A stretch of 64,000 nucleotides of DNA from Candidatus Chloroploca mongolica (lineage in GTDB: Bacteria > Chloroflexota > Chloroflexia > Chloroflexales > Chloroflexaceae): NCBI RefSeq assembly GCF_004762035.2, contig NZ_SIJK02000014.1:1-64000 (forward strand). Reading direction: 5' to 3'. A model generated the notes under the pieces. The model did no database searches, was not told the origin of the DNA, and worked only from the letters and a program-made list of their open reading frames with translations. Each line of letters starts with the position of its first letter. Within the stretch, counting starts at the first letter, position 1. Below are positions 1 to 64,000 of the stretch, piece by piece. A program made the translations under genes and the position numbers.

Positions 1-140
1 CCGCCTGCACGAGGATGCGTATGATCACCTGACTACTGTGATGGCCACTCACCCCAACCCCACTCACCCCATCATAGTCCTCATCCAATCACATCAATCC
101 TAGTCCAGACAACCCGCCTACACGAGAGGGCATCTGCACA

Positions 141-173
141 GCAACAAACGCCAGCTTCGCTGGCGTTTGTTGC
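141..173. terminator. Perfect hairpin, 15-bp stem, TTC loop
   Basis: Arms 141-155 and 159-173 are exact reverse complements around a 3-nt loop, with a CCAGC/GCTGG tip. It lies 8 bp past the stop codon of the glycosidase gene on the minus strand, so it probably ends that transcript. There is no long T run. It belongs to the hairpin family described in the findings. The remaining bases 1-140 show nothing I can identify. Confidence 0.7.
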
Positions 174-181
174 CCAACTCC

Positions 182-1966
182 CTAACGCCTCACGCAGGGC
201 AAATAGACCATGGGAGTCAGCACGTAGGGTTCGACCTCTAGCGGAACCTCCACTATCGTGGCTGAAACACGCCGAGGACGTTCACGCAGCGGATCATCAA
301 GCCCCAGCAGATACACCACCTGGGCCAGAGCTTCAGTCTGCACGAGACTCGTCGGGGTGGCAACACTAGTCACCGTGACGATATAAGAGCCTGGCAGCGC
401 ATCGGCCACTGTTTTGAGCAATACGCGGAACTGCCCATCGCCACCAACGATGATCGTCTCGCTCAGCAACTCACCGTTGATCTGCAGCCGTATCGTGTGC
501 CCCACCGGGAACGACGTGCCCGTCAGCAGAAAGTAGCTGTCAGGAGCACCGTCAGGATAGTTGAGCGTCAGGGTTACGCCAGGCTCAGGGGTGCTAGTCG
601 GTTGTGCGGTCGGTTGCGCGGTCGGTTGCGCGGTCGGCTGCACGGTCGGCTGTACGGTCGGCTGCACGGTCGGCTGTACGGTCGGCTGCACGGTCGGCTG
701 TACGGTCGGCTGTACGGTCGGCTGTACGGTCGGCGTTGGTGTGCCACCCGGCGAAGGTGGGGTGATACGGATCGTACTGGCACGCGCCGCCGTGAATGTC
801 CCCATCGGAGCAGCAATGTCTTGCCATGAGCCACTGCTATCAACGCCTTCATAGGTCCAACCCATCGCCCCGGCATAGCAGTTGGCGTAGATCGACTCGA
901 GCAATTGCAGTGGCGTCATCCCCGAACCATCGGCATTCGCGGGAAACTCGCCAATCACGACCGGCTTATCAAAGCCACCTTCCTGCCAACCCAACCGCAT
1001 CGGCGAGAAAGTCCAGTTATCATCACCATTAGCCCAGGGGTAATAGTGGATCTGATAATAATCCAGATAGCCCTCAGCATCATAGCGGGTCAGCGCAGCA
1101 TCACTGTACCAGTTGCCCTCGGCCCCGGGAATAGTATCGCTATTCCACTTCATTGCTGCAGCCCCAACCGTAATCAACTGGTTCGAGTTGCGCCGGATCG
1201 CCCCCGTCACTTCGGCAATAAAACGCTGCATCTCAGCAAGCGACACCGGGTTGTCAATATTCCAATGGATCGACCCCGACTCCCGAATGCCCCACTCGGG
1301 CTCATTGATAATCTCCCAGGTGATCACATTGGGATGCGTCCCAATGGTATAGGAGGTGCCAGCGATCGGGTAGCGCAGCATGGGAATGACGGCGTTGTCA
1401 ATGAAGGCCTGGCGTTTGGTCGTATCAACCACCAGGTCACGCTGATTCTGGATAATTCCATTGGGGCGGGCCAACATATCGAATGACCAGAGGGTAAAGA
1501 CAATATAGATGTCATGTTTGGCGGCAAGTTTGATCGCATCAGCCATGCTCGGGAGCGTATCGTCATCAAACCCGGTCGTCATGCCATTGGCAATCTCAGG
1601 GGCACCACGCCCATCCGCAAAGACCCACCAACGCACACTGTTGACCCCCCGTGCTTTCAAGGCAGCAAACATCTGATCAGCACTCTCGGTCGTGTACGTG
1701 TGCTGCCACCATTCCTCCACCGTGCCAAAATCAGCGCCGAAGCCCCCATCAAGCCAGGGCACATTCATTCCCGCCAAAAACCAGTGCCCATCAAGCCAGG
1801 GCACCAGATGGCTCTGATCAGCTGGACACGCAGTAGCAGCACGGGCTGTGCGTGTGACAGGACTCACTCCTGGGCTCAGGCTCACGATCAGAAGCGCAAG
1901 CATCATGCAACATGACAGGCCGAGCATGACGGTACGGGTTGTACCAGAAGGGCTACGGCTCAACAT
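182..1966 (-). CDS. Secreted glycoside hydrolase, GH5-like, with (PTVQ)n linker
   Basis: A 594-residue exported protein. An N-terminal signal peptide (hydrophobic about residues 13-30, AxA-type cleavage near 43) precedes a (beta/alpha)8 glycosidase domain of about residues 50-400. The acid/base glutamate is visible in WEIINEPEW and the probable nucleophile in VIGEFP, which is the clan GH-A arrangement (family knowledge). A threonine/proline linker of eight PTVQ and three PTAQ units follows, then a beta-rich C-terminal domain of about 120 residues that may bind a surface or carbohydrate. The start is fixed by a strong GAGGAGGT ribosome site 5-12 bases upstream. Exact substrate (beta-glucan or mannan) cannot be read from sequence. 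It stands alone, divergent from aceA, and ends at a perfect hairpin. Confidence 0.8.
   Translation of the reverse strand: MLSRSPSGTTRTVMLGLSCCMMLALLIVSLSPGVSPVTRTARAATACPADQSHLVPWLDGHWFLAGMNVPWLDGGFGADFGTVEEWWQHTYTTESADQMFAALKARGVNSVRWWVFADGRGAPEIANGMTTGFDDDTLPSMADAIKLAAKHDIYIVFTLWSFDMLARPNGIIQNQRDLVVDTTKRQAFIDNAVIPMLRYPIAGTSYTIGTHPNVITWEIINEPEWGIRESGSIHWNIDNPVSLAEMQRFIAEVTGAIRRNSNQLITVGAAAMKWNSDTIPGAEGNWYSDAALTRYDAEGYLDYYQIHYYPWANGDDNWTFSPMRLGWQEGGFDKPVVIGEFPANADGSGMTPLQLLESIYANCYAGAMGWTYEGVDSSGSWQDIAAPMGTFTAARASTIRITPPSPGGTPTPTVQPTVQPTVQPTVQPTVQPTVQPTVQPTVQPTAQPTAQPTAQPTSTPEPGVTLTLNYPDGAPDSYFLLTGTSFPVGHTIRLQINGELLSETIIVGGDGQFRVLLKTVADALPGSYIVTVTSVATPTSLVQTEALAQVVYLLGLDDPLRERPRRVSATIVEVPLEVEPYVLTPMVYLPCVRR
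598..733. repeat. 12-bp in-frame tandem repeat encoding PTVQ/PTAQ
   Basis: About eleven 12-bp units (plus-strand form close to CGGTCGGCTGTA) run head to tail inside the glycosidase gene. Because the unit is four codons, copy-number change alters linker length without a frameshift. All frames are open here, which creates several false ORFs. Confidence 0.9.
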
Positions 1967-1996
1967 ATTCTTACCTCCTCGTTTGAAAGATCATAA

Positions 1997-2012
1997 ATGA
2001 CATTTTTGTCAT
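1997..2012. promoter_or_regulatory. Palindrome ATGACA-TTTT-TGTCAT, possible operator
   Basis: A perfect 6-bp inverted repeat with a 4-bp spacer. It falls at the predicted transcription start of the glycosidase promoter (2019-2047, minus strand), which is where a repressor would act. The regulator is unknown. Confidence 0.35.
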
Positions 2013-2018
2013 CGAGAG

Positions 2019-2047
2019 ACAGTAGATCAGGCTTGTTCATCCGTCAA
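2019..2047 (-). promoter_or_regulatory. Possible promoter of the glycosidase gene
   Basis: Reading the minus strand, TTGACG (2042-2047) is followed after 17 bp by TACTGT (2019-2024). The -35 is good and the -10 poor. It would give a leader of about 45 nt ending in the strong ribosome site. Confidence 0.35.
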
Positions 2048-2237
2048 GTATGACAATCCTGTAATATTTGCAGAGTAGCACGCTGCAATTACGAGCGTAT
2101 TACCAGTCGTTCCCCCCCAAGAGCCCTCAACCTGAACATGTTGTGGCGAAAAGCTAAGTTTGTGATCGTAATTTTCCATCTTGTGGAAAGCTAAACCACC
2201 AGGTGGATTTTGTAACCCTGATGTAACTAAAACGGTA

Positions 2238-2243
2238 TATAAT
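2238..2243 (+). promoter_or_regulatory. Consensus -10 box upstream of aceA
   Basis: TATAAT lies 105 bp before the aceA start; no convincing -35 is seen at 16-18 bp spacing. An activator may assist it. Confidence 0.4.
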
Positions 2244-2347
2244 AGGTTTCGGCGGGGTTGTGAATGACCCTCATTGATGGTGACAGGTTGTCGAGTGGAG
2301 TTGGGAAAGTAGTTGCGGACTCATCGTCGAGGAAAGGATCTGAACGT

Positions 2348-3622
2348 ATGAATCGTGAGCAGCAGATCGCTCAAATTGCCGAGGTTTGGAATTCGCCACG
2401 TTTTGCCGGAATTGCACGTGGCTACAGCGCCGAGGAAGTCTATCGTCTACAGGGTTCGGTACAGCCCGAGTCAACCCTGGCCCGCATGGGTGCCGAACGC
2501 CTCTGGAATCTTTTGCATAGCGAGCCCTTTGTCAATACCCTTGGTGCGCTCACCGGCAATCAGGCCGTGCAGCAGGTCAAGGCCGGGCTCAAGGCGATCT
2601 ATCTGTCAGGGTGGCAGGTTGCCGCTGATGCCAACCTCGCCGGCCAGATGTACCCCGACCAGAGCCTCTATCCCGCCAATAGTGTGCCGATGGTCGTCAA
2701 GCGGATCAATCAGGCGCTACAGCGCGCTGACCAGATCCAGCATTCCGAGGGCACCGGCGATACCTACTGGTTCGCGCCGGTTATTGCCGATGGTGAGGCT
2801 GGCTTTGGTGGCCCGCTCAATGTCTTTGAGTTGACCAAGGCGATGATCGAGGCGGGTGCCGCTGGTGTCCACTTCGAAGACCAGCTCGCCTCTGAGAAGA
2901 AGTGTGGGCACATGGGCGGCAAGGTGCTCTTGCCAACCCAGCAGGCCGTCCGTAATCTCGTGGCCGCCCGGCTCGCCGCTGATGTGATGGGTGTGCCAAC
3001 CCTCATTATTGCCCGCACTGATGCCAATGCCGCCAATTTGATCACCAGTGATGTGGATGAGCGCGACCATCCCTTCCTCACCGGCCAGCGCTCCCCTGAA
3101 GGCTTCTATTATGTCAATCCAGGCCTCGACCAGGCAATCTCACGCGGTCTGGCCTATGCTGAATATGCCGATATGGTCTGGTGTGAGACGGCTGAACCGA
3201 GCATCGAGGAGGCGCAGCGCTTTGCCGATGCGATCCATGCGAAGTATCCCGGTAAGCTGCTCGCCTATAACTGCTCACCAAGCTTCAATTGGAAGAAGAA
3301 ATTGAGTGATGCCGATATCGCTCGCTTCCAGCGTGCGATTGGCGAGATGGGCTATAAGTTCCAGTTTGTGACCCTCGCTGGCTTCCATAGCCTCAATTAC
3401 AGCATGTTTACCCTCGCCCACGGCTATAAGGATCGTGGCATGGCTGCGTACTCTGAGTTGCAGCAGGCCGAGTTCGCCGCCGAAGATCAGGGCTATACCG
3501 CCACCCGCCATCAGCGCGAAGTCGGAACCGGCTACTTCGATGAGGTGAGCATGGTGATTTCTGGAGGTACCTCCTCCACCACTGCCCTCGCTGGCTCAAC
3601 CGAGGCCGAGCAGTTCCACTAG
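2348..3622 (+). CDS. aceA: Isocitrate lyase
   Basis: Cleaves isocitrate to glyoxylate and succinate, the first step of the glyoxylate shunt. The protein is 424 residues, a normal bacterial length. The family signature KKCGH is present with the catalytic cysteine at residue 186, and the TIM-barrel motifs (AxGGP-type [18 protein letters not shown]) are intact. An ATG at 2264 would add 28 low-complexity residues; the start at 2348 is preferred because AGGAAAGG lies about 10 bases upstream and the homologous region begins there. It is followed by a 25-bp hairpin and then aceB, so both shunt enzymes are encoded together. This supports growth on acetate or on compounds giving acetyl-CoA. Confidence 0.95.
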
Positions 3623-3655
3623 GCTCGGAAGAAGCCGCACAGCCCTCAAGAAAAG

Positions 3656-3708
3656 ATTTCTGCTGACGCACGATGCAAGCAATGCTTGCATCGTGCGTCA
3701 GCAGAAAT
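3656..3708. terminator. Perfect 25-bp stem hairpin between aceA and aceB
   Basis: Arms 3656-3680 and 3684-3708 pair without mismatch around AAT; the tip is GCAAGC/GCTTGC and a short T run follows. It sits inside what looks like an operon, so it may partly terminate transcription or protect the aceA mRNA end. Confidence 0.75.
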
Positions 3709-3751
3709 TTGAAAACTATTTCCGTATCATGAAAAATGAAAGGACGGATCA

Positions 3752-5350
<1,599 letters not shown>

Positions 5351-5359
5351 GGCATCCCT

Positions 5360-5869
5360 ATGAAGACCGAAAACATGCTTTTGCTGGTCTACAGTTTCAC
5401 AAGCGCCAGTCGGGCCGAAGCAGTTCGCTATGTCATCGAAACCCTCGATCGGCAAATTGGTGAACGCACCGGGCACTTTGCCGTGGTGATGAAGCGTGAG
5501 GATGGCTCGATCAGCCTGCGCGAGCCACGCGATTTCGGTGAGGAACTGGCCGATTTGACCACGTCATTGGTCGGCGGTCTCGCTTGGTTTGCCTATACGT
5601 TCGTTGGCCTGATGGGCACCCAGCCTGCTGCGTTTGTGGAACGCGTGACCAGTGAGGCAACCCGCCGGATGGTGCGCGAGACGGGCTTTCCCGAGCAGTC
5701 GCTTTATGAGATCGGGGCGGAACTTGATACCGGCTCAGCCGCGATTGTTGGTCTGATCCCGGCTGAAGAACGCGATGTCCTTGTCGCTGAACTCGAACGA
5801 CTCGGCGGCAAGCTCTGGGAACATCCAATCCCACCCACTATTGCCGCTGAATTACACAGCGCTACGTAG
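5360..5869 (+). CDS. DUF1269-like membrane-associated protein
   Basis: A 169-residue protein. The layout is DUF1269-like: an N-terminal alpha/beta stretch with an acidic turn (MKREDGSISL), a central Gly/Ala/Phe-rich hydrophobic segment (about 70-95, LVGGLAWFAYTFVGLMG), and a C-terminal alpha/beta stretch ending EERDVLVAELERLGG. Function is unknown for the family. It starts 9 bp after aceB, so it is probably part of the glyoxylate operon, and a GC-rich hairpin follows. The family call rests on pattern memory, not a search. Confidence 0.6.
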   Translation: MKTENMLLLVYSFTSASRAEAVRYVIETLDRQIGERTGHFAVVMKREDGSISLREPRDFGEELADLTTSLVGGLAWFAYTFVGLMGTQPAAFVERVTSEATRRMVRETGFPEQSLYEIGAELDTGSAAIVGLIPAEERDVLVAELERLGGKLWEHPIPPTIAAELHSAT

Positions 5870-5881
5870 CCATGAATCACC

Positions 5882-5904
5882 CCGGGGGGCCACTGGCCCC
5901 CCGG
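5882..5904. terminator. GC-rich hairpin between convergent genes
   Basis: CCGGGGGGCC and GGCCCCCCGG form a 10-bp stem around ACT. It lies between two convergent stops (5869 and 5934) and could serve both strands. Confidence 0.65.
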
Positions 5905-5933
5905 AAGCATCAGGCCCGGTCGTACGCCCGGAC

Positions 5934-6419
5934 TCAGACACGCGCCTGGTGTTCGCGATGTGTGTGAACGAGCGAGCAGATTGCATGCGCTGCACAACGC
6001 GGGCATGTCTCACTCATCAGCACCGGTGCGGCACCACCCTCCGACGCAATCGCGCCAAAATCAAGGGCGAGTACGCGCTGCACGGTTACCCCCCTGATCT
6101 TCGCCAGCGCATGATCAACCTGTTCCATCAATGACTCATCCAGCGTCCCCGCTACCGTGATGCCGTCAAGGGCAAGCACCAGTTCAATCACCGCTTGATC
6201 AAGCGCACCACACCCTACCGTCGATAGATCAAGGGCAACGCGACGAGCAAGAGCAGCAAAACTCCGAATGGCGGCAAGACTCCACGCCCCACCCGCAATC
6301 GACTCCCACGCGACGGCGATCGACCGAAAGGCTTCCACCGAGCGGTAGAGATCGTTGATCTGTGCCTGACGAAAGCCTTGGTCTTGATTGGTTGCAGAGG
6401 TTATTCTGCGAACTGCCAT
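5934..6419 (-). CDS. Hypothetical protein with C-terminal CPRC..C motif
   Basis: A 161-residue protein I do not recognise. The start at 6419 is chosen because GGAGG lies 5-9 bases upstream; the longer reading from 6563 crosses a regulatory-looking inverted repeat. The body is helical and Ala-rich (about 20-110), followed by a short alpha/beta part. The C-terminal tail is CPRCAAHAIC plus His residues, which could bind zinc or iron. It is downstream of the two-component genes on the same strand but 237 bp away. No function is assigned. Confidence 0.55.
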   Translation of the reverse strand: MAVRRITSATNQDQGFRQAQINDLYRSVEAFRSIAVAWESIAGGAWSLAAIRSFAALARRVALDLSTVGCGALDQAVIELVLALDGITVAGTLDESLMEQVDHALAKIRGVTVQRVLALDFGAIASEGGAAPVLMSETCPRCAAHAICSLVHTHREHQARV

Positions 6420-6526
6420 AATTCGCCTCCACGCTGGGCTTCTGCACTCAGTCAAGCTGTTGCGACCGATGTAACCATTGTCAGCAGCTCGCCAAAGCAA
6501 CAGGAACGATGTCACTAGTTCTGGCA

Positions 6527-6560
6527 GAAGAACTGTCAGCCCCATTGCAGACAGTTCTTC
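6527..6560. promoter_or_regulatory. 11-bp inverted repeat with 12-bp spacer
   Basis: GAAGAACTGTC (6527-6537) and GACAGTTCTTC (6550-6560) are exact reverse complements. It lies between the response-regulator stop (6657) and the gene at 5934-6419. It could be an operator for the latter or a weak terminator for the former. On the minus strand an extended -10-like TGGTATGCT is just upstream of it, which favours an operator. Confidence 0.4.
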
Positions 6561-6656
6561 CACTCATAGCCCTAGCATACCATGCGACAAATCCGAGCGC
6601 ACTACGTAGCAATACGGAATGGTGCTCTGTAGCAATGCGGAGATGTGTGCGCCACG

Positions 6657-7316
6657 TTAGCTATCGAGGCTCACGATGCCACGGCGCACGGCATAGCGGA
6701 TGAGATCAAGTGGGGTATGCAAGCCCAGTTTGCGCATCATGCTGGCACGATGGGTGTCAACGGTGCGCACGCCAATCATCAGGCGCTCGGCAATTTCGGC
6801 GCTGGTCATGCCCTGGGCCGCCAGGTAGAGGATTTCGCGTTCACGGGCAGTCAGCGTTTCATAGAGATCCAGCGTCGTCTCGGCTGTCTGCGAGGCATAG
6901 GCATCCAGGGCTTTCTCTGACAACGGTGGGCTTAGATAGCGCCGACCGGAAGCAGCCTGGTGCAAGGCATAGAGAAAATCATTCGAGAGGGCTTCTTTGA
7001 GCACATACGCGGTCACGCCGACCCGTAAGGCCTCACGGACATACGATTCATCAGAATGCATCGAGAGAATAATAATCCGTGTGCCTGATGAGATCTGACG
7101 CGCCTGACGGGCGACTTCAAGGCCGCTCAACCCCGGCATCATCAAATCAACCACCAGCAGGCTCGGTTGCAAGCGCTCAACGAGCGCGAGCGCCTCGGGG
7201 CCATTGCCAGCCTCGCCGACCACCGAACAATCCATTTCATTCTCTAACAAGGCTCGCAAGCCTGCCCGTACGACTGCATGGTCATCGGCAAGCACAATGG
7301 TCAACACACCCATCAA
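6657..7316 (-). CDS. NarL/LuxR-type response regulator
   Basis: A DNA-binding response regulator of 219 residues. The receiver domain (1-125) has the acidic pair D11-D12 and phosphoacceptor D57 in VVDLMMPG. A LuxR-type helix-turn-helix covers about 150-215 (LTAREREILYLAAQGMTSAEIAERL, then VRTVDTHRASMMRKL). Its start codon overlaps the stop of the upstream histidine kinase by 4 bp (ATGA), so the two are translationally coupled and form a cognate pair. Target genes are unknown. Confidence 0.92.
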   Translation of the reverse strand: MMGVLTIVLADDHAVVRAGLRALLENEMDCSVVGEAGNGPEALALVERLQPSLLVVDLMMPGLSGLEVARQARQISSGTRIIILSMHSDESYVREALRVGVTAYVLKEALSNDFLYALHQAASGRRYLSPPLSEKALDAYASQTAETTLDLYETLTAREREILYLAAQGMTSAEIAERLMIGVRTVDTHRASMMRKLGLHTPLDLIRYAVRRGIVSLDS

Positions 7317-9307
7317 AAGCGCTCCTCTGGCGGCGTGAGTGGAATCTCAGCCAGTACCCGAACACCCTCGCCCGGTGCCGATTCAACCGTCAGGTAGCCA
7401 CCCGCGAGGCGCACTCGTTCTTGCATGCCGATCAGTCCACTTGAGCTATACGCGGTCAAGGCAAGCTCCACATCAAAGCCAACCCCTTCATCCATCACCT
7501 GCACCGCGAGGATCGCATCGGTCGCCCAGACTTGCACCAGCGCCCGCGTCACCTTGGCGTGACGCGCCACATTCGTCAGGGCTTCTTGTACGACACGATA
7601 CGCGGTGGCCCCGACCGAGGGGGTGATCACCTGTTGATCGAGCCCGGCATGCTGCAATTGCACCTGAATGCCAGTCTGATCGCCATAACGCCGGGTAAAC
7701 CAGACCAGCGCCGGTAAGAGCCCCAGATCGTCAAGCATCGCGGGCCGCAGATTCAACGAGAGCGTCCGCACCTGGGTGGTGAGTTGATTCACCTGTCGTT
7801 GTACCTGGGCGATCCGTTCGCGCAGCATCTCGACCGGCATCCGATCCGACACGGTCAACGCAAGGCTCAGACTCGTCAACATCTGGCCGATCTCATCATG
7901 GAGTTCGCGGGCCAGATGGGCGCGCTCGGTCTCTTGCACCGCCACGAGGCGTTCAGAAAGAGCCCGCATCCGTGCCCGTCCACTAGTCACCTCGCCAAAG
8001 AGCCGCGCATTTTGCAACGCAATCGCCGCAGGCATCGCCAGCAATTCGGCCATGTCAACGTGTTCCGGGGTAAAGAAGTTGGCTTCGGCCTTATCAAGAC
8101 AAAAGACCCCGATCACCGTTTCGCCCGCCAGCAATGGGACGCCAAACCAGTTGCGGATATGCCCAAACCCCGGACGAACCTGCCAGCGGGTTGCATTGGC
8201 CGTGTCCATCACCAGAAAACTCCGCCGACGTTCAACAATTGGCTTGAGCACGGGATCAGCCCCAACATCCACCGACAAGCCGACGATGCCTTCGGCCGTC
8301 CCAAAGCGTTCATAGCCTCGGGCAGCGCGAAAGACGAGCCGATCATCGCCTTCCAGCAAGAGCACCGCCGCACTATCGTAGGGAACCAGGCTACTCAGAT
8401 GCTCAAGCAGGGCGGCCATCACATGATCGGCATCGAGACTCCGCGTCAGTGCAAGATTCGCCGAGTGCAGCACTTCGGCAACATGGCGCGCATGGCGTTC
8501 TGCCTCCAGCGCCTGGATCAAGGCCTCTTCGGTACGACGACGATCCGTTACATCGCGCGCAATACCCTCGATCGCGACCGGTCGCCCAAGCGTATCGCGG
8601 ATCAGGCGGTTCCGTTGCTCGGTCCAGACCAGGTTTCCATTGCGGTGCTGCCAGCGCAGCATGACTGGATGTCCGCTATGAGCCCCCGACAAAATGGTCT
8701 GCAACAAGAGCCGATCACTCGGATGGACGATCTTGCTGCTCAGATGAGGATCGTGATAATGCTCTTCAGGGGTATAGCCGAGCATCGTAGTTGCTGCCGG
8801 GCTGACATACTCGAACCCCGGATCAGGCGTAATCCGGTAGCGATAGATCATATCAACCGCATTTTCGGCGAGCAGACGAAAGCGCTCTTCACTATTGATC
8901 AGAACCGAGGGGGCCTCACTCTCGGCGGTGCGTCTGCTTTCCGTTGCCAACAGGCCATATCCAGGCACGGTCTGCCCATCAAACAAGGGGTAGGCATGCA
9001 AGACCCAACGGTGTGAGTGCCCTGGCACCAGGATATCGAACTGGACTTCGCGTTTGCTCACCCCAGACGAGGCGGCCTGGGCAAGCAACTCAAGCACAAC
9101 CGGGGCGTGCTCCCGAAAGACCTCACTCGCATGGTGCCGCACATACTCCAGTGACGTTAACCCGATGAGTTCGGCCATCAGGCTATTGAGCTTCAACACT
9201 CGCATTTCGGGATCGAGCAACGCAATGCCCACTGGCGCATCCAATAACAGTGTCCAGAGCATCGGCATCGTCTCGGTCGAGCCACCCTGTGGCAGGTGCG
9301 AGTTCAT
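7313..9307 (-). CDS. PAS/GAF sensor histidine kinase, HisKA_3 (NarX) class
   Basis: A cytosolic sensor kinase of 664 residues without membrane segments. Domains in order: PAS (about 15-120), PAS with PAC (about 140-260, GYTPEEHYHDPH and EGIARDVTDRR), GAF (about 285-435), HisKA_3 dimerisation with the phosphorylated H470 in ARELHDEIGQML, and a NarX-type ATPase domain (about 555-660) with VVQEALTNVARHA and DEGVGF boxes. It feeds the overlapping LuxR-type regulator. The ligand cannot be told from the sequence. A plausible minus-strand -10 (TATACT) lies about 36-41 bp upstream of the start. Confidence 0.9.
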   Translation of the reverse strand: MNSHLPQGGSTETMPMLWTLLLDAPVGIALLDPEMRVLKLNSLMAELIGLTSLEYVRHHASEVFREHAPVVLELLAQAASSGVSKREVQFDILVPGHSHRWVLHAYPLFDGQTVPGYGLLATESRRTAESEAPSVLINSEERFRLLAENAVDMIYRYRITPDPGFEYVSPAATTMLGYTPEEHYHDPHLSSKIVHPSDRLLLQTILSGAHSGHPVMLRWQHRNGNLVWTEQRNRLIRDTLGRPVAIEGIARDVTDRRRTEEALIQALEAERHARHVAEVLHSANLALTRSLDADHVMAALLEHLSSLVPYDSAAVLLLEGDDRLVFRAARGYERFGTAEGIVGLSVDVGADPVLKPIVERRRSFLVMDTANATRWQVRPGFGHIRNWFGVPLLAGETVIGVFCLDKAEANFFTPEHVDMAELLAMPAAIALQNARLFGEVTSGRARMRALSERLVAVQETERAHLARELHDEIGQMLTSLSLALTVSDRMPVEMLRERIAQVQRQVNQLTTQVRTLSLNLRPAMLDDLGLLPALVWFTRRYGDQTGIQVQLQHAGLDQQVITPSVGATAYRVVQEALTNVARHAKVTRALVQVWATDAILAVQVMDEGVGFDVELALTAYSSSGLIGMQERVRLAGGYLTVESAPGEGVRVLAEIPLTPPEERF

Positions 9308-9375
9308 GAGGGTCCCTTCCTTGAAGCTTATGGCTGGACTATAGTATACGATACTCTACGAGCGTACGTACAGTG

Positions 9376-9381
9376 TATAAT
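9376..9381 (+). promoter_or_regulatory. -10 box 6 nt before start codon (leaderless)
   Basis: TATAAT is followed by six bases and then the ATG at 9388. Transcription would begin at or within a base of the start codon. No Shine-Dalgarno is present. Confidence 0.6.
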
Positions 9382-9387
9382 ACATGT

Positions 9388-9723
9388 ATGACACTCTCGA
9401 TTGACTATCTCTGGTGGGCCGAATGCCCATCACACGAAGAAGGGCTGGCGCTCCTCCGCGCTGTGATTGCCGCCGAAGGGATTGATGCGGTCATCCGTCG
9501 CGTTGAGGTGTGCGACGAAAGCGACGCACAACGCCTGCATTTCATTGGTTCGCCTACAATTCTGGTCAATGGACAGGACATTGACCCCCATCCCGTTGCA
9601 AGTGGTGCGGCCTCGATCTATGCGCTTACCTGTCGTGCCTACCAACGCGACGATGGACGCATGGCACCCTTGCCAACTCGTGAATGGTTGCGCAGACGCC
9701 TGTCTGCGCTCAATACCTCCTGA
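9388..9723 (+). CDS. Small thioredoxin-fold protein
   Basis: A 111-residue cytosolic protein with a thioredoxin-like layout: beta strand, Cys-bearing turn (WAECPSHEEGL), helix, strand, then FIGSPTILVNGQDI, which contains the usual cis-Pro (SPT). Only the first Cys of a CxxC is kept (CPSH), so it is not a classical dithiol oxidoreductase; a monothiol or metal-related role is possible. The ATG at 9388 is preferred over the GTG at 9373 because a perfect -10 box overlaps the latter. It is divergent from the sensor kinase. Confidence 0.6.
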   Translation: MTLSIDYLWWAECPSHEEGLALLRAVIAAEGIDAVIRRVEVCDESDAQRLHFIGSPTILVNGQDIDPHPVASGAASIYALTCRAYQRDDGRMAPLPTREWLRRRLSALNTS

Positions 9724-9776
9724 GACGATCCATGTGATCTTTATCATCGGGAGCATTGCAAAGGAGCAACAACTAT

Positions 9777-10310
9777 ATGAGTCGACTGCCAATTGGAGCC
9801 AGCGCCATCCCCTTTGAATTGCCTGGTATTGATGGACGCCACTATAGTCTCGAAACGTTCGCCGACCATCAGGTGCTTGGCCTGATCTTTAGTTGCAATC
9901 ACTGCCCCTATGTGCAGGCCTGGGAAGAACGTATGATCGATGTGCAGCATGAGTATGCCGAGCGTGGGGTGGCTCTGGTCTTGATTAATGCCAATGACCC
10001 GCAGAAGTATCCGGTGGATAGTTTCGAGGCAATGCAACAACGGGCACAAACGTTCAAGTATCCGTTCCCGTATCTGCATGATCAGCCGCAAACAACCGCA
10101 CGCGCCTATGGGGCCGAACGCACCCCGGAGGTGTTTCTCTTCAATCAGGCCAGAGAACTCGTCTATCACGGGGCCGTCGACGACAACCGCGAGCCCGAGC
10201 ATGTGCAGCAGCACTATCTGCGCAACGCCATTGAGGCAGTGCTGGCTAATCAGCCACCGCCAATCAGTGAAACGCCCGCAGTTGGCTGCACGATCAAGTG
10301 GTCAGTCTAG
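9777..10310 (+). CDS. Thioredoxin-like (AhpC/TSA-type) protein
   Basis: A 177-residue protein of the redoxin type. It opens with ASAIPFELPGIDGRHYSL, a typical AhpC/TSA beginning, and has the redox motif SCNHCPY near residue 42. Downstream are the strands GVALVLINAN and the cis-Pro region ERTPEVFLFN. No signal peptide is seen, so it acts in the cytosol. AAGGAG lies 10 bases before the ATG at 9777. It follows another thioredoxin-fold gene by 53 bp and precedes tRNA-Ser. A thiol-disulfide or peroxide-related role is likely. Confidence 0.8.
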   Translation: MSRLPIGASAIPFELPGIDGRHYSLETFADHQVLGLIFSCNHCPYVQAWEERMIDVQHEYAERGVALVLINANDPQKYPVDSFEAMQQRAQTFKYPFPYLHDQPQTTARAYGAERTPEVFLFNQARELVYHGAVDDNREPEHVQQHYLRNAIEAVLANQPPPISETPAVGCTIKWSV

Positions 10311-10318
10311 GTTTGGAG

Positions 10319-10409
10319 TGGCGGGGAGAGGGAGATTCGAACTCCCGAGGGCTTTTTACACCCTACTCGTTTTCGAGACGAGCACGTTCAACCGCTCCGT
10401 CATCTCCCC
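10319..10409 (-). tRNA. tRNA-Ser(CGA), CCA encoded
   Basis: On the minus strand GGGGAGA (from 10409) pairs with TCTCCCC, then discriminator G at 10322 and a genome-encoded CCA (10321-10319). The anticodon stem CTCGT/ACGAG holds loop CTCGAAA, giving anticodon CGA. A class II variable arm (TAGGGTGTAAAAAGCCCT) and T arm GGGAG-TTCGAAT-CTCCC are intact. Confidence 0.95.
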
Positions 10410-10466
10410 GAGTGTCTGCTGTATTATACGCTGATGTGCGAATGCGTCAAGTAAAGGATGAGTACG

Positions 10467-11015
10467 ATGTCACACCAACAAGAACGAGGACTCTTCTTAC
10501 AAGGTGAAGATCTTGGCCGTGCGCTGGTCTTTTCGAGTTTCTGGGGTTCGATCTTTTATCTGCTTGCCTTTGTGAGCCAGTTGCTCGCCTTTCGTCGGCC
10601 ACCAGCCGAGGTGCAGAGCAAGCCGACACTCACAGGGGCGGGCATCTTTGTGGGTGGCTTTGTTGGGTTGGGCACGCTTGGCATCGCTATCGTCTCCCTC
10701 CTCAAAGGGAAATCGCCCGCCGAACAGGCCCGTGAGCAGCTTGGCACCGCCGGTGAAGGCGGAAGCAATAGTGTGTTTGGGACGGCCCTCGGGGCAGGCC
10801 TCGGCTCGGTTGTGCCGTTCAGTGTTGCCGTCGGCAGCATGCGCCTCGCCGAGCGAATCACCGGTGTACCCGCAGTGGGGCCGCAGGAACATGTGGATCT
10901 GCCGCGTGCCGCTGCGGTGAATGCGCTGCTAACCGCCCTGATCGCTGCCGCAGTAACCCGGATTACTGGCTGGGTCGCTCGCGATGCCCGGGCCGCCGAA
11001 CGGACACGGATGTAA
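10467..11015 (+). CDS. Hypothetical membrane protein
   Basis: A 182-residue protein I do not recognise. There are hydrophobic segments near residues 20-42, 58-80, 105-125 and 152-170, separated by short polar loops rich in Gly and Ala, so it is probably a four-helix inner-membrane protein. ATGs occur at 10458 and 10467; the second has AAGGA at a better distance. It is followed by a short stem-loop and then the E1-beta gene; the pairing with E1-beta may be only positional. Confidence 0.6.
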   Translation: MSHQQERGLFLQGEDLGRALVFSSFWGSIFYLLAFVSQLLAFRRPPAEVQSKPTLTGAGIFVGGFVGLGTLGIAIVSLLKGKSPAEQAREQLGTAGEGGSNSVFGTALGAGLGSVVPFSVAVGSMRLAERITGVPAVGPQEHVDLPRAAAVNALLTALIAAAVTRITGWVARDARAAERTRM

Positions 11016-11022
11016 CCATCTC

Positions 11023-11052
11023 GGGCTGGCTGTGGCCCCGCCTGGCCAGCCC
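11023..11052 (+). terminator. Short GC stem-loop after the membrane protein
   Basis: GGGCTGGC (11023-11030) and GCCAGCCC (11045-11052) form an 8-bp stem with a 14-nt loop, 8 bp past the stop codon. There is no clear T run. Confidence 0.4.
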
Positions 11053-11088
11053 TCTTGCCTTGATGTTGATGTTGTTGAGGAGTGACCA

Positions 11089-12129
11089 ATGACCTGGGAT
11101 CAGGGCCTGCACAAAGGTGTAACCACCCTCGCCGCCGAGGACGGCACCCAAACCGTGCGCGAATTGACCTATCTCGAAGCGATCCGTGATGGCTTGCGTT
11201 TTGCCCTGCAACACGATCCGTCAGTGGTGTTACTCGGTGAAGATATCGGGGCGTATGGCGGTGCGTTCAAAGTGACCCAGGGCTTGCTTGATGAATTTGG
11301 GGCCGACCGGGTCATTGATACGCCGATGGCCGAACTGGCGATGATCTATGCCGCCGTCGGGATGAGTTTCCAGGGTTTTCATCCGGTGGTTGAGATGCAG
11401 TTCGCCGATTTTATCTCGACTGGCTTTGATGCGATTGTCCAGTTTGCGGCGACAAACCATTATCGCTGGGGGCAATCTGTCCCGATCACGATCCGCGCCC
11501 CTGGTGCGGGTGGTCTTCGGGCTGGCCCCTTCCATTCGCAGAGTAACGAGGCCTGGTTTGTCCACACGCCCGGCCTCAAGGTGGTTGCCCCGGCAACGCC
11601 TGCTGATGCGCGTGGCCTCTTGCTCAGCGCGATCCGCGATCCTAATCCGGTGATCTACTATGAAACCAAGTACCTCTATCGTTCGCTGAAGGGTGCCGTG
11701 CCCGAAGGCGAGGTGACGATTCCGCTTGGTGAGGCGGCGCTCCGTCATCCAGGTGAAGAGTTGTCGATCATTACCTATGGCGCCATGGTACACGAAGCGA
11801 TCGCCGCCGCCACGCACCTCGAGCGTGAAGGCCACAGCATCGAGGTGCTCGATCTTCGTACCCTCAAACCCCTCGATGAAGCGGCGATCCTCGCGACGGC
11901 TCGCCGTACCGGCAAAGTGCTCATTGTCCACGAAGCGAACCGTACCTGCGGCGTCGGGGCCGAAGTCGCGGCGCTGATTGCCAATGAGGCCTTTGCGTAC
12001 CTCGATGGCCCGATTAGCCGCCTCGCTGGCCCCGATACCCCCGTCCCCTATAGTCCACCGCTCGAAGACGCCCATCGCCCCGGGGCTAGTGCCATCATCA
12101 CCGCTGCCCGTGAATTATTGGCGTATTAG
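11089..12129 (+). CDS. 2-oxoacid dehydrogenase E1 component, beta subunit
   Basis: The beta chain of the thiamine-diphosphate-dependent alpha2beta2 E1 enzyme (pyruvate, branched-chain or acetoin type). The 346 residues are full length. Visible motifs are VLLGEDIGAYGGAFKVTQGL (ThDP-binding acidic region), RVIDTPMAELA, the phosphate/K-binding AGGLRAGPFHSQS, and a transketolase C-terminal domain from about 215. GAGGAG lies 8-13 bases before the ATG. No E1-alpha, E2 or E3 gene is adjacent, which is unusual, so the partner must be encoded elsewhere. Substrate preference cannot be set from sequence alone. Confidence 0.88.
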   Translation: MTWDQGLHKGVTTLAAEDGTQTVRELTYLEAIRDGLRFALQHDPSVVLLGEDIGAYGGAFKVTQGLLDEFGADRVIDTPMAELAMIYAAVGMSFQGFHPVVEMQFADFISTGFDAIVQFAATNHYRWGQSVPITIRAPGAGGLRAGPFHSQSNEAWFVHTPGLKVVAPATPADARGLLLSAIRDPNPVIYYETKYLYRSLKGAVPEGEVTIPLGEAALRHPGEELSIITYGAMVHEAIAAATHLEREGHSIEVLDLRTLKPLDEAAILATARRTGKVLIVHEANRTCGVGAEVAALIANEAFAYLDGPISRLAGPDTPVPYSPPLEDAHRPGASAIITAARELLAY

Positions 12130-12152
12130 CAGGGGTAGCCCCCCAGACTACA

Positions 12153-12196
12153 CGGGTTGCGTTCGGGCACACGGCACGTGTGCCCGAACCAACCCG
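12153..12196 (+). terminator. Hairpin after the E1-beta gene
   Basis: GTTCGGGCACAC (12161-12172) pairs exactly with 12178-12189; an outer CGGGTT/AACCCG pairs beyond a small bulge. It starts 23 bp after the stop. Confidence 0.6.
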
Positions 12197-12303
12197 CAAG
12201 AGAACGTAACCAGACTGTCACGCTCAAGCTCTTGACGAAAACGAACCCACTGTGCTAGCATCACCATAACCGCGAAAAGCGCCGTGCCTCGGGAGCCACC
12301 ATT

Positions 12304-14505
12304 GTGCGTTATCTGCTTGCAATCCTCTGTCTCGTGAGTCTGCTGGTGAGCCTGGTGACGCCTGGAGAGGTCGCCGCCCAACCCGGCGATGGCGGTGTCC
12401 AGCGTCTCCTTGAGGCGCAGCCCGGTCCGCTCAAGCAACTGCGAGAAGATGGACGTACGGCGGCAACCATCATCGAGAGTGCGGCCTTCTACTATGGCCT
12501 GAGCCCGCAGATCCACCTCGCCCTGCTCGAAACAACCGCTGGCTTGCTCAGCCAGACCGCTCCCGGCGATGAGGCATTGCAGTTCCCTTTTGGACGCACT
12601 GGGCCTCCGGGCTTTGCGGCTCAGATTGATTGGGCCACCCGCGAGTTGCGGGCCGGCCTTGGCCCCTACAGCCGCCCGCCCACCCTGCGCTTTACTGATG
12701 GTGTTACCCTGACGCTCACCCTTGACCAATCCCCCGAGGGGGTCGCTGTCCAACGCTTTCTCGCCAATGGCCGCACCTCAACCGAATGGCGCACAGCCGT
12801 GGAACGGTTCGGTGAGGTCTTTGCTGCCTACTTTGACAACCAACTGGTGCAGAGCGACCCCTCGCGTCCCCCTGGACAAAACCTCCCGGCACCGACCGAG
12901 AGCACGCGCTATGGGTTCCTTTTGCAACCCTGGCCTGCCGGAACACGGGTCGAGCATCTCGCCTATTTTGACCATGTCTATCCTACAGTTGATGCCGGCT
13001 TACCCGGCAATGGCTATGTAGTGAATTATCTGGGGCAGGGGGGTGTACAGTATGATGGGCACGACGGGCACGATTACCATTTCCCTGATCAGCCCATTGG
13101 CTCACCAATCCTTGCGGCAGCCTCGGGGATCGCCTATGCGCGTACCCATCGCGGCAATGGGGTCGTTATCCTCCACGACCATGGCTACGAGACGGTCTAC
13201 TGGCATCTCGACGGCTTTGCCGAGATCTTTGCTGATCTGATTGATCGCAATACCGGCGTTCCCGTCCAGGCCGGTGATTTCATTGGGACAAGTGGGCGGA
13301 GTGGGTTTGTCCGCGGCACGCCGCACCTGCATTTTGAAGTGCGCCGCTATGGGCGCCAGGTCGACCCCTATGGCTGGTATGGCCCTGGCCCCGATCCTTG
13401 CACTGCGTATGCCGGCTGTCTGCCGAGTGTCTGGTTATGGCATGCTTCGCTCATCGGCACCTACAATTTCACGCCGCCCGATCTCCGCTCTGCCGTGCCA
13501 CAACCGATGCAGGCGAACCACGAGCAGCATGGCCCACCGGCAACCGTGACGCTCAATCCTCCCGCCGACCTGCTCTTCGCCGCGACGTTTGATGGTCACA
13601 TTGTGCAGGAGGTTGGGCGAGGGTTCGCCGCCACCACGGGCACAGCCCGGTTTGAGCAAGGACGGGGGAACGATCAGGCGCTGCTACTCAATCGGTTCGA
13701 GCTCGACTATCCCACCGAAGGCAACCTGAACCTCGCCCAGGGCACCATGAGCCTCTGGGTCAACGTGCCAGACAGTTACCCTCAGGGCACCATCCCGCGG
13801 CACTATCTGCTGGCGACGAGTGCCAACCCCGGCACAGCCCCGGTCTACCCAGGCACCCTGGCCCTCCGGCGTGATCAGGTTGGGCCCGAAGGCGAGCCGG
13901 CCTGGATCTTCTGGACAACAGCCGACGACGAGGCGAGCCGCGATCTCCTGACCGCCCCAGATACACTGGCCCCAGGGTGGCACCATCTGGCCATCACCTG
14001 GGATGCCACGACGGGCAGCAAGGCGCTCTATCTCGATGGAACGCTTGCTGCCGCCACAACCGGCATCACCCTGCCGACCCAGGTTGGCTCACGGCTCCAC
14101 ATGGGTCGCTTCACAAATGGTGGCGGCCCGAGCAATATGATCCTCGACGAACTACAGATCTTTGACCACGCAATGGAAGCTGAGGCGATCGAGCACATGG
14201 CAACGGCGCTGCCTGAAGACCGGACAATGCCCGTCGTGCTCTCCGAACGCACGATCCGGCTTGACACCAACGCCCTGTCCGCTGATGGCGGCATCGTCGC
14301 CGTTCAGCTCGGGCTCAATGACCAGTTGGAAGACCCGCAGCCCTACTACGACGCCTATCGCTGGACGCTCGAAGCCGAACCTGGCCTGCATGAACTCTCG
14401 GTACGCTATACCGACCGGCTGAATCGCACGACAATAATCACGCGCACGGTGCTGATCGAAGCCGAAAATCGCTATCGTATCTTGATCCCGCTGATCGTGT
14501 GGTAG
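12304..14505 (+). CDS. Secreted M23 metallopeptidase with LamG-like domain
   Basis: A 733-residue exported protein beginning with GTG. The signal peptide is about residues 1-25. An uncharacterised region of about 200 residues precedes an M23 (LytM/lysostaphin-type) domain of about 255-365; zinc ligands are visible in HDYHFPD and the closing HLHFEV motif. A concanavalin/LamG-type domain of about 425-575 follows (GWHHLAITWDATTGSKALYLDG and FDHAMEAEAIEHM), then a short C-terminal beta domain. M23 enzymes cut peptide crosslinks of peptidoglycan; the LamG part probably binds polysaccharide or protein outside the cell. A weak -10-like TAGCAT precedes it. It is 38 bp upstream of ilvA. Confidence 0.85.
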   Translation: MRYLLAILCLVSLLVSLVTPGEVAAQPGDGGVQRLLEAQPGPLKQLREDGRTAATIIESAAFYYGLSPQIHLALLETTAGLLSQTAPGDEALQFPFGRTGPPGFAAQIDWATRELRAGLGPYSRPPTLRFTDGVTLTLTLDQSPEGVAVQRFLANGRTSTEWRTAVERFGEVFAAYFDNQLVQSDPSRPPGQNLPAPTESTRYGFLLQPWPAGTRVEHLAYFDHVYPTVDAGLPGNGYVVNYLGQGGVQYDGHDGHDYHFPDQPIGSPILAAASGIAYARTHRGNGVVILHDHGYETVYWHLDGFAEIFADLIDRNTGVPVQAGDFIGTSGRSGFVRGTPHLHFEVRRYGRQVDPYGWYGPGPDPCTAYAGCLPSVWLWHASLIGTYNFTPPDLRSAVPQPMQANHEQHGPPATVTLNPPADLLFAATFDGHIVQEVGRGFAATTGTARFEQGRGNDQALLLNRFELDYPTEGNLNLAQGTMSLWVNVPDSYPQGTIPRHYLLATSANPGTAPVYPGTLALRRDQVGPEGEPAWIFWTTADDEASRDLLTAPDTLAPGWHHLAITWDATTGSKALYLDGTLAAATTGITLPTQVGSRLHMGRFTNGGGPSNMILDELQIFDHAMEAEAIEHMATALPEDRTMPVVLSERTIRLDTNALSADGGIVAVQLGLNDQLEDPQPYYDAYRWTLEAEPGLHELSVRYTDRLNRTTIITRTVLIEAENRYRILIPLIVW

Positions 14506-14543
14506 GATACGGTAGCTTTGGCATTGAGGGCAAAAGGAACACC

Positions 14544-16055
14544 GTGAATATCGCATATCTGCAGCGCATTCTGACCAGCCGGGTCTATGACGTCGCCATT
14601 GAAACACCACTCCAGGCCGCACCCCGGCTAAAGGCCCGCCTCGGCAATGAGGTCTTTTTCAAACGCGAAGATCTGCAGCCGATCTTCTCGTTCAAACTCC
14701 GCGGAGCCTATAATCGCATGGCGCATCTCTCGCCCGCCGAGCGCGAGCGGGGCGTCATCACGGCGTCGGCGGGCAACCACGCCCAGGGGGTTGCGTTCTC
14801 GGGGCAGCATCTCGACGTACGAACGGTCATTGTGATGCCCGTGACGACGCCTGAAATCAAGATCCAGGCGTGTCGCGCACGTGGGGCCGAGGTGGTACTG
14901 CACGGCGACAGCTATAGTGATGCCGAAGCGCACGCCTATCTGCTACAGGCCGAGCTTGGCCTCACCTTTATCCATCCCTACGACGACCCGCTAGTCATTG
15001 CGGGGCAGGGCACGATTGGGCTGGAGATCTCGCAGCAGATGCGCGCTGAAAACTATTATGTTTTTGTCCCCATCGGTGGCGGCGGCCTGGCTGCTGGCAT
15101 CGCGGTCTTTCTCAAGAGCATCAACCCAGCCATTCGCGTGATTGGGGTTGAGCCCGACGATGCCGATGCGATGTATCAGAGCGTGCAAGCTGGCACGCGG
15201 GTGACCCTGAGCCAGGTTGGTATTTTTGTTGATGGCGTCGCCGTGCGGCGCGTTGGTGAACACACCTTCAAGATCGTGCAAACCTATGTTGACGAAATTG
15301 TGCGCGTCACCACCGACGAAGTCTGTGCCGCCATCAAAGATGTCTTTGACGACACACGAGCAATCCAGGAGCCAGCCGGGGCGCTCGCCGTCGCCGGCAT
15401 GAAGCATTATGTCAACGAACGAGGCGTCCGCAACGAGCATCTCGTCGCCTTGACGTGCGGGGCCAACGTGAATTTCGGGCGACTGCGCCATGTTGCCGAG
15501 CGAGCCGAGCTTGGCGAGCAGCGCGAAGCCCTGATTGCAATCACCATCCCTGAGCGTCCGGGCTCTTTCAAGCGTTTCTGTCGTGATCTGGGCAACTACA
15601 ACATCACCGAATTCAACTACCGCTATGCCCCGCGCACCGATGCCCGCATCTTCGTCGGCATTGAACTGGCGCATCCCGAGCAACGCCTTGCAATCATCGA
15701 GCACCTTACCGAGGCGGGCTACGAACTCTTTGACCTGACGAACAACGAACTGGCGATCGTTCACCTGCGCCACATGGTCGGAGGGCGCGCCCCAGAAGCC
15801 CTCAATGAACGGCTCTTCAGCTTTGAATTCCCCGAACGGCCCGGCGCCCTGCTTCAGTTTCTCGAAGCGCTCGATGCGTCGTGGAACATCAGCCTCTTTC
15901 ACTATCGCAACCACGGCAGCGCCCACGGGCGCGTGCTCGCCGGCATCCAGGTACCCGACAGCGACCTCGCGCGCTTCCGTGCTTCCCTCGCCCAACTCGG
16001 CTACCGTCATGCTGATGAGAGTGAGAATCCGGCCTATCGGGCCTTTCTGACGTAA
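14544..16055 (+). CDS. ilvA: Threonine dehydratase, biosynthetic, two ACT domains
   Basis: Deaminates threonine to 2-oxobutanoate, the first committed step to isoleucine. The PLP-dependent fold-type II domain spans about 1-320, with the cofactor lysine K51 in FSFKLRGAYN and the phosphate loop GGGGLAAG. Two ACT-like regulatory domains follow (about 335-405, IPERPGSFKRFCRDLGNYNI, and about 425-500, FPERPGALLQFLEALD), as in the isoleucine-inhibited enzyme. The GTG at 14544 is preferred because AAAGGA lies about 6 bases upstream; a longer reading from 14499 overlaps the preceding gene. Length 503 is normal. A perfect 24-bp hairpin ends the gene. Confidence 0.93.
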   Translation: MNIAYLQRILTSRVYDVAIETPLQAAPRLKARLGNEVFFKREDLQPIFSFKLRGAYNRMAHLSPAERERGVITASAGNHAQGVAFSGQHLDVRTVIVMPVTTPEIKIQACRARGAEVVLHGDSYSDAEAHAYLLQAELGLTFIHPYDDPLVIAGQGTIGLEISQQMRAENYYVFVPIGGGGLAAGIAVFLKSINPAIRVIGVEPDDADAMYQSVQAGTRVTLSQVGIFVDGVAVRRVGEHTFKIVQTYVDEIVRVTTDEVCAAIKDVFDDTRAIQEPAGALAVAGMKHYVNERGVRNEHLVALTCGANVNFGRLRHVAERAELGEQREALIAITIPERPGSFKRFCRDLGNYNITEFNYRYAPRTDARIFVGIELAHPEQRLAIIEHLTEAGYELFDLTNNELAIVHLRHMVGGRAPEALNERLFSFEFPERPGALLQFLEALDASWNISLFHYRNHGSAHGRVLAGIQVPDSDLARFRASLAQLGYRHADESENPAYRAFLT

Positions 16056-16067
16056 GGATGGGTGCTC

Positions 16068-16118
16068 TGCTTCATTGACAAAAAAGCCAGCTACGCTGGC
16101 TTTTTTGTCAATGAAGCA
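16068..16118. terminator. Perfect 24-bp stem hairpin, TAC loop
   Basis: Arms 16068-16091 and 16095-16118; the stem includes A6/T6 and a GCCAGC/GCTGGC tip. It lies between the convergent ends of ilvA and prs and, because of the A and T runs, looks like a true bidirectional terminator. Confidence 0.85.
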
Positions 16119-16125
16119 ATGACAC

Positions 16126-17130
16126 TCACCCAAAGGCAGAATAATGGCGTTGCGAGAAGATCGTATCCACCGACACCCCACTATGAATGCGCTGGATCAC
16201 TTCGGCAAGCATCGTACTTACACTCAGCACCGTCAAGCCGGGCCAGCGCTGCTCGGGGGTCAGGGGCAGGGTATCAGTGGTCACCAGTTCGCGGAGACCA
16301 CTCTGACGGAGGCGCTGAACGGCGTTGGCGGCAAAGACCGGGTGGACACAGCACGCATAGATTTCGCTCGCTCCTTCGCGGTTGAGCAGGTCAACGACTT
16401 CGAGGATCGAGCCACCCGTCGCGATTTCGTCGTCAACAATGATGCAGCGTTTGCCAACCACATCACCGATCAGGTTCATAATCTCGGGTGAAGAGTAATT
16501 CCCATTATTGTCCCGGCTCGCGAGGTGTTGCACCCGGCGCTTCTCGGCAATCGCCAGGGGCGCACCAATTGCCTCGGCAAAGTTGCGCCCACGCTTGGCA
16601 AAGCCCACATCAGGCGAGACGACAATCACATTGTCCCAGCCCTTCTCAGACCAGTAACGCACCAGCAGATGCATCGCCGTCAATTCGTCCATCGGGATGT
16701 TGAAGAAACCCTGGATTTGCCCGGCGTGCAAATCAATCGTCAAGACCTGTTGCGCCCCGGCAGCCTGGATCATATCGGCGAGCAAACGCGCCGTAATCGG
16801 CACCCGCGGCTGATCCTTCTTATCGGTACGCCCATACGCATAGTATGGAATAACTGCGGTCACGCGCCCGGCGGAAGCACGGCGGCAGGCATCAAGCAGG
16901 ATCAGCAACTCCATAATCCGGTCACTCAGGTTTGGTGTAGAGAGCGACTGGACGACAAAAACGTCCTTCTCACGCACGCTCTCGTTCAGTTTGGCAAAGA
17001 TGTTCTCGTTGCTGAACTTGACAATCGTTGCGTCACCAAGCGGGACGTTTAAGCGGTCACAGATCAGTTCAGAGAGCGCATGATTGCCATTCCCTGAAAA
17101 GATCCGCATTTCGTCGAAGCGACTCCCCAC
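16126..17130 (-). CDS. prs: Ribose-phosphate pyrophosphokinase
   Basis: Makes PRPP from ribose 5-phosphate and ATP for purine, pyrimidine, His and Trp synthesis. Landmarks are IFSGNGNHALSELI at the start, the catalytic loop region IPYYAYGRTDKKDQPRVPI (R and K residues), TIDLHAGQIQGFF and the PRPP-binding loop IIVDDEIATGGSI. The 334 residues are slightly longer than usual. The GTG start at 17130 has AAAGGAG 6 bases upstream. It is the last gene of a tight minus-strand operon (17147-20259). Confidence 0.95.
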   Translation of the reverse strand: MGSRFDEMRIFSGNGNHALSELICDRLNVPLGDATIVKFSNENIFAKLNESVREKDVFVVQSLSTPNLSDRIMELLILLDACRRASAGRVTAVIPYYAYGRTDKKDQPRVPITARLLADMIQAAGAQQVLTIDLHAGQIQGFFNIPMDELTAMHLLVRYWSEKGWDNVIVVSPDVGFAKRGRNFAEAIGAPLAIAEKRRVQHLASRDNNGNYSSPEIMNLIGDVVGKRCIIVDDEIATGGSILEVVDLLNREGASEIYACCVHPVFAANAVQRLRQSGLRELVTTDTLPLTPEQRWPGLTVLSVSTMLAEVIQRIHSGVSVDTIFSQRHYSAFG

Positions 17131-17146
17131 AGCAAACTCCTTTCAA

Positions 17147-17593
17147 TCACGAGGCAAGACTCGTCAGACGTTCAATCAATTCGGCCCGTTCAATCCGAAT
17201 CCCAAGGGGCAACGCACTGCCACGGAGGGCTTCCTGGTCTTCACTGGCGATCAACAGCATGCTGATCCCAGGGCGTTGCATGAGGGCAGCCAGCATCTGG
17301 CTTAACGTCAGCGCTACCAGGCGTGGTGAACGGCCAAGGCCATGGGTCTGTGCAAAGACCAGCGCCGAATCAGCACTCTGGAAGGCTACGAGCACCCGGG
17401 GGCGCGTCGTCTGAGGGACTGGCGTCTTGTCACGTTCAGGAACCGCAGGATCGCCAGTACGATAGAGGTAGAAACGATGCGTCTGATACCGGGCTTCCTG
17501 CAGCCGTGTACGCACCATCTCAAGGGTATCCTCGGCAGCCTCGCTGCGATACCCCTCCTGTCGAGCTACGTCAATGAAGAGTGTTTCGCGCAT
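17147..17593 (-). CDS. Hypothetical protein, 148 residues
   Basis: I do not recognise this protein. It is soluble and Arg/Leu-rich: a short N-terminal helix-rich part (to about 45), a polar Pro-rich stretch (DPAVPERDKTPVPQ), then an alternating strand/helix region (RVLVAFQSADSALVFAQTHG; SMLLIASEDQEALRG) that could be a small alpha/beta sensor or nucleotide-binding fold. AAAGGAG lies 7 bases upstream. It is 16 bp from prs and 15 bp from the surface-repeat gene, so it belongs to the operon. Confidence 0.6.
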   Translation of the reverse strand: MRETLFIDVARQEGYRSEAAEDTLEMVRTRLQEARYQTHRFYLYRTGDPAVPERDKTPVPQTTRPRVLVAFQSADSALVFAQTHGLGRSPRLVALTLSQMLAALMQRPGISMLLIASEDQEALRGSALPLGIRIERAELIERLTSLAS

Positions 17594-17608
17594 CTTGATC
17601 GCTCCTTT

Positions 17609-18835
17609 TCACGGCAAGGGTACCGGGGTAGGCACAGGCTGAAGCGTTGTCGGACGAGCCGCATTACTCAGCAAGGCCGAGCCAAGCAAACCTAGCTGGA
17701 CTTCATACGGGGAACCAGCATACTGCGGATGGTACTCCATGCGCACGCGCTCGAAGTATTGTACTCGATAGGCCAGACCATCAGGCATCACCTCATCAAA
17801 CTCTTCGCTAATCGGCAGACCAAAGGCCATTCGATCGCCATTCTCCTCCCAAAAGCGTAAAAATCGTCCGCCAACTCCATAGCCAGTCTCAGGAAAGTAG
17901 CGCAGATCGGGGCGGCTGACAAAAAACTGCTGCCGGGCAAAGGCACGGCCCTGGGTAAATTCGACTCCAAGCAAGCCCAATTGAACCTCAAAGGGCGTCC
18001 CGGTATGTTCAGGCCAATGTTCGAGGCGCGCCCGTTCAAACCACTGGATTTCGCGCCCATTGACCCAAACCGGCCCGGTGATGGGCAAGCCGAGGATGCG
18101 CAGGCCACCAGCGCGTTCATACGTCTGCGCAAAGGTCGCACCAGGCACCAGCGCTGGATCACCCGGCACCCCCAGCGGCGGGATGTTACCGCCTGGATCA
18201 AGGTTTCCAGGGAGCCACCCCGATCTCCCGGTATCGCCAAGCGGCGTAGAACTCAGGATCAATTCACGCGTTGGGATAGCCCCAGGCGAGCCAGGTAAGT
18301 GCCAGAGCCCCAGGGTGCTGTTGAGCAGCGCCAGAATGAGTAGGGCCAGAAAGCCAAGCAGGATCAGCAAGGGAAGGTGCCAGTGGCGAACATCTTGGGA
18401 AGCATCGTCGGCATCAATGACTGTCTGAGACGGTTCCAGGCGAATCGTTTCCAACGTGTCATCACCTGCAACAGCGGCCCGCGCAGCCGTACCTGCCGGG
18501 GAACCCTGGTGGGCACCTGGCACCTGATCAACGACCGTACCTTCGACAACCTCTGATGGTGACGCGGGAGCTTCTGGCGATAGGGCGGCGTCTGCTGCCT
18601 CGGGGGTCGGCGTAGCGGCAGAACCTTGCCTAGGAGATGACACGGCATCGTGCCCAGCCTCTGATGATGGCACAACAACCTGAACCGCCTCGTTCGGCTC
18701 AGCCGCAGATGATGGCACGCCGGATTGGACAGCAACCTGCGCATCTGCAGCGGGATCCACCGCACCATTGGCAGGCGGCCCATCATCTACAATCGCATGA
18801 GCTTCAGTTTCATCACCAGAGCGACCGTCGCTCAT
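17609..18835 (-). CDS. Membrane-anchored protein with repeated YFER/EYHP/QLGLLG blocks
   Basis: A 408-residue protein in three parts. Residues 1-145 are acidic, Ala/Pro/Ser-rich and probably disordered. One transmembrane helix follows (about 150-175, LPLLILLGFLALLILALLN). The C-terminal part is predicted outside the cell. It carries two copies of a block reading LGLPI or FGLPI, then QWFERARLEH or QYFERVRMEY, then PFEVQLGLLG or PYEVQLGLLG. Similar blocks recur in secreted Chloroflexota proteins by my recollection; the FGLPI element resembles LGFP repeats that bind cell-wall polymers. ATGs occur at 18841 and 18835; AAGGA spacing favours 18835. The HIT gene stop overlaps the start region. Confidence 0.65.
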   Translation of the reverse strand: MSDGRSGDETEAHAIVDDGPPANGAVDPAADAQVAVQSGVPSSAAEPNEAVQVVVPSSEAGHDAVSSPRQGSAATPTPEAADAALSPEAPASPSEVVEGTVVDQVPGAHQGSPAGTAARAAVAGDDTLETIRLEPSQTVIDADDASQDVRHWHLPLLILLGFLALLILALLNSTLGLWHLPGSPGAIPTRELILSSTPLGDTGRSGWLPGNLDPGGNIPPLGVPGDPALVPGATFAQTYERAGGLRILGLPITGPVWVNGREIQWFERARLEHWPEHTGTPFEVQLGLLGVEFTQGRAFARQQFFVSRPDLRYFPETGYGVGGRFLRFWEENGDRMAFGLPISEEFDEVMPDGLAYRVQYFERVRMEYHPQYAGSPYEVQLGLLGSALLSNAARPTTLQPVPTPVPLP

Positions 18836-18837
18836 TG

Positions 18838-19254
18838 TCATTCCTTGCTAACCTGAGCCGCAATGAGGGCAGCCGTGTCACGGAGATCAGACGGTGACGC
18901 CGAACCAGGGTGCCACGGGGTCAATACCCGATCACTATTCCAACGCGGGATAATATGGACATGGTAATGAAACACCACCTGACCGGCGGCACTTCCATTA
19001 TTTTGCAAAATATTGAAGCCATCGGGCTCAAGGGCAGCCATCAGCGCCCTGGCTACCAGTTGGGTGGTGCGAGTTGTTGCGAGCAAGAGATCCGGGGAAA
19101 GATCGAGCAAGCTCGGGAGCTCTGGCTTGCAAATAACGAGGGTGTGACCAAGTGAGGCCGGATTAATATCCAGAAAAGCAAGCGTCAGGTCATCCTCATA
19201 CACCTTGGCCGACGGAATTTCGCCATTGACGATTTTCGTAAAAATTGATGTCAT
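18838..19254 (-). CDS. HIT-family nucleotide hydrolase
   Basis: A 138-residue member of the histidine triad family, hydrolysing nucleoside phosphoramidates or dinucleotide polyphosphates. The triad is intact: FHYHVHIIPRW with H96, H98 and H100. The N-terminus CIF-like (SIFTKIVNGEIPSAKVYEDD) is typical of the Hint subgroup, with the first-zinc Cys absent. AGGG lies just upstream of the ATG. It is 15 bp after the membrane-protein gene and overlaps the next gene, so it is cotranscribed. Confidence 0.9.
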   Translation of the reverse strand: MTSIFTKIVNGEIPSAKVYEDDLTLAFLDINPASLGHTLVICKPELPSLLDLSPDLLLATTRTTQLVARALMAALEPDGFNILQNNGSAAGQVVFHYHVHIIPRWNSDRVLTPWHPGSASPSDLRDTAALIAAQVSKE

Positions 19255-19269
19255 CCTGAGCCCTTTCAG

Positions 19270-20259
19270 CTATGCAACACTACCCACACTTGCTTCGTGG
19301 TCGTGAGCAGGATAACGGCGGCCAAACCATGCGAGCGCCAGGATACCGAGCAAGACACCAAACCAGAGCGTCCCAAAACGGATCAGTAGCGTCGCCGTTG
19401 TTGCCGTTGCCACACTCACCCCAACAAGCGCAACCAGCAGACCAACACTGGTCACCTCACTCACCCCAAGCCCACCAGGCAAAAACGAGACCAGCCCAAA
19501 AAGCGTGCTGGCCGCAAAAATAAATGTGGCCTGAAGCAAGAGTAACCAGGTACCCTCAACACCCAGACCCACAAGCACATAGTAAAACGCAAGACACTCA
19601 AACCCCCACGAGACGACACTGATCAGGGTCGCGATCAGCAATACACGCCAGTCAAGCAACTGGATCGTGCTCTCATAGATCGTCGCCAGGCGAGGCGCGA
19701 TGCGTTCGCCCATGGGCAAACGACCAATGAACGCAATGAGCCACAAAGACCAGGTGCGTTGCTGCAAAATCAGGATCCCTACGAGCGTGCCAACCACCAG
19801 CAAGGCAAAGACCGGGCGGGCAGGCGGATAGAGCGTCAGGCCAAGGCCCATCAGCAAAAGCATCGCCAGGCCATCGGTGAGCCGCTCGGCAAGCACAATC
19901 GGGGCCGAACGCGAGACGGCCGTACCATTGACGCGGCGTAACAGATACGACTTAAAGACCTCACCAAGCTTGCCAGGGGTGACGGCCATCACCATGCCTG
20001 AGGTAAAGATCAGCCCGCTATCAAATGCATTAACCCCATCACCACAGCGCAAGAAACGCAGGTAATACTCCCACTTCGCCCAGCGAAGGAGATAATTCAA
20101 GAGGGTGAGCCCAAGAATAAGGGGCATCAGCGCCCACTGAAAACTACCCAGATCGCGGGCAACCTCACGCACATCGCTCACCAGGCCAATCACGATCATC
20201 ACCGCGAGGCCGATCAGCAACGATGCAAGCAATTTGCCCTGGAGCGTTTTAAGTGACAT
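19270..20259 (-). CDS. Lysylphosphatidylglycerol synthase-type transmembrane protein (UPF0104)
   Basis: A 329-residue integral membrane protein with about eight helices. Family markers are NYLLRWAKWEYYLR in the second loop, TPGKLGEVFKSYLLRR, LAERLTDGLAMLLL and FLPGGLGVSEVTSVGLL, all typical of the UPF0104/AglD-like transmembrane fold. Members move or modify lipids; the precise substrate is unknown. The ATG at 20259 is chosen because upstream in-frame sequence to 20718 runs through the repeat array and is not protein-like. It heads the operon ending in prs. Confidence 0.8.
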   Translation of the reverse strand: MSLKTLQGKLLASLLIGLAVMIVIGLVSDVREVARDLGSFQWALMPLILGLTLLNYLLRWAKWEYYLRFLRCGDGVNAFDSGLIFTSGMVMAVTPGKLGEVFKSYLLRRVNGTAVSRSAPIVLAERLTDGLAMLLLMGLGLTLYPPARPVFALLVVGTLVGILILQQRTWSLWLIAFIGRLPMGERIAPRLATIYESTIQLLDWRVLLIATLISVVSWGFECLAFYYVLVGLGVEGTWLLLLQATFIFAASTLFGLVSFLPGGLGVSEVTSVGLLVALVGVSVATATTATLLIRFGTLWFGVLLGILALAWFGRRYPAHDHEASVGSVA

Positions 20260-20787
20260 GGAGAATATAACCTGCGTGAAACAAGATCCTATGGCGATTA
20301 TACTCTTCTCATCGCATCTCTGCAATTGAGCTTTGTTCACCCACAGCGTAGCCGCAAGCGGCACGTTCTTGTACATATGCACCCCACCAGGGCACCCGCA
20401 AGGGGTGCCCCTACACCGGATGCGGCCTGGCCCCGGTAGGGGCACCCCTTGCGGGTGCCCGCCCGTACACCGGATGCGGCCTGGCCCCGGTACGGGCACC
20501 CCTTGCGGGTGCCCGCCCGTACACCGGATTCTGGCCCCGGTACGGGCACCCCTTGCGGGTGCCCGCCCGTACACCGGATTCTGGCCCCGGTACGGGCACC
20601 CCTTGCGGGTGCCCGCCCGTACACCGGATTCGGCCCCGCCCCGGTACGGGCACCCCTTGCGGGCACCCCGTTGTATCCGATTTCGTATGATGCAATCGCC
20701 CTGGGCATAAGCCCTCACCGTGAAGCACAGACGCAGAAAAGTGGTAAGATAACCCCAATTTCTCTGCCTAATGGATGGGAGACCGTA
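20260..20787. other. Non-coding divergent region containing the repeat array
   Basis: 528 bp between the UPF0104 gene and fabI. It holds the tandem array (20380-20673). The flanking 120 bp on the left and 115 bp on the right show no gene; no promoter for fabI meets a clear consensus. Open frames across it come from the repeats. Confidence 0.7.
20380..20673. repeat. GC-rich tandem array, units of 50-54 bp, with an inverted end unit
   Basis: TACACCGGAT starts recur at 20412, 20466, 20520, 20570 and 20620, giving periods of 54, 54, 50 and 50 bp. Each unit holds the palindrome CGGGCACCC-CTTGC-GGGTGCCCG. The first palindrome (20390-20411) has the loop GCAAG, so it is in opposite orientation. The last unit is degenerate. 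There are no unique spacers, so this is not CRISPR. Confidence 0.85.
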
Positions 20788-21570
20788 ATGGGTTTGATGG
20801 ATGGTAAACGGGGGCTCATTCTCGGCGTGGCGAACGAGCGTTCAATTGCGTGGGGCATTGCGCAAGCACTCCACCGCGAAGGGGCCGAGCTCGGGATCAC
20901 CTATGTTGGTGAGACCCTGGAAAAACGGGTGCGCCCTCTTGCCGAGAGTCTGGGGGCACCACTGATCGAGTCATGCGATGTCAATCGTGATGAAGACATT
21001 GAGGCCCTGATGGCCAGGACGACCGAGGTGTTTGGCAAGATTGATTTCTTGATCCACGCGATTGCTTTTGCCAATAAAGAAGAGTTGAGTGGCCCTTATC
21101 TCAATACGACGCGGGCGGGGTTCCTCCTGGCGATGGAGGTGAGTGCCTATTCGTTGACGGCACTGGTCAAAGCCGCCGATCCGTTGCTCAATCCGGGGGC
21201 TTCGATTATCACCTTGAGCTACCACGGCGCACAGAAGGTAATGTCCAATTACAATGTGATGGGTGTCGCCAAGGCGGCCCTCGAAGCAAGTGTACGCTAT
21301 CTGGCTGCCGACCTCGGGCCGCGTGGCATCAAGGTCAACGCGATTAGCGCAGGCCCCATTCGTACACTCGCCGCAAGTGGCATCACCGGGTTTCGTCAGT
21401 TGCACAAAGCCTTCGCCGAAGTTTCGCCAATGCGTCGCCATATCACCATCGAAGAGGTCGGCAATACCGCCCTCTGGCTCTGCAGTGATTTGAGCTCTGC
21501 CGTGACTGGCGACATTATTTATGTTGATGGCGGCTTCCACGTGATGGGTGCCCCCTCACAAGAGGATTGA
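20788..21570 (+). CDS. fabI: Enoyl-[acyl-carrier-protein] reductase (NADH)
   Basis: Reduces the enoyl-ACP double bond in the last step of each fatty-acid elongation cycle. It is an atypical short-chain dehydrogenase of 260 residues. The nucleotide motif GVANERSIAWGIAQAL is at 13-27. Active-site residues are Y145, Y155 and K162 in the FabI spacing (Y-x6-K within NYNVMGVAK). The substrate-loop region SGITGFRQLHKAF is present. The ATG at 20788 has GGGAGA about 5 bases upstream; the long upstream frame passes through repeats. A 19-bp hairpin follows. Confidence 0.95.
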   Translation: MGLMDGKRGLILGVANERSIAWGIAQALHREGAELGITYVGETLEKRVRPLAESLGAPLIESCDVNRDEDIEALMARTTEVFGKIDFLIHAIAFANKEELSGPYLNTTRAGFLLAMEVSAYSLTALVKAADPLLNPGASIITLSYHGAQKVMSNYNVMGVAKAALEASVRYLAADLGPRGIKVNAISAGPIRTLAASGITGFRQLHKAFAEVSPMRRHITIEEVGNTALWLCSDLSSAVTGDIIYVDGGFHVMGAPSQED

Positions 21571-21573
21571 ACT

Positions 21574-21618
21574 GTCCTGACGAAAACGACCATTTCTCCT
21601 GGTCGTTTTCGTCAGGAC
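21574..21618. terminator. Perfect 19-bp stem hairpin, 7-nt loop
   Basis: Arms 21574-21592 and 21600-21618 around TTTCTCC. It starts 3 bp past the fabI stop and lies between convergent fabI and moxR. Its right arm overlaps the beginning of the 48-bp duplication. Confidence 0.8.
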
Positions 21619-21709
21619 GAGCAATCGGCTAGCGGGGGACTTCGACGCGGGCGAGGACGCGAGGACGAGCAATCGGCTAGCGGGGGACTTCGACACGGGC
21701 GAGGATGCG
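21614..21709. repeat. 48-bp tandem duplication over the moxR 3' end
   Basis: Copies 21614-21661 and 21662-21709 differ at two positions (G/A and C/T). The second copy contains the true moxR stop and last codons. The first copy is an extra, untranslated repeat of that gene end, 16 codons long and in phase. Confidence 0.9.
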
Positions 21710-22624
21710 CCCGAGCGCGGTATCGGGGCTCATGCCTTCGATTTCGGCTTCGGGGCGCAAGATGATGCGGTGCCGGTAGACGGGCCGCACCAGGGCTTTG
21801 ATATCGTCGGGGGTGACATAGGTGCGCCCTTGCGCAGCAGCATAGGCTTTGGCGGTGAGCAAGAGGGCAATGCTCGCCCGCGTCGAACCACCCATGATCA
21901 GATCCGGGCTGCGCCGACTCTCCAGCGTGATGGCCCCGATATAGCTAATAATGCCGTCTTCAACCGTGACCGCCCCGATCTCTTCGCGGCACGAGGCAAG
22001 ATCCGCCGGGGCGATCACGGGTTGCAGATGGGCTGCTTCGAGCCGCCGGGCATCAAAGCCACGATGGTAGCGCCGTAGGATCTCCAACTCTTGCTCGCCC
22101 GGCGGATAGTCAATCACCAGCTTGAAGAGAAAGCGGTCAAGCTGCGCCTCGGGCAGCGGGTAGGTGCCCTCGTATTCAATCGGGTTCTGCGTGGCAATCA
22201 CAAAGAAGGGATCGGGCAAGGCCAGCCGTTCACCCTCAATCGTCACCTGGCGCTCTTCCATCGCCTCAAGCAACGCACTCTGGGTTTTGGCCGGGGCACG
22301 GTTGATCTCGTCGCCGAGCAGCACCTGGGTAAAGACCGGGCCACGACGCAGGCGAAATTGACCGGTCGACGGCTCGAAGATCTGCGTCCCAATCACATCC
22401 GAGGGCATCAAGTCGGGGGTAAACTGCACCCGCTTGTACTCGGCCCGTACGAGCAGGGCCAGCGTTTTTGCCATCAACGTCTTGGCTGTGCCCGGCACAC
22501 CCTCGATCAAGACATGCCCGCCAGCGAGCAAGGCAACAATCAACAGCGTAAAGGGTTCTTCCTGGCCAACCAGCACTTTACGGGCTTCAGCACGGACAGC
22601 TTCGACCACGGACTGCGTTTTCAA
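21677..22624 (-). CDS. MoxR-family AAA+ ATPase
   Basis: A 315-residue MoxR-type chaperone-like ATPase. Walker A is GVPGTAKT, Walker B is [10 protein letters not shown], sensor 1 is FVIATQNP, and sensor 2/arginine-rich elements are in the C-terminal lid. MoxR proteins act with VWA-domain partners in metal loading or complex assembly (family knowledge). I prefer the TTG at 22624, which has GAGGAG 6 bases upstream. The ATG-like alternative at 22681 overlaps the VIT/VWA gene stop by 11 bp and adds 19 residues. The gene directly follows that VIT/VWA gene, its probable partner. Confidence 0.88.
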
Positions 22625-22670
22625 AACGGACTCCTCAATTTGCAGGGAGGGACGAGCAAGGGATGACGCC

Positions 22671-25133
22671 CTACGGCCCAATTAGGATCGCAAGGGCAGC
22701 GGTCAGGGCGAAGGTCTCGCGTGTTGGGCGCAGAGGTGAGCCCGCCCCACTCACCACAGCCCCATCAGTATCACCACCAATTGTCTGGCGCCCCGGCAGA
22801 TCTTCGCCGCGTATGCCAGCGGCCAGGGTGACGTCACGGGCGAGCGCCGCAGCGTCATTGTGATCGCAGGGCTTGCCCGCGAGTACCTGCAACGCAAGCA
22901 CTACAGCCGCACCTGGTTCACTACGGGCCGCCAACCAGGCGAGCGTACGCGTCAACTGGGGCCGAAAATCTCCGGTACGTGGCGTATGCCCGGCCAGGAC
23001 AAACGCAATCGCCGTCAGCGCCGTCACAACCTCGTCGCCGGCCCAGGCCCCATTGACCTCCTGCGTACGGGCAAGGAACCGCAACGCTGCCTCACGACGC
23101 ATGGCCGGGCTAAGCGGCGGTGCAGGTTGCCCCACCGAGGTCGCGTGCGCACCGGCTCGTTGCGCGGTACGGCTAGGCCGAGGGGGTGCGGCCTTCATCT
23201 GGAAATACGGTGACGCGCCCAACGACAATGGCTGTATGCTTCCTAACGCTCCCCCAAAAGTATGGGCCCCGCCGAGCATCGCATCAACTGGCTCAAAGGC
23301 TTCACGCCGGGTTCCCGCCGGGAGGTGGACAGGTACCAGGACACGCGCCGTAGCGCGGCGACCTTCGGCATCAACTGGTGCCTCTTCCTCGGCGAGAAAG
23401 GCCGTATGGGCAGAAAGCAAGCCATACTCTACTGCCAACGCACGTGCCTGGGCGTCGAGCGCTGGTGCCCGCCGTGGATCGAGCCGGGCCTGGCTCGCGA
23501 GGCGGGCAAGGTAGGCGCGTGCCCAGAGGCGCGGCAAGGCCTTCCAGACCCCTGTGCGCTCGGGGGTCGCCGCCGAAAGATCAAGCTCAAGACGCTCACT
23601 AAAGAGCCCTCGGGGCGTACGCCCGCGCACCGTCACCGTCACCTGCTGTGTCCGTGGGCCATGGTAGCGGAGCATCAAGATCAGTGGCTGGCCGGCATAC
23701 AGATCGGGAAAAGGATCGGGAAAAAGATCGTCAATTTGAGCACCACCCCAATCAATGCTCAGATCACAGATCAGTGGCAGAGCCGCACGGCGCTGAAAGC
23801 GCTGCACGGCTGGCTCAATCGCCTCACCAGGCACAATATACTCAACACTGCCCCGCCCCACAGAGGCCAGTTCATCAAGGAGAAAACGATTGACGGCACT
23901 GCCCACGCCAAACGCAAAGACCCGCGCCTCATTGAGCCGACTGGTAAGACTGCGTAACACCTGATCCTCATTGCCCACCGCACCATCGGTGAGAAAGACA
24001 ACGATCCGCAGGCGTAACGGATCACGCGGCTGATCGAGCGCCGCAGTGAGTGCGGCCACAATCTCGGTGCCGCCACGCGCCTGGATACCCGCAATGAAGG
24101 CATCGGCGGCATCAACCGAAGCCTGGGTAAACGGCAGAGGCACGGGGGCAAGCCGTTCGACATGATCATCAAAGGGAAAAATATTGAACGTATCACCAGC
24201 ATTGAGGGCACGCAAACATGCCCGTAACGCATTGCGAGCCTGTACAATGCTATCCCCCCCCATCGAGCCGCTTCGATCAAAAACAAAGAGGAGTTCGCGA
24301 GGTAAAACCTCATCTGGGGCCGGGGCAACCTGCGGCGTCAACATGATCAATGCCGCACCAGGATGCCCAGCCTCGCGATAGGCAAAAGCTGCTGCACGAT
24401 ATTGCTCACCAGTGGGCCGATAGCGGATTACCAGATCGCGATCAGGCACCGCCGTAGCGGCCTGCAAGCTCGCCATCACCCGGCCACCAGGCTCATGCGT
24501 CAGGACAAACTTTGCCCCCTGGGTCTCAACCTCAGCAAGACGGCCAACATCAAGGCTGATGCGCAGATCGAGCGTATGATCGGCCCCTCCTTCAGGCAAC
24601 AGCGGCAAGACCCCATCCTGCGGACGGGCCATGTGACCCGTCGGCACATAGCGGGGCAAGACAACCGTTGGCATCGCCAGGCTAAACCAGCCATCATCAA
24701 AAGGCACCTGGCTAAAAAAGACAAGGCAAGCCTCGACAAGCTCACCCGGCTGCAGATTCGCCAGTTCAATCGTAAAGAGATTTGGCCGCTCCTGAGTCAG
24801 TAGCGCCGCATCGTCCCCGCGTGCTGCTGCGGCACGATACGCAGCCTCGGCCTCGGCCCGTTCATGCACCATACTCCGAATAATGCGCTCACCAATGCGC
24901 AACTCAAAGCTGCTCACCGCAGCCTCGGTGGGCAAAGGAAAGACGTAGAGTGCATCAAGGGGCGACGTATGACGATTACGGAAGCGTTGTGCCACCTTCG
25001 TCTCAGCCAGAGGACCAACCACATCAATCATGATCGTCGTATGCTCAAGGGGGACAGGCAACATGTCAGGATCGCGGGGTAACAGCATCCCACCACGAAC
25101 AGGCGCATCAGGAGCAAGCTCAGGGCGAACCAT
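22671..25133 (-). CDS. VIT and von Willebrand factor A domain protein
   Basis: An 820-residue protein. A VIT domain covers about 20-150 ([24 protein letters not shown] and [19 protein letters not shown]). A VWA domain covers about 290-450 with an intact MIDAS motif DRSGSMGG plus TDGAVGNED. The C-terminal 250 residues are Ala/Arg-rich and of unknown fold. No signal peptide is seen, so it is probably cytosolic or peripheral. The ATG at 25133 has AGGAGG 6 bases upstream and is better than the one at 25151. It pairs with the moxR gene directly downstream. Confidence 0.88.
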
Positions 25134-25220
25134 CGCAGACCTCCTCTCCATCTTGCCAGGCAGGCTTCCACTGCATTATTGCACGTCAGGACGATCGTTT
25201 CAAGAGCGAGAAATTCACGG

Positions 25221-25226
25221 TACAAT
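25221..25226 (+). promoter_or_regulatory. -10 box 7 nt before the DUF58 start (leaderless)
   Basis: TACAAT is followed after 7 bases by the ATG at 25234. A weak TTTCAA lies 17 bp upstream. A short or absent leader is implied. Confidence 0.5.
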
Positions 25227-25233
25227 AGGGCCT

Positions 25234-26544
25234 ATGTTGCCAACACCACGCCTACTCACGCTGCTGTTGCTTGCCGCTCTGCCGATTGCGCTGAGCGCAT
25301 TTGCGCCAGGGTTGCTCTGGATTGCGATGCTCTACCTGGGGGTCGTTGGGGTCGTCGCGATCAGCGATCTGGTGCTCATGGCGCGGCCACAGCAGATCGA
25401 AGTAGAACGCCTGCACGATCCACAACTCTCACTAGGGGCCGAAAACCTGATCACCCTGTTGCTCGCCAATGCTACACCGCGACCAATTGTCTTTACCTTA
25501 CGGGATGAAAGTCCGCACGAGTTTCCTGCGGATACACCGTTTCTCAGGGGAACAATCCCGCCCTACGATATCCACGAGGCACGCTACCATGTGCGGCCCC
25601 TGCGGCGTGGTGACTACCAGTTTGGGGCGGCAGTGATGCGGATCACCGGGCCAATGGGAATGCTCGTGCGCCAGATCCGCTATCCGCTCGCAGCAACGGT
25701 GCGCGTCTACCCGAACGTGCTCGAACTCAAAAAATATGACTTGCTGGCCCGCAAAGGGCTGTTGCACGAACTCGGTTTACGGGTCTCGCGGGTACGCGGG
25801 CACGGGGGCGAATTCGAGCGGCTACGTGATTACACGACCGACGACGAATTTCGGCGGATCAACTGGAAAGCCAGCGCACGGCGGGGCAAACTGATCGCTG
25901 CCGAGTATGAAATCGAACGCAGTCAACACGTTGTCTGCGTCATTGACTGTGGACGGCTCATGGCCCCGCCTGTCGGCGAACTGATGCGCCTCGACTATGC
26001 TGTCAACACCGCGCTGATGTTGAGTTATGTCGCAGGCCTCCGCGGGGATCAAGTCGGCCTACTTGCCTTTGCCGACCAGGTACGCAAGTACGTGGCCCCG
26101 CGACGGGGCAAACCCCACTTTCAGCAGATCCTCGAAGCGCTCTACAACCTCCAGCCTGAACCAGTCGAGGCCGATCACGGGGTTGCCTTGAACTACCTGG
26201 CACGGCGGCAGCGGCGCCGTGCCCTGATTGTGGTCTTTACCGATCTTGCCACCCCCGAAGCGACCGGGCCACTGGTGACGCACCTGACCCGCCTGGCGCG
26301 CCACCACCTGCCCCTCTGTGTCACCGTCAGTGACCCCTTCATCACCGGGGCAGCCGGACGCCCGGCGAACGACAGCAGCGCCCTCTACGAACGCGCCGTC
26401 GCCGAGGGCTTGCTCGACGAACGGCGCGCTCTGCTTGATCGCCTCCAGCGCAGTGGCGTGCTGACCGTTGATGTCCCTGCTGATCGTCTCAGCGCCGGGG
26501 TGATCAACACCTACCTGCGCCTAAAAGCCCAGGGACGCCTCTAA
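25234..26544 (+). CDS. DUF58 domain protein
   Basis: A 436-residue membrane-anchored protein. Two hydrophobic helices at the N-terminus (about 5-45) precede a soluble region with the DUF58 hallmark DYTTDDEFRRINWKASAR near residue 205 and a VWA-like fold after it (VVCVIDCGRLM; LIVVFTDLATPEA). DUF58 proteins commonly sit beside MoxR ATPases. Here the gene faces away from the VIT/VWA-moxR pair, 100 bp apart, so a shared control region is likely. The start is set by the -10 box 7 bases before it. Biochemical role unknown. Confidence 0.85.
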   Translation: MLPTPRLLTLLLLAALPIALSAFAPGLLWIAMLYLGVVGVVAISDLVLMARPQQIEVERLHDPQLSLGAENLITLLLANATPRPIVFTLRDESPHEFPADTPFLRGTIPPYDIHEARYHVRPLRRGDYQFGAAVMRITGPMGMLVRQIRYPLAATVRVYPNVLELKKYDLLARKGLLHELGLRVSRVRGHGGEFERLRDYTTDDEFRRINWKASARRGKLIAAEYEIERSQHVVCVIDCGRLMAPPVGELMRLDYAVNTALMLSYVAGLRGDQVGLLAFADQVRKYVAPRRGKPHFQQILEALYNLQPEPVEADHGVALNYLARRQRRRALIVVFTDLATPEATGPLVTHLTRLARHHLPLCVTVSDPFITGAAGRPANDSSALYERAVAEGLLDERRALLDRLQRSGVLTVDVPADRLSAGVINTYLRLKAQGRL

Positions 26545-26555
26545 GACGGGATATT

Positions 26556-26630
26556 TGACGCAAAAGCGCAGAGGCGCAAAGGTTTGATGGATCTGTATGC
26601 GCAGCTTTGCGCCTCTGCGCCTTTGCGTCA
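26556..26630. terminator. 26-bp inverted repeat with 23-nt loop (CGCAAAGGCGC-rich)
   Basis: Arms 26556-26581 and 26605-26630 match at 25 of 26 positions, the exception being a G.T pair. Each arm is made of CGCAAAG/GCGCAGAG-type submotifs. It lies between convergent DUF58 and mscL stops (mscL ends at 26634). Confidence 0.75.
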
Positions 26631-26633
26631 GCC

Positions 26634-27023
26634 CTACCGTTTGAGCGCCTCGAGTTGCTGCTTCTGCAGATCACGAATCTCGGTCAAGAGCACAACGTCA
26701 GCCGGGGTTGGGGCCGGCGGAGGCGGGGCAGCGGCAACCCGTGCGGCAAGGGCCGAGAACGGACGCACAATAAAGAAATAGATGACAGCAGCTTTGAGAA
26801 TAAAGGTAATAACTGCTGAAAGAAAGACACCAACTGGAAAAACCCCAAACTGGATCAACGCAAGATCATCCCCTGCACTGCCGAGGATGATCGCCAGTAG
26901 GGGATCAACAAACGCAACAATGAACCCATCCACCACACTGTTAAATGCCGCTCCGATCACCACTGCAACCGCCAGATCAATGACATTGCCCCGCAACAAA
27001 AAATTCCGAAACCCCTGCCACAT
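26634..27023 (-). CDS. mscL: Large-conductance mechanosensitive channel
   Basis: Opens under membrane tension to release solutes during osmotic downshock. The 129 residues contain the amphipathic N-terminal helix (WQGFRNFLLRGNVIDLAVAVVIG), TM1 with the gate region GAAFNSVVDGFI, a short periplasmic loop, TM2 (SAVITFILKAAVIYFFIV) and a C-terminal helix LLTEIRDLQKQQLEAL after a Pro-rich linker. It forms a pentamer in this family. It is transcribed alone and ends at a long inverted repeat. Confidence 0.95.
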   Translation of the reverse strand: MWQGFRNFLLRGNVIDLAVAVVIGAAFNSVVDGFIVAFVDPLLAIILGSAGDDLALIQFGVFPVGVFLSAVITFILKAAVIYFFIVRPFSALAARVAAAPPPPAPTPADVVLLTEIRDLQKQQLEALKR

Positions 27024-27049
27024 AGCGTATCATCCTCCCAAACAGCTTC

Positions 27050-27078
27050 GCCTCGCTGGCTTGTGCGACCAGCGAGGC
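27050..27078. other. 10-bp inverted repeat in the mscL upstream region
   Basis: GCCTCGCTGG (27050-27059) pairs with CCAGCGAGGC (27069-27078). A second small one, TGGGCC-GCA-GGCCCA, is at 27115-27129. They lie between the mscL start and the divergent gene at 27294, so they cannot terminate either; a regulatory role or decay of an old hairpin is possible. Confidence 0.35.
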
Positions 27079-27227
27079 ACCGGGCACCCTAACGTCCATG
27101 AGTGGCCTGTCGTATGGGCCGCAGGCCCAATGCTCATCATATGTCCAATCTCGCAAGCAAGCAAACGCAGAGCGAACAAATCTTAACGCATGGTTGTGGG
27201 CAGTTTTCACCGTAGTGACCTTGCTTC

Positions 27228-27236
27228 TGGTATTAT
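27228..27236 (+). promoter_or_regulatory. Extended -10 promoter element
   Basis: TGG-TATTAT fits an extended -10 (TGn-TATnnT). It would start transcription near 27243 with a leader of about 50 nt for the operon 27294-28588. Confidence 0.4.
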
Positions 27237-27293
27237 GAGCATAGTTTCACAATCTCAAAGTGTGAGAGCAATCCTGGACGGAAAGGCAGTTTC

Positions 27294-27599
27294 ATGGCCC
27301 GCCCGAAACGACCGCCACACCCAATGCTTAAAGTGGCACGTGACCATCTCGACAAGCTCGACGGCGAGCTACGTGATGAACCTATCCACTTGCGGATGCT
27401 TGACGGCCCCCCTGGTGCGCCACGCTATGCTGTCTACGTTGGTGCTTGCGAGCGCGAAGGCCCTTGTCCCTTCGGTGTTGAACATCAACATCCCTGCCCG
27501 GTACTTGATTGTAGTTTGCGTCACTCGCTGCGGATGCTCCTTGATCGCGAAGGCAATCTGGTGGAAGTGTTACGCAGCGGTGTGCAGTGGACCGCGTGA
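27294..27599 (+). CDS. Small Cys-rich hypothetical protein
   Basis: A 101-residue soluble protein I do not recognise. The N-terminus is basic (MARPKRPPHPMLKVARDHLDKLDGEL). The centre holds four cysteines and a His pair: GACEREGPCPFGVEHQHPCPVLDCSL, spaced like a metal site. GAAAGG is about 9 bases upstream. It is 15 bp before the CBS-domain gene and so probably cotranscribed. Confidence 0.65.
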   Translation: MARPKRPPHPMLKVARDHLDKLDGELRDEPIHLRMLDGPPGAPRYAVYVGACEREGPCPFGVEHQHPCPVLDCSLRHSLRMLLDREGNLVEVLRSGVQWTA

Positions 27600-27614
27600 T
27601 CGGAGAAAGTACAT

Positions 27615-28073
27615 ATGGACAGCGTTCGCGTCTGGATGAGTGCGCCCCCGGTGCTTGCCCGTGATACCATGACCCTGCCGGAAGCACGACAGTTGTTGAC
27701 TGAACTCAATATTCGGCGACTTCCCGTTGTTGATAGCGAGGGTGATCTGCTGGGGATTGTGACGGAAGGGGATATCAACCGTATTTCCGATTCGGCTGAG
27801 GGCGATCTCGCCGAGTACAGTATTTACTACCGCGTCAAGGATCTACCGGTACGTGAGTTTATGCGCCGCCCGGTGTTGACCGTGACACCCGATACCTGTT
27901 TACGTGATGCTGCGGAATTGATGATTACGCACCATATTCATGGGGTTCCCGTGGTCTTGGGCAAACGGGTGATTGGGGTCATTACGGTGTCCGATCTGCT
28001 GCGGTGGATGGTCAACTCCGAAGAAGATTGCGACACACCACCGCTGACTCCGAAGTCGCACGGACGTGACTAG
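27615..28073 (+). CDS. CBS-domain pair protein
   Basis: A 152-residue protein made almost entirely of two CBS motifs (about 5-60 and 80-135). Each has the expected pattern: LPEARQLLTELNIRRLPVVD with GIVTEGDI, and LRDAAELMITHHIHGVPVV with GVITVSDLL. Such Bateman modules bind adenine nucleotides (family knowledge). GGAG lies upstream. It sits between a Cys-rich small protein and a universal stress protein, suggesting a stress or energy-sensing operon. Confidence 0.88.
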   Translation: MDSVRVWMSAPPVLARDTMTLPEARQLLTELNIRRLPVVDSEGDLLGIVTEGDINRISDSAEGDLAEYSIYYRVKDLPVREFMRRPVLTVTPDTCLRDAAELMITHHIHGVPVVLGKRVIGVITVSDLLRWMVNSEEDCDTPPLTPKSHGRD

Positions 28074-28132
28074 ATCGTCTGTGCTGCGCCATCCTCGCTA
28101 ATGACAATGAGGGTGGTGTAAAGAGGTCTATT

Positions 28133-28588
28133 ATGTATAACCACATTCTCGTTCCACTTGATGGCTCACCCCTGGCCGCGCAGGTGCTTCCGCATGTTCA
28201 CGAACTGGCCGCCAATACGGGCGCAACCAGAATTACCCTGCTCCGAGCCGTTCCGCCTATCTTTACCACCAGCGTTGATTATAGCGGTATGCTCGCTACG
28301 ACCACCACCGATACCCTCGAAACAATGGAGAACGAAGCCCGCGATTATCTCGAGCGCATTGCCACTCAGTTTCGCGCCGAGGGCTATAAGGTACAGATCG
28401 AGCTTAGCTCACTGCCCGCCGCCGAGGCGATCCTTGACTATGTCGAGAATCAACACGTCGATCTGATTACCATTGCGACCCATGGCCGCAGTGGGCTTAG
28501 CCGCTGGGTCTTTGGAAGCGTGACCCAGAAGGTTGTGCAGGTCTGTCCTGCGCCGGTGTTTGTCTTCCGTCCCCAACACGACGATTAG
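28133..28588 (+). CDS. Universal stress protein (UspA family)
   Basis: A 151-residue Usp fold. The start HILVPLDGSPLAAQVLPHV and the C-terminal nucleotide loop THGRSGLSRWVFGSVTQKV match the ATP-binding G-2x-G-9x-G(S/T) pattern, so it is probably the ATP-binding subtype. It is 59 bp after the CBS gene. A 29-bp perfect hairpin closes the unit. Confidence 0.92.
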   Translation: MYNHILVPLDGSPLAAQVLPHVHELAANTGATRITLLRAVPPIFTTSVDYSGMLATTTTDTLETMENEARDYLERIATQFRAEGYKVQIELSSLPAAEAILDYVENQHVDLITIATHGRSGLSRWVFGSVTQKVVQVCPAPVFVFRPQHDD

Positions 28589-28598
28589 ACCTGGCTCT

Positions 28599-28660
28599 TT
28601 GATGATCACCGTGAAGCGGCCCCTGGCGTATGCCAGGGGCCGCTTCACGGTGATCATCAA
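28599..28660. terminator. Perfect 29-bp stem hairpin, GTAT loop
   Basis: Arms 28599-28627 and 28632-28660. It lies between convergent stops at 28588 and 28664 and fills nearly the whole gap, so it should act on both strands. Confidence 0.85.
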
Positions 28661-28663
28661 TAT

Positions 28664-29749
28664 TTACCGACGCAGTTTGGGGGCCTGCGACAAAACGTCG
28701 CATCCGCCATCGGTGATGAGAACCAGATCCTCGATCCTCACACCACCCCAACCTTCCAGATAGATGCCTGGTTCAATGCTCGTAACCATCCCCGGGCGCA
28801 GCGGTTGGCTGGGCACCAGCGGATTTTCGCGCCGCAACCCCGGACCTTCGTGAATATCCAGGCCAACCCCATGGCCGAGGCCATGCCCGAAATGATCGCC
28901 ATAGCCTGCTTCCACAATAAGATCCCGGGCAAGGGCATCGGCCTCGTGAGTCAAGAGCCCTGGACGAAGGCCCAGAAGGGCCGCTTCCTGCGCTTTCAGT
29001 ACCGTCTCGTAGATCTCCCAGAAGCGCGCATCAGGCTCACCAAGCACAATCGTCCGGGTCAGATCAGCGTGGTAGCCATCGATCCGTGCCCCCATATCAA
29101 TCACAATCGGCTGACCAGTGCCCAACGGGGCGTCACCGGGGGTTGCATGGGGCAGGGCGGCGTTGGGGCCAGCCGCGACAATGATCGGGAACGAGACCGC
29201 CTCGGCCCCGCCCACCCGCATCGCCATCTCGAGCATCCAGGCTGCCTGACGCTCGGTGGTGTCAGGCGTGAGCCGCTCGATCACGGCCGTAATGGCCGCA
29301 TCGGTCAACGCAATCGCCCGCTTCAGCGTATTGATCTCGGCACTATCTTTGATCTCGCGCAGCGTCTCAACCATCCCTTCAACGGGCACCAGTTCACACG
29401 CAGCCCCAACTTCTTTCTGCAGACTCCGGTATTCAGCCACATGCATGTGCGCAGCCTCGACACCGAGTTGCGTCAAGCCAAGCTCAACGATGGCATCACG
29501 CAACAGCGTTGGAAACGGGCTGCCAGGATTAACGACTTGACGTACCGCAAAGGCCGGGGCCTGCTGCCCAGCTTGCAAAAGATACCGGCTATCGGTAAAC
29601 AAGAGCGCCGTGGTTGGTGTGACCAGCAACCAGCCGTACGTTCCCGTGAAACCACTGAGATAGCGCCGATTCGTTGGCGCACTGATGAGCAATGCTGGCA
29701 GCTTCCGTTCTACAACCATCGCCCGCACACGTTCGAGGCGGTGCTGCAT
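28664..29749 (-). CDS. M24 aminopeptidase (Xaa-Pro type)
   Basis: A cytosolic metallopeptidase of 361 residues with a creatinase-like N-terminal domain (about 1-125) and a pita-bread catalytic domain. The five metal ligands are visible in order: DMGARIDGYHADLTRT (two Asp), GHGLGHGVGLDIHEGP (His), IEPGIYLEGWG (Glu) and VRIEDLVLI (Glu). It likely removes N-terminal residues next to proline. GGAGG lies upstream of the ATG. A 28-bp hairpin separates it from the BMP gene upstream, so it probably has separate control. Confidence 0.9.
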   Translation of the reverse strand: MQHRLERVRAMVVERKLPALLISAPTNRRYLSGFTGTYGWLLVTPTTALLFTDSRYLLQAGQQAPAFAVRQVVNPGSPFPTLLRDAIVELGLTQLGVEAAHMHVAEYRSLQKEVGAACELVPVEGMVETLREIKDSAEINTLKRAIALTDAAITAVIERLTPDTTERQAAWMLEMAMRVGGAEAVSFPIIVAAGPNAALPHATPGDAPLGTGQPIVIDMGARIDGYHADLTRTIVLGEPDARFWEIYETVLKAQEAALLGLRPGLLTHEADALARDLIVEAGYGDHFGHGLGHGVGLDIHEGPGLRRENPLVPSQPLRPGMVTSIEPGIYLEGWGGVRIEDLVLITDGGCDVLSQAPKLRR

Positions 29750-29765
29750 ACAACCTCCGTTGATA

Positions 29766-29824
29766 GCGTGCTGATGGTGCGCAAACGACCAGCATTGCTG
29801 GTCGTTTGCGCACCATCAGCACGC
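29766..29824 (-). terminator. Perfect 28-bp stem hairpin, ATT loop
   Basis: Arms 29766-29793 and 29797-29824 with tip GACCAGC/GCTGGTC. It follows the BMP gene stop (29844) by 19 bp and ends 16 bp before the M24 start, so it would also shape the leader of any readthrough mRNA. Confidence 0.8.
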
Positions 29825-29843
29825 TTGTTTGTCATCGATAGCG

Positions 29844-30977
29844 TTAGGGGGTGAATGGATTGGACTCAGGGATCTGATCGGTCAGCAGATCGCCACTCGC
29901 CGGATCAACCCCCGTATTCAGGCTGCCGTCGGCCAGTGACGCAAAAATCTCGTCGAGCTTGGTCTGCATCGCCGGGGTCACCGAGTCAGCTGCCATGTGG
30001 AAATCAGCCAGGCCCACACCATCGCCAGCGGCATCGAAGAGTGCGATACCGTTACCCTCGAAGGTCCCGTCCACCACCGCCTTGACTTCATTGTAGACTG
30101 CTACGTCCACACGCTTGATCGCACTCGAGAGGATGCGGTCAGCCCCAGGCGACGCGCCGTTGGCAAACGTGGTCACAAACTCGTCCTGGTCAACGCCGAT
30201 CACATATGCGCCACGCTCAGCCGCAGCCTTGATGGCACCCGTTCCCGTCGGGCCACCGGCACCAAAGATGACGTCGGCGTCATCACTGATCATCTGCTCG
30301 GCCGTCGAAGCGCCAAGCGCCGGGTCAATAAAGGTGGGCAGATAGACACCCAGCAAGTTGATGTCGGGGCGGACATAGCGGGCACCATTGTCAAACCCGT
30401 GGCGGAACTTCTTGACTGGAGGAATCTCCTGGCCAGCCACGATGCCAATCGTGCCACTCTCGCTCACCATCGCCGCCAGGGCGCCGGCCAGGAAGCCGGC
30501 CTGGTCTTCACGGAACTGCAGACCAACCAGGTTGTCCGTCACGCTCCCAGGGACATAGAACTGGTCAACCCCGATGAAGACAATCTCGGGGTGGGCCGCT
30601 GCCGCCGCCTGGGTTGCATCGGCAATCAAGAAGCCAACGGTGATGATGACATCAAAACCCTCATCAACAAAGGTCTGAATGTTGGCTTCGTAATCAGCCT
30701 GCGCCTGAGTCTCGATAAAGCGATACTCAAGCCCAAACTCCTGAGCAGCTTGCTCAGCACCCTTGTGGGCAAACTCGTTGAAGGTACCGTCGTTGACTTT
30801 GCCCAGGTCAGTGACGAGAGCAATCCGTAGAGAATCTGCTGGGGGCTCAGGGGCAGTCGCTTCGGTCGCAGTCGGCGGAACGGCCGTGGGTTGCGTGGCA
30901 GTCTGACCACCACATGCAGCGAGCAAGGGAATGATCAAGAACAGCACTGCCAGCATCGAAACAAACGATTTACGCAT
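29844..30977 (-). CDS. BMP-family ABC transporter substrate-binding lipoprotein
   Basis: A 377-residue exported lipoprotein; the lipobox is LLAACGG at about 18-24. A Thr/Pro/Ala linker precedes the periplasmic-binding fold of the Bmp/PnrA family (RIALVTDLGKVNDGTFNEFAHKGAEQAA; VIGVDQDEFVTTFANGA), whose members bind nucleosides (family knowledge). AGGAGG lies upstream. No cognate ABC permease or ATPase is adjacent; the ABC genes upstream are exporters of a different class. A TATAAT at 31035-31040 may be its promoter. Confidence 0.9.
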   Translation of the reverse strand: MRKSFVSMLAVLFLIIPLLAACGGQTATQPTAVPPTATEATAPEPPADSLRIALVTDLGKVNDGTFNEFAHKGAEQAAQEFGLEYRFIETQAQADYEANIQTFVDEGFDVIITVGFLIADATQAAAAAHPEIVFIGVDQFYVPGSVTDNLVGLQFREDQAGFLAGALAAMVSESGTIGIVAGQEIPPVKKFRHGFDNGARYVRPDINLLGVYLPTFIDPALGASTAEQMISDDADVIFGAGGPTGTGAIKAAAERGAYVIGVDQDEFVTTFANGASPGADRILSSAIKRVDVAVYNEVKAVVDGTFEGNGIALFDAAGDGVGLADFHMAADSVTPAMQTKLDEIFASLADGSLNTGVDPASGDLLTDQIPESNPFTP

Positions 30978-31034
30978 GGTTTTTTGTGCCTCCTACATTA
31001 TCAACGATGGCAAGAACAGTGCCTTGCCTGCCCG

Positions 31035-31040
31035 ATTATA
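31035..31040 (-). promoter_or_regulatory. -10 box for the BMP gene
   Basis: TATAAT on the minus strand, 58 bp before the start codon and within 25 bp of the preceding ABC gene stop. No good -35 is seen. Confidence 0.4.
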
Positions 31041-31062
31041 GCATACCCTCACGACCCGCACA

Positions 31063-32946
31063 TCATGCGGCCTGTGGCTCTTCTTCCCCGTGGAACTGGC
31101 TCATATAGAGCGCATAGTAGTCACCACGCAAGGCAAGCAGTTGTTCGTGCGTGCCTCGTTCCACAATCTGGCCGTCTTTGACCATCAAGACCAGGTCGGC
31201 GTTGCGGATCGTGCTGAGGCGGTGAGCGATGACAAAGCTGGTGCGGCCTTCCAACAATTGGTCAAAGGCCCGCTGGATCATCCGCTCGGTGCGTGTATCA
31301 ACACTGCTCGTCGCTTCGTCTAGAATCAGGATGCGCGGATTGGCAAGCGCCGCACGGGCAATCGCGATCAACTGGCGCTGCCCCTGACTCAAGCCGCCCC
31401 CTCGCTCGCCAAGCACGGTCTGATAGCCATCGGGCAGGCGTTCGATAAAGGTGTGGGCCGAGGCAAGTTGTGCCGCTGCGATCACCTCTTCATCAGTCGC
31501 TTCAAGGCGCCCGTAGCGAATATTATTCATCACCGTGTCCGAGAAGAGAAAGGCATCCTGCAACACAATGCCAATCTGCGAACGCAGACTCGCTGCGGTC
31601 ACGTTGCGGACATCGTATCCATCAATCGTCACCCGCCCCTTCAGCACATCATAGAAACGCGGAATGAGATTGATGATCGTCGTTTTGCCTGCGCCTGTTG
31701 GCCCGACAATCGCGACCATCTGCCCCGGTTTGGTCACAAAACTGACCCCTTTGAGTACCAGGGTATCGGCTTGATAGGCAACCTGCACATCTTCAAAGAC
31801 GACCCGTCCCTCGATCGGCGGCAAAACAACGGCATCAGGGGCATCAACAATCTCAGGTTGTTCATCAAGCAGGCCAAAGATGCGCTCACCACCAGCAATC
31901 GCACTCTGGATATTCGTCCAGAGCACGGCAATCTGTTGGATGGGCTGGTTGAAGCGTTGCACATACTGGATAAAAGCAAAGATCAGGCCTACCGAGATGA
32001 TCGTCGTACCAAAAAGGGGCTGGTTGCGGAGCAAACTGAGGCTGCCGACAACAACAACAATCGCAATCGCGACATAGCCGAGGGCCTCAAGTACCGGGTT
32101 GAGGGCGCTGGTGAAACTCGCGGCACGAACATTGGCATCACGGTTGGCCGCGTTGGCCCGCCGAAACGCCTCGATGCTCTCGGCTTCACGACTGAACGCC
32201 TGTACCTCACGTGCCCCCGAAATGCTCTCTTGCAGCCCGGCATTGACACTGCCCATCTCGCGGCGGCTCTTCCGAAACGCCTTGCGCGCCTCACCCGAGA
32301 AGTAGAAGGTCGCCCAGGCCATCAACGGCACAATGCTCAGGCTGACCAGCGCATACGGCACATTTGCGAACAGCATTGCGCTCATCGTAAAGACAATGCC
32401 CATGATGCCGCTCACCACGCTCAAGAGGGCAAAGCCAAGCACCTGCTGGATCGTGTCGGTATCGCTCGTGATCCGGCTCATGATATTGCCCGCTTCGTTG
32501 CGCGTGTAGAAGCCAAGAGAGAGCCGGTGAATCTGGGCGAAGGTGTCCTCACGCAGGCGGCGCAGGGCGCGCTGCCCCGCCCAGTTCATCGAGTAGAAGG
32601 CCAAGCCCTGTAGCAACGAACCACCGACAAAGAGCCCGGTCAGCAACAACACGATCACGCCCAACCCTGCCGCACGGTCTTCGAATGTCGCCGCCGGATC
32701 GACGGTGCCATACCAACACGCGGTTGCATTGGGCAGCAAATAGCAATCAACCGCCTGCCCAATCAGGCCAGGCGTCAACACCTGCATCACCGTGCTGAGC
32801 ACCAGCAGGATCATGGTCAAAACCACCGCATACCACCAGGGCCGAAAATAGACCCAGAAACGTGCCAGGGTGACGCCAACCCGTTTTGGTCTCTCGGTTT
32901 CGGTATTGAGCATCCGTCCAGGGCCACCTGGTCCACCCATCATCAT
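31063..32946 (-). CDS. ABC exporter half-transporter, canonical NBD
   Basis: A 627-residue half-transporter: transmembrane domain of about 40-340 with six helices, then a nucleotide-binding domain. Walker A is GPTGAGKT, the catalytic glutamate is present in LILDEATSSVD, and the switch His in IAHRLST. The signature is LSQGQ instead of LSGGQ. The start overlaps the stop of the upstream ABC gene by 4 bp, so the two are coupled and surely form a heterodimer. Substrate unknown (drug, lipid or peptide). Confidence 0.93.
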   Translation of the reverse strand: MMMGGPGGPGRMLNTETERPKRVGVTLARFWVYFRPWWYAVVLTMILLVLSTVMQVLTPGLIGQAVDCYLLPNATACWYGTVDPAATFEDRAAGLGVIVLLLTGLFVGGSLLQGLAFYSMNWAGQRALRRLREDTFAQIHRLSLGFYTRNEAGNIMSRITSDTDTIQQVLGFALLSVVSGIMGIVFTMSAMLFANVPYALVSLSIVPLMAWATFYFSGEARKAFRKSRREMGSVNAGLQESISGAREVQAFSREAESIEAFRRANAANRDANVRAASFTSALNPVLEALGYVAIAIVVVVGSLSLLRNQPLFGTTIISVGLIFAFIQYVQRFNQPIQQIAVLWTNIQSAIAGGERIFGLLDEQPEIVDAPDAVVLPPIEGRVVFEDVQVAYQADTLVLKGVSFVTKPGQMVAIVGPTGAGKTTIINLIPRFYDVLKGRVTIDGYDVRNVTAASLRSQIGIVLQDAFLFSDTVMNNIRYGRLEATDEEVIAAAQLASAHTFIERLPDGYQTVLGERGGGLSQGQRQLIAIARAALANPRILILDEATSSVDTRTERMIQRAFDQLLEGRTSFVIAHRLSTIRNADLVLMVKDGQIVERGTHEQLLALRGDYYALYMSQFHGEEEPQAA

Positions 32947-34739
32947 AGGTTTGTTTCCTTGACCAGCTGCGAATGATAAATCTCAGCGTAGATCGGGCTA
33001 TGTTCCATTAATTCGGCATGCGTGCCAGCCGCAGCAATGCGCCCCTGGTCAAGCACCAGGATCTGATCGGCACGCAAGACCGTGCTGATGCGCTGGGCAA
33101 TCACAACGCTCGTGCGACCTTCCATCAGCGTATCCAGCGCCTGCTGGATCGTTGCCTCGGTTTGGAGATCGACACTGCTCGTCGAGTCATCCAGAATCAA
33201 GAGGCGCGGATCGAGCAACAGCGCACGCGCAATCGCAATGCGTTGCTTCTGACCACCCGAAAGCGTCACGCCCCGCTCGCCAACCTTCGTTTGATACCCT
33301 TCAGGCATCGCCGCAATAAAGCTATGCGCCGCCGCTGCACGCGCTGCCGCTTCAACTTCGGCCTCAGTCGCCTCAGGCCGTCCAAAGGCGATGTTATCGC
33401 GCACCGTCCCGCTAAAGAGGTTCGTCTCTTGCAGTACAATGCCAATCTGCGAACGCAGACTATCAAGCGTTACGTCACGCACATCGTGGCCGTCAATGAG
33501 CACCGCCCCCTCAGAGGCATCGTAAAAACGCGGCAACAGGTTGATAATCGTCGTCTTGCCGCTGCCCGTTGCCCCAAGCAGCGCAATCGTCTGCCCAGGT
33601 TCCGCCACAAAACTGACCTCCTTGAGCACCGGATCACCTGTCCCAAGATAACGAAAGGTCACGTTGCGAAACTCCACCCGCCCGTTGAGCAGCGGCAACG
33701 GCAGGGCACCTGGTTTATCTTCAATCTCGCTCTGCGCATCAAGCACTTCGAAAATGCGCCTCGCCGAGGCACTCGCCTGCGCAACAAGCGTAATAATGAA
33801 CCCAAGCTGACCGAGCGGGACAAAGACGTAGGTCAGGTAGAGGCTGAACTTCTGATACCCCCCCAGTTCAAGCGTTCCTCCCAGAATCTGACGCCCTCCA
33901 AAGTAGAGAATCGCCACCTGCCCAAGTTGCGCCACCAAAAAAATAACTGGAAAGAGAAAAGAAAAGACCTGGTTAATCCGCAACTGCTGTGCCATCAAAT
34001 TCGTGGCTGCAACATCAAAGCGCTGCTCTTCATACGGCTCACGGGCAAAGGCCCTGACCACCTTCAAGCCCGCGAGATTCTCTTGCAGGATCGTATTGAG
34101 GGCCGATAACCGCTCTTGCACGACCGCAAAGAGTGGCTGGCTCACCCGCCCAAAAAAGATAAAGAGGGCCAGGGCAATCGGCAGCAGGGGCATCACCACA
34201 AAGGTCAAGCGCAGATTGGCAAAGGCCAGGATGATCAACGCCCCGGTGAGCAACAGAAACGACGAGGCAGCCAGCACAAGGCCTTGGGCAATGAAGGTAC
34301 GGAGGCGTTCGACATCATCAGTCGCCCGAATCATCAACTGACCAGTTTGATTGCGATCGTAGTAGCTAAACGATAGTCGCTGGATCTTGGCAAAGATCGC
34401 GTTACGCAAATCAAAAGCCAGCCCCTGCGACGTTGTCTCAGCCATGAACGCCTGCACAAACGAAAAAGCCCCGCGCAAGAGGGCAAAGAGCAAGATCAAG
34501 CCCGCTGCATTAAAGACGAGACGCTCAGCAGTACCAATATCGCCTCCCGTCTGGCTGGCCAGGGTCACCGTATCAATCATGTTTTGAACCAGCACAGGCA
34601 CGACGAGTTGGGCCAGCGTTGCCACAATCAAGGCACTATAGGCAATGGCGGTTGTCCGTTTATGTCCGCCAAGAAAGCGGATGGCACGCATCAATGCCCC
34701 CGGTGCTCGTGGACGAGCAGGGGAGCCCTGTTTCATCAT
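32943..34739 (-). CDS. ABC exporter half-transporter, degenerate NBD
   Basis: The partner of the downstream ABC gene, 598 residues with a six-helix transmembrane domain (about 25-320) and an NBD. Walker A is GATGSGKT and the signature is a canonical LSGGQ. The catalytic glutamate is replaced by Asp (LILDDSTSSVD) and the switch His by Gln (IAQRIST), so its own ATP site should hydrolyse poorly. This is the known asymmetric type of heterodimeric exporter. The ATG at 34739 (or 34736) is chosen over the GTG at 34751. Confidence 0.92.
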   Translation of the reverse strand: MMKQGSPARPRAPGALMRAIRFLGGHKRTTAIAYSALIVATLAQLVVPVLVQNMIDTVTLASQTGGDIGTAERLVFNAAGLILLFALLRGAFSFVQAFMAETTSQGLAFDLRNAIFAKIQRLSFSYYDRNQTGQLMIRATDDVERLRTFIAQGLVLAASSFLLLTGALIILAFANLRLTFVVMPLLPIALALFIFFGRVSQPLFAVVQERLSALNTILQENLAGLKVVRAFAREPYEEQRFDVAATNLMAQQLRINQVFSFLFPVIFLVAQLGQVAILYFGGRQILGGTLELGGYQKFSLYLTYVFVPLGQLGFIITLVAQASASARRIFEVLDAQSEIEDKPGALPLPLLNGRVEFRNVTFRYLGTGDPVLKEVSFVAEPGQTIALLGATGSGKTTIINLLPRFYDASEGAVLIDGHDVRDVTLDSLRSQIGIVLQETNLFSGTVRDNIAFGRPEATEAEVEAAARAAAAHSFIAAMPEGYQTKVGERGVTLSGGQKQRIAIARALLLDPRLLILDDSTSSVDLQTEATIQQALDTLMEGRTSVVIAQRISTVLRADQILVLDQGRIAAAGTHAELMEHSPIYAEIYHSQLVKETNL

Positions 34740-34977
34740 CTGGCCTTGCACACAAAATCTTTCTTGACCGTGGTGATGCGATCAATCACAACTGTCATCA
34801 GCGAAGGTACGGCCCGAAGTCGCTTGCTTCGAGAACTATCTAACATGCCATTGTAGCACAACAACGCATGTAGAAATAGTGGTATGCTGCATATATGGCC
34901 TCTTGCTCGGAGCCTGGGGCGATACACACCTATGCTGGATGCTGGCTGTTTGCGCCAGCCTAGAGAACACCTGCTCT

Positions 34978-37569
34978 ATGTCCCCTCTCTTGTGGCGCAC
35001 GTCGCTGCGCTATTTGCTCCGCCATCCGTGGCAATTCGGGCTCTGCCTGCTCGGGGTGGCCCTGGGCGTCGCGGTGGTGGTTGCCATCGATCTGGCCAAT
35101 GCCAGTGCCTCACGCGCTTTTGCGTTGAGCACCGAGAGTGTCACCGGGCGGGCTAGCCATCAGATTATCGGTGGCCCCTCAGGGCTTGACGATGAGCTCT
35201 ATCGGCAACTCAGGGTTGACCTTGGCATCCGCACCTCGGCACCGGTCGTCGAGGGCTATGCTCAGTTACCTGCGCTGGACGATCAGACGGTGCAATTGCT
35301 GGGGATTGATCCGCTGGCCGAGGCCCCCTTTCGGTCGTATCTGGCCCCTGACGGCGGGACTGCGGGCGATGGCACGTCACTGGTGGGCTTGCTTGCGACG
35401 CCCAACGGCGTACTGCTCGCGGCAGAAACAGCCCAACGCGCCGGCCTTTCCCCCGGTGACACCCTGGTCATGCGCATTGGGTCGCGTACGGTCGATCTTC
35501 AGTTGGTCGGTGTCCTTGAACCTTCCGATGACCTAAGCCGTCGGGCGCTCGAGGGTCTTGTTGTGGCTGATCTTGCGACGGCCCAGGAATTGCTCGGTGT
35601 CGTGGGTCAACTCAGTCGGATTGATCTGATTCTGGGTGAAGAAGATCCGGCCTTCGCACGCATCGAAGCTATTCTGCCACCAGGGGCCGATCTGGTGCCC
35701 GCAGCCTCCCGAACCAACGCCCTCGAACAGATGACCCGCGCTTTTGAACTCAACCTGACGGCGTTGAGTCTGCTGGCCCTGATTGTTGGAATGTTCCTGA
35801 TCTACAATACGATCACCTTTAGTGTTGTCCAGCGCCGGATGCTCTTGGGTACGCTACGGTGCGTCGGCGTCACACGGGGCCAGGTCGCGACCCTGGTGCT
35901 CGGCGAGGCGTTTGCGATCAGCATCATCGGCTCGCTCGCTGGCCTGGTGCTGGGCACCATCCTGGGGCGTGGTCTGGTCGGCCTAGTGACCCAGACGATC
36001 AATGATCTCTATTTTGTGGTGACGGTACGCAGCCTCAGCCTTGATCCGCTGGTGCTGCTCAAGGGATTTGTGCTCGGCGTTGTTGCGACGCTTGCGTCGG
36101 CGGCGGTGCCTGCCTTCGAGGCGATGCTGACCCCGCCACGCACCGTCTTGCGTCGCTCAAGCGTCGAAGAGCGCGCCCGTCGCATGGTGCCCCTGCTCGC
36201 CCTGATTGGCCTGGTGATGCTTGCCCTTGGCACAGCTTTGCTCTTCTGGCCTGCCGGGATCAATCAGCAACTTGGCGGGCTCTATCTCGCCTTTGCCGCC
36301 CTCTTTACGATCATCATTGGCACGGCCCTGTTGACCCCCTTGCTGACGGTAGCAATGATGCGGCTCGTGCGTCCTGCACTCGGCAGGGTCTTTGGCTTGC
36401 TCGGGCGGATGGCCGCCCGCGATGTAGAGGCAACGCTCTCGCGTACCGCAGTGGCCGTGGCAGCGTTGATGATTGCCGTCAGCGTAACCATCGGGGTCGG
36501 TCTGATGGTCGGCAGCTTTCGCCAAACTGTCATCGTCTGGCTCGAGCAGAGCCTCGGGGCGGATATCTACGTGGCCGCCCCAGGTGCCACCGCCAATCGG
36601 GTTGATACGGCGCTCGAGCCAGCCCAGATTGCCTTGCTGACTAGCGTCGAAGGGGTCGGAGCAGCGACGCGGATGCGTAGTGTGCAAATTGACACCCCAA
36701 CCGGGCCGACGACGGTGATCGCGATTGATGCTGAAGGTGAGCGCGGACGCGACTACCTGCGCTTCAAAGTCGGGGGCGATGCCGCGACCTGGTTCGCCTG
36801 GGAAAACGGGGCCATCCTGATCTCTGAGCCACTCGCATTTCGGACGGGCCTGAACCGCGGCGATCAACTGAGCCTCCGCACGGATCGTGGGCTACGCGAC
36901 TTTCCGATTGCCGGCGTCTACTATGACTACACCTCGGATCGTGGCGTCATTCGGATGCACTACGCAACCTATCAAGCCAACTGGGACGATACGACCATCT
37001 CGTCGCTAGCGCTCTACGCCGCACCGGGCGTACCGGTTGACGAACTGGTAACCCGGCTCCGCGCGGCCGTCGCCACACCCAATCCCGATGGTACGGCACC
37101 GCCCTTACTCAATATTGGCTCAAACGTGAGCCTGCGCGAAGGCACGCTCGCCATTTTCGACCGCACCTTTGCGATCACCGCCGTGCTGCAAGTACTCGCC
37201 ACAATTGTCGCCTTTATTGGCATTTTGAGCTCGCTGATGGCCTTGCAACTCGAACGCGCCCGTGAACTGGCCGTCTTGCGCGCCAACGGCCTGACCCCAG
37301 GGCAACTCTGGGGGGTCGTTTTGGGGCAAACCAGCCTGATGGGCCTCACCGCGGGCCTCTTTGCCGCCCCGCTTGGGTTTATCCTGGCGTTGATCCTTGT
37401 CTATGTCATCAACCAGCGTTCCTTTGGCTGGACGCTTGATCTCGCGGTCGACCCGGCCTTATTTCTCCAAGCCCTCTTCGTCTCACTGATCGCCGCCATC
37501 CTGGCCGGAATCTACCCCGCACATAAAATGAGTCGTACCAACCCGGCTCTCGCCCTCCGTGAAGAGTAG
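34978..37569 (+). CDS. FtsX-like ABC permease (MacB/LolC-type)
   Basis: An 863-residue permease. An N-terminal helix (about 20-40) and an extracytoplasmic MacB-type domain precede a first FtsX domain (about 255-375, with FSVVQRRMLLGTLRCVGVTRGQ), a central pair of helices, a second extracytoplasmic domain, and a second FtsX domain at the C-terminus (ELAVLRANGLTPGQLWGVVLGQ). This double architecture is typical of lipoprotein or lipid exporters. No ATPase gene is next to it. The ATG at 34978 is set by homology-like sequence; the ribosome site is weak. Confidence 0.88.
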   Translation: MSPLLWRTSLRYLLRHPWQFGLCLLGVALGVAVVVAIDLANASASRAFALSTESVTGRASHQIIGGPSGLDDELYRQLRVDLGIRTSAPVVEGYAQLPALDDQTVQLLGIDPLAEAPFRSYLAPDGGTAGDGTSLVGLLATPNGVLLAAETAQRAGLSPGDTLVMRIGSRTVDLQLVGVLEPSDDLSRRALEGLVVADLATAQELLGVVGQLSRIDLILGEEDPAFARIEAILPPGADLVPAASRTNALEQMTRAFELNLTALSLLALIVGMFLIYNTITFSVVQRRMLLGTLRCVGVTRGQVATLVLGEAFAISIIGSLAGLVLGTILGRGLVGLVTQTINDLYFVVTVRSLSLDPLVLLKGFVLGVVATLASAAVPAFEAMLTPPRTVLRRSSVEERARRMVPLLALIGLVMLALGTALLFWPAGINQQLGGLYLAFAALFTIIIGTALLTPLLTVAMMRLVRPALGRVFGLLGRMAARDVEATLSRTAVAVAALMIAVSVTIGVGLMVGSFRQTVIVWLEQSLGADIYVAAPGATANRVDTALEPAQIALLTSVEGVGAATRMRSVQIDTPTGPTTVIAIDAEGERGRDYLRFKVGGDAATWFAWENGAILISEPLAFRTGLNRGDQLSLRTDRGLRDFPIAGVYYDYTSDRGVIRMHYATYQANWDDTTISSLALYAAPGVPVDELVTRLRAAVATPNPDGTAPPLLNIGSNVSLREGTLAIFDRTFAITAVLQVLATIVAFIGILSSLMALQLERARELAVLRANGLTPGQLWGVVLGQTSLMGLTAGLFAAPLGFILALILVYVINQRSFGWTLDLAVDPALFLQALFVSLIAAILAGIYPAHKMSRTNPALALREE

Positions 37570-37629
37570 CAAGTCTGGCCCATCCTGCTATAATGCAGGG
37601 TGGGCCTCCGGCCCCCAAGGATTGCTTGT

Positions 37630-37674
37630 ACGTTGGTGCTATTGGCCAGTTTCGCTGGCCAATAGCACCAACGT
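37630..37674 (+). terminator. Perfect 20-bp stem hairpin
   Basis: Arms 37630-37649 and 37655-37674 with tip GGCCAG/CTGGCC. It begins about 60 bp after the FtsX-like permease stop. Confidence 0.8.
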
Positions 37675-37733
37675 GACAACCCGGTTGAAGGGCTGCCGCC
37701 CTAAAAAGGCCGGTCTTAGTTGGAGCAGAACGT

Positions 37734-38660
37734 ATGACCACATCCACCACCATCCGTATGTTCGTGCTGACGTTGCTTGTGCTGGGTTTGCTCACAGGCT
37801 GTGGGCAGACGGCCACGCCTGCGAGCAACCCAACAACCCCTTCGCGAAGTCAGGGGGCGATGGTACCAGTCCTGGCGCTGTCAGAACTAGCCCCCGGGCC
37901 AAACCGTATCGCTGTGGGAGTGTTGCAGGATGGCAGCCCGATCAACGATCCCGAACTGAGCCTTCCGATGCGGTTCTTCTACCTCGATGGCGACAACTCG
38001 GCGGAAGTGCGCAGCGAGTCAACCGCTGTCTATCGTGGCGAGGGCCTCCCCTTTGGTCTCTATGTAGGCTACGCGACCTTTGATCAGCCCGGAGCATGGG
38101 GCGTCGAGATTACGCTACCTCAGGCTGAAGGTGAGCCGATTGTCTCACGGTTACGCCTCGATGTGCTCGCCCAACCACAGGTACCTGCGGTCGGCATGGC
38201 AGCTATCCCGACCAACAACCTGACGATCCGCGATCAACCCGATCTCACCCGCTTGACGTCAGATGCGCGACCTGACGCCGATCTCTACCAGATGACGATC
38301 AGTGAGGCGATTGCAGCCGGACAACCCTTTGTCGTCGCCTTTTCGACCCCTGGTTATTGCCAGACAGCCGTCTGTGCGCCCAATCAGATGGTGCTCAAGC
38401 AACTGAAAGACCAGTATAAAGGCAGCATCAATTTCATTCACGTCGAAGTGTATGCCTATCCGTTTGGCGAAAACTTCCAGGCCCAACGGTTTGTCCCATC
38501 GATGCGCGACTGGAAGCTGCGTACCGAGCCGTGGACGTTCCTGGTTGATGCCAATGGCATCATTCAAGCCCGGTATGAAGGTGGCCTCACGTTTGCCGAA
38601 CTGGAACCCGCCCTGGCTCAGCTTGTTGCTGGAGAACCGATTACCCCTCCTAGTGAATAG
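37734..38660 (+). CDS. Lipoprotein with thioredoxin-like domain
   Basis: A 308-residue exported lipoprotein: signal helix with lipobox LLTGC, a Thr/Ser/Pro linker, a beta-rich region of about 45-150, and a C-terminal thioredoxin-like domain of about 185-300. The latter shows PFVVAFSTPGYCQTAVCAPN (Cys-x4-Cys), a partner helix KQLKDQY, and EPWTFLVDANGII, where Pro is the cis-Pro. The Cys spacing is not CxxC; it resembles SCO-like or redoxin variants. GGAGC lies upstream of the ATG. Possibly a redox or metal chaperone on the outer side of the membrane. Confidence 0.72.
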   Translation: MTTSTTIRMFVLTLLVLGLLTGCGQTATPASNPTTPSRSQGAMVPVLALSELAPGPNRIAVGVLQDGSPINDPELSLPMRFFYLDGDNSAEVRSESTAVYRGEGLPFGLYVGYATFDQPGAWGVEITLPQAEGEPIVSRLRLDVLAQPQVPAVGMAAIPTNNLTIRDQPDLTRLTSDARPDADLYQMTISEAIAAGQPFVVAFSTPGYCQTAVCAPNQMVLKQLKDQYKGSINFIHVEVYAYPFGENFQAQRFVPSMRDWKLRTEPWTFLVDANGIIQARYEGGLTFAELEPALAQLVAGEPITPPSE

Positions 38661-38669
38661 TCGCCCTGT

Positions 38670-38701
38670 GAAGAACGCAGCCTGAGGTAGCGGCGTTTTT
38701 C
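38670..38701 (+). terminator. Probable intrinsic terminator with T run
   Basis: GAAGAACGC (38670-38678) pairs with GCGTTTTTC (38693-38701), one pair being G.T. The T5 run lies within the right arm. It is 10 bp after the lipoprotein stop. Confidence 0.45.
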
Positions 38702-38730
38702 AGGTAGCCCAAGAAAAGAAGAGAATCCCT

Positions 38731-39759
38731 ATGATCGACCTGCGGAGCGATACCGTCACCCTGCCCAGTCCTGCGATGCGTGCCGCGATGAACGTCGCCG
38801 AGCTTGGTGATGATGTCTATGGTGAAGACCCGACGGTGAACCAGCTTGAGACGCTAGCTGCCGAGATGGTCGGCAAAGAAGCGGCCATGCTGGTGCCCAG
38901 CGGAACAATGGGCAACCTGGCCGCGCTGCTTGCGCATGCGCAGCGCGGTCAGCGGGTGATTTGCGGCGATGAGAGCCATATTTACTACTACGAAGCTGGC
39001 GGGGCCTCGGCACTCGGCGGGCTTATCTATCATACCCTGCCAACAGCACACGACGGCAGTCTGCCGCTCGACGCCGTTCAGAAGGCCCTGGTCACGCTCA
39101 ACGATCCCCACCGTGCCCCGCCCGGCGTCTTTTGCCTGGAAAATACGCACAATCGCTGTGGAGGCACGGTTGTACCAGTCCATGCTATGGAAGCCGCATA
39201 CCAGGCCGCACAGGCGGCTGAAGTCCCTTTGCATCTTGATGGTGCTCGTATCTTTAATGCCGCCATTGCGCTAGGTGTTGAAGTTCGTACACTTACCCGC
39301 TATACTGATAGCGTACAATTCTGCCTTTCAAAAGGTCTTGCGGCACCGGTTGGCTCAGTTCTTGCGGGAACAACCTCTTTCATCAGCAAGGCACGCCGGG
39401 TACGAAAAATACTGGGAGGCGGTATGCGTCAGGCAGGGGTCATTGCCGCCGCCGGGCTAGTTGCGTTGACCGAGATGGTCGATCGCCTTGCCGAAGATCA
39501 TGCCAATGCCCGCCTCCTGGCCGAAGGTCTTGCTGATCTCCCCGGGCTGACACTTGATCGCAGCCTGGTTCAGACCGCGATTGTGCGCTTTGAAGTGACG
39601 GCGATGGATGCGAGTAGCTTCCTGAAGAGCCTGCGTAGCCATGGTGTGTTGATGATCAGTATGGGTGGCACGACCATTCGTGCCGTCACCCATTATGGTA
39701 TTGGCGAGGAAGATATACACACAGCGATCAACGCTGTTCGTGCCGTACTCAAACCGTAA
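38731..39759 (+). CDS. ltaE: Low-specificity L-threonine aldolase
   Basis: A PLP enzyme splitting threonine or allo-threonine to glycine and acetaldehyde. The N-terminus MIDLRSDTVTLPSPAMRAAM and ELGDDVYGEDPTVNQLE are hallmarks. PLP-site motifs are CLENTHNRCGG and LHLDGARIFNAA; the cofactor lysine is in QFCLSKGLAAPVGS. Length 342 is normal. AAGAAGAG lies upstream. The next gene begins 16 bp past the stop. Confidence 0.92.
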   Translation: MIDLRSDTVTLPSPAMRAAMNVAELGDDVYGEDPTVNQLETLAAEMVGKEAAMLVPSGTMGNLAALLAHAQRGQRVICGDESHIYYYEAGGASALGGLIYHTLPTAHDGSLPLDAVQKALVTLNDPHRAPPGVFCLENTHNRCGGTVVPVHAMEAAYQAAQAAEVPLHLDGARIFNAAIALGVEVRTLTRYTDSVQFCLSKGLAAPVGSVLAGTTSFISKARRVRKILGGGMRQAGVIAAAGLVALTEMVDRLAEDHANARLLAEGLADLPGLTLDRSLVQTAIVRFEVTAMDASSFLKSLRSHGVLMISMGGTTIRAVTHYGIGEEDIHTAINAVRAVLKP

Positions 39760-39775
39760 CCCAGGGTGTATATCG

Positions 39776-41611
39776 ATGACCATGACAGGTTCCGCCCAGA
39801 TCTGGGCTCCCGTTGTCGCGCAACTCTCCGAGGCTGCGCTGCTACTTGATGCTGACGATTGCCTGATCACGGCAAGTGGCGTAATCCAGACAGCACTCGA
39901 CCCTGACAGCCTCTTGCCTGGTCGGCCCGTGCGTCAGATCCTCGGGTTGCCCGAACAAGCAACCCTGAGCGGAACCATCACCTTTTCATTTGGTGATTGC
40001 GAGTGTGAATTAGCGCTCCAGCCAGTACCACTCTATGATACTCAGGGTAACTTTGACGGCACCCTGCTGATCCTCAAGGGATGGCTGGTCGAGCAAGCAG
40101 TCTATGCCCGTGAGCATAACCTTCGTGAAGTCTCACTTATTATCAGTAGCGCCCTCGATATAGACCAGATCCTCGAACAGGTTGTCTGCCTCTCGATTGA
40201 TCTGCTCAAGGCTGATGCAGGCTCGATGCCGATCTATGATCGCCAGCGCGATCGGCTATTGCCAAGCTATGTCTTTGGCATCACGGCACCTATTCTCAAG
40301 CAACCGGTGCATCGTGGCACCGGGATCATCTGGGAGATGATTGATACGGGCCAGCCCTTCCTCAATAATAGATATGCCGCCGAGCCGCGAGCTATTCCTG
40401 AATTGCTCGCCCAGGGCGTCTGGAGCGTGATTGCAGTGCCCATTATAGCCAGCAATCAGATCATGGGCACCCTAAACCTTTATCGGACGACCAATAAAAC
40501 TCCTTTCAACGAACGTGATCTCGAACTACTCGAGATTATTAGCCGCCAGGCAGGGGTTGCGCTGCAAAATGCACGCCGCTACCATGCCGTGGTGCGCGAG
40601 TCCGAGCGGCGTGCCCTGCTCTACAAGGCAAGTCTCAGTTTCGGCGCAGCCGCCGATCTTGAACAACTCTATGTTGCCATCCACGAAGCGATCACCGAGC
40701 TGGTTGCCTGTGATATCTGTACCATCGTGCACTTTGATCGGGCCACACGCGAACTAGAGTATGTCTATCTTGTCCAGCAAGAGGAACGAGTAGCGGTCTT
40801 TCGCCAATGCCTCGACCAGAGTCTGCTCAGCTATATCGTGCAAACCGGCATGGCCTTGCGCATTACCAGCAGTGCCGCGATGACCGAGCAGGTACCGCTC
40901 ACCGAGCCAAGAACGGTCATTGAGCATCCCTCGGGTTCGTTGCTTGCGGTGGCCTTGCAGGTTGGGGAAACAACCATTGGGGCCCTGAGTATTCGTTCAC
41001 TCGAGCCCAATATGTATGATGCGAGTGACCTGACCACCATCGAGACACTGGCCGCCACTGCCGCCATCGCGATGCAAAAGGCCTATCTCTTCAACCAGGT
41101 GGAAGCGCTCGCCACCATTGATGAATTGACCGGGATCGCGAATCGACGTTACTTTTTTGAAGAGGCTCGCTACGAGCTTGAACGAGCGATGCGCTATAAA
41201 CGCCCGGTGAGCCTGCTGATGCTTGACGCCGATTATTTCAAGCAGATCAACGACACCTATGGCCATAGCATAGGCGACGAGGTGTTGCAACATATTGCGG
41301 CACGCTGCAAAACAACCCTGCGCGAGGTTGATGTCTTTGGACGCTATGGCGGCGAAGAGTTTCTTGTGCTGATGCCCGAAACGGATCTCGCCCATGCGGG
41401 CATCGCCGGTGACCGCTTGCGCCAGGTTATCGCCAGCCAACCCATTCTGACCGCAGCCGGGCCAGTCGCAACCAGTATCAGTGTCGGCGTCGCCTCATTT
41501 GACGTTGGCATCACCGGAACCATTGAACTCTTGCTTGACCAAGCCGATAAAGCCCTCTATGAAGCCAAAAATGCCGGGCGCAACCAGACCTACTATTACC
41601 GCGACGCCTGA
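39776..41611 (+). CDS. GAF-GAF-GGDEF diguanylate cyclase
   Basis: A 611-residue cytosolic signalling protein. A divergent PAS-like region at the start (about 10-115) is followed by two GAF domains (about 130-285 and 300-440) and a GGDEF domain (about 450-610). The active site reads GGEEF at 525-529, so it can make cyclic di-GMP; YGHSIGDEVLQ and RYGGEEFLVLMPETD are typical. An RxxD inhibitory site is not evident. The ATG at 39776 is chosen; a second ATG lies 6 bp on. It is 16 bp from ltaE and may be cotranscribed. Confidence 0.88.
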   Translation: MTMTGSAQIWAPVVAQLSEAALLLDADDCLITASGVIQTALDPDSLLPGRPVRQILGLPEQATLSGTITFSFGDCECELALQPVPLYDTQGNFDGTLLILKGWLVEQAVYAREHNLREVSLIISSALDIDQILEQVVCLSIDLLKADAGSMPIYDRQRDRLLPSYVFGITAPILKQPVHRGTGIIWEMIDTGQPFLNNRYAAEPRAIPELLAQGVWSVIAVPIIASNQIMGTLNLYRTTNKTPFNERDLELLEIISRQAGVALQNARRYHAVVRESERRALLYKASLSFGAAADLEQLYVAIHEAITELVACDICTIVHFDRATRELEYVYLVQQEERVAVFRQCLDQSLLSYIVQTGMALRITSSAAMTEQVPLTEPRTVIEHPSGSLLAVALQVGETTIGALSIRSLEPNMYDASDLTTIETLAATAAIAMQKAYLFNQVEALATIDELTGIANRRYFFEEARYELERAMRYKRPVSLLMLDADYFKQINDTYGHSIGDEVLQHIAARCKTTLREVDVFGRYGGEEFLVLMPETDLAHAGIAGDRLRQVIASQPILTAAGPVATSISVGVASFDVGITGTIELLLDQADKALYEAKNAGRNQTYYYRDA

Positions 41612-41725
41612 TCGTACGTGTTCACCCTTCTCCAAGGAAACGCAAGGTGTCCGTATCATCCATCAGGTTCGTAGACCTTCATTCAACGTAAGCAGATCTT
41701 CACCGAACAACGCGCTGTAGGTCGT

Positions 41726-41731
41726 ATAATC
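41726..41731 (+). promoter_or_regulatory. -10 box before the 146-aa gene
   Basis: TATAAT 92 bp upstream of the ATG at 41823; no good -35. The 211-bp gap 41612-41822 shows nothing else. Confidence 0.35.
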
Positions 41732-41822
41732 ACTGCCAGTGTGTCGCCTACCGAACGTGTTACGACATCATATCTTTACGTGCCGTAGTGTGCGGCATAA
41801 CAGATGATCAGGAGTTGCAACG

Positions 41823-42263
41823 ATGCACAATTTTCTTCGCAAAGCTGGCTATGTCCTCGCGAATATGGTCGTCATGGTCATTTTGCATGGCAACAGCAAG
41901 CAGTTCTGGCCAAAAATTCCCTACCTCAGCCTCCGCAACGAGGGTACTCCCGAGCATATGCGGCTCCTCTTGCATACTACGACTATCGTTACCGCAGGCG
42001 AAGCCCTGATCGGCCAGATGCCACGCGAGCGGTGGCTCCCACGCGCAATTGTGCTCGGGTTGATCCCCGCTTCACTCCCCCTCTTGCTCTTCTTTGGGCA
42101 AAAGGTTCTGCGCCTGCAGGGTCAGGCCGCCGAGGTCTACAATCTAGCCCTGGTGCCGATCCTGCCCATTGCTTCAACCCTCCTCGAAGATGCGATCACT
42201 GGCTCGCTCGCCACGATTGACCACGCCCCCGAAGATCAGGCTGATTATTCACACCTCGTATAA
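41823..42263 (+). CDS. Hypothetical protein, 146 residues
   Basis: I do not recognise this protein. It has a hydrophobic stretch near 9-22 (YVLANMVVMVILHG) and a stronger one near 74-92 (AIVLGLIPASLPLLLFFG), then a helical C-terminus. It is probably membrane-associated. AGGAG lies 9 bases before the ATG, and a 22-bp hairpin follows 10 bp past the stop, so it is a well-delimited single gene. Confidence 0.6.
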   Translation: MHNFLRKAGYVLANMVVMVILHGNSKQFWPKIPYLSLRNEGTPEHMRLLLHTTTIVTAGEALIGQMPRERWLPRAIVLGLIPASLPLLLFFGQKVLRLQGQAAEVYNLALVPILPIASTLLEDAITGSLATIDHAPEDQADYSHLV

Positions 42264-42272
42264 GCTATGGCG

Positions 42273-42319
42273 GTTCAGATCACAGAAGGACAGCAGGGCT
42301 GTCCTTCTGTGATCTGAAC
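42273..42319. terminator. Perfect 22-bp stem hairpin, AGG loop
   Basis: Arms 42273-42294 and 42298-42319, tip GGACAGC/GCTGTCC. It lies between convergent genes (stops at 42263 and 42344). An extra TCTGTGATCTG copy follows at 42321. Confidence 0.85.
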
Positions 42320-42343
42320 ATCTGTGATCTGCGGTAGCCCTGC

Positions 42344-43762
42344 TCAAGTCGAGACCGCCGCCTGCACGGCGGCAATGATCTTGCGATACCCGGTGCAGCG
42401 ACACAGATTGCCACTCAACGCGGCCTGGATCTGCGCCAGATCCGGGGTAGGATGTTCGTTGAGGAGTTTCGCCCCGGCCATCAGCATCCCCGGGATACAG
42501 TAGCCACACTGAACCGCACCCTCGGCAATAAAGCTCGCTTGCAAGGGGTGAAAAAGCTGGCCGTCAGGGGCTGTCGCCGCCAACCCTTCGATCGTCGTGA
42601 CGTGACGCCCATGCGACTGACCGGCAGGCACCAGGCAACTCATCACCGCTTGCCCGTCAAGCCAGACGGTACACGCACCACATTCGCCTTCGGCACACCC
42701 CTCTTTGGTGCCTGTTTGCTGCATATCTTCCCGCAAGGCGTCAAGCAGGGTTTTGTGCGGCGAGAAGCGCACCGCTCTTCCGTTCACGATCGCCTCGACC
42801 TGCGCAAGCGGAACCAGCGGTTCCCCGCTGGTCGCCACTGGTTCTGGGGCCACGGTGCTCAACAAAACCGGCGAGGCAGGCCAGTCAGCCGCATGCGTAC
42901 CGGTCGCTAGCCGCTCCAGCGCACGCTCAACGAGGCCGACCACGACGGTGCGGCGATACGCAGCCGAACCACGGACATCGTCAATCGGAGCCATCGCCTG
43001 CAAGGTCAGCCGAGCCACGCCTGGCATCTGGTCACGCTGCAATGGTTGACCCGCAAGCGCTGCTTCGGCGGCAGTGGCCCGCACAATCGTCGGGGCGACA
43101 CAGCCGAGCGCGATCTTCGCGCTGGTAACAACTAGCCCTTGCTCATCAAGCGGGGCCACCAGGTCAAGCACAACCGCCACATTGACCACGGCTATCGCTT
43201 GCGCACGCCGCAACCCAAGCTTGAGAAACACGCCCCGCTGATGCGGCGCGAGCATCGGCACGCGCACTTCGCGCAGCAGTTCACCGGGACGCAACACGGT
43301 GCGTCGGACACCGGTATAAAACGCCTCGATTGGGATCAGACGCTCGCCATCACGTCCACATACCACCAACTCAGCCCCAAGGGCCGTCAGCGCCGTAATC
43401 GTATCATTGGCCGGCGAAGCCGTGACCAGATTGCCGACAACCGTCCCACGCGCCCGGATCTGCGGCGCACCAACCTCAAGACACGCCTGCGCCAGCGGCA
43501 ACGCCCTGTGCACACAAAGCGCCGAAGCCACAATATCGTTGTGCGTCGCCAGGGCACCGATCCGCACCTGGCCCGCCTCTTCGCGCACGTAACGCAGCGC
43601 CTCGATCCGGGTCAAATCAACCAAAGTTGTCGTCGGGCGCACCCCGTGATCCAGTTCAACCAGAACATCGGTGCCACCGGCAATCACCCGTGCCTCGGGC
43701 AGCGAGGCGACCAGGGCCAGCGCCTCATCAAGCGTGTGCGGCTGATAGTAGGTCTTCCACAT
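42344..43762 (-). CDS. Fused FAD-binding and 2Fe-2S subunit of a molybdenum hydroxylase
   Basis: A 472-residue fusion of the medium (CoxM/XdhB-like) and small (CoxS/XdhC-like) subunits. Residues 1-285 are the FAD domain, with ARVIAGGTDVLVEL and the TVVGNLVTASPANDT loop. Residues 320-472 carry two 2Fe-2S clusters: EGCAEGECGACTVW with a later Cys (plant-type), then QCGYC and CRCTGYRKI (helical-type). Normally they transfer electrons from a molybdopterin subunit, which is not encoded nearby. It is 11 bp downstream of the M20 hydrolase, pointing to purine or N-heterocycle breakdown. Confidence 0.88.
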   Translation of the reverse strand: MWKTYYQPHTLDEALALVASLPEARVIAGGTDVLVELDHGVRPTTTLVDLTRIEALRYVREEAGQVRIGALATHNDIVASALCVHRALPLAQACLEVGAPQIRARGTVVGNLVTASPANDTITALTALGAELVVCGRDGERLIPIEAFYTGVRRTVLRPGELLREVRVPMLAPHQRGVFLKLGLRRAQAIAVVNVAVVLDLVAPLDEQGLVVTSAKIALGCVAPTIVRATAAEAALAGQPLQRDQMPGVARLTLQAMAPIDDVRGSAAYRRTVVVGLVERALERLATGTHAADWPASPVLLSTVAPEPVATSGEPLVPLAQVEAIVNGRAVRFSPHKTLLDALREDMQQTGTKEGCAEGECGACTVWLDGQAVMSCLVPAGQSHGRHVTTIEGLAATAPDGQLFHPLQASFIAEGAVQCGYCIPGMLMAGAKLLNEHPTPDLAQIQAALSGNLCRCTGYRKIIAAVQAAVST

Positions 43763-43773
43763 AAGCTTTGTCT

Positions 43774-45015
43774 CTACGCATGGCTGAGGGCAGCCAGGCT
43801 ATGGGCAAGCACCGCCACGCCCTGGCCAATCTGATCAAGATCGCTATACTCGTCAGAACGATGGCTAATACCGCCACGACTCGGAATAAAGATCATCGCC
43901 GTCGGGCAGATGCGGGCCATAAAGAGGCTATCATGATAGGCACGACTGATCATGATCAGCCGGGGGAGACCGATGCGATCACACACCTTGATGATCGTCT
44001 CGACCACCGCCGGATCACAGGTAGCAGGCGGGTCGGCATTGAGTTCAATCAGATCATAGGTGACGTGACGACGGGCACAGATTGCTTCGGTCGAAGCCTT
44101 GATCGCCTGCAATACCTGGTCGCGGCGTTCAAGGTCAATATCGCGCACATCAATCTCAAGGGTCGCCACATTCGGGATCGCATTGACGGCACCAGGACCA
44201 ATCGTAAAAATGCCAGTGGTTGCAACCGTATCGCGGCTTCCCGTGCCAAGGGCGGCAGCTTCAACCGCCAGCGCCAGTTCAGCCCCGGCCAGCAGCGCAT
44301 CGCGCCGCTCGAGCATCAGGACAGATCCGGCATGACCACTCTGCCCTCTAATCACGACGCGCAGCGCTGCTGGTGCGGCGATCGCCCGTACCACCCCGAT
44401 CGGCAGGCCCTCAACTTCCAACAAAGGCCCCTGCTCAATATGCAATTCAACAAACGCACCATAAGCCCCAGGTGCCAGCGCAACCACTTCGAGCGGTGCT
44501 GTAAAACCAGCGCTGGTTCGCCATTCATCGAGGCTCCGTCCCTGCCCATCACGCAACTGGCGCAACTGGTCAGGCGTAAGCGCCCCGATCATCGCCCGAC
44601 TGCCCAGACATCCCAAGCCAAACCGGGTCGGTTCTTCACTCGTAAAGAGGATCATTTCCAGCGAGCGCCGAGGCTGAAAGCCCGCCCGCCGCAGCGCGCG
44701 CAAAGCTTCAAGCGCCCCAACGACGCCCACGGTACCATCAAAACGGCCTGCATGGGGCAGCGCATCAATATGCGAACCACTCGCGACCGCAGGCAAGTCG
44801 GGGTCACTCCCGGGCCAGCGGGCAAAGAGATTGCCCAGGCCATCTTCGCGCACAACCAGACCGGCCTCGTCACACTGCTGACGCAGATAGGCCCGCGCAC
44901 GCAGATCAGCCGGGCCATAGACCAGACGGGTCACACCCGGAGGTTCATCATCTGAATAGGCCGCCAGCGCGTCGAGATCAGCCCCGAGCGCCTGTGCATC
45001 AATAATCAGTTCCAT
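43774..45015 (-). CDS. M20-type Zn amidohydrolase (allantoate amidohydrolase or N-carbamoylase)
   Basis: A 413-residue enzyme of the hydantoinase/carbamylase group. Metal ligands are visible in SGSHIDALPHAG (His), RFDGTVGVVGAL (Asp), TSEEPTRFG (Glu-Glu) and HIEQGP (His), with a C-terminal His in RAYHDSLFM. It would hydrolyse allantoate, ureidoglycine or N-carbamoyl amino acids. It is cotranscribed with the FAD/2Fe-2S fusion, which fits purine degradation. A TACAAT -10 is at 45048-45053. Confidence 0.85.
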   Translation of the reverse strand: MELIIDAQALGADLDALAAYSDDEPPGVTRLVYGPADLRARAYLRQQCDEAGLVVREDGLGNLFARWPGSDPDLPAVASGSHIDALPHAGRFDGTVGVVGALEALRALRRAGFQPRRSLEMILFTSEEPTRFGLGCLGSRAMIGALTPDQLRQLRDGQGRSLDEWRTSAGFTAPLEVVALAPGAYGAFVELHIEQGPLLEVEGLPIGVVRAIAAPAALRVVIRGQSGHAGSVLMLERRDALLAGAELALAVEAAALGTGSRDTVATTGIFTIGPGAVNAIPNVATLEIDVRDIDLERRDQVLQAIKASTEAICARRHVTYDLIELNADPPATCDPAVVETIIKVCDRIGLPRLIMISRAYHDSLFMARICPTAMIFIPSRGGISHRSDEYSDLDQIGQGVAVLAHSLAALSHA

Positions 45016-45047
45016 ATGGCTACTCGAAAAAAGGTGATGCCAGCGCT

Positions 45048-45053
45048 ATTGTA
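45048..45053 (-). promoter_or_regulatory. -10 box of the M20/hydroxylase operon
   Basis: TACAAT on the minus strand, leaving a leader of about 25 nt before the ATG at 45015. The -35 is not clear. Confidence 0.4.
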
Positions 45054-45073
45054 ACACAGGCTTCTACTTTGAC

Positions 45074-46453
45074 CTAGCGCACCGCATCGGTTCCCAGCAC
45101 CACCACCACCGGCGCAGTGCTCGCCACACCTTCGGGCAGTGGCCCATTCACCAGACGCGCCTTGAGCGTCTGAGCCACACGACGGCTTGTTGTCGGCGCA
45201 CCGCCTGTATGATACACCCTGGTCTGTTCACCAACAAGGGGGGCATTTGCTGCGGGAAGCATACGGAAGCCCGCTTGCTCGAGATCGAGGCTGACCAGAC
45301 GAGCCAGGCCAGGCACATCAGTGCCATTAAAGACCTGCACATCGACTTCTTCGACCACTTCAACTGGGCGTTGCTGCCAGGCATCAAGCAAACCTTGAAC
45401 CGCCGCCTGATCCCAGATCAGGTTCGTCCCATTGGTTGCGGCAAGGTGCGCAGGGCCAAGCCCAAACTGCCCAATTGCGCCAGGCTCAACCGTCGCCGCC
45501 AGACTCGCCAGCGCAAACAATACATCGAGGCGCGCCACCGGCAACGTTGTCACCACTGGCGGAATCCCATCACCGCTGCCATCAACCGCGCGCACCAGGG
45601 CCGGCAACGTCACGACCTGCCCAAGCACACCGCGCTCACGCACTTCCTGCAGGATCGCCTGCACAACCTGCTGTTGGCGCTGCGCCCGGCCAAAGTCGCT
45701 ATCCTGATGGCGCGTACGCGCATAGATCAGCGCCGTGGCTCCATCCATCTTTTGCGGCCCCGGGGCAAACTCGACGCGCATCACCCCAAAATCATCAGTT
45801 GGATACGCTTCATCAACCAGGCGCGCAGGGACATCAATCATGACCCCACCGAGCGCATCAATGATCTGGGCAAAGCCAGCAAAGTTGACCGTCGCCACAA
45901 AATCAACCCGCATGTTGCGCTCACGCAACTGCAACAACGCCTCGACTGTCTCGGCGGCCAGTGCCATCCCGCCCTGCTGCGGCGTGGTGGCGTCACCGTA
46001 GAGACGGGTCGCCCCGGCGTAGCCCTGTCCATAAGCGGCATTGATCTTGGTGACATCGAGGCCCACCGCCGGAATGGCAACCTGACTATCACGCGGTATC
46101 GAGAGCAATGATACCCAGCGCCCCGCCGGATCAAGCCGAGCCAGCATCAAGGTATCGCCACGAACCCCCTCTTGCGGGAAGCCTGGGCGCTCGTCGGTGC
46201 CAATGATCAGCAGATTCGCCCCCATCAGCGGTGAGGCAAGCGGCGCATTGGGGCGGGCATCGGGCACCGTTATCGCCTGCGACAGGCTGAAAATCTGCCA
46301 GTAGATCACCCCGACCACCAGCAGCACCAACCCAAGCCCCAGACCGAGCCACAGCCGCACACGCGACCAGAAGGTAGGGCGAGGTGGACGCGACTGCGCC
46401 GGTTGAGCGACACGTTGCTGGCGTTCGGGTAACACTGTTGTTTGCTTGCTCAT
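45074..46453 (-). CDS. LytR-CpsA-Psr (LCP) family protein with LytR_C domain
   Basis: A 459-residue membrane-anchored protein. A single helix is at about 27-50. The LCP domain covers about 95-250, with GTDERPGFPQEGVRGDTLMLARL, SIPRDSQVAI and YARTRHQDSDFGRAQRQQQ (arginines that hold the polyprenyl phosphate). A C-terminal LytR_C domain is at about 355-455. LCP proteins attach glycopolymers to peptidoglycan. The ATG at 46453 is preferred because a -10 box lies 7 bases upstream. It follows murI by 42 bp on the same strand. Confidence 0.9.
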   Translation of the reverse strand: MSKQTTVLPERQQRVAQPAQSRPPRPTFWSRVRLWLGLGLGLVLLVVGVIYWQIFSLSQAITVPDARPNAPLASPLMGANLLIIGTDERPGFPQEGVRGDTLMLARLDPAGRWVSLLSIPRDSQVAIPAVGLDVTKINAAYGQGYAGATRLYGDATTPQQGGMALAAETVEALLQLRERNMRVDFVATVNFAGFAQIIDALGGVMIDVPARLVDEAYPTDDFGVMRVEFAPGPQKMDGATALIYARTRHQDSDFGRAQRQQQVVQAILQEVRERGVLGQVVTLPALVRAVDGSGDGIPPVVTTLPVARLDVLFALASLAATVEPGAIGQFGLGPAHLAATNGTNLIWDQAAVQGLLDAWQQRPVEVVEEVDVQVFNGTDVPGLARLVSLDLEQAGFRMLPAANAPLVGEQTRVYHTGGAPTTSRRVAQTLKARLVNGPLPEGVASTAPVVVVLGTDAVR

Positions 46454-46460
46454 AGGTGCT

Positions 46461-46466
46461 ATTGTA
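46461..46466 (-). promoter_or_regulatory. -10 box 7 nt before the LCP start (leaderless)
   Basis: TACAAT, then seven bases, then ATG. No Shine-Dalgarno is seen. It would allow LCP expression apart from murI. Confidence 0.5.
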
Positions 46467-46495
46467 GCAGATCCATGCTGAAGGCAAGCCAACAA

Positions 46496-47281
46496 TCAGG
46501 TGATAGTGCCCTGCAGAGCCTGCGCAACATCAATCGTTTCGCCCCAGATACGCCACAGGGCCGGGCGGATCAAGGCGGGGTCACCAGTGGTAAAGGCCTG
46601 CACCCGCCCCGAACCAGGCGCAAGATCGAGCTTTGCCACCACACGGGCCGTCTGGGCTGCCACGGCCGGGCCAGTATCAATCAGCGTAGCCTCAGGGGCC
46701 ACCGTCGCGATCACCGGGGCCAGCGGCGGAAAGTGGGTACACCCGAGGACAAACGTATCCACCCCATCAGCAAGCAAAGGGGCCACATAGCCGCGCACAA
46801 CTGCCTCGGCATCATCGCCGCGTAATAACCCTGCCTCGACCAGATCAACCATCGCCGGACACGCGACGGTACGCACCGTTACCCCATGCGCAAATTGCTC
46901 GACGAGGCGGCCAAAACGGTCGCCCTGCAGCGTCCCACTCGTCGCCAGCACAGCCACCTTGCCCGTCCGGGTAGCCGCAACCGCCGGCTTGATCCCCGGT
47001 TCCATGCCCACAACCGGCACCTCAAGGGTCGTGCGCAACACGTCGAGGGCCGCCGAACTCGCCGTATTGCATGCCACAACGATGACTGCCGCCCCGTGGG
47101 CAACAAGCCAGCGGGCACAAAACAACGCCCGTTCGCGCACCTGCGCGGTGGCAAGCGGACCATACGGGCAATAGGCACTATCGGCGAGATAAATGAGATC
47201 GTGCCTCGGCAGCACCGCACGCACCGCACGAGCCACCGACAGGCCACCCAGACCCGAGTCAAAGAGACCAATCATCGCCAT
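46496..47281 (-). CDS. murI: Glutamate racemase
   Basis: Makes D-glutamate for peptidoglycan. The 261 residues contain IGLFDSGLGGLSV at the start and both catalytic cysteines, C71 in VACNTASS and C181 in LGCTHFP. The start codon shares one base with the stop of the upstream amidotransferase gene (TGATG), so the two are coupled. The ATG at 47275 is an alternative. Confidence 0.95.
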   Translation of the reverse strand: MAMIGLFDSGLGGLSVARAVRAVLPRHDLIYLADSAYCPYGPLATAQVRERALFCARWLVAHGAAVIVVACNTASSAALDVLRTTLEVPVVGMEPGIKPAVAATRTGKVAVLATSGTLQGDRFGRLVEQFAHGVTVRTVACPAMVDLVEAGLLRGDDAEAVVRGYVAPLLADGVDTFVLGCTHFPPLAPVIATVAPEATLIDTGPAVAAQTARVVAKLDLAPGSGRVQAFTTGDPALIRPALWRIWGETIDVAQALQGTIT

Positions 47282-48009
47282 CAGTTCTGACAGGCAGCCA
47301 CAAAACCCTCAAAGAGACGCAACCAACGTGGCTCGGCCTGCTGCCAGAGATGCTCGGGATGGCACTGCACACCAACAACAAAAGGCTCACCGACCCCTTC
47401 GACCGCTTCGATCACCCCATCAGGCGCATGCCCAACGATCCGCAGGTCAGGCGGCACGACCTTCAACGCCTGATGATGCATCGTATTTGCAAGGACCTCG
47501 GTCGTTTGCAATTGCCGGGCCAGCCAGCTATCGGTGGCAAGGTGCAACGGATGTCCAAGGACATCATAGGTTCGCAGGTGGGTATTGTAGCGATGGTCAA
47601 GGCTAGCGGGCAACTGACTCGGGATATCCTGGTAGAGCGAGCCGCCAAAGGCCACGTTCAAGACCTGAATGCCCCGGCAGATCCCCAACAGCGGTTTGCC
47701 ATCTTCGCGGCACCACCCGGCGAGCGCGAGTTCCACCGCATCACGCTGCACATCGACCAGGCCAAGCTCGGGGAGCGGCGACTCACCGTAGCGCATGGGG
47801 GCGACATCCTCCCCACCCGGCAACAGAATGCCGATACACTGCTCGTAGAGTATCCGCACCAGATCAAGGTTATCGGTGAGATGAATCAGCAATGGCACGG
47901 CCCCGGCAGCCTCCAGCGAACGGAGGTACTGTGGGCGCACGGCCATCAGCGGGCCACCACTGGCAGCCGTATCATTCATACATGTGACGCCAATGATTGG
48001 TCGTCTCAT
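47281..48009 (-). CDS. Class I glutamine amidotransferase-like (peptidase C26), copy 1
   Basis: A 242-residue gamma-glutamyl hydrolase-type enzyme (PuuD-like). The nucleophile Cys is in LLGICRGIQVLNVAFGG, and the His-Glu pair is in VVGVQCHPEHL. The oxyanion region is ILLPGGEDVAPMRY. Such enzymes cleave gamma-glutamyl amides. The ATG at 48009 is chosen; the TTG at 48018 would add three residues. It lies between a paralogue and murI, to which it is translationally coupled. Confidence 0.88.
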   Translation of the reverse strand: MRRPIIGVTCMNDTAASGGPLMAVRPQYLRSLEAAGAVPLLIHLTDNLDLVRILYEQCIGILLPGGEDVAPMRYGESPLPELGLVDVQRDAVELALAGWCREDGKPLLGICRGIQVLNVAFGGSLYQDIPSQLPASLDHRYNTHLRTYDVLGHPLHLATDSWLARQLQTTEVLANTMHHQALKVVPPDLRIVGHAPDGVIEAVEGVGEPFVVGVQCHPEHLWQQAEPRWLRLFEGFVAACQN

Positions 48010-48027
48010 ACCATGCAATCCTTATGT

Positions 48028-48783
48028 TCAGGCAGCAAGCGCCGGCACCTGGCGCGTAGCACGACAACGAGCGACAAACGCCGCAAAAACTGCCTGCCAA
48101 CGCGGATCAGCGTGCGCCTGCAGCGCCTCGGGGTGACACTGCACGCCAAGGACAAAGGCCTCCCCGGTACCCTCCAACGCCTCGACCACCCCATCGGGTG
48201 CCCAGCCAACCGGACGCAAGCCCGCGCCAATGGTGCGCACCGCCTGATGATGCAACGAATTGATCGCCAGTTGCTCGGTGCCAAGCAGATAGGCCAGTTG
48301 CGAATCAGGGGCCAGGTGCAACTCGTGGGCCATGTGGGTCCAATCTTCACGCGCATACGAGATATCGTGCTGCAAATCCGTGATCAACTCCGAGGGAATA
48401 TCCTGATAGAGCGTCCCACCACGGGCGACATTGAGCACCTGAATACCCCGGCAGATCCCGAGCACCGGCTTGCCCTCGGCGAGCGCCCAGCGAGCCAGGG
48501 GCATCTCGGCCCCATCACGGAGCGGATCAAGCAAGCCCAATTTTTCATGGGGCTCGGCACCATACAACGCAGGTGAGAGATCGCCCCCACCAGCCAGAAG
48601 CAATCCATCTAACTGATCGTACAGGGTGCGCAAGACGTGCTCGTCTTGCACGGGCGGAATCAGCAGCGGAGCGCCACCCGCCTTAAGCACCGCATCAACA
48701 TAGGTCTGACGATGGCCGAATGACGGCGGGCACCAAGCCCGGTCGTGAAACGTGCCACACGAAATGCCAATGAGAGGCTGCAT
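48028..48783 (-). CDS. Class I glutamine amidotransferase-like (peptidase C26), copy 2
   Basis: A 251-residue paralogue of the next gene downstream. The Cys is in VLGICRGIQVLNVARGG and the His-Glu in GVQCHPEAL. The shared motifs and length show a tandem duplication that has since diverged. GGAGGA lies 10 bases before the ATG at 48783. A TATAAT box about 75 bp upstream probably drives the unit with copy 1 and murI. Confidence 0.88.
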   Translation of the reverse strand: MQPLIGISCGTFHDRAWCPPSFGHRQTYVDAVLKAGGAPLLIPPVQDEHVLRTLYDQLDGLLLAGGGDLSPALYGAEPHEKLGLLDPLRDGAEMPLARWALAEGKPVLGICRGIQVLNVARGGTLYQDIPSELITDLQHDISYAREDWTHMAHELHLAPDSQLAYLLGTEQLAINSLHHQAVRTIGAGLRPVGWAPDGVVEALEGTGEAFVLGVQCHPEALQAHADPRWQAVFAAFVARCRATRQVPALAA

Positions 48784-48856
48784 ACTGCTTGTTCCTCCTC
48801 CATCTGCCACAGCAGATAACGCTGCCCCACAGGGCGGAATAGATCAATATCTGCTT

Positions 48857-48883
48857 ATTATACCATTTTATGCGTAGCAGCAA
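48857..48883 (-). promoter_or_regulatory. Promoter of the amidotransferase-murI operon
   Basis: On the minus strand TTGCTG (48878-48883) and TATAAT (48857-48862) are 15 bp apart. It overlaps the 3' end of the sensor kinase gene. Confidence 0.45.
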
Positions 48884-51584
48884 CGGCAGGCAGGATAAAG
48901 CTAAACGTTGAGCCAACCCCGACCTCACTCGTCACCCAGATCTGCCCCCCGAGCAATTCAACCAGTGGGCGTGTCAACGCAAGGCCGAGACCCGCGCCCC
49001 CTACCTCGACTTTCAGCGGATTTTCGGCACGGTAAAACCGGTCAAAGATCCGGGGAAGATCGGTGGGGGCCATCCCCACCCCGGTATCGGTAATGCGCAA
49101 GAGATTATACGGTTGCGCCTGGGGCACGCGATCACGCACCTCGACAGGAAGTTCGGCAAGCGTGGCTTCCAGGGCTTCGACATGGATCTGCCCACCAGGG
49201 GGCGTGTATTTAATCGCATTGTTCAAGAGGTGGTACAACACCTGGTGCAGGCAATGCGCATCAGCACGCACCAGCGGCAAGTGCGGGGCAATCGTAATCG
49301 TCAGGCTATGCCCACGCTCACGGAGCGGCTCCTTCAACTCGGCCATCACCCCACTCAAGACCTGGGCCAGATGCAACAAACGCCACTCGAGCTCGACACT
49401 CCCCGCTTCAATCCGGGTCAGATCGAGCACGTCATTGATCAGATTGATCATATGCTGCGTATGTTTATCAACCGTCGTGACAAACTCGCGTTGGGTCGCA
49501 TTGAGAGCCCCGATTTCATCCATTGCGAGCAACTGCGTAAACCCCTTGATCGCGGTCATCGGGGTTCGCAACTCGTGTGACATCGTGCCAATGAACTCAT
49601 TCTTCATCTGATCGGCTTCGACCTCACGCGTGACATCACGCAGCACCAGCAACGCCCCGATCAACGTATTCATCTCGGTCAACACAGGCCCGAGCAACAG
49701 GTGCAGCGTACGTACCCCGAGTTTGATACTCGCCATAAATCGTCGCGGCTGCGCATCCTCGCTCAACGGATGTTCGAGCAACTCAATCAGCGGCAATTCG
49801 TGGGTTCGTTCGCCCATATAGCGCATCAGGATCTCGTGCAGATTCCAGAGCAGCAGTTCTTCAATACTCCGATGCAACATCGCCGCCGCCGCTGGATTCG
49901 CGACCAGAATCCGGCCAGACAGGTCACAGACAATCACGCCATCACTGAGACTCTGCAGGATCGCCTGAATCTGGGTCGCTTCTTTCTCCTGGCGATCAAG
50001 TAACTCAAAGCGGCGAGCGGCTTCCTCACTAATCATTGCAAAGAGATTGGCATTCTTGACGGCAACCGCAATCGAACCGGCGGTTGCATTGAGCATCCGC
50101 AAATGATCTTCCTGGAAAAAGCCCACCTGGCGGTGCGACAGACTCAGCACACCCAACACCTCATCCTGAACCACCAGTGGGACAGCGATCATCGCACCTT
50201 CACGTCGCCGTGTAAACAACCCCGGAACCGAAACCCAGCGTGCATCCTGGCTAATATCATCAATCACCACCCCGGCACAATGTTCGGCGACCCAACCTGC
50301 AATGCCAACCCCAATCGGGAAACGCAAATAGTTTTTGGGGTCACCAATAACCCCGAGCACGGCCCGCGTCACCATCAAACTACTATCATCGGGCTCCACC
50401 AGCATAATCGATCCATGCTCGGCATGCGTCAACTCGGCCAGCAGTTGCAACGACGTTGCCAGCAACGCATCGAGGTCGAGGGTCCGACTCACTTCGGTCG
50501 AGATTTGATAGATCGTCGCAAGGCGATTCTTCTCGTCTTCCAGTTCACGGGTACGGTCAGCCACCCGTCGCTCGAGATCCTTGTTCAGGATCCGTAGTTC
50601 ACTATAGAGCATCGCATTTTGCAAGGCAATCGCCGTCTGGCTGACAATGCTCTGGATCAGATCCTGTTGCATACGGATCTGATTAAATGGATCGGGATCT
50701 TGCAGCACAACCAGTGCCACAACCTGTTCATTGGCGATCATGGGCAACACCAAGACGCCACAAGCCGGGTGTAACCATCGGCATGGGCAACCGACCTCGG
50801 GCACGGGCAGAAACTGATTCTGCCGTGTCTGCCAGGCCTGGACGATCAGATCGTCTGATTGCGTCACAGCAACCTGATGATCCTCCCCAGCCTCGGCCAA
50901 CGGTTCAGAACGCTGCCGCAACACGAGCATCGTGCCATACGCATCAGTCACAGGCTGCCACAGAGCAATATGGGCAATTGCCGTCAAGTGCTGAAGATTC
51001 TGGATCAACCGATCAATCAACTGATGCTCTTCAAGCGTCAGTGAGAGTTGACGTGAAATAACATTCAGCGCCTGGAGTTGCAGCGTCTGCCGATCAGCAG
51101 ACGCCGAGGCTGCATCGAGGCGTTCGGCAATAAATTCGTGCTCATGGATCAACTCGCGCTTGGTCGCTGACCACTGCTCAGTCGCACAGAGCAGCACATC
51201 GTCAAAGAGCGCATCGAGCGCCGCGAAGAGATCAAAGACCATCTTTAGTTCTGCGACTGTGGCCCGCACCCGCTCAGACGTGATCCGGCGCACCTGCTGC
51301 ACAAACTGAAGCACCGTCGTCAGTTCAAACGACGTCTCGTTCTGCGTAAAGAAGGCCGTCAGTTGTGCCGTAAAGGGTGCCCGGTCACCAGTTGCGGCAA
51401 GCACAGCTGTTGTGTAGAACGTCGCCAGATCAAGCTGTTGAGGAGAGGAAGCAGCCCCCGCAACCGGGTTCTGATCAACGGCCCCTGTGTCTTCAGGTGG
51501 CACCAGATGCGCCAACACCTCATACCAGCGTGGTAACAGGGTATCACGCTCTTGCTCAAGCCAGGTTGCGAGGGTACCATCCAT
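48858..51584 (-). CDS. Multi-domain sensor histidine kinase with RsbRD-like N-terminus
   Basis: A 908-residue soluble kinase. The N-terminal 130 residues (TWLEQERDTLLPRWYEVLAH) look like the helical RsbRD-N/globin-type domain of stressosome proteins (inference). Then come GAF (about 185-330), a coiled coil (335-365), GAF (about 370-520), PAS (about 540-650), HisKA with H670 in MSHELRTPMTAIKGF, and HATPase with NNAIKYTPPGG, DTGVGM, GGAGLGLAL. No receiver domain is attached. It starts 7 bp after an RsbX-like phosphatase gene, so the two likely share one pathway. Confidence 0.88.
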   Translation of the reverse strand: MDGTLATWLEQERDTLLPRWYEVLAHLVPPEDTGAVDQNPVAGAASSPQQLDLATFYTTAVLAATGDRAPFTAQLTAFFTQNETSFELTTVLQFVQQVRRITSERVRATVAELKMVFDLFAALDALFDDVLLCATEQWSATKRELIHEHEFIAERLDAASASADRQTLQLQALNVISRQLSLTLEEHQLIDRLIQNLQHLTAIAHIALWQPVTDAYGTMLVLRQRSEPLAEAGEDHQVAVTQSDDLIVQAWQTRQNQFLPVPEVGCPCRWLHPACGVLVLPMIANEQVVALVVLQDPDPFNQIRMQQDLIQSIVSQTAIALQNAMLYSELRILNKDLERRVADRTRELEDEKNRLATIYQISTEVSRTLDLDALLATSLQLLAELTHAEHGSIMLVEPDDSSLMVTRAVLGVIGDPKNYLRFPIGVGIAGWVAEHCAGVVIDDISQDARWVSVPGLFTRRREGAMIAVPLVVQDEVLGVLSLSHRQVGFFQEDHLRMLNATAGSIAVAVKNANLFAMISEEAARRFELLDRQEKEATQIQAILQSLSDGVIVCDLSGRILVANPAAAAMLHRSIEELLLWNLHEILMRYMGERTHELPLIELLEHPLSEDAQPRRFMASIKLGVRTLHLLLGPVLTEMNTLIGALLVLRDVTREVEADQMKNEFIGTMSHELRTPMTAIKGFTQLLAMDEIGALNATQREFVTTVDKHTQHMINLINDVLDLTRIEAGSVELEWRLLHLAQVLSGVMAELKEPLRERGHSLTITIAPHLPLVRADAHCLHQVLYHLLNNAIKYTPPGGQIHVEALEATLAELPVEVRDRVPQAQPYNLLRITDTGVGMAPTDLPRIFDRFYRAENPLKVEVGGAGLGLALTRPLVELLGGQIWVTSEVGVGSTFSFILPAVAATHKMV

Positions 51585-51590
51585 GTCAAC

Positions 51591-52172
51591 TTACTCGGTG
51601 ATACGAATGACAACCACCGTTACATCGTCATTCTCTTTGCCATACTTCGCGAGAATCAGATCAGCCAACTGCTGTGACGGGCGATGGCGCTCAACACAGG
51701 CATCAAGCTGAAAACTATTCTCTACCCCATCACTATACAGAACGAAGGTGTCGCCGAAATTGTAGGTATAATCGAACCTGAGCAACGTAGGGAGGCGATG
51801 ACCAACAATGCCATTTTTAGAGATTGGCTTGATAGGGGTCTGACTATCCACCTGCACACCAATGTTGCCAACCCCCACAAAGCTCAAATGGCGTGCGAGC
51901 AAGTCAAAGGTCACCAGGGCCATCACGACCCCACGTGTACCGTGAATAGCCGTATGCACCTGCTTGAAGAGCGTGATCGGATCGCTTCCAGGTTTAGCGC
52001 AAAGCACTGCTGCAGCGCCAAGCGACGCGGCAGAAGCATGCACACCACCGCCCAGCCCATCAATCACCGCAACCTGCAAACCGTGAGGCTCAAAGGTTTC
52101 AAGCACATACGTATCACCACTCACGCTCTGACCAAGCTTTGGGCGCAGCGCAGCACCCCAATCTACTTGCAT
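51591..52172 (-). CDS. RsbX-like serine phosphatase (PP2C fold)
   Basis: A 193-residue phosphatase of the SpoIIE/RsbX type. Metal-site motifs are SGDTYVLE (Asp), AVIDGLGGGVHAS (Asp-Gly), SDGVENSF (Asp) and DDVTVVVIRI (Asp-Asp). It is close in size to RsbX, which resets stressosome proteins by dephosphorylation. The ATG at 52172 is favoured by AAGGA about 8 bases upstream; an ATG at 52208 is the alternative. It lies 7 bp before the sensor kinase gene. Confidence 0.8.
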   Translation of the reverse strand: MQVDWGAALRPKLGQSVSGDTYVLETFEPHGLQVAVIDGLGGGVHASAASLGAAAVLCAKPGSDPITLFKQVHTAIHGTRGVVMALVTFDLLARHLSFVGVGNIGVQVDSQTPIKPISKNGIVGHRLPTLLRFDYTYNFGDTFVLYSDGVENSFQLDACVERHRPSQQLADLILAKYGKENDDVTVVVIRITE

Positions 52173-52227
52173 GCACGTCTTCCTTGCCAACGCATCCCGG
52201 CGCAGCACACAATTCGCTCTCTATGCC

Positions 52228-52233
52228 ATTATA
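52228..52233 (-). promoter_or_regulatory. -10 box for the phosphatase-kinase pair
   Basis: TATAAT on the minus strand, giving a leader of about 48 nt. The -35 is unclear. Confidence 0.4.
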
Positions 52234-52279
52234 ACACCCGCTGTGACGAGTGCCGATAGCCGGCGGTGCGCTAAAAACC

Positions 52280-52338
52280 CTTGTATGTGCTGACGAAAAC
52301 GGCCAGCGAAGCTGGTCGTTTTCGTCAGCACATACAAG
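52280..52338 (-). terminator. 28-bp stem hairpin with one G.T pair, GAA loop
   Basis: Arms 52280-52307 and 52311-52338, tip CCAGC/GCTGG. It begins 12 bp after the dtd stop and separates it from the phosphatase-kinase unit. Confidence 0.8.
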
Positions 52339-52350
52339 ATTCTTAGGGCT

Positions 52351-52803
52351 TCAAGATACCGCAACAGGCGCTTCAAGCATAATCGTCACGGGGCCATCGT
52401 TCACCAGGGCCACCTGCATCATCGCACCAAAACGCCCCATCGCGACCGTCAGACCAAGCGCACGCAGCGCTTCGGCATAGACATCAACGAGTGGTTGCGC
52501 TATCTCAGGGGGAGCAGCCCGCACAAAACTGGGGCGACGCCCCTTGCGCGTATCGGCATAGAGGGTAAACTGCGAAACGACGAGCACACTCCCGCCGATC
52601 TCCTGCACCGAATGGTTAAACTTCCCTGCGGCATCACTGAAGATACGCAGGCCTGCCGTCTTATCGGCAAGAAGGTGCGCCTCGGCGGGGCCATCGCCTT
52701 GCCCAACCCCAAGCAAAATCAGCAAACCGGGGCCAATCGCCCCAACTACGCTTCCTTCCACCGTCACCGAAGCCTCTGAAACCCGTTGAATCAGCGCGCG
52801 CAT
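52351..52803 (-). CDS. dtd: D-aminoacyl-tRNA deacylase
   Basis: Removes D-amino acids wrongly attached to tRNA. The 150 residues show [17 protein letters not shown], the [17 protein letters not shown] motif, and the Gly-cis-Pro motif in NDGPVTI near the C-terminus. Length is normal. It is 13 bp downstream of the PIN/TRAM gene and probably cotranscribed. Confidence 0.94.
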
Positions 52804-52816
52804 AGTCTCTTCTCAT

Positions 52817-53902
52817 CTAGCTTGCGGTTGTCTCCTCAACCACCGTCGCAAAGACCAGCCGTCCCGACTGGGTTTGATGCAAGCGGGTCACAAGCACCTC
52901 GGTCGTCTGGCCGATCAAATGGCGAGCATCTTCAACAATCACCGGGGTACCATCATCAAGATAGCCCACCCCTTGTTGCCGAGAATTGCCTTCATTGCGG
53001 ATCAGCACGCGCAGGCGCTGATCCTGGATCACCAGCGAACGAACCGCTTCGCTCAACACATTGAGGCTGAGCACCTTAACCCCCTGGAGGGCAGCGACCT
53101 TATTCAGATTGAAATCATTGGTAATAATAGGACAATTGTACTGACGAGCGAGGGCAACCAGCTTATCATCGACTCGCTGCAGATCTTCGACATCGACATT
53201 GACAACCTCAATGGGCAAGGGCGCGTGGTGTTGCATCTCATTGAGCAACTCAAGCCCACGACGACCCTTGCTTCGCCGCAGATCGTCGGCCGAGTCGGCC
53301 AGTTGCTGCAATTCAGCGAGCACAAAGATCGGTACCAGCAGCGTCCCATCAAGAAAACCAGTGCGCGTCACCGCATCAATACGGCCATCAATAATCGCAC
53401 TCGTATCAAGGAGGAGCCGTCGCTGGGGAGGCGCTTCAGGGGTTGTTGGCAATGCGGTTGACGCAATCGAACGACGCCACCCCTCTTTGAGCAACTCGCC
53501 CAGATCGTGACGACGGGCCGCAAAGACAGCCCCCCCAAGATAGGCCAGGAGCGACGCTGAAATCACAGGCAAGATCTGATTAAAGGGTGATGGCAAACTC
53601 GCCAGCGGAAAGGTCAGCAGAGCCGCAATAAAGAGACCAAGCACCACCCCAGTACCCACAGCAAGGAGATCTGGCAACGGAACGTAGCGCAACCGACGCA
53701 AAAGATCTTTCAAAGGGTCGATCGTCAGACGTGGCGTCACCAGCAGGCCCAACCCTGCCCCGGCAAGGGTGAGCAACTGGGTGGCAAAGATCTCCGATTC
53801 ATTGGGCACTGGGCTAGAGAGCGACGTACCCACGTACCATCCGAAATATCCGAGCCCCAGCATGCCAACAATGCGTACCAGGAAATTCAAACTGACTTTC
53901 AT
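52817..53902 (-). CDS. PIN/TRAM domain membrane protein (YacL-like)
   Basis: A 361-residue protein with four transmembrane helices in the first 130 residues, a PIN nuclease-fold domain of about 160-290 (LLLDTSAIIDGRI, VLAELQQLADS, IITNDFNLNKVA) and a C-terminal TRAM domain (EGNSRQQGVGYLDDGTPVIVE). It resembles Bacillus YacL. Acidic PIN residues are intact, so RNA cleavage is possible. A -10 box lies 8 bases before the ATG at 53902. It follows radA by 22 bp, as in the clpC-radA-disA-yacL order of Firmicutes, but disA is absent. Confidence 0.9.
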   Translation of the reverse strand: MKVSLNFLVRIVGMLGLGYFGWYVGTSLSSPVPNESEIFATQLLTLAGAGLGLLVTPRLTIDPLKDLLRRLRYVPLPDLLAVGTGVVLGLFIAALLTFPLASLPSPFNQILPVISASLLAYLGGAVFAARRHDLGELLKEGWRRSIASTALPTTPEAPPQRRLLLDTSAIIDGRIDAVTRTGFLDGTLLVPIFVLAELQQLADSADDLRRSKGRRGLELLNEMQHHAPLPIEVVNVDVEDLQRVDDKLVALARQYNCPIITNDFNLNKVAALQGVKVLSLNVLSEAVRSLVIQDQRLRVLIRNEGNSRQQGVGYLDDGTPVIVEDARHLIGQTTEVLVTRLHQTQSGRLVFATVVEETTAS

Positions 53903-53910
53903 CTGGAGCG

Positions 53911-53916
53911 ATTCTA
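53911..53916 (-). promoter_or_regulatory. -10 box 8 nt before the YacL-like start
   Basis: TG-TAGAAT, then eight bases, then ATG; leaderless or nearly so. It lies between radA and the PIN/TRAM gene. Confidence 0.45.
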
Positions 53917-53924
53917 CACCCGTA

Positions 53925-55289
53925 TCAGGCGTGTGCAAGCAAATCAACCACCTCGGTCAACGAGCGTGCAGGCGTCACGGTCAGGCCACTTACCTGACCA
54001 AGTTGGGCCGTAGCGGGAACAATTGCCCTTGTAAACCCGAGTTTGGCCGCCTCAACGAGACGACGTTCGAGTTGACTAGAGGTGCGCAATTCGCCAGACA
54101 AGCCTATTTCACCCACCAGCACCAGATCGGGGTCAATCCGCTGATTACGATACGACGAAGCAATTGCCAGCGCAACGGCGAGATCGGCGGCAGGCTCGGT
54201 AATCCGCAACCCACCGACCACATTGACATAGAGATCCTGATTAAAAAGGGGCAAACCCACCCGTTTGGTCAAAACGGCGGCAAGCATCAAGAGACGATTC
54301 AGGTCAAACCCATTCGTCGTCCGGCGCGGTTGCGCACTCCCCGTCGTCGACGTTAACGCCTGGATCTCGACGAGCAGCGGGCGCGTCCCCTCCATCATCA
54401 CGGCCACGGTCGAGCCAGGGCTATTGAGGCTCCGCTCGGCAAGAAAGATCAGCGAGGGATTCGGCACCTCTTGCATGCCCTGGCCGCCCATTTCAAAGAC
54501 CCCGACTTCATTCGTCGAGCCGAAGCGATTTTTGACCCCACGGAGGAGGCGGTACTGATGAAAACGATCACCCTCAAGATAGAGCACGACATCAACAATA
54601 TGTTCGAGCACACGGGGACCGGCAATGGCCCCCTCTTTCGTCACATGGCCGACAAGAAAGATGGGCACCCCCAACTCTTTCGCCAATTGCATCAAGCGCA
54701 GCGCCCCCTCGCGAACCTGGCTCACACTCCCGGCGGCACTGGTCAACGCTTCGAGGTAGACCGTTTGAATCGAGTCAACAATCACCAGACCGGGGCGCAG
54801 AGTGCGGATCTGGTCAAGAATGACATCGAGCGACGTCTCCGAATAGACAAAAAGTTCATCCCCCTGCAACGCGAGGCGTTCGACGCGCAATTTAATCTGC
54901 TGAGCCGACTCTTCGGCACTGACATAGAGCGCCGAGCCGGTGGTCGCCGCAAAATGGGCCGCCACCTGGGTCAACAGCGTACTCTTGCCTACTCCTGGAT
55001 CGCCGCCAATCAAGACGATCGAACCAGGCACCAGGCCGCCACCGAGCACCCGGGAGAACTCTTCGGCGTAGACCGGCAAACGCTGGAACCCTCCGGCGGG
55101 CACATCACGCAAGCGCACAGGGCGCACCCCGGCACTGCCACTCTCGCGTCCACCGCTACGATTTGTCGATCTAATTTCAGTCTGCTCAACAAGGCTATCC
55201 CAGGTGTCACAATCAGGACATTTTCCCATCCACCTTGACTGCTGCGCACCACACTGTTGACAGACAAAAATGGTTCGTGGTTTTGCCAT
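53925..55289 (-). CDS. radA: DNA repair protein RadA
   Basis: A RecA-like ATPase of 454 residues that promotes branch migration in recombination. The zinc finger has C10, C13, C24 and C27. Walker A is GGDPGVGKST, the RadA-specific KNRFGS motif is present (KNRFGSTNEVGVFEM), and a LonC-like C-terminal domain covers about 330-454. The ATG at 55289 is set by a perfect TATAAT 6 bases upstream. It lies 133 bp downstream of clpC with a hairpin between them. Confidence 0.95.
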   Translation of the reverse strand: MAKPRTIFVCQQCGAQQSRWMGKCPDCDTWDSLVEQTEIRSTNRSGGRESGSAGVRPVRLRDVPAGGFQRLPVYAEEFSRVLGGGLVPGSIVLIGGDPGVGKSTLLTQVAAHFAATTGSALYVSAEESAQQIKLRVERLALQGDELFVYSETSLDVILDQIRTLRPGLVIVDSIQTVYLEALTSAAGSVSQVREGALRLMQLAKELGVPIFLVGHVTKEGAIAGPRVLEHIVDVVLYLEGDRFHQYRLLRGVKNRFGSTNEVGVFEMGGQGMQEVPNPSLIFLAERSLNSPGSTVAVMMEGTRPLLVEIQALTSTTGSAQPRRTTNGFDLNRLLMLAAVLTKRVGLPLFNQDLYVNVVGGLRITEPAADLAVALAIASSYRNQRIDPDLVLVGEIGLSGELRTSSQLERRLVEAAKLGFTRAIVPATAQLGQVSGLTVTPARSLTEVVDLLAHA

Positions 55290-55295
55290 AGGTCG

Positions 55296-55301
55296 ATTAT
55301 A
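55296..55301 (-). promoter_or_regulatory. -10 box 6 nt before the radA start (leaderless)
   Basis: TATAAT, then CGACCT, then ATG. A weak TTCAAC lies 16 bp upstream. No Shine-Dalgarno is seen. This is the clearest leaderless case in the window. Confidence 0.6.
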
Positions 55302-55356
55302 CCACGCACTATCGTGTGTTGAATTGAGTTCAAAGTTTGTTTGAAACGACTTGAGA

Positions 55357-55397
55357 TGCGACAAAACCCGCCAGCAACGCTAGCAGGTTTTGTCGCA
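55357..55397 (-). terminator. 19-bp stem hairpin with two mismatches, AAC loop
   Basis: Arms 55357-55375 and 55379-55397; tip CCAGC/GCTAG. It follows the clpC stop (55423) and precedes the radA promoter. Confidence 0.7.
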
Positions 55398-55422
55398 CCC
55401 CAGGTCGTTTGCCGAGGTACAG

Positions 55423-57954
55423 CTACTCAACCAAGGCCGGGCTCTCTTCGGGATGGGCTTCAGTGGCACCATTTTCCCCATCGATCTGGCGCTGCGAGCG
55501 AAGGCGCAACTCCTCGTCGTGGACATCGGCAATAATCGTATCACCTTCGGTGAAGCGTGCATCAAGCACACCCTCGGCAAGGGGATCTTCGATCAGGTTC
55601 GTAATAATGCGGCGGAGTGGTCGTGCGCCAAACGCGGGATCATAGCCACGGCGGGCGAGCAAATCGAGCGCATCCTCACGTACCTCAAGCACCATCTGGT
55701 GCTCATCAAGCTGGTTCTGCACCCGGCGAAGCATCAACGTCGTAATCTGATGGATCTCTTCGGTGGTCAACGGATGGAAGATGATCGTCGCATCAATCCG
55801 GTTCAGGAACTCGGGGCGGAAGAGCACCTTGAGCGCATCATCAACCTTGCGCCGCATATCCATCTGGTCAATCTCATCGGCATTGCCACCGAAACCAATC
55901 CGGCTTGCGCGGCGGATATGCTCGGTGCCAACATTCGAGGTCATGATGATGATCGTATTGCGGAAGTCAACCTTGCGGCCCTTGCCATCAGTCAGATTGC
56001 CATCTTCGAGCACCTGGAGGAGCAGGTTAAAGGCATCGGGATGGGCCTTCTCGATCTCATCAAAGAGCACCACGCTATAGGGTTTGCGACGCACCGCATC
56101 GGTCAACTGACCACCCTCGCCATACCCGACATAGCCTGGAGGCGAGCCGACCAGACGCGAGGTCGTATGGCGTTCCTGGAACTCGGACATATCAATCTTG
56201 ATGAGACTCTCTTCCGAGCCAAACATAAACTCGGCGAGCGTCTTGGCAAGTTCGGTCTTGCCCACCCCAGTCGGCCCGAGGAAAATAAAGCTCCCGATGG
56301 GACGCTTGGGATCTTTGAGGCCAGCGCGGGCACGGCGCACCGCCTTGGAGATCGTCACGATCGCCTCTTGCTGCCCAACAACCCGATTATGGAGGAAATC
56401 CTCCATCTGCATCAAACGCATCGTCTCATCGCCCTTGAGGCGCGTCACGGGAATGCCCGTCCACATCCCAACAACTTCAGCAATATCTTCATCGGTGACA
56501 TAGGGGCGTTCCGCGACCCGCTCATCGCCGCCAGCGGCACCGATATCAGCCTCAATCTGGACAATGCGGTTCTGCATACGCTCTTCGCGCTCGCGGAGAT
56601 CGGCGGCCAGATCAAACTGCTTATCTTCGAGGGCGGCCTCTTTCTCCTTGCGGAGCGCCTCAAGGCCACGGAGGGCATCACGAAGCTGAGGAGGCGTCGC
56701 CGAGCGATACATGCGCACCCGACTGGCAGCCTCATCGATCAAATCGATCGCCTTATCGGGCAACTGGCGGTCGGGCACATAGCGGGCCGAGAGCGCAGCA
56801 GCGGCCTTAATCGCCTCATCGCTAATCTGGAGTTGATGGAAATCCTCATAGCGGGACTTGATCCCACGGAGAATCTGCACCGTATCTTCGAGAGACGGCT
56901 CATCAACCATCACGGGCTGAAAGCGGCGTTCGAGGGCCGCATCACGCTCGATATACTTACGGTACTCATCGAGCGTCGTTGCCCCAATGGTCTGGAGCTC
57001 GCCACGGGAAAGAGCGGGCTTGAGAATATTGGCGGCATCGAGTGTACCCTCAGCCCCACCGGCACCAATAATCGTATGAAATTCATCAATAAAGAGAATG
57101 CAGCGGGTCTCTTTAATCTCATCAATCACCCGTTTGAGGCGTTCTTCAAACTGACCACGATATTTCGTCCCAGCGACAAGTGCCCCCATGTCGAGGGTCA
57201 CCACGCGTTTGCCCTTGATGCTATCGGGAACATCGCCTTGAATAATGCGCTGAGCGAGACCCTCAACAATTGCCGTTTTGCCAACACCGGGTTCACCAAT
57301 CAACGCCGGATTATTCTTGGTACGGCGCGAAAGGATTTGGATCACGCGCTCAATCTCGTGCTGACGGCCAATAATCGGATCAAGGCGCCCAGCCTCGGCC
57401 ATCTCGGTCAAATCGGTACCAAGGGCATCGAGGTACGGCGTCTTGGACTGGCGCTGGGCACCCGACTGACTCCCGCCGGCTCCGCGCTGCTCAGGAGCGG
57501 TACCAGTGGTTCCGTGCCGCAGGACGCGCATCACCTGATTGCGCACCTGTTCAAGGCTCACGCCCATAATATCGAGCACACCAGTAGCCACACCTTCGCC
57601 ATTGCGCACGAGGCCAAGGAGCAAATGTTCGGTGCCAATATAGTGATGATAGAGGCGGCCTGCCTCTTCAATGGCATACTTAATCACTTTCTGGGCGCGG
57701 GCGGTCAACTCCTGATCGGTAACGGGCGTACCCTCACCTGTCCCAACAATAAACTCAACCGCGCTACGGGCCTGGGCGAGTTTGACCCCCAGATCATCAA
57801 GAACGCGTGCGGCAATGCCCTCACTCTCGCGAATCAAACCGAGGAGGATATGCTCGGTCCCGATATACGGGTGGTTAAACGAGCGGGCCTCTTCGTGCGC
57901 AAGCTGGAGAACCTGCTTGGCGCGCTTGGTAAACTTACTATAGAGGTCAGACAT
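55423..57954 (-). CDS. clpC: Clp protease ATP-binding subunit ClpC
   Basis: A HSP100 unfoldase of 843 residues that feeds substrates to ClpP. Two N-terminal Clp repeats (about 3-145), AAA-1 with [13 protein letters not shown], a UVR/coiled-coil middle region (about 420-475), AAA-2 with [12 protein letters not shown], and a C-terminal D2-small domain are all present. The ATG at 57954 is set by GGAGA upstream; a GTG at 57966 adds four residues. No ctsR, mcsA or mcsB is adjacent. A plus-strand frame of 859 codons runs against it but is a shadow. Confidence 0.96.
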
Positions 57955-58000
57955 GGTATTCTCCACTAGCTATCGCTGGCAAGTCACGAGCTTGCCTTGC

Positions 58001-59209
58001 TCACTCGCCTTGCTCACCGCTCTCATCAACGTCTTCACCAGACTCACGGTTCACACGCAGGCTCAAGCCCATTCGCTTGCGGGTTGGATCGATGCGAATA
58101 ATGCGTGCCTGCACCACAGCCCCTTCCGCAAGAAACTCGCGAGGATGTTGCATCGGCTCATCGCCCATTTCTGAAATATGGATCAAACCCTCGACCCCAT
58201 CTTCAATGCGGGCAAACGCGCCAAATGACGTAAGCTGTGTAATAACCCCTTCAACCACCTGACCCAGTTGATAACGTTCACCGACACGGGACCAGGGTTC
58301 ATGCTGTGTCCGTTTAATCGACAGCGCAATACGTTTACGCTCGTGATCAATGCTTAAGATCATCACCAGCAAGTGATCACCAACATTGAGCACCTCACCG
58401 GGATGTTTCACCCGGCTCCACGAAATTTCGGACATATGGACAAGGCCATCAGCACCACCGATATCAACAAATGCCCCGAAATCACAGACCGAGCTAATCG
58501 TCCCCTCACGCACATCACCTTCGCGCAACGATGCAAGCAATTCATCTTTCTTGCTCTCGCGCGATTCTTGCATAGCCTGGCGCTCGGAGAGGATCAGGCG
58601 ATTGCGATTACGGTTCAGTTCAATCACTTTCAGCCTCAGGTCAGTATTGACCATCCGCGCCATATCAGACTGCTTCTGGGTATCGGGGCCACGACTAATG
58701 CCCGAAACCTGCGAAGCCGGAACAAAACCACGGACGCCCTCTAAATTGACGAGCAACCCACCCTTATTGTAATTCACAACCCGGGCCGAGATGACCTCGC
58801 CCTTCTCATAGGCAGCCTGAAGCAAGCGCCAGCTTCGCTCTTGACGCGCCTTATCAATCGAGAGGATTGCCCGCCCCTCTTTATCTTCAGACTGGACAAC
58901 AAAGACCAGCAAAGGATCGCCGACCTGCAAAGCAGCGCGATCTTCTGCCGCCAACGATTGCATCTCGCGTGACGGAACGATTCCTTCAGCCTTTGAACCG
59001 ATATCAACGAGGATTTCATCACGTTCGACACGCATGATCAGACCATCCACCGTATCGCCATATTTGAGGTTACGGTAGTCGTGAGCCGGATCATTGAGGA
59101 ACTGCTCCATCAGAGCAAGATCCTCAGCCTCGAAGTCGTTGCCATTCTCAACGTGTGCGGGTGTGGGTTGTGCCTCAGACTCGGCAGCGTTCCCCTTCAA
59201 TTCTTCCAT
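58001..59209 (-). CDS. rpsA: 30S ribosomal protein S1
   Basis: A 402-residue protein with an acidic N-terminus and four S1 (OB-fold) RNA-binding domains (about 45-115, 130-205, 222-292 and 308-380), for example DFGAFVDIGGADGLVHMSEISW and SFGAFARIEDGVEGLIHISEM. The four-domain form is typical of Gram-positive-type S1. AAGGA lies upstream. It is 46 bp upstream of clpC and may be cotranscribed. S1 helps recruit structured or leadered mRNAs, which is of interest given the leaderless genes here. Confidence 0.92.
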   Translation of the reverse strand: MEELKGNAAESEAQPTPAHVENGNDFEAEDLALMEQFLNDPAHDYRNLKYGDTVDGLIMRVERDEILVDIGSKAEGIVPSREMQSLAAEDRAALQVGDPLLVFVVQSEDKEGRAILSIDKARQERSWRLLQAAYEKGEVISARVVNYNKGGLLVNLEGVRGFVPASQVSGISRGPDTQKQSDMARMVNTDLRLKVIELNRNRNRLILSERQAMQESRESKKDELLASLREGDVREGTISSVCDFGAFVDIGGADGLVHMSEISWSRVKHPGEVLNVGDHLLVMILSIDHERKRIALSIKRTQHEPWSRVGERYQLGQVVEGVITQLTSFGAFARIEDGVEGLIHISEMGDEPMQHPREFLAEGAVVQARIIRIDPTRKRMGLSLRVNRESGEDVDESGEQGE

Positions 59210-59315
59210 GCGCCGTCCTTGAGTACACAGTGAAAGACTCTACCGAAGATGGGACAGGAAGCAGAAACAGTCGTTTGAATTATACGCCCGTACTGCACAA
59301 AGCGCAAGGGTATGC

Positions 59316-59344
59316 TTGCTGATCACGTACGGGCTTGTTATACT
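59316..59344 (+). promoter_or_regulatory. Promoter of ppk
   Basis: TTGCTG (59316-59321), 17 bp, TATACT (59339-59344). It would give a leader of about 38 nt. This is the best-spaced promoter in the window. Confidence 0.6.
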
Positions 59345-59388
59345 ACAAGAGCAATGTGTACCCCCACCTAATCCAGCCAGAGGCTGAT

Positions 59389-61497
59389 ATGACAACGCAG
59401 GATGTGCCATCCGAAGAGACCGTTGAGCTATTCACGAACCCTAATTCGCGCTATTTCAACCGCGAGTTGAGCTGGATCGAGTTCAACCGCCGTGTGATCG
59501 AAGAGGCGTTCGATGTTCGGAACCCCCTGCTTGAACGGATAAAATTCCTGTCGATCTGGGCCTCGAATCTTGACGAATTTTTTATGATCCGCGTGAGTGG
59601 CATCAAGCAGCAAATCAGTGCGGGTGTCCAGAAATTATCACGCGATGGGGCAACGCCGACCGAACAACTCCATCATATTCGCCAGGCCTTGCTACCCCTT
59701 CTCGTTCAAGAGCGTGATCTGTTGCTCAATGATTTGCTGCCGAGTCTCCGTGAACAGCATATCCATTTATATAATTATGACAACTTAAATCGTCAGCAAA
59801 AAGACTGGTTGCGCACGTATTATCAGCAACAGATTTTTCCAGTCCTGACCCCTCTAGCCTTTGATAGCAGCCGCCCCTTCCCTTTTATCTCTAACCTGAG
59901 TCTCAATCTCGCGGTGGTCATACGTGATCGTGACAAGGGCGAACTCTTTGCCCGTGTGAAGGTGCCCGAGGTACTGCCACGCCTTATCGCTTTGCCGCAA
60001 GAGCTCTGCGAAGTGGTACACGACCAGCCGGCAGGCCGTCAGGCATGTTTTGTCTGGATCGAGCAGGCGATTGCCGCCCATCTTGATCTGCTCTTTCCCG
60101 GGGTCGAGATTGTAGAGCATTACCCGTTTCGCGTGGTACGCAATGCCGATATGGAGATCGAAGAGGACGAAGCCAACGATCTGCTCGAAACCATCGAGCA
60201 GGGGGTGCGCCAGCGGCGGTTTGGCGAGGTGGTACGCCTGACCATTGACTCGTCGATGCCTGAACGCATTGCGACGATCTTGTCGACCAATCTGAAGATC
60301 GAGTCCAATGATATTTATACCGTGCGCGGCCCCCTCGGGCTCGCCGATCTCTTCAATCTCTATCGCCTCGATCGACCAGATCTCAAGGATCCGCCCTATG
60401 TGCCGGTTGTGCCCCTTGTTTTGCAAAACAATTCCGATATCTTTGAGACGATTCGTGGCGGCGATATTCTGCTCCATCATCCCTACCACTCGTTTTCACC
60501 CGTGATTGATTTCATTCACGCCGCCGCCGAAGATCCCCATGTGCTCGCGATCAAGCAGACTCTGTATCGCGTCGGGAGTAACTCACCGATTGTGCGTGCG
60601 TTGATGCACGCTCGCGAGCTGGGCAAGCAGGTGACGGCGGTGGTCGAACTCAAGGCACGTTTTGATGAAGAGAATAATATTGTCTGGGCTAGAGCTCTTG
60701 AGCGTGCCGGCGTCCATGTGGTCTATGGTCTGGTCGGCTTGAAAGTTCATGCCAAGCTCGCGCTGGTGGTGCGGCAAGAAGCCGACCGGTTGCGTTGTTA
60801 TGCGCATCTTGGTACCGGTAATTACAATGCGACCACAGCGCGCATCTATACCGACCTGGGGCTCTTTACATGCCGCGAGGATATTACCGCTGATGTTGTC
60901 GAGCTCTTCAATTCGCTGACCGCCTATGGGCGGCGTGACCAGTATCGCAAGCTGCTGGTTGCCCCGGTCACCATGCGCCATCGCCTGCTAGCGATGATTG
61001 AACGTGAAATGCAACGCCAGGCGACGACGGGCAACGGGCGGATCATTATTAAAGTCAATGCGCTGGTTGATCGCCAGATGATCGATGCGCTCTACCGTGC
61101 CTCGAAGGCTGGTGTCCAGATTGATCTCATTGTCCGCGGTATGTGTGCCCTCCGCCCTGGACTGCCCGGTGTGAGCGAGAACATCCGCGTGCGCAGCATT
61201 ATCGGCCCGTTTCTTGAGCATCACCGGATCTACTATTTCGGCAATGGCGGTGAACCCGAGATCTACCTGGGCAGTGCTGATCTGATGGAGCGCAACCTTG
61301 ATCGACGGGTCGAGGAACTCTTTCCCGTGGAAGATCCGGCGCTCGCCCGCTATGTTCGCAAGACGATGCTCGACACCTATCTCAATGATAATACCCGCGC
61401 CCACGTGCTCCACGCCAATGGAACCTATGAACGGCGCACTCCTGGTGAGGATGAACCAGTTGATAGTCAGGTGCCAGCATGGATGCTTGGTGAGTAG
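59389..61497 (+). CDS. ppk1: Polyphosphate kinase 1
   Basis: Makes inorganic polyphosphate from ATP. The 702 residues have the N domain (YFNRELSWIEFNRRVIEEA), head domain, and the two phospholipase D-like C domains. The autophosphorylated His is H454 in LKVHAKLALVVR; further active-site histidines are H611/H612 in EHHRIYYF. The ATG at 59389 has the PPK1 N-terminus a few residues on; the TTG at 59335 overlaps the promoter. The HEXXH peptidase gene begins 21 bp past the stop. Confidence 0.95.
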   Translation: MTTQDVPSEETVELFTNPNSRYFNRELSWIEFNRRVIEEAFDVRNPLLERIKFLSIWASNLDEFFMIRVSGIKQQISAGVQKLSRDGATPTEQLHHIRQALLPLLVQERDLLLNDLLPSLREQHIHLYNYDNLNRQQKDWLRTYYQQQIFPVLTPLAFDSSRPFPFISNLSLNLAVVIRDRDKGELFARVKVPEVLPRLIALPQELCEVVHDQPAGRQACFVWIEQAIAAHLDLLFPGVEIVEHYPFRVVRNADMEIEEDEANDLLETIEQGVRQRRFGEVVRLTIDSSMPERIATILSTNLKIESNDIYTVRGPLGLADLFNLYRLDRPDLKDPPYVPVVPLVLQNNSDIFETIRGGDILLHHPYHSFSPVIDFIHAAAEDPHVLAIKQTLYRVGSNSPIVRALMHARELGKQVTAVVELKARFDEENNIVWARALERAGVHVVYGLVGLKVHAKLALVVRQEADRLRCYAHLGTGNYNATTARIYTDLGLFTCREDITADVVELFNSLTAYGRRDQYRKLLVAPVTMRHRLLAMIEREMQRQATTGNGRIIIKVNALVDRQMIDALYRASKAGVQIDLIVRGMCALRPGLPGVSENIRVRSIIGPFLEHHRIYYFGNGGEPEIYLGSADLMERNLDRRVEELFPVEDPALARYVRKTMLDTYLNDNTRAHVLHANGTYERRTPGEDEPVDSQVPAWMLGE

Positions 61498-61518
61498 CAT
61501 ATCGGTGAAAGGATAGGA

Positions 61519-63042
61519 ATGAGTCTCAAGGTACGATCCGGAGGAGGTGTCCACACTTCTCCTGGGAGTGAAGGCGTCCCGCCCTCGCACGGAACCCGAG
61601 GGCGGGACGCCCTCGCTCCCAGCCCCAGGTGGGGACAGCTACGAGTCGGATTGCTCAGCCTCGTGGTGCTTCTGGCAATGCTGCTGATGGCAACCCCAAC
61701 GCAAGCGCAGGAGAGCCTTGACTGGCGCGAGCTACAAACCGACTATTTTCGGATTCTGTACCGCGCTAACGGGGAAGAGGAAGCACGCCGTTATGAGGCA
61801 TGGGTCGATGTGATCTATGACGATCTGGCTGCGGCCTTCAATTATCGTACCACTCCCCCCCTCACATTGCGGCTCTATCCGGGGAGTGCCGACTACTTTG
61901 CGGTCAACCCGAGCGCACGCAATGTGCCAGGCGTGATCGCCCACGCCGACTTTCGCCTCCGCGAACTGGTCGTGATTGTCGAACGGACTGCGGCGCAGAG
62001 TGAAGAGGGGGTCAAGAATAATGTGCGCCATGAACTCACGCATATTATTGCCGCCGATCTCAGCAATAATCAGCTCAATACCGGGTTCCACGAGGGCATT
62101 GCCCAATATATGGAACGACCTGCTGATGAGCTGGAACAGCGCATCCGAGCGCTCCGTCAGGCCTATGAACGCGGCCTGTTGATGCCCTGGAGTGCATTTG
62201 ACGACCGCGAGCGCATCTATGGGCAACCTGAAATTGGCTACCCACAGAGTCTCTCGGTGGTGGCGTTTCTCATTGAGCAGTACGGCTTCACGCGCATGCG
62301 TGAGTTTCTGATTCTGAGTGGACGTACACCGAGCTTTCGCGAGGCGCTGGTGCAAACCTATCAGCGTTCGGCAGCTGAACTGGAACTGGCCTGGCGCGAC
62401 TGGTTACCCGAGTATCTCGAGGGGGGCTACCAGCGCAACGCACTGGTGGCGTATGATCTGAGTTTTGTGCGCAGTCTGGTCAACCAGGGCAGTTACGCCG
62501 CCGCCGAGCAGGAGTTGCGGACAACGGTCGAGTGGCTCAAGAATCATGCCGACACCCAACCAGCCACGGTGGTGGCCGAAGCCGAGGCCTTGCTTGCACG
62601 TAGTGCGCAAGGCATGCGGGCCGAACAACTGGCCGAGAGTGCGCGGCAAGCGCTGCAACAGGGGGACTACGAGCGTGCCATCCGGCTCGTTGCTGATGCC
62701 CAACACCTCTACGCCGAGTTGAATGACGCACGACAGGCCGAAGTACTGGCGATCTACGCTGCACGGGCTACGCGTGGCATGCAGGCCACCAGTGTCCTGG
62801 CTCAGGCGGTTGAGTTGACGCGCGGCTTCAACTATCCACAGGCGCATCTGCAAGCCGACCGGGCCGCCGCCGAATTTGCGGCCCTCGGTGATACGCTACG
62901 GCGGAGTAACGCCGAACGGCTCCGTGATAGCCTGGCAACGCAACAGCGCCTGGTTGGGTTCGGCTTGCTGATCCTCGGAAGCTTCGGGGTGGTGCTGAGT
63001 CTGCTTGGCTGGGCTTTTCGGCGACCTGCCGAGATCTGGTAA
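61519..63042 (+). CDS. Secreted HEXXH metallopeptidase (MA-like) with helical repeats
   Basis: A 507-residue exported protein. The hydrophobic signal helix is at about 43-60 and ends in TPTQAQ. The gluzincin motif HELTH is at 171-175, with the downstream Glu in GFHEGIAQYMER. The C-terminal 200 residues are helical, TPR-like (SYAAAEQELRTTVEWL; DYERAIRLVADAQHLYAEL), ending in a transmembrane helix (LVGFGLLILGSFGVVLSLLGW). The ribosome site AAAGGATAGGA fixes the ATG at 61519, yet residues 10-35 come from a palindromic repeat (see 61562-61622). Cotranscribed with ppk1. Confidence 0.82.
   Translation: MSLKVRSGGGVHTSPGSEGVPPSHGTRGRDALAPSPRWGQLRVGLLSLVVLLAMLLMATPTQAQESLDWRELQTDYFRILYRANGEEEARRYEAWVDVIYDDLAAAFNYRTTPPLTLRLYPGSADYFAVNPSARNVPGVIAHADFRLRELVVIVERTAAQSEEGVKNNVRHELTHIIAADLSNNQLNTGFHEGIAQYMERPADELEQRIRALRQAYERGLLMPWSAFDDRERIYGQPEIGYPQSLSVVAFLIEQYGFTRMREFLILSGRTPSFREALVQTYQRSAAELELAWRDWLPEYLEGGYQRNALVAYDLSFVRSLVNQGSYAAAEQELRTTVEWLKNHADTQPATVVAEAEALLARSAQGMRAEQLAESARQALQQGDYERAIRLVADAQHLYAELNDARQAEVLAIYAARATRGMQATSVLAQAVELTRGFNYPQAHLQADRAAAEFAALGDTLRRSNAERLRDSLATQQRLVGFGLLILGSFGVVLSLLGWAFRRPAEIW
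61562..61622. repeat. Palindromic repeat inside the peptidase N-terminus
   Basis: Arms 61562-61587 and 61597-61622 match at 24 of 26 positions around a 9-nt loop. It encodes the low-complexity stretch SEGVPPSHGTRGRDALAPS ahead of the signal helix and looks like an inserted intergenic repeat. Confidence 0.75.
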
Positions 63043-63049
63043 TCATGTT

Positions 63050-63084
63050 CCCCTCTTCGCCCAGCTATGCTGGGCGAAGAGGGG
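63050..63084. terminator. Perfect 16-bp stem hairpin, TAT loop
   Basis: Arms 63050-63065 and 63069-63084, tip CCCAGC/GCTGGG. It lies between convergent genes (stops at 63042 and 63102). Confidence 0.8.
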
Positions 63085-63101
63085 GTGTAGAACTGATCTG
63101 T

Positions 63102-64000
63102 TTAGACTGGCACGCTATCGGAAGGCACGGGGAAGCCCGTGCAAAGGCTTTCGACCTCACCGGCAATGCGCGTGATCAGGGCTTCATCGGTAGCATGATG
63201 GAGTACCTGCGCAATCCAGTCGGCGATCTGCGTCATTTCGGCCTCACGCATCCCCCGCGTTGTAACAGCGGGCGTTCCGATGCGAATCCCGCTTGTCCGC
63301 ACAGGCGGCTGCGGATCATCGGGGATGGCATTCTTATTGACCGTCATATGGGCACGGTCAAGGGCCTTTTGCGCCTGGGCCCCAGTAATGCCAAGTGAGG
63401 TAAGATCGAGCAGCATCAAGTGATTATCAGTACCGCCGCTGATCAGGGTCAGGCCACGGTCCATCAAGCCCGTCGCGAGGGCATGCGCATTGCGACGGAT
63501 CTGGGCGGCGTAGGCTTTGAACTCGGGGCGCAGCGCCTCGCCAAAGGCGACCGCTTTGCCGGCAATGACGTGCATCAGCGGGCCACCCTGCGTACCGGGG
63601 AAGACACTTGAATTGATCACCTTCGCCAGATCTTCTTCCATCAAGATCAACCCACCCCGTGGACCACGCAGCGTCTTGTGCGTCGTGGTTGTCACCACCT
63701 GAGCGTGACCAATCGGCGAAGGATGCTCACCTGCGGCGACCAGGCCGGCGATATGGGCAATATCGGCCATCAACAAGGCCCCGACCTCATCGGCGATCTG
63801 GCGCATCCGGGCAAAATCAATCTGGCGAGGATACGCACTTGCCCCCGAGGTAATCAACTTGGGCCGCACCGTCCGGGCTTTTTGCATCAGATCATCATAA
63901 TCAATCTGGCCACTAGCCAGATCAACACCATAGAAATGGACATCGTACCAGCGCCCCGAGAAATTAACGGGGCTGCCGTGGGTCAGGTGGCCGCCGTGGT
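63102..64000 (-). CDS. glyA: Serine hydroxymethyltransferase, 5' end outside the window
   Basis: Interconverts serine and glycine with tetrahydrofolate. The frame is open through base 64000, so the start lies beyond the window; about 298 C-terminal residues are seen. Motifs are [15 protein letters not shown] at the edge, [29 protein letters not shown], and the PLP lysine in [15 protein letters not shown]. An internal ATG at 63887 is not the start. The C-terminus is normal. Confidence 0.94.

What the first reader, a model, noticed from the sequence alone, without database searches (positions are those of the whole stretch)
141..63084. A family of very long, mostly perfect intergenic hairpins with a shared CCAGC-nnn-GCTGG tip
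At least ten gene ends carry inverted repeats with 15-29 bp arms. They are at 141-173, 3656-3708, 16068-16118, 21574-21618, 28599-28660, 29766-29824, 37630-37674, 42273-42319, 52280-52338, 55357-55397 and 63050-63084. Eight have exactly 3-nt loops. The base of the stem differs in each, but the tip is often CCAGC/GCTGG (variants CCAGT, ACAGC, GCAAGC). Ordinary terminators rarely have such long perfect stems and usually have a T run; most here lack one. Either this lineage terminates with extended stems, or the tip is a protein or RNase site, or each arises by a palindrome-extending process.
Basis: partly seen in the sequence, partly recalled or inferred. Interest (0 to 1): 0.7.

Follow-up and report, generated by a model that had tools for sequence, protein, structure and literature searches.

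The report
Self-mirroring transcription terminators in Chloroploca
Many genes of this filamentous photosynthetic bacterium end in unusually long, almost perfect DNA hairpins that look like two-way transcription stop signals, and between sister species both arms of a hairpin change together and its loop often flips, as if one arm were repeatedly copied from the other during DNA replication.

Summary
The hairpins are real. Nine of the 11 listed have perfect arms of 15-29 bp; five random sequences of the same dinucleotide make-up gave none above 10. The genus is Candidatus Chloroploca (Chloroflexales). CCAGC-nnn-GCTGG occurs 258 times in the genome, against 25 for the reversed motif. In a 464 kb sample, hairpins with a CCAG-type tip lie at gene ends and carry a T run inside the 3' arm, paired with an A run (AAA in 22, TTT in 2 of 33 left arms); hairpins with other tips show no such polarity. 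I read the CCAG class as bidirectional intrinsic-type terminators with extended stems; RNA ends were not testable. A subset are copies of a dispersed composite repeat. Between three species the arms diverge about as fast as four-fold sites, yet double complementary changes far exceed independent expectation (33, 20, 42 against 2.8, 2.3, 3.3), and differing loop triplets are exact reverse complements in 8/23, 10/23 and 7/16 cases, which no permutation of 20,000 reached. Copying of one arm from the other by replication template switching explains this best. The mechanism is known; my literature searches found no report of it at such density in bacterial terminators.

The parts
141..173 (.). hairpin, arms 15, loop ttc, tip CCAGC; T tract inside 3' arm; just downstream of the - strand ORF 182-1966
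3656..3708 (.). hairpin, arms 25, loop aat, tip CAAGC, between tandem + ORFs; same core in G001 (arm 24) and, with 4 mismatches, in G002
16068..16118 (.). hairpin, arms 24, loop tac, AAAAAAGCCAGC/GCTGGCTTTTTT, convergent genes; stem symmetrically rewritten in G001 and G002
21574..21618 (.). hairpin, arms 19, loop 7; central loop triplet is the reverse complement of the one in G001; no homologous hairpin identified in G002, where the gap holds other repeats
28599..28660 (.). hairpin, arms 29, loop gtat, convergent genes; double changes against both congeners; tip CCTGGC, not CCAGC
29765..29825 (.). hairpin, arms 29, loop att, tip CCAGC, tandem - ORFs; double changes in G002
37630..37674 (.). 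hairpin, arms 20, loop tttcg (CCAGT..GCTGG), tandem + ORFs
37602..37614 (.). left accessory hairpin module GGGCC-tcc-GGCCC of the composite element
   Evidence: sequence; composite consensus
37689..37702 (.). right accessory hairpin module AGGGC-tgcc-GCCCT of the composite element
   Evidence: sequence; composite consensus
42273..42319 (.). hairpin, arms 22, loop agg, tip ACAGC, convergent genes; one double change in G001; no homologous hairpin found in G002
52280..52338 (.). near-perfect hairpin (96% over 28 nt), loop gaa, tip CCAGC; matches the 25-nt family consensus with 3 mismatches; different sequence in Khr17
55344..55410 (.). imperfect long hairpin (84% over 32 nt), loop aac, AAAA/TTTT in the stem; one compensatory C-G to A-T change against Khr17, read from the alignment
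63050..63084 (.). hairpin, arms 16, loop tat, tip CCAGC, convergent genes; central loop triplet reads ata in both congeners, one double change in Khr17

Best explanation
The CCAG-tip hairpins are gene-end terminators of a bidirectional intrinsic type. A short G+C-rich tip followed by a T tract (preceded by an A tract) is embedded in a longer palindrome, so that either strand gives nearly the same very stable RNA hairpin. Some are copies of a dispersed composite repeat (GGGGCC hairpin - main palindrome - TTTTTAGGGCGACAGCCCTAAAAA hairpin); others have stems that no longer resemble it or never did. In both, pairing is kept while sequence drifts, most likely because during replication the nascent strand folds back, or switches strand, at the palindrome and copies one arm from the other. 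This turns one-sided mutations into two-sided ones, sometimes rewrites several pairs, and flips the loop. Shown: position, tract polarity, stem covariation at near-neutral speed, loop flips, dispersed copies. Inferred: termination, the replication step, and how copies spread.
For: Position: perfect hairpins (arm >=12) in 34/58 convergent, 23/112 tandem, 12/61 divergent intergenic regions; stem base a median 19 nt from the stop codon; 30 of 33 CCAG-type hairpins lie in convergent or tandem gaps. Tract polarity: AAA 22 vs TTT 2 of 33 CCAG-type left arms; A 0.56, T 0.06 at positions 7-12 from the loop. Folding energies of the 11 window hairpins -26 to -63 kcal/mol. Covariation, third-species-ascertained: doubles 33, 20, 42 vs 2.8, 2.3, 3.3 expected; one-sided 39, 48, 33 vs 98, 94, 109; per-site arm divergence 12.6-15.5%, near four-fold sites 15-18% and above aligned noncoding 6-8% (own genome against each congener). 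Doubles are 33 transition- to 62 transversion-type although four-fold changes are 7270:5527, against a G-U route. Loop flips 8/23, 10/23, 7/16; permutation means 1.04, 1.61, 0.87, none of 20,000 reaching the observed; flips with unchanged arms at loci 1 and 28. Polarised doubles cluster by locus and species (sum of squares 150 vs mean 80.6, 0/5000).
Against: No RNA 3' ends. Hairpins with other tips (46 of 79) show no tract polarity (A 0.19, T 0.21) and 12 of them lie in divergent gaps, so termination is not supported for that class. One-sided changes are not rare (39, 48, 33) and 5, 10 and 6 further columns changed on both sides without pairing. Directional extension (one flank kept, the other overwritten) is clear by eye in only a few cases; in several both flanks match, i.e. 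an older long stem was broken by a mutation. Of 234 ortholog comparisons 39 were scored as no hairpin (7 of them unscanned gaps of 500 nt or more) and 33 as a different one (15 of these only because loop parity differs); all 72 were left out of the pair counts, which also require similar tips and choose the best-pairing centre. Exonuclease VII, which I recall as a suppressor of such events in E. coli, is present in all 10 genomes searched.
Confidence: 0.6

Rival explanations
1. Selection alone: ordinary point mutations, each one-sided mismatch being compensated later because the terminator (or an RNase III-type stem) needs a perfect helix.
For: Pairing is kept at gene ends and the A/T polarity of the CCAG class shows function; one-sided states exist, so intermediates are tolerated for a time.
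Against: Arms diverge about as fast as four-fold sites, whereas I would expect two-step compensation to be slower; doubles are mostly transversion-type, which cannot pass through G-U; exact loop flips are not predicted; stems of 25-33 bp are in my judgement longer than termination needs.
Confidence: 0.2
2. Mobile palindromic repeat: the hairpins are copies of a REP/MITE-like element that inserts at gene ends; two-sided differences come from replacement by other copies (ectopic conversion).
For: Dispersed composite copies in three species; presence/absence at orthologous sites, e.g. the composite at own C44:43584 is absent in G001.
Against: Only 7 of 18 long CCAG-type arms in the sample resemble the consensus at p<=0.05; the rewritten stem of locus 75 in G002 is unique in that genome at <=3 mismatches (one locus tested); loop flips exceed a permutation that already uses the pool of loops. 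Y1 transposase matches are few (3, 5, 3 in the three Chloroploca) and none was found in G032, which has the densest long stems of the samples compared. Direction of gain or loss is unresolved.
Confidence: 0.25
3. The tip CCAGC-nnn-GCTGG is a binding or cleavage site of a protein (nucleoid protein, RNase, topoisomerase) and the stem serves to present it.
For: Tip enriched tenfold over a reversed palindrome and also on long stems in another genus, G032 (3 of the 6 tip sites seen there).
Against: The tip goes together with the A/T-tract polarity, which termination explains; 48 of 74 perfect hairpins with arms >=14 lack the strict CCAG tip, so long stems do not depend on it; many copies share descent.
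Confidence: 0.06
4. Artefact: chance palindromes or assembly errors at hairpins.
For: Draft assemblies in about 160-200 contigs.
Against: No random sequence comes near; orthologous hairpins occur in three separate assemblies.
Confidence: 0.02

Closest known systems
Bidirectional intrinsic (Rho-independent) terminators with A tract and U tract
   Same: Gene-end position, convergent-gene preference, G+C-rich tip, T tract after the tip and A tract before it. PMC12207403 (passages read) names A tracts as a feature of bidirectional terminators and mentions A-tract/U-tract pairing.
   Different: Stems run well past the A/T tracts. The same paper gives median terminator stem lengths of 20-35 nt (both arms together), against up to 58 nt in the window and 66 nt in G002, and usually no T run follows the whole stem.
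Template-switch-created and -maintained hairpins (Monttinen and Loytynoja 2022, PMC8794818)
   Same: Two-sided changes, multi-base changes and loop inversions are the signatures described there (outline, abstract and passages read).
   Different: There, in rRNA, loop inversion with a compensatory change was very rare (6 cases) and loop-only inversions numbered 69; here 7-10 of 16-23 differing loop triplets per species pair are exact flips, at bacterial gene ends.
REP/BIME elements with RAYT transposases
   Same: Dispersed extragenic palindromes in composite arrays; PMC3733652 (passages) reports GTAG repeats in Chloroflexi too.
   Different: No GTAG or CGTC directly beside the main stem in the consensus; stems far longer than most GTAG families' 6-9 bp (longest 12-13); no Y1 transposase match in G032.
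Perfect inverted repeats across genomes (PMC13155455)
   Same: Enriched at terminators, variable spacers.
   Different: That survey reports conserved arms, most so near terminators (passages read); here arms change fast but in register.
Nematomorph mitochondrial perfect inverted repeats (PMC6649704)
   Same: Many long perfect palindromes in one genome (abstract and outline read).
   Different: Those are inside genes, up to 284 bp; these are at gene ends.

Membership tests
Intrinsic terminator | G+C-rich hairpin shortly downstream of stop codons | tested here: met
   median 19 nt from stop; hairpin list; 30 of 33 CCAG-type in convergent or tandem gaps
Intrinsic terminator | T tract directly after the hairpin | tested here: inconclusive
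   after the whole stem rare (5 of 79); after the tip, inside the 3' arm, 22 of 33 CCAG-type but only 11 of 46 others have AAA in the left arm
Intrinsic terminator | RNA 3' ends at the site | not testable with these tools
   no transcriptome was available to me
Bidirectional terminator | A tract upstream, preference for convergent genes | tested here: met
   for the CCAG class; not for other tips
Template-switch-maintained palindrome | two-sided changes in excess of independent expectation | tested here: met
Template-switch-maintained palindrome | loop (spacer) inversion | tested here: met
Template-switch-maintained palindrome | one flank copied over the other at stem extensions | tested here: inconclusive
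   single examples only
Template-switch-maintained palindrome | event seen in replicating cells | not testable with these tools
   needs a reporter or mutation accumulation
REP/BIME (RAYT-mobilised) | GTAG or CGTC foot beside the stem | tested here: not met
   composite consensus
REP/BIME (RAYT-mobilised) | Y1 tyrosine transposase in the genome | tested here: inconclusive
   3, 5 and 3 PF01797 matches in the Chloroploca genomes, none in G005, G020, G032; whether any is a RAYT was not examined
Rfam RNA family | match at the gathering score | tested here: not met
   only a tRNA in the window

The most novel reading that the evidence does not exclude
Chloroploca terminators form a natural, genome-wide hot spot of hairpin-templated DNA copying. 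Stem sequence turns over at about the neutral rate while pairing is restored by the mutation process itself, so mutation rather than selection supplies most compensatory changes, and loop flips record the events. Such loci would give a direct in-nature assay of template switching, and 'covariation proves selected RNA structure' would fail there.
Probability: 0.4. Interest if true: 0.8.

Novelty: new variant of a known kind. Interest (0 to 1): 0.6.

Why it matters
Covariation is the standard proof that an RNA stem is under selection. Here it may be produced largely by the mutation process, at tens of comparable loci, with loop orientation as a built-in marker. That makes an old question, how perfect long stems arise and persist, testable in a bacterial genus with three sequenced species at hand. 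It also warns that terminator predictors that require a T run after the stem or a stem-loop of at most 59 nt (the TransTermHP criteria quoted in PMC12207403) would miss some gene ends in this lineage.

Tried and rejected
Chance: rejected. Tip as a signal across the order: counts are high in several relatives, but at the sites seen in G005 (16) and G037 (rows repeat the same sites) the arms are 5-12 bp and most belong to other repeats, so tip count alone is not the trait; in G032 3 of 6 tip sites have 20-23 bp arms. RAYT/REP: foot not met, transposase uneven. Loss of exonuclease VII as cause: rejected, present in 10 of 10. Ectopic conversion: tested at one locus only, no donor. Stem-extension directionality: weak. 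E. coli as control: the 5375 records matched by megablast were all at 95-100% identity, which I judged too close, so not used. Small Firmicutes control (pairs at 86% identity or more, gap-free only): 9 hairpins, 0 double, 7 one-sided changes, 0 of 5 differing loops flipped; some hairpins recur between pairs, so it is weak. The pair counts, and the polarised counts built on the same hairpins, are limited to the paired extent of the hairpins and so lean to pairing; one search is the one to rely on. Its loci can enter up to three times (56 comparisons). In one search loops of 5-9 nt were reduced to their central triplet and 4-nt loops left out. ORF calls are my own simple ones. On re-checking for this report I found that tract polarity belongs to the CCAG-tip class alone and that some 'none' and 'other' rows are unscanned or parity cases; the text was changed accordingly, the odds were not.
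Full report
What was checked. The 11 listed inverted repeats are present. Nine are perfect with arms of 15-29 bp, one is 96% paired over 28 nt and one 84% over 32 nt. Eight have 3-nt loops. Five random sequences from a first-order model of the window gave no hairpin arm above 10. The exact tip CCAGC-nnn-GCTGG is in five of the 11.

Organism. The closest named record is Candidatus Chloroploca sp. Khr17 (96% protein identity over one gene), which is the held genome G002, listed as of the same genus (L016 lies in G061, whose places and scores equal those of G002; the contig length agrees). G001 is a second congener. Orthologous stretches are about 93-95% identical.

Genome-wide. CCAGC-nnn-GCTGG occurs 258 times in the own genome against 25 for the reversed motif, and 234 and 226 times in the congeners. 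In a sample of 464 kb (7% of the genome: the window plus 400 kb taken as stretches) there are 91 perfect hairpins with arms >=12, 79 of them intergenic by my own ORF calls. They occupy 34 of 58 convergent, 23 of 112 tandem and 12 of 61 divergent intergenic regions of 25 nt or more; the stem base lies a median 19 nt from a stop codon and, in tandem pairs, 86 nt from the next start.

Tract polarity, and two classes. Over all 79, AAA occurs in 33 and TTT in 7 left arms, AAAA in 18 and TTTT in 2. Split by tip, the polarity belongs to the 33 hairpins with a CCAG-type tip: AAA in 22, TTT in 2, A 0.56 and T 0.06 at positions 7-12 from the loop; 30 of the 33 lie in convergent or tandem gaps. The 46 with other tips show none (AAA 11, TTT 5; A 0.19, T 0.21), and 12 of them lie in divergent gaps; some are other dispersed repeats. 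The 11 window hairpins fold at -26 to -63 kcal/mol.

Not all stems are unrelated. A 25-nt consensus typed from the arms has 18 + 14 matches with <=3 mismatches in the own genome and none reversed; the commoner form has 38+37, 27+25 and 22+26 in the three Chloroploca genomes, 1 in G032 and none in G005, G020 or G037. Thirty copies from the three genomes align into a composite: a GGGGCC-tgc-GGCCCC hairpin, the main palindrome, and a TTTTTAGGGC-gaca-GCCCTAAAAA hairpin (some of the 30 are orthologs of each other and a few are truncated). The site at 37602-37702 has the two accessory modules. However only 7 of 18 long CCAG-type arms in the sample resemble the consensus at p<=0.05, so the set is a mixture of family copies and unique or far-diverged stems.

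Three-species comparison. 51 of 91 own loci have both flanks in both congeners. Among perfect hairpins (arm >=14) found in any of the three species, 234 ortholog comparisons gave 162 homologous hairpins, 33 scored as different (15 only because loop parity differs) and 39 as none (7 of them gaps too long to be scanned). With the hairpin ascertained in the third species, the other two show 33, 20 and 42 two-sided Watson-Crick changes where independent change at the same per-site rate predicts 2.8, 2.3 and 3.3; 39, 48 and 33 one-sided changes where 98, 94 and 109 are predicted; and 5, 10 and 6 two-sided changes that do not pair (18, 18 and 20 comparisons). Arm divergence is 12.6-15.5% per site, close to four-fold sites (15-18%) and above aligned noncoding sequence (6-8%, own genome against each congener). 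Two-sided changes are 33 transition-type and 62 transversion-type, against 7270:5527 at four-fold sites. The 16068 hairpin is the best window example: three species, three different perfect 24-bp stems with the same loop; the Khr17 version has no other match in that genome at <=3 mismatches.

Loop flips. Among central loop triplets that differ, 8 of 23, 10 of 23 and 7 of 16 are exact reverse complements; permutation of the same triplets gives means of 1.04, 1.61 and 0.87 and never reaches the observed value in 20,000 trials. At loci 1 and 28 the loop is inverted while 13 and 12 compared pairs are unchanged. In the window, 63050 shows tat against ata.

Clustering. In 27 loci comparable in all three species, 50 two-sided changes can be assigned to one species, against 26 one-sided or other and 11 ambiguous columns; they cluster by locus and species more than in any of 5000 random scatterings. 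These columns lie within the paired extent of the hairpins, so the ratio leans to pairing.

Interpretation. Placement and tract polarity point to bidirectional intrinsic termination for the CCAG class. The evolution of the stems is best explained by copying of one arm from the other at replication, the quasipalindrome template switch known from E. coli (PMC7202029, abstract and passages) and proposed for rRNA stems (PMC8794818, outline and passages). Loop inversion implies that at least part of the events turn the sequence in place, as that paper argues for the inter-strand route. Selection must act too, since pairing is kept at gene ends. How the composite copies spread is open: the REP foot is absent from the consensus and Y1 transposases are uneven.

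Relatives. Perfect hairpins with arms >=14 per 100 kb: own 15.7, G032 19, G005 8, G003 2.6, G020 1.7, twelve Bacilli loci 0.8 (samples of 77-464 kb). G032, another genus of the family, has long stems with the same tip (3 of 6 tip sites seen) and other outer sequence; in G005 and G037 the tip sites seen belong mostly to other repeats. So long stems are a trait of some of the genera sampled, with stems of their own.

Literature. The listings of searches of the open-access library show template switching at inverted repeats in yeast (PMC8604942, abstract in the listing) and rRNA, perfect palindromes in mitochondria, and a survey in which terminator arms are conserved (PMC13155455, passages), but no report that I recognised of loop-flipping, rewritten terminators in a bacterium. 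Searches listed no paper on Chloroploca terminators or repeats; a draft-genome paper (PMC6180586) was listed and not opened. Subscription papers are mostly not held.

Limits. No RNA data; 7% of the own genome sampled; three species; pair counts exclude loci whose hairpins are missing or of different tip and choose the best-pairing centre; the control outside the genus is very small.

Noticed in passing
window 61542-61640: A palindromic insert (GGCGTCCCGCCCTCG arms inside a longer CTGGGAG..CTCCCAG frame) absent from Khr17 and, by the flank match, from G001; relatives of it occur elsewhere in the genus, and G001 carries a different palindrome (GAGTGCCGACTTCAGTCGGC) close by in the same gene gap.
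   Followed up: partly
window 20390-20615: Array of inverted GGGCACCCGCAAGGGGTGCCC units; the stretch around it hits many dispersed copies in both congeners.
   Followed up: no
own sample, e.g. C22:39988, C55:73236, C55:85717, C22:3066, C22:26197: Further perfect palindromes, several recurring: GGAGTGCCGGCTTTAG, GTAGTGCCGACTTCAGTCGGC, AGACCTC..GAGGTCT, TTTTTGGTTCGTTTTGGCGGC (the last with its T tract on the opposite side from the terminators).
   Followed up: no
L208, L211, L214, L217, L225-L229 (G005) and the G037 loci: CCAGC-nnn-GCTGG in these genera sits mostly in other short-armed repeats; in G005 the loop is GAA/TTC at 14 of the 16 sites seen, i.e. it contains the GCGAAGC mini-hairpin that I recall as exceptionally stable in DNA.
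   Followed up: partly
L230-L234 (G032:C1:1-100000): Another genus of the family has even denser long perfect stems, with recurring outer stems such as CTGATGGTGCTGCGGCGCGGC and GTAGGGCCGAAGCA.
   Followed up: partly
own C44:43584-43648 and its ortholog in G001: The whole composite element is absent in G001; the filled site in G002 has short GTAG-like direct repeats at its ends, so insertion or deletion cannot be told.
   Followed up: no
window 26541-26645: Imperfect (80%) 41-nt inverted repeat with a 23-nt spacer, CTAAGACGGGATATTTGACG....
   Followed up: no
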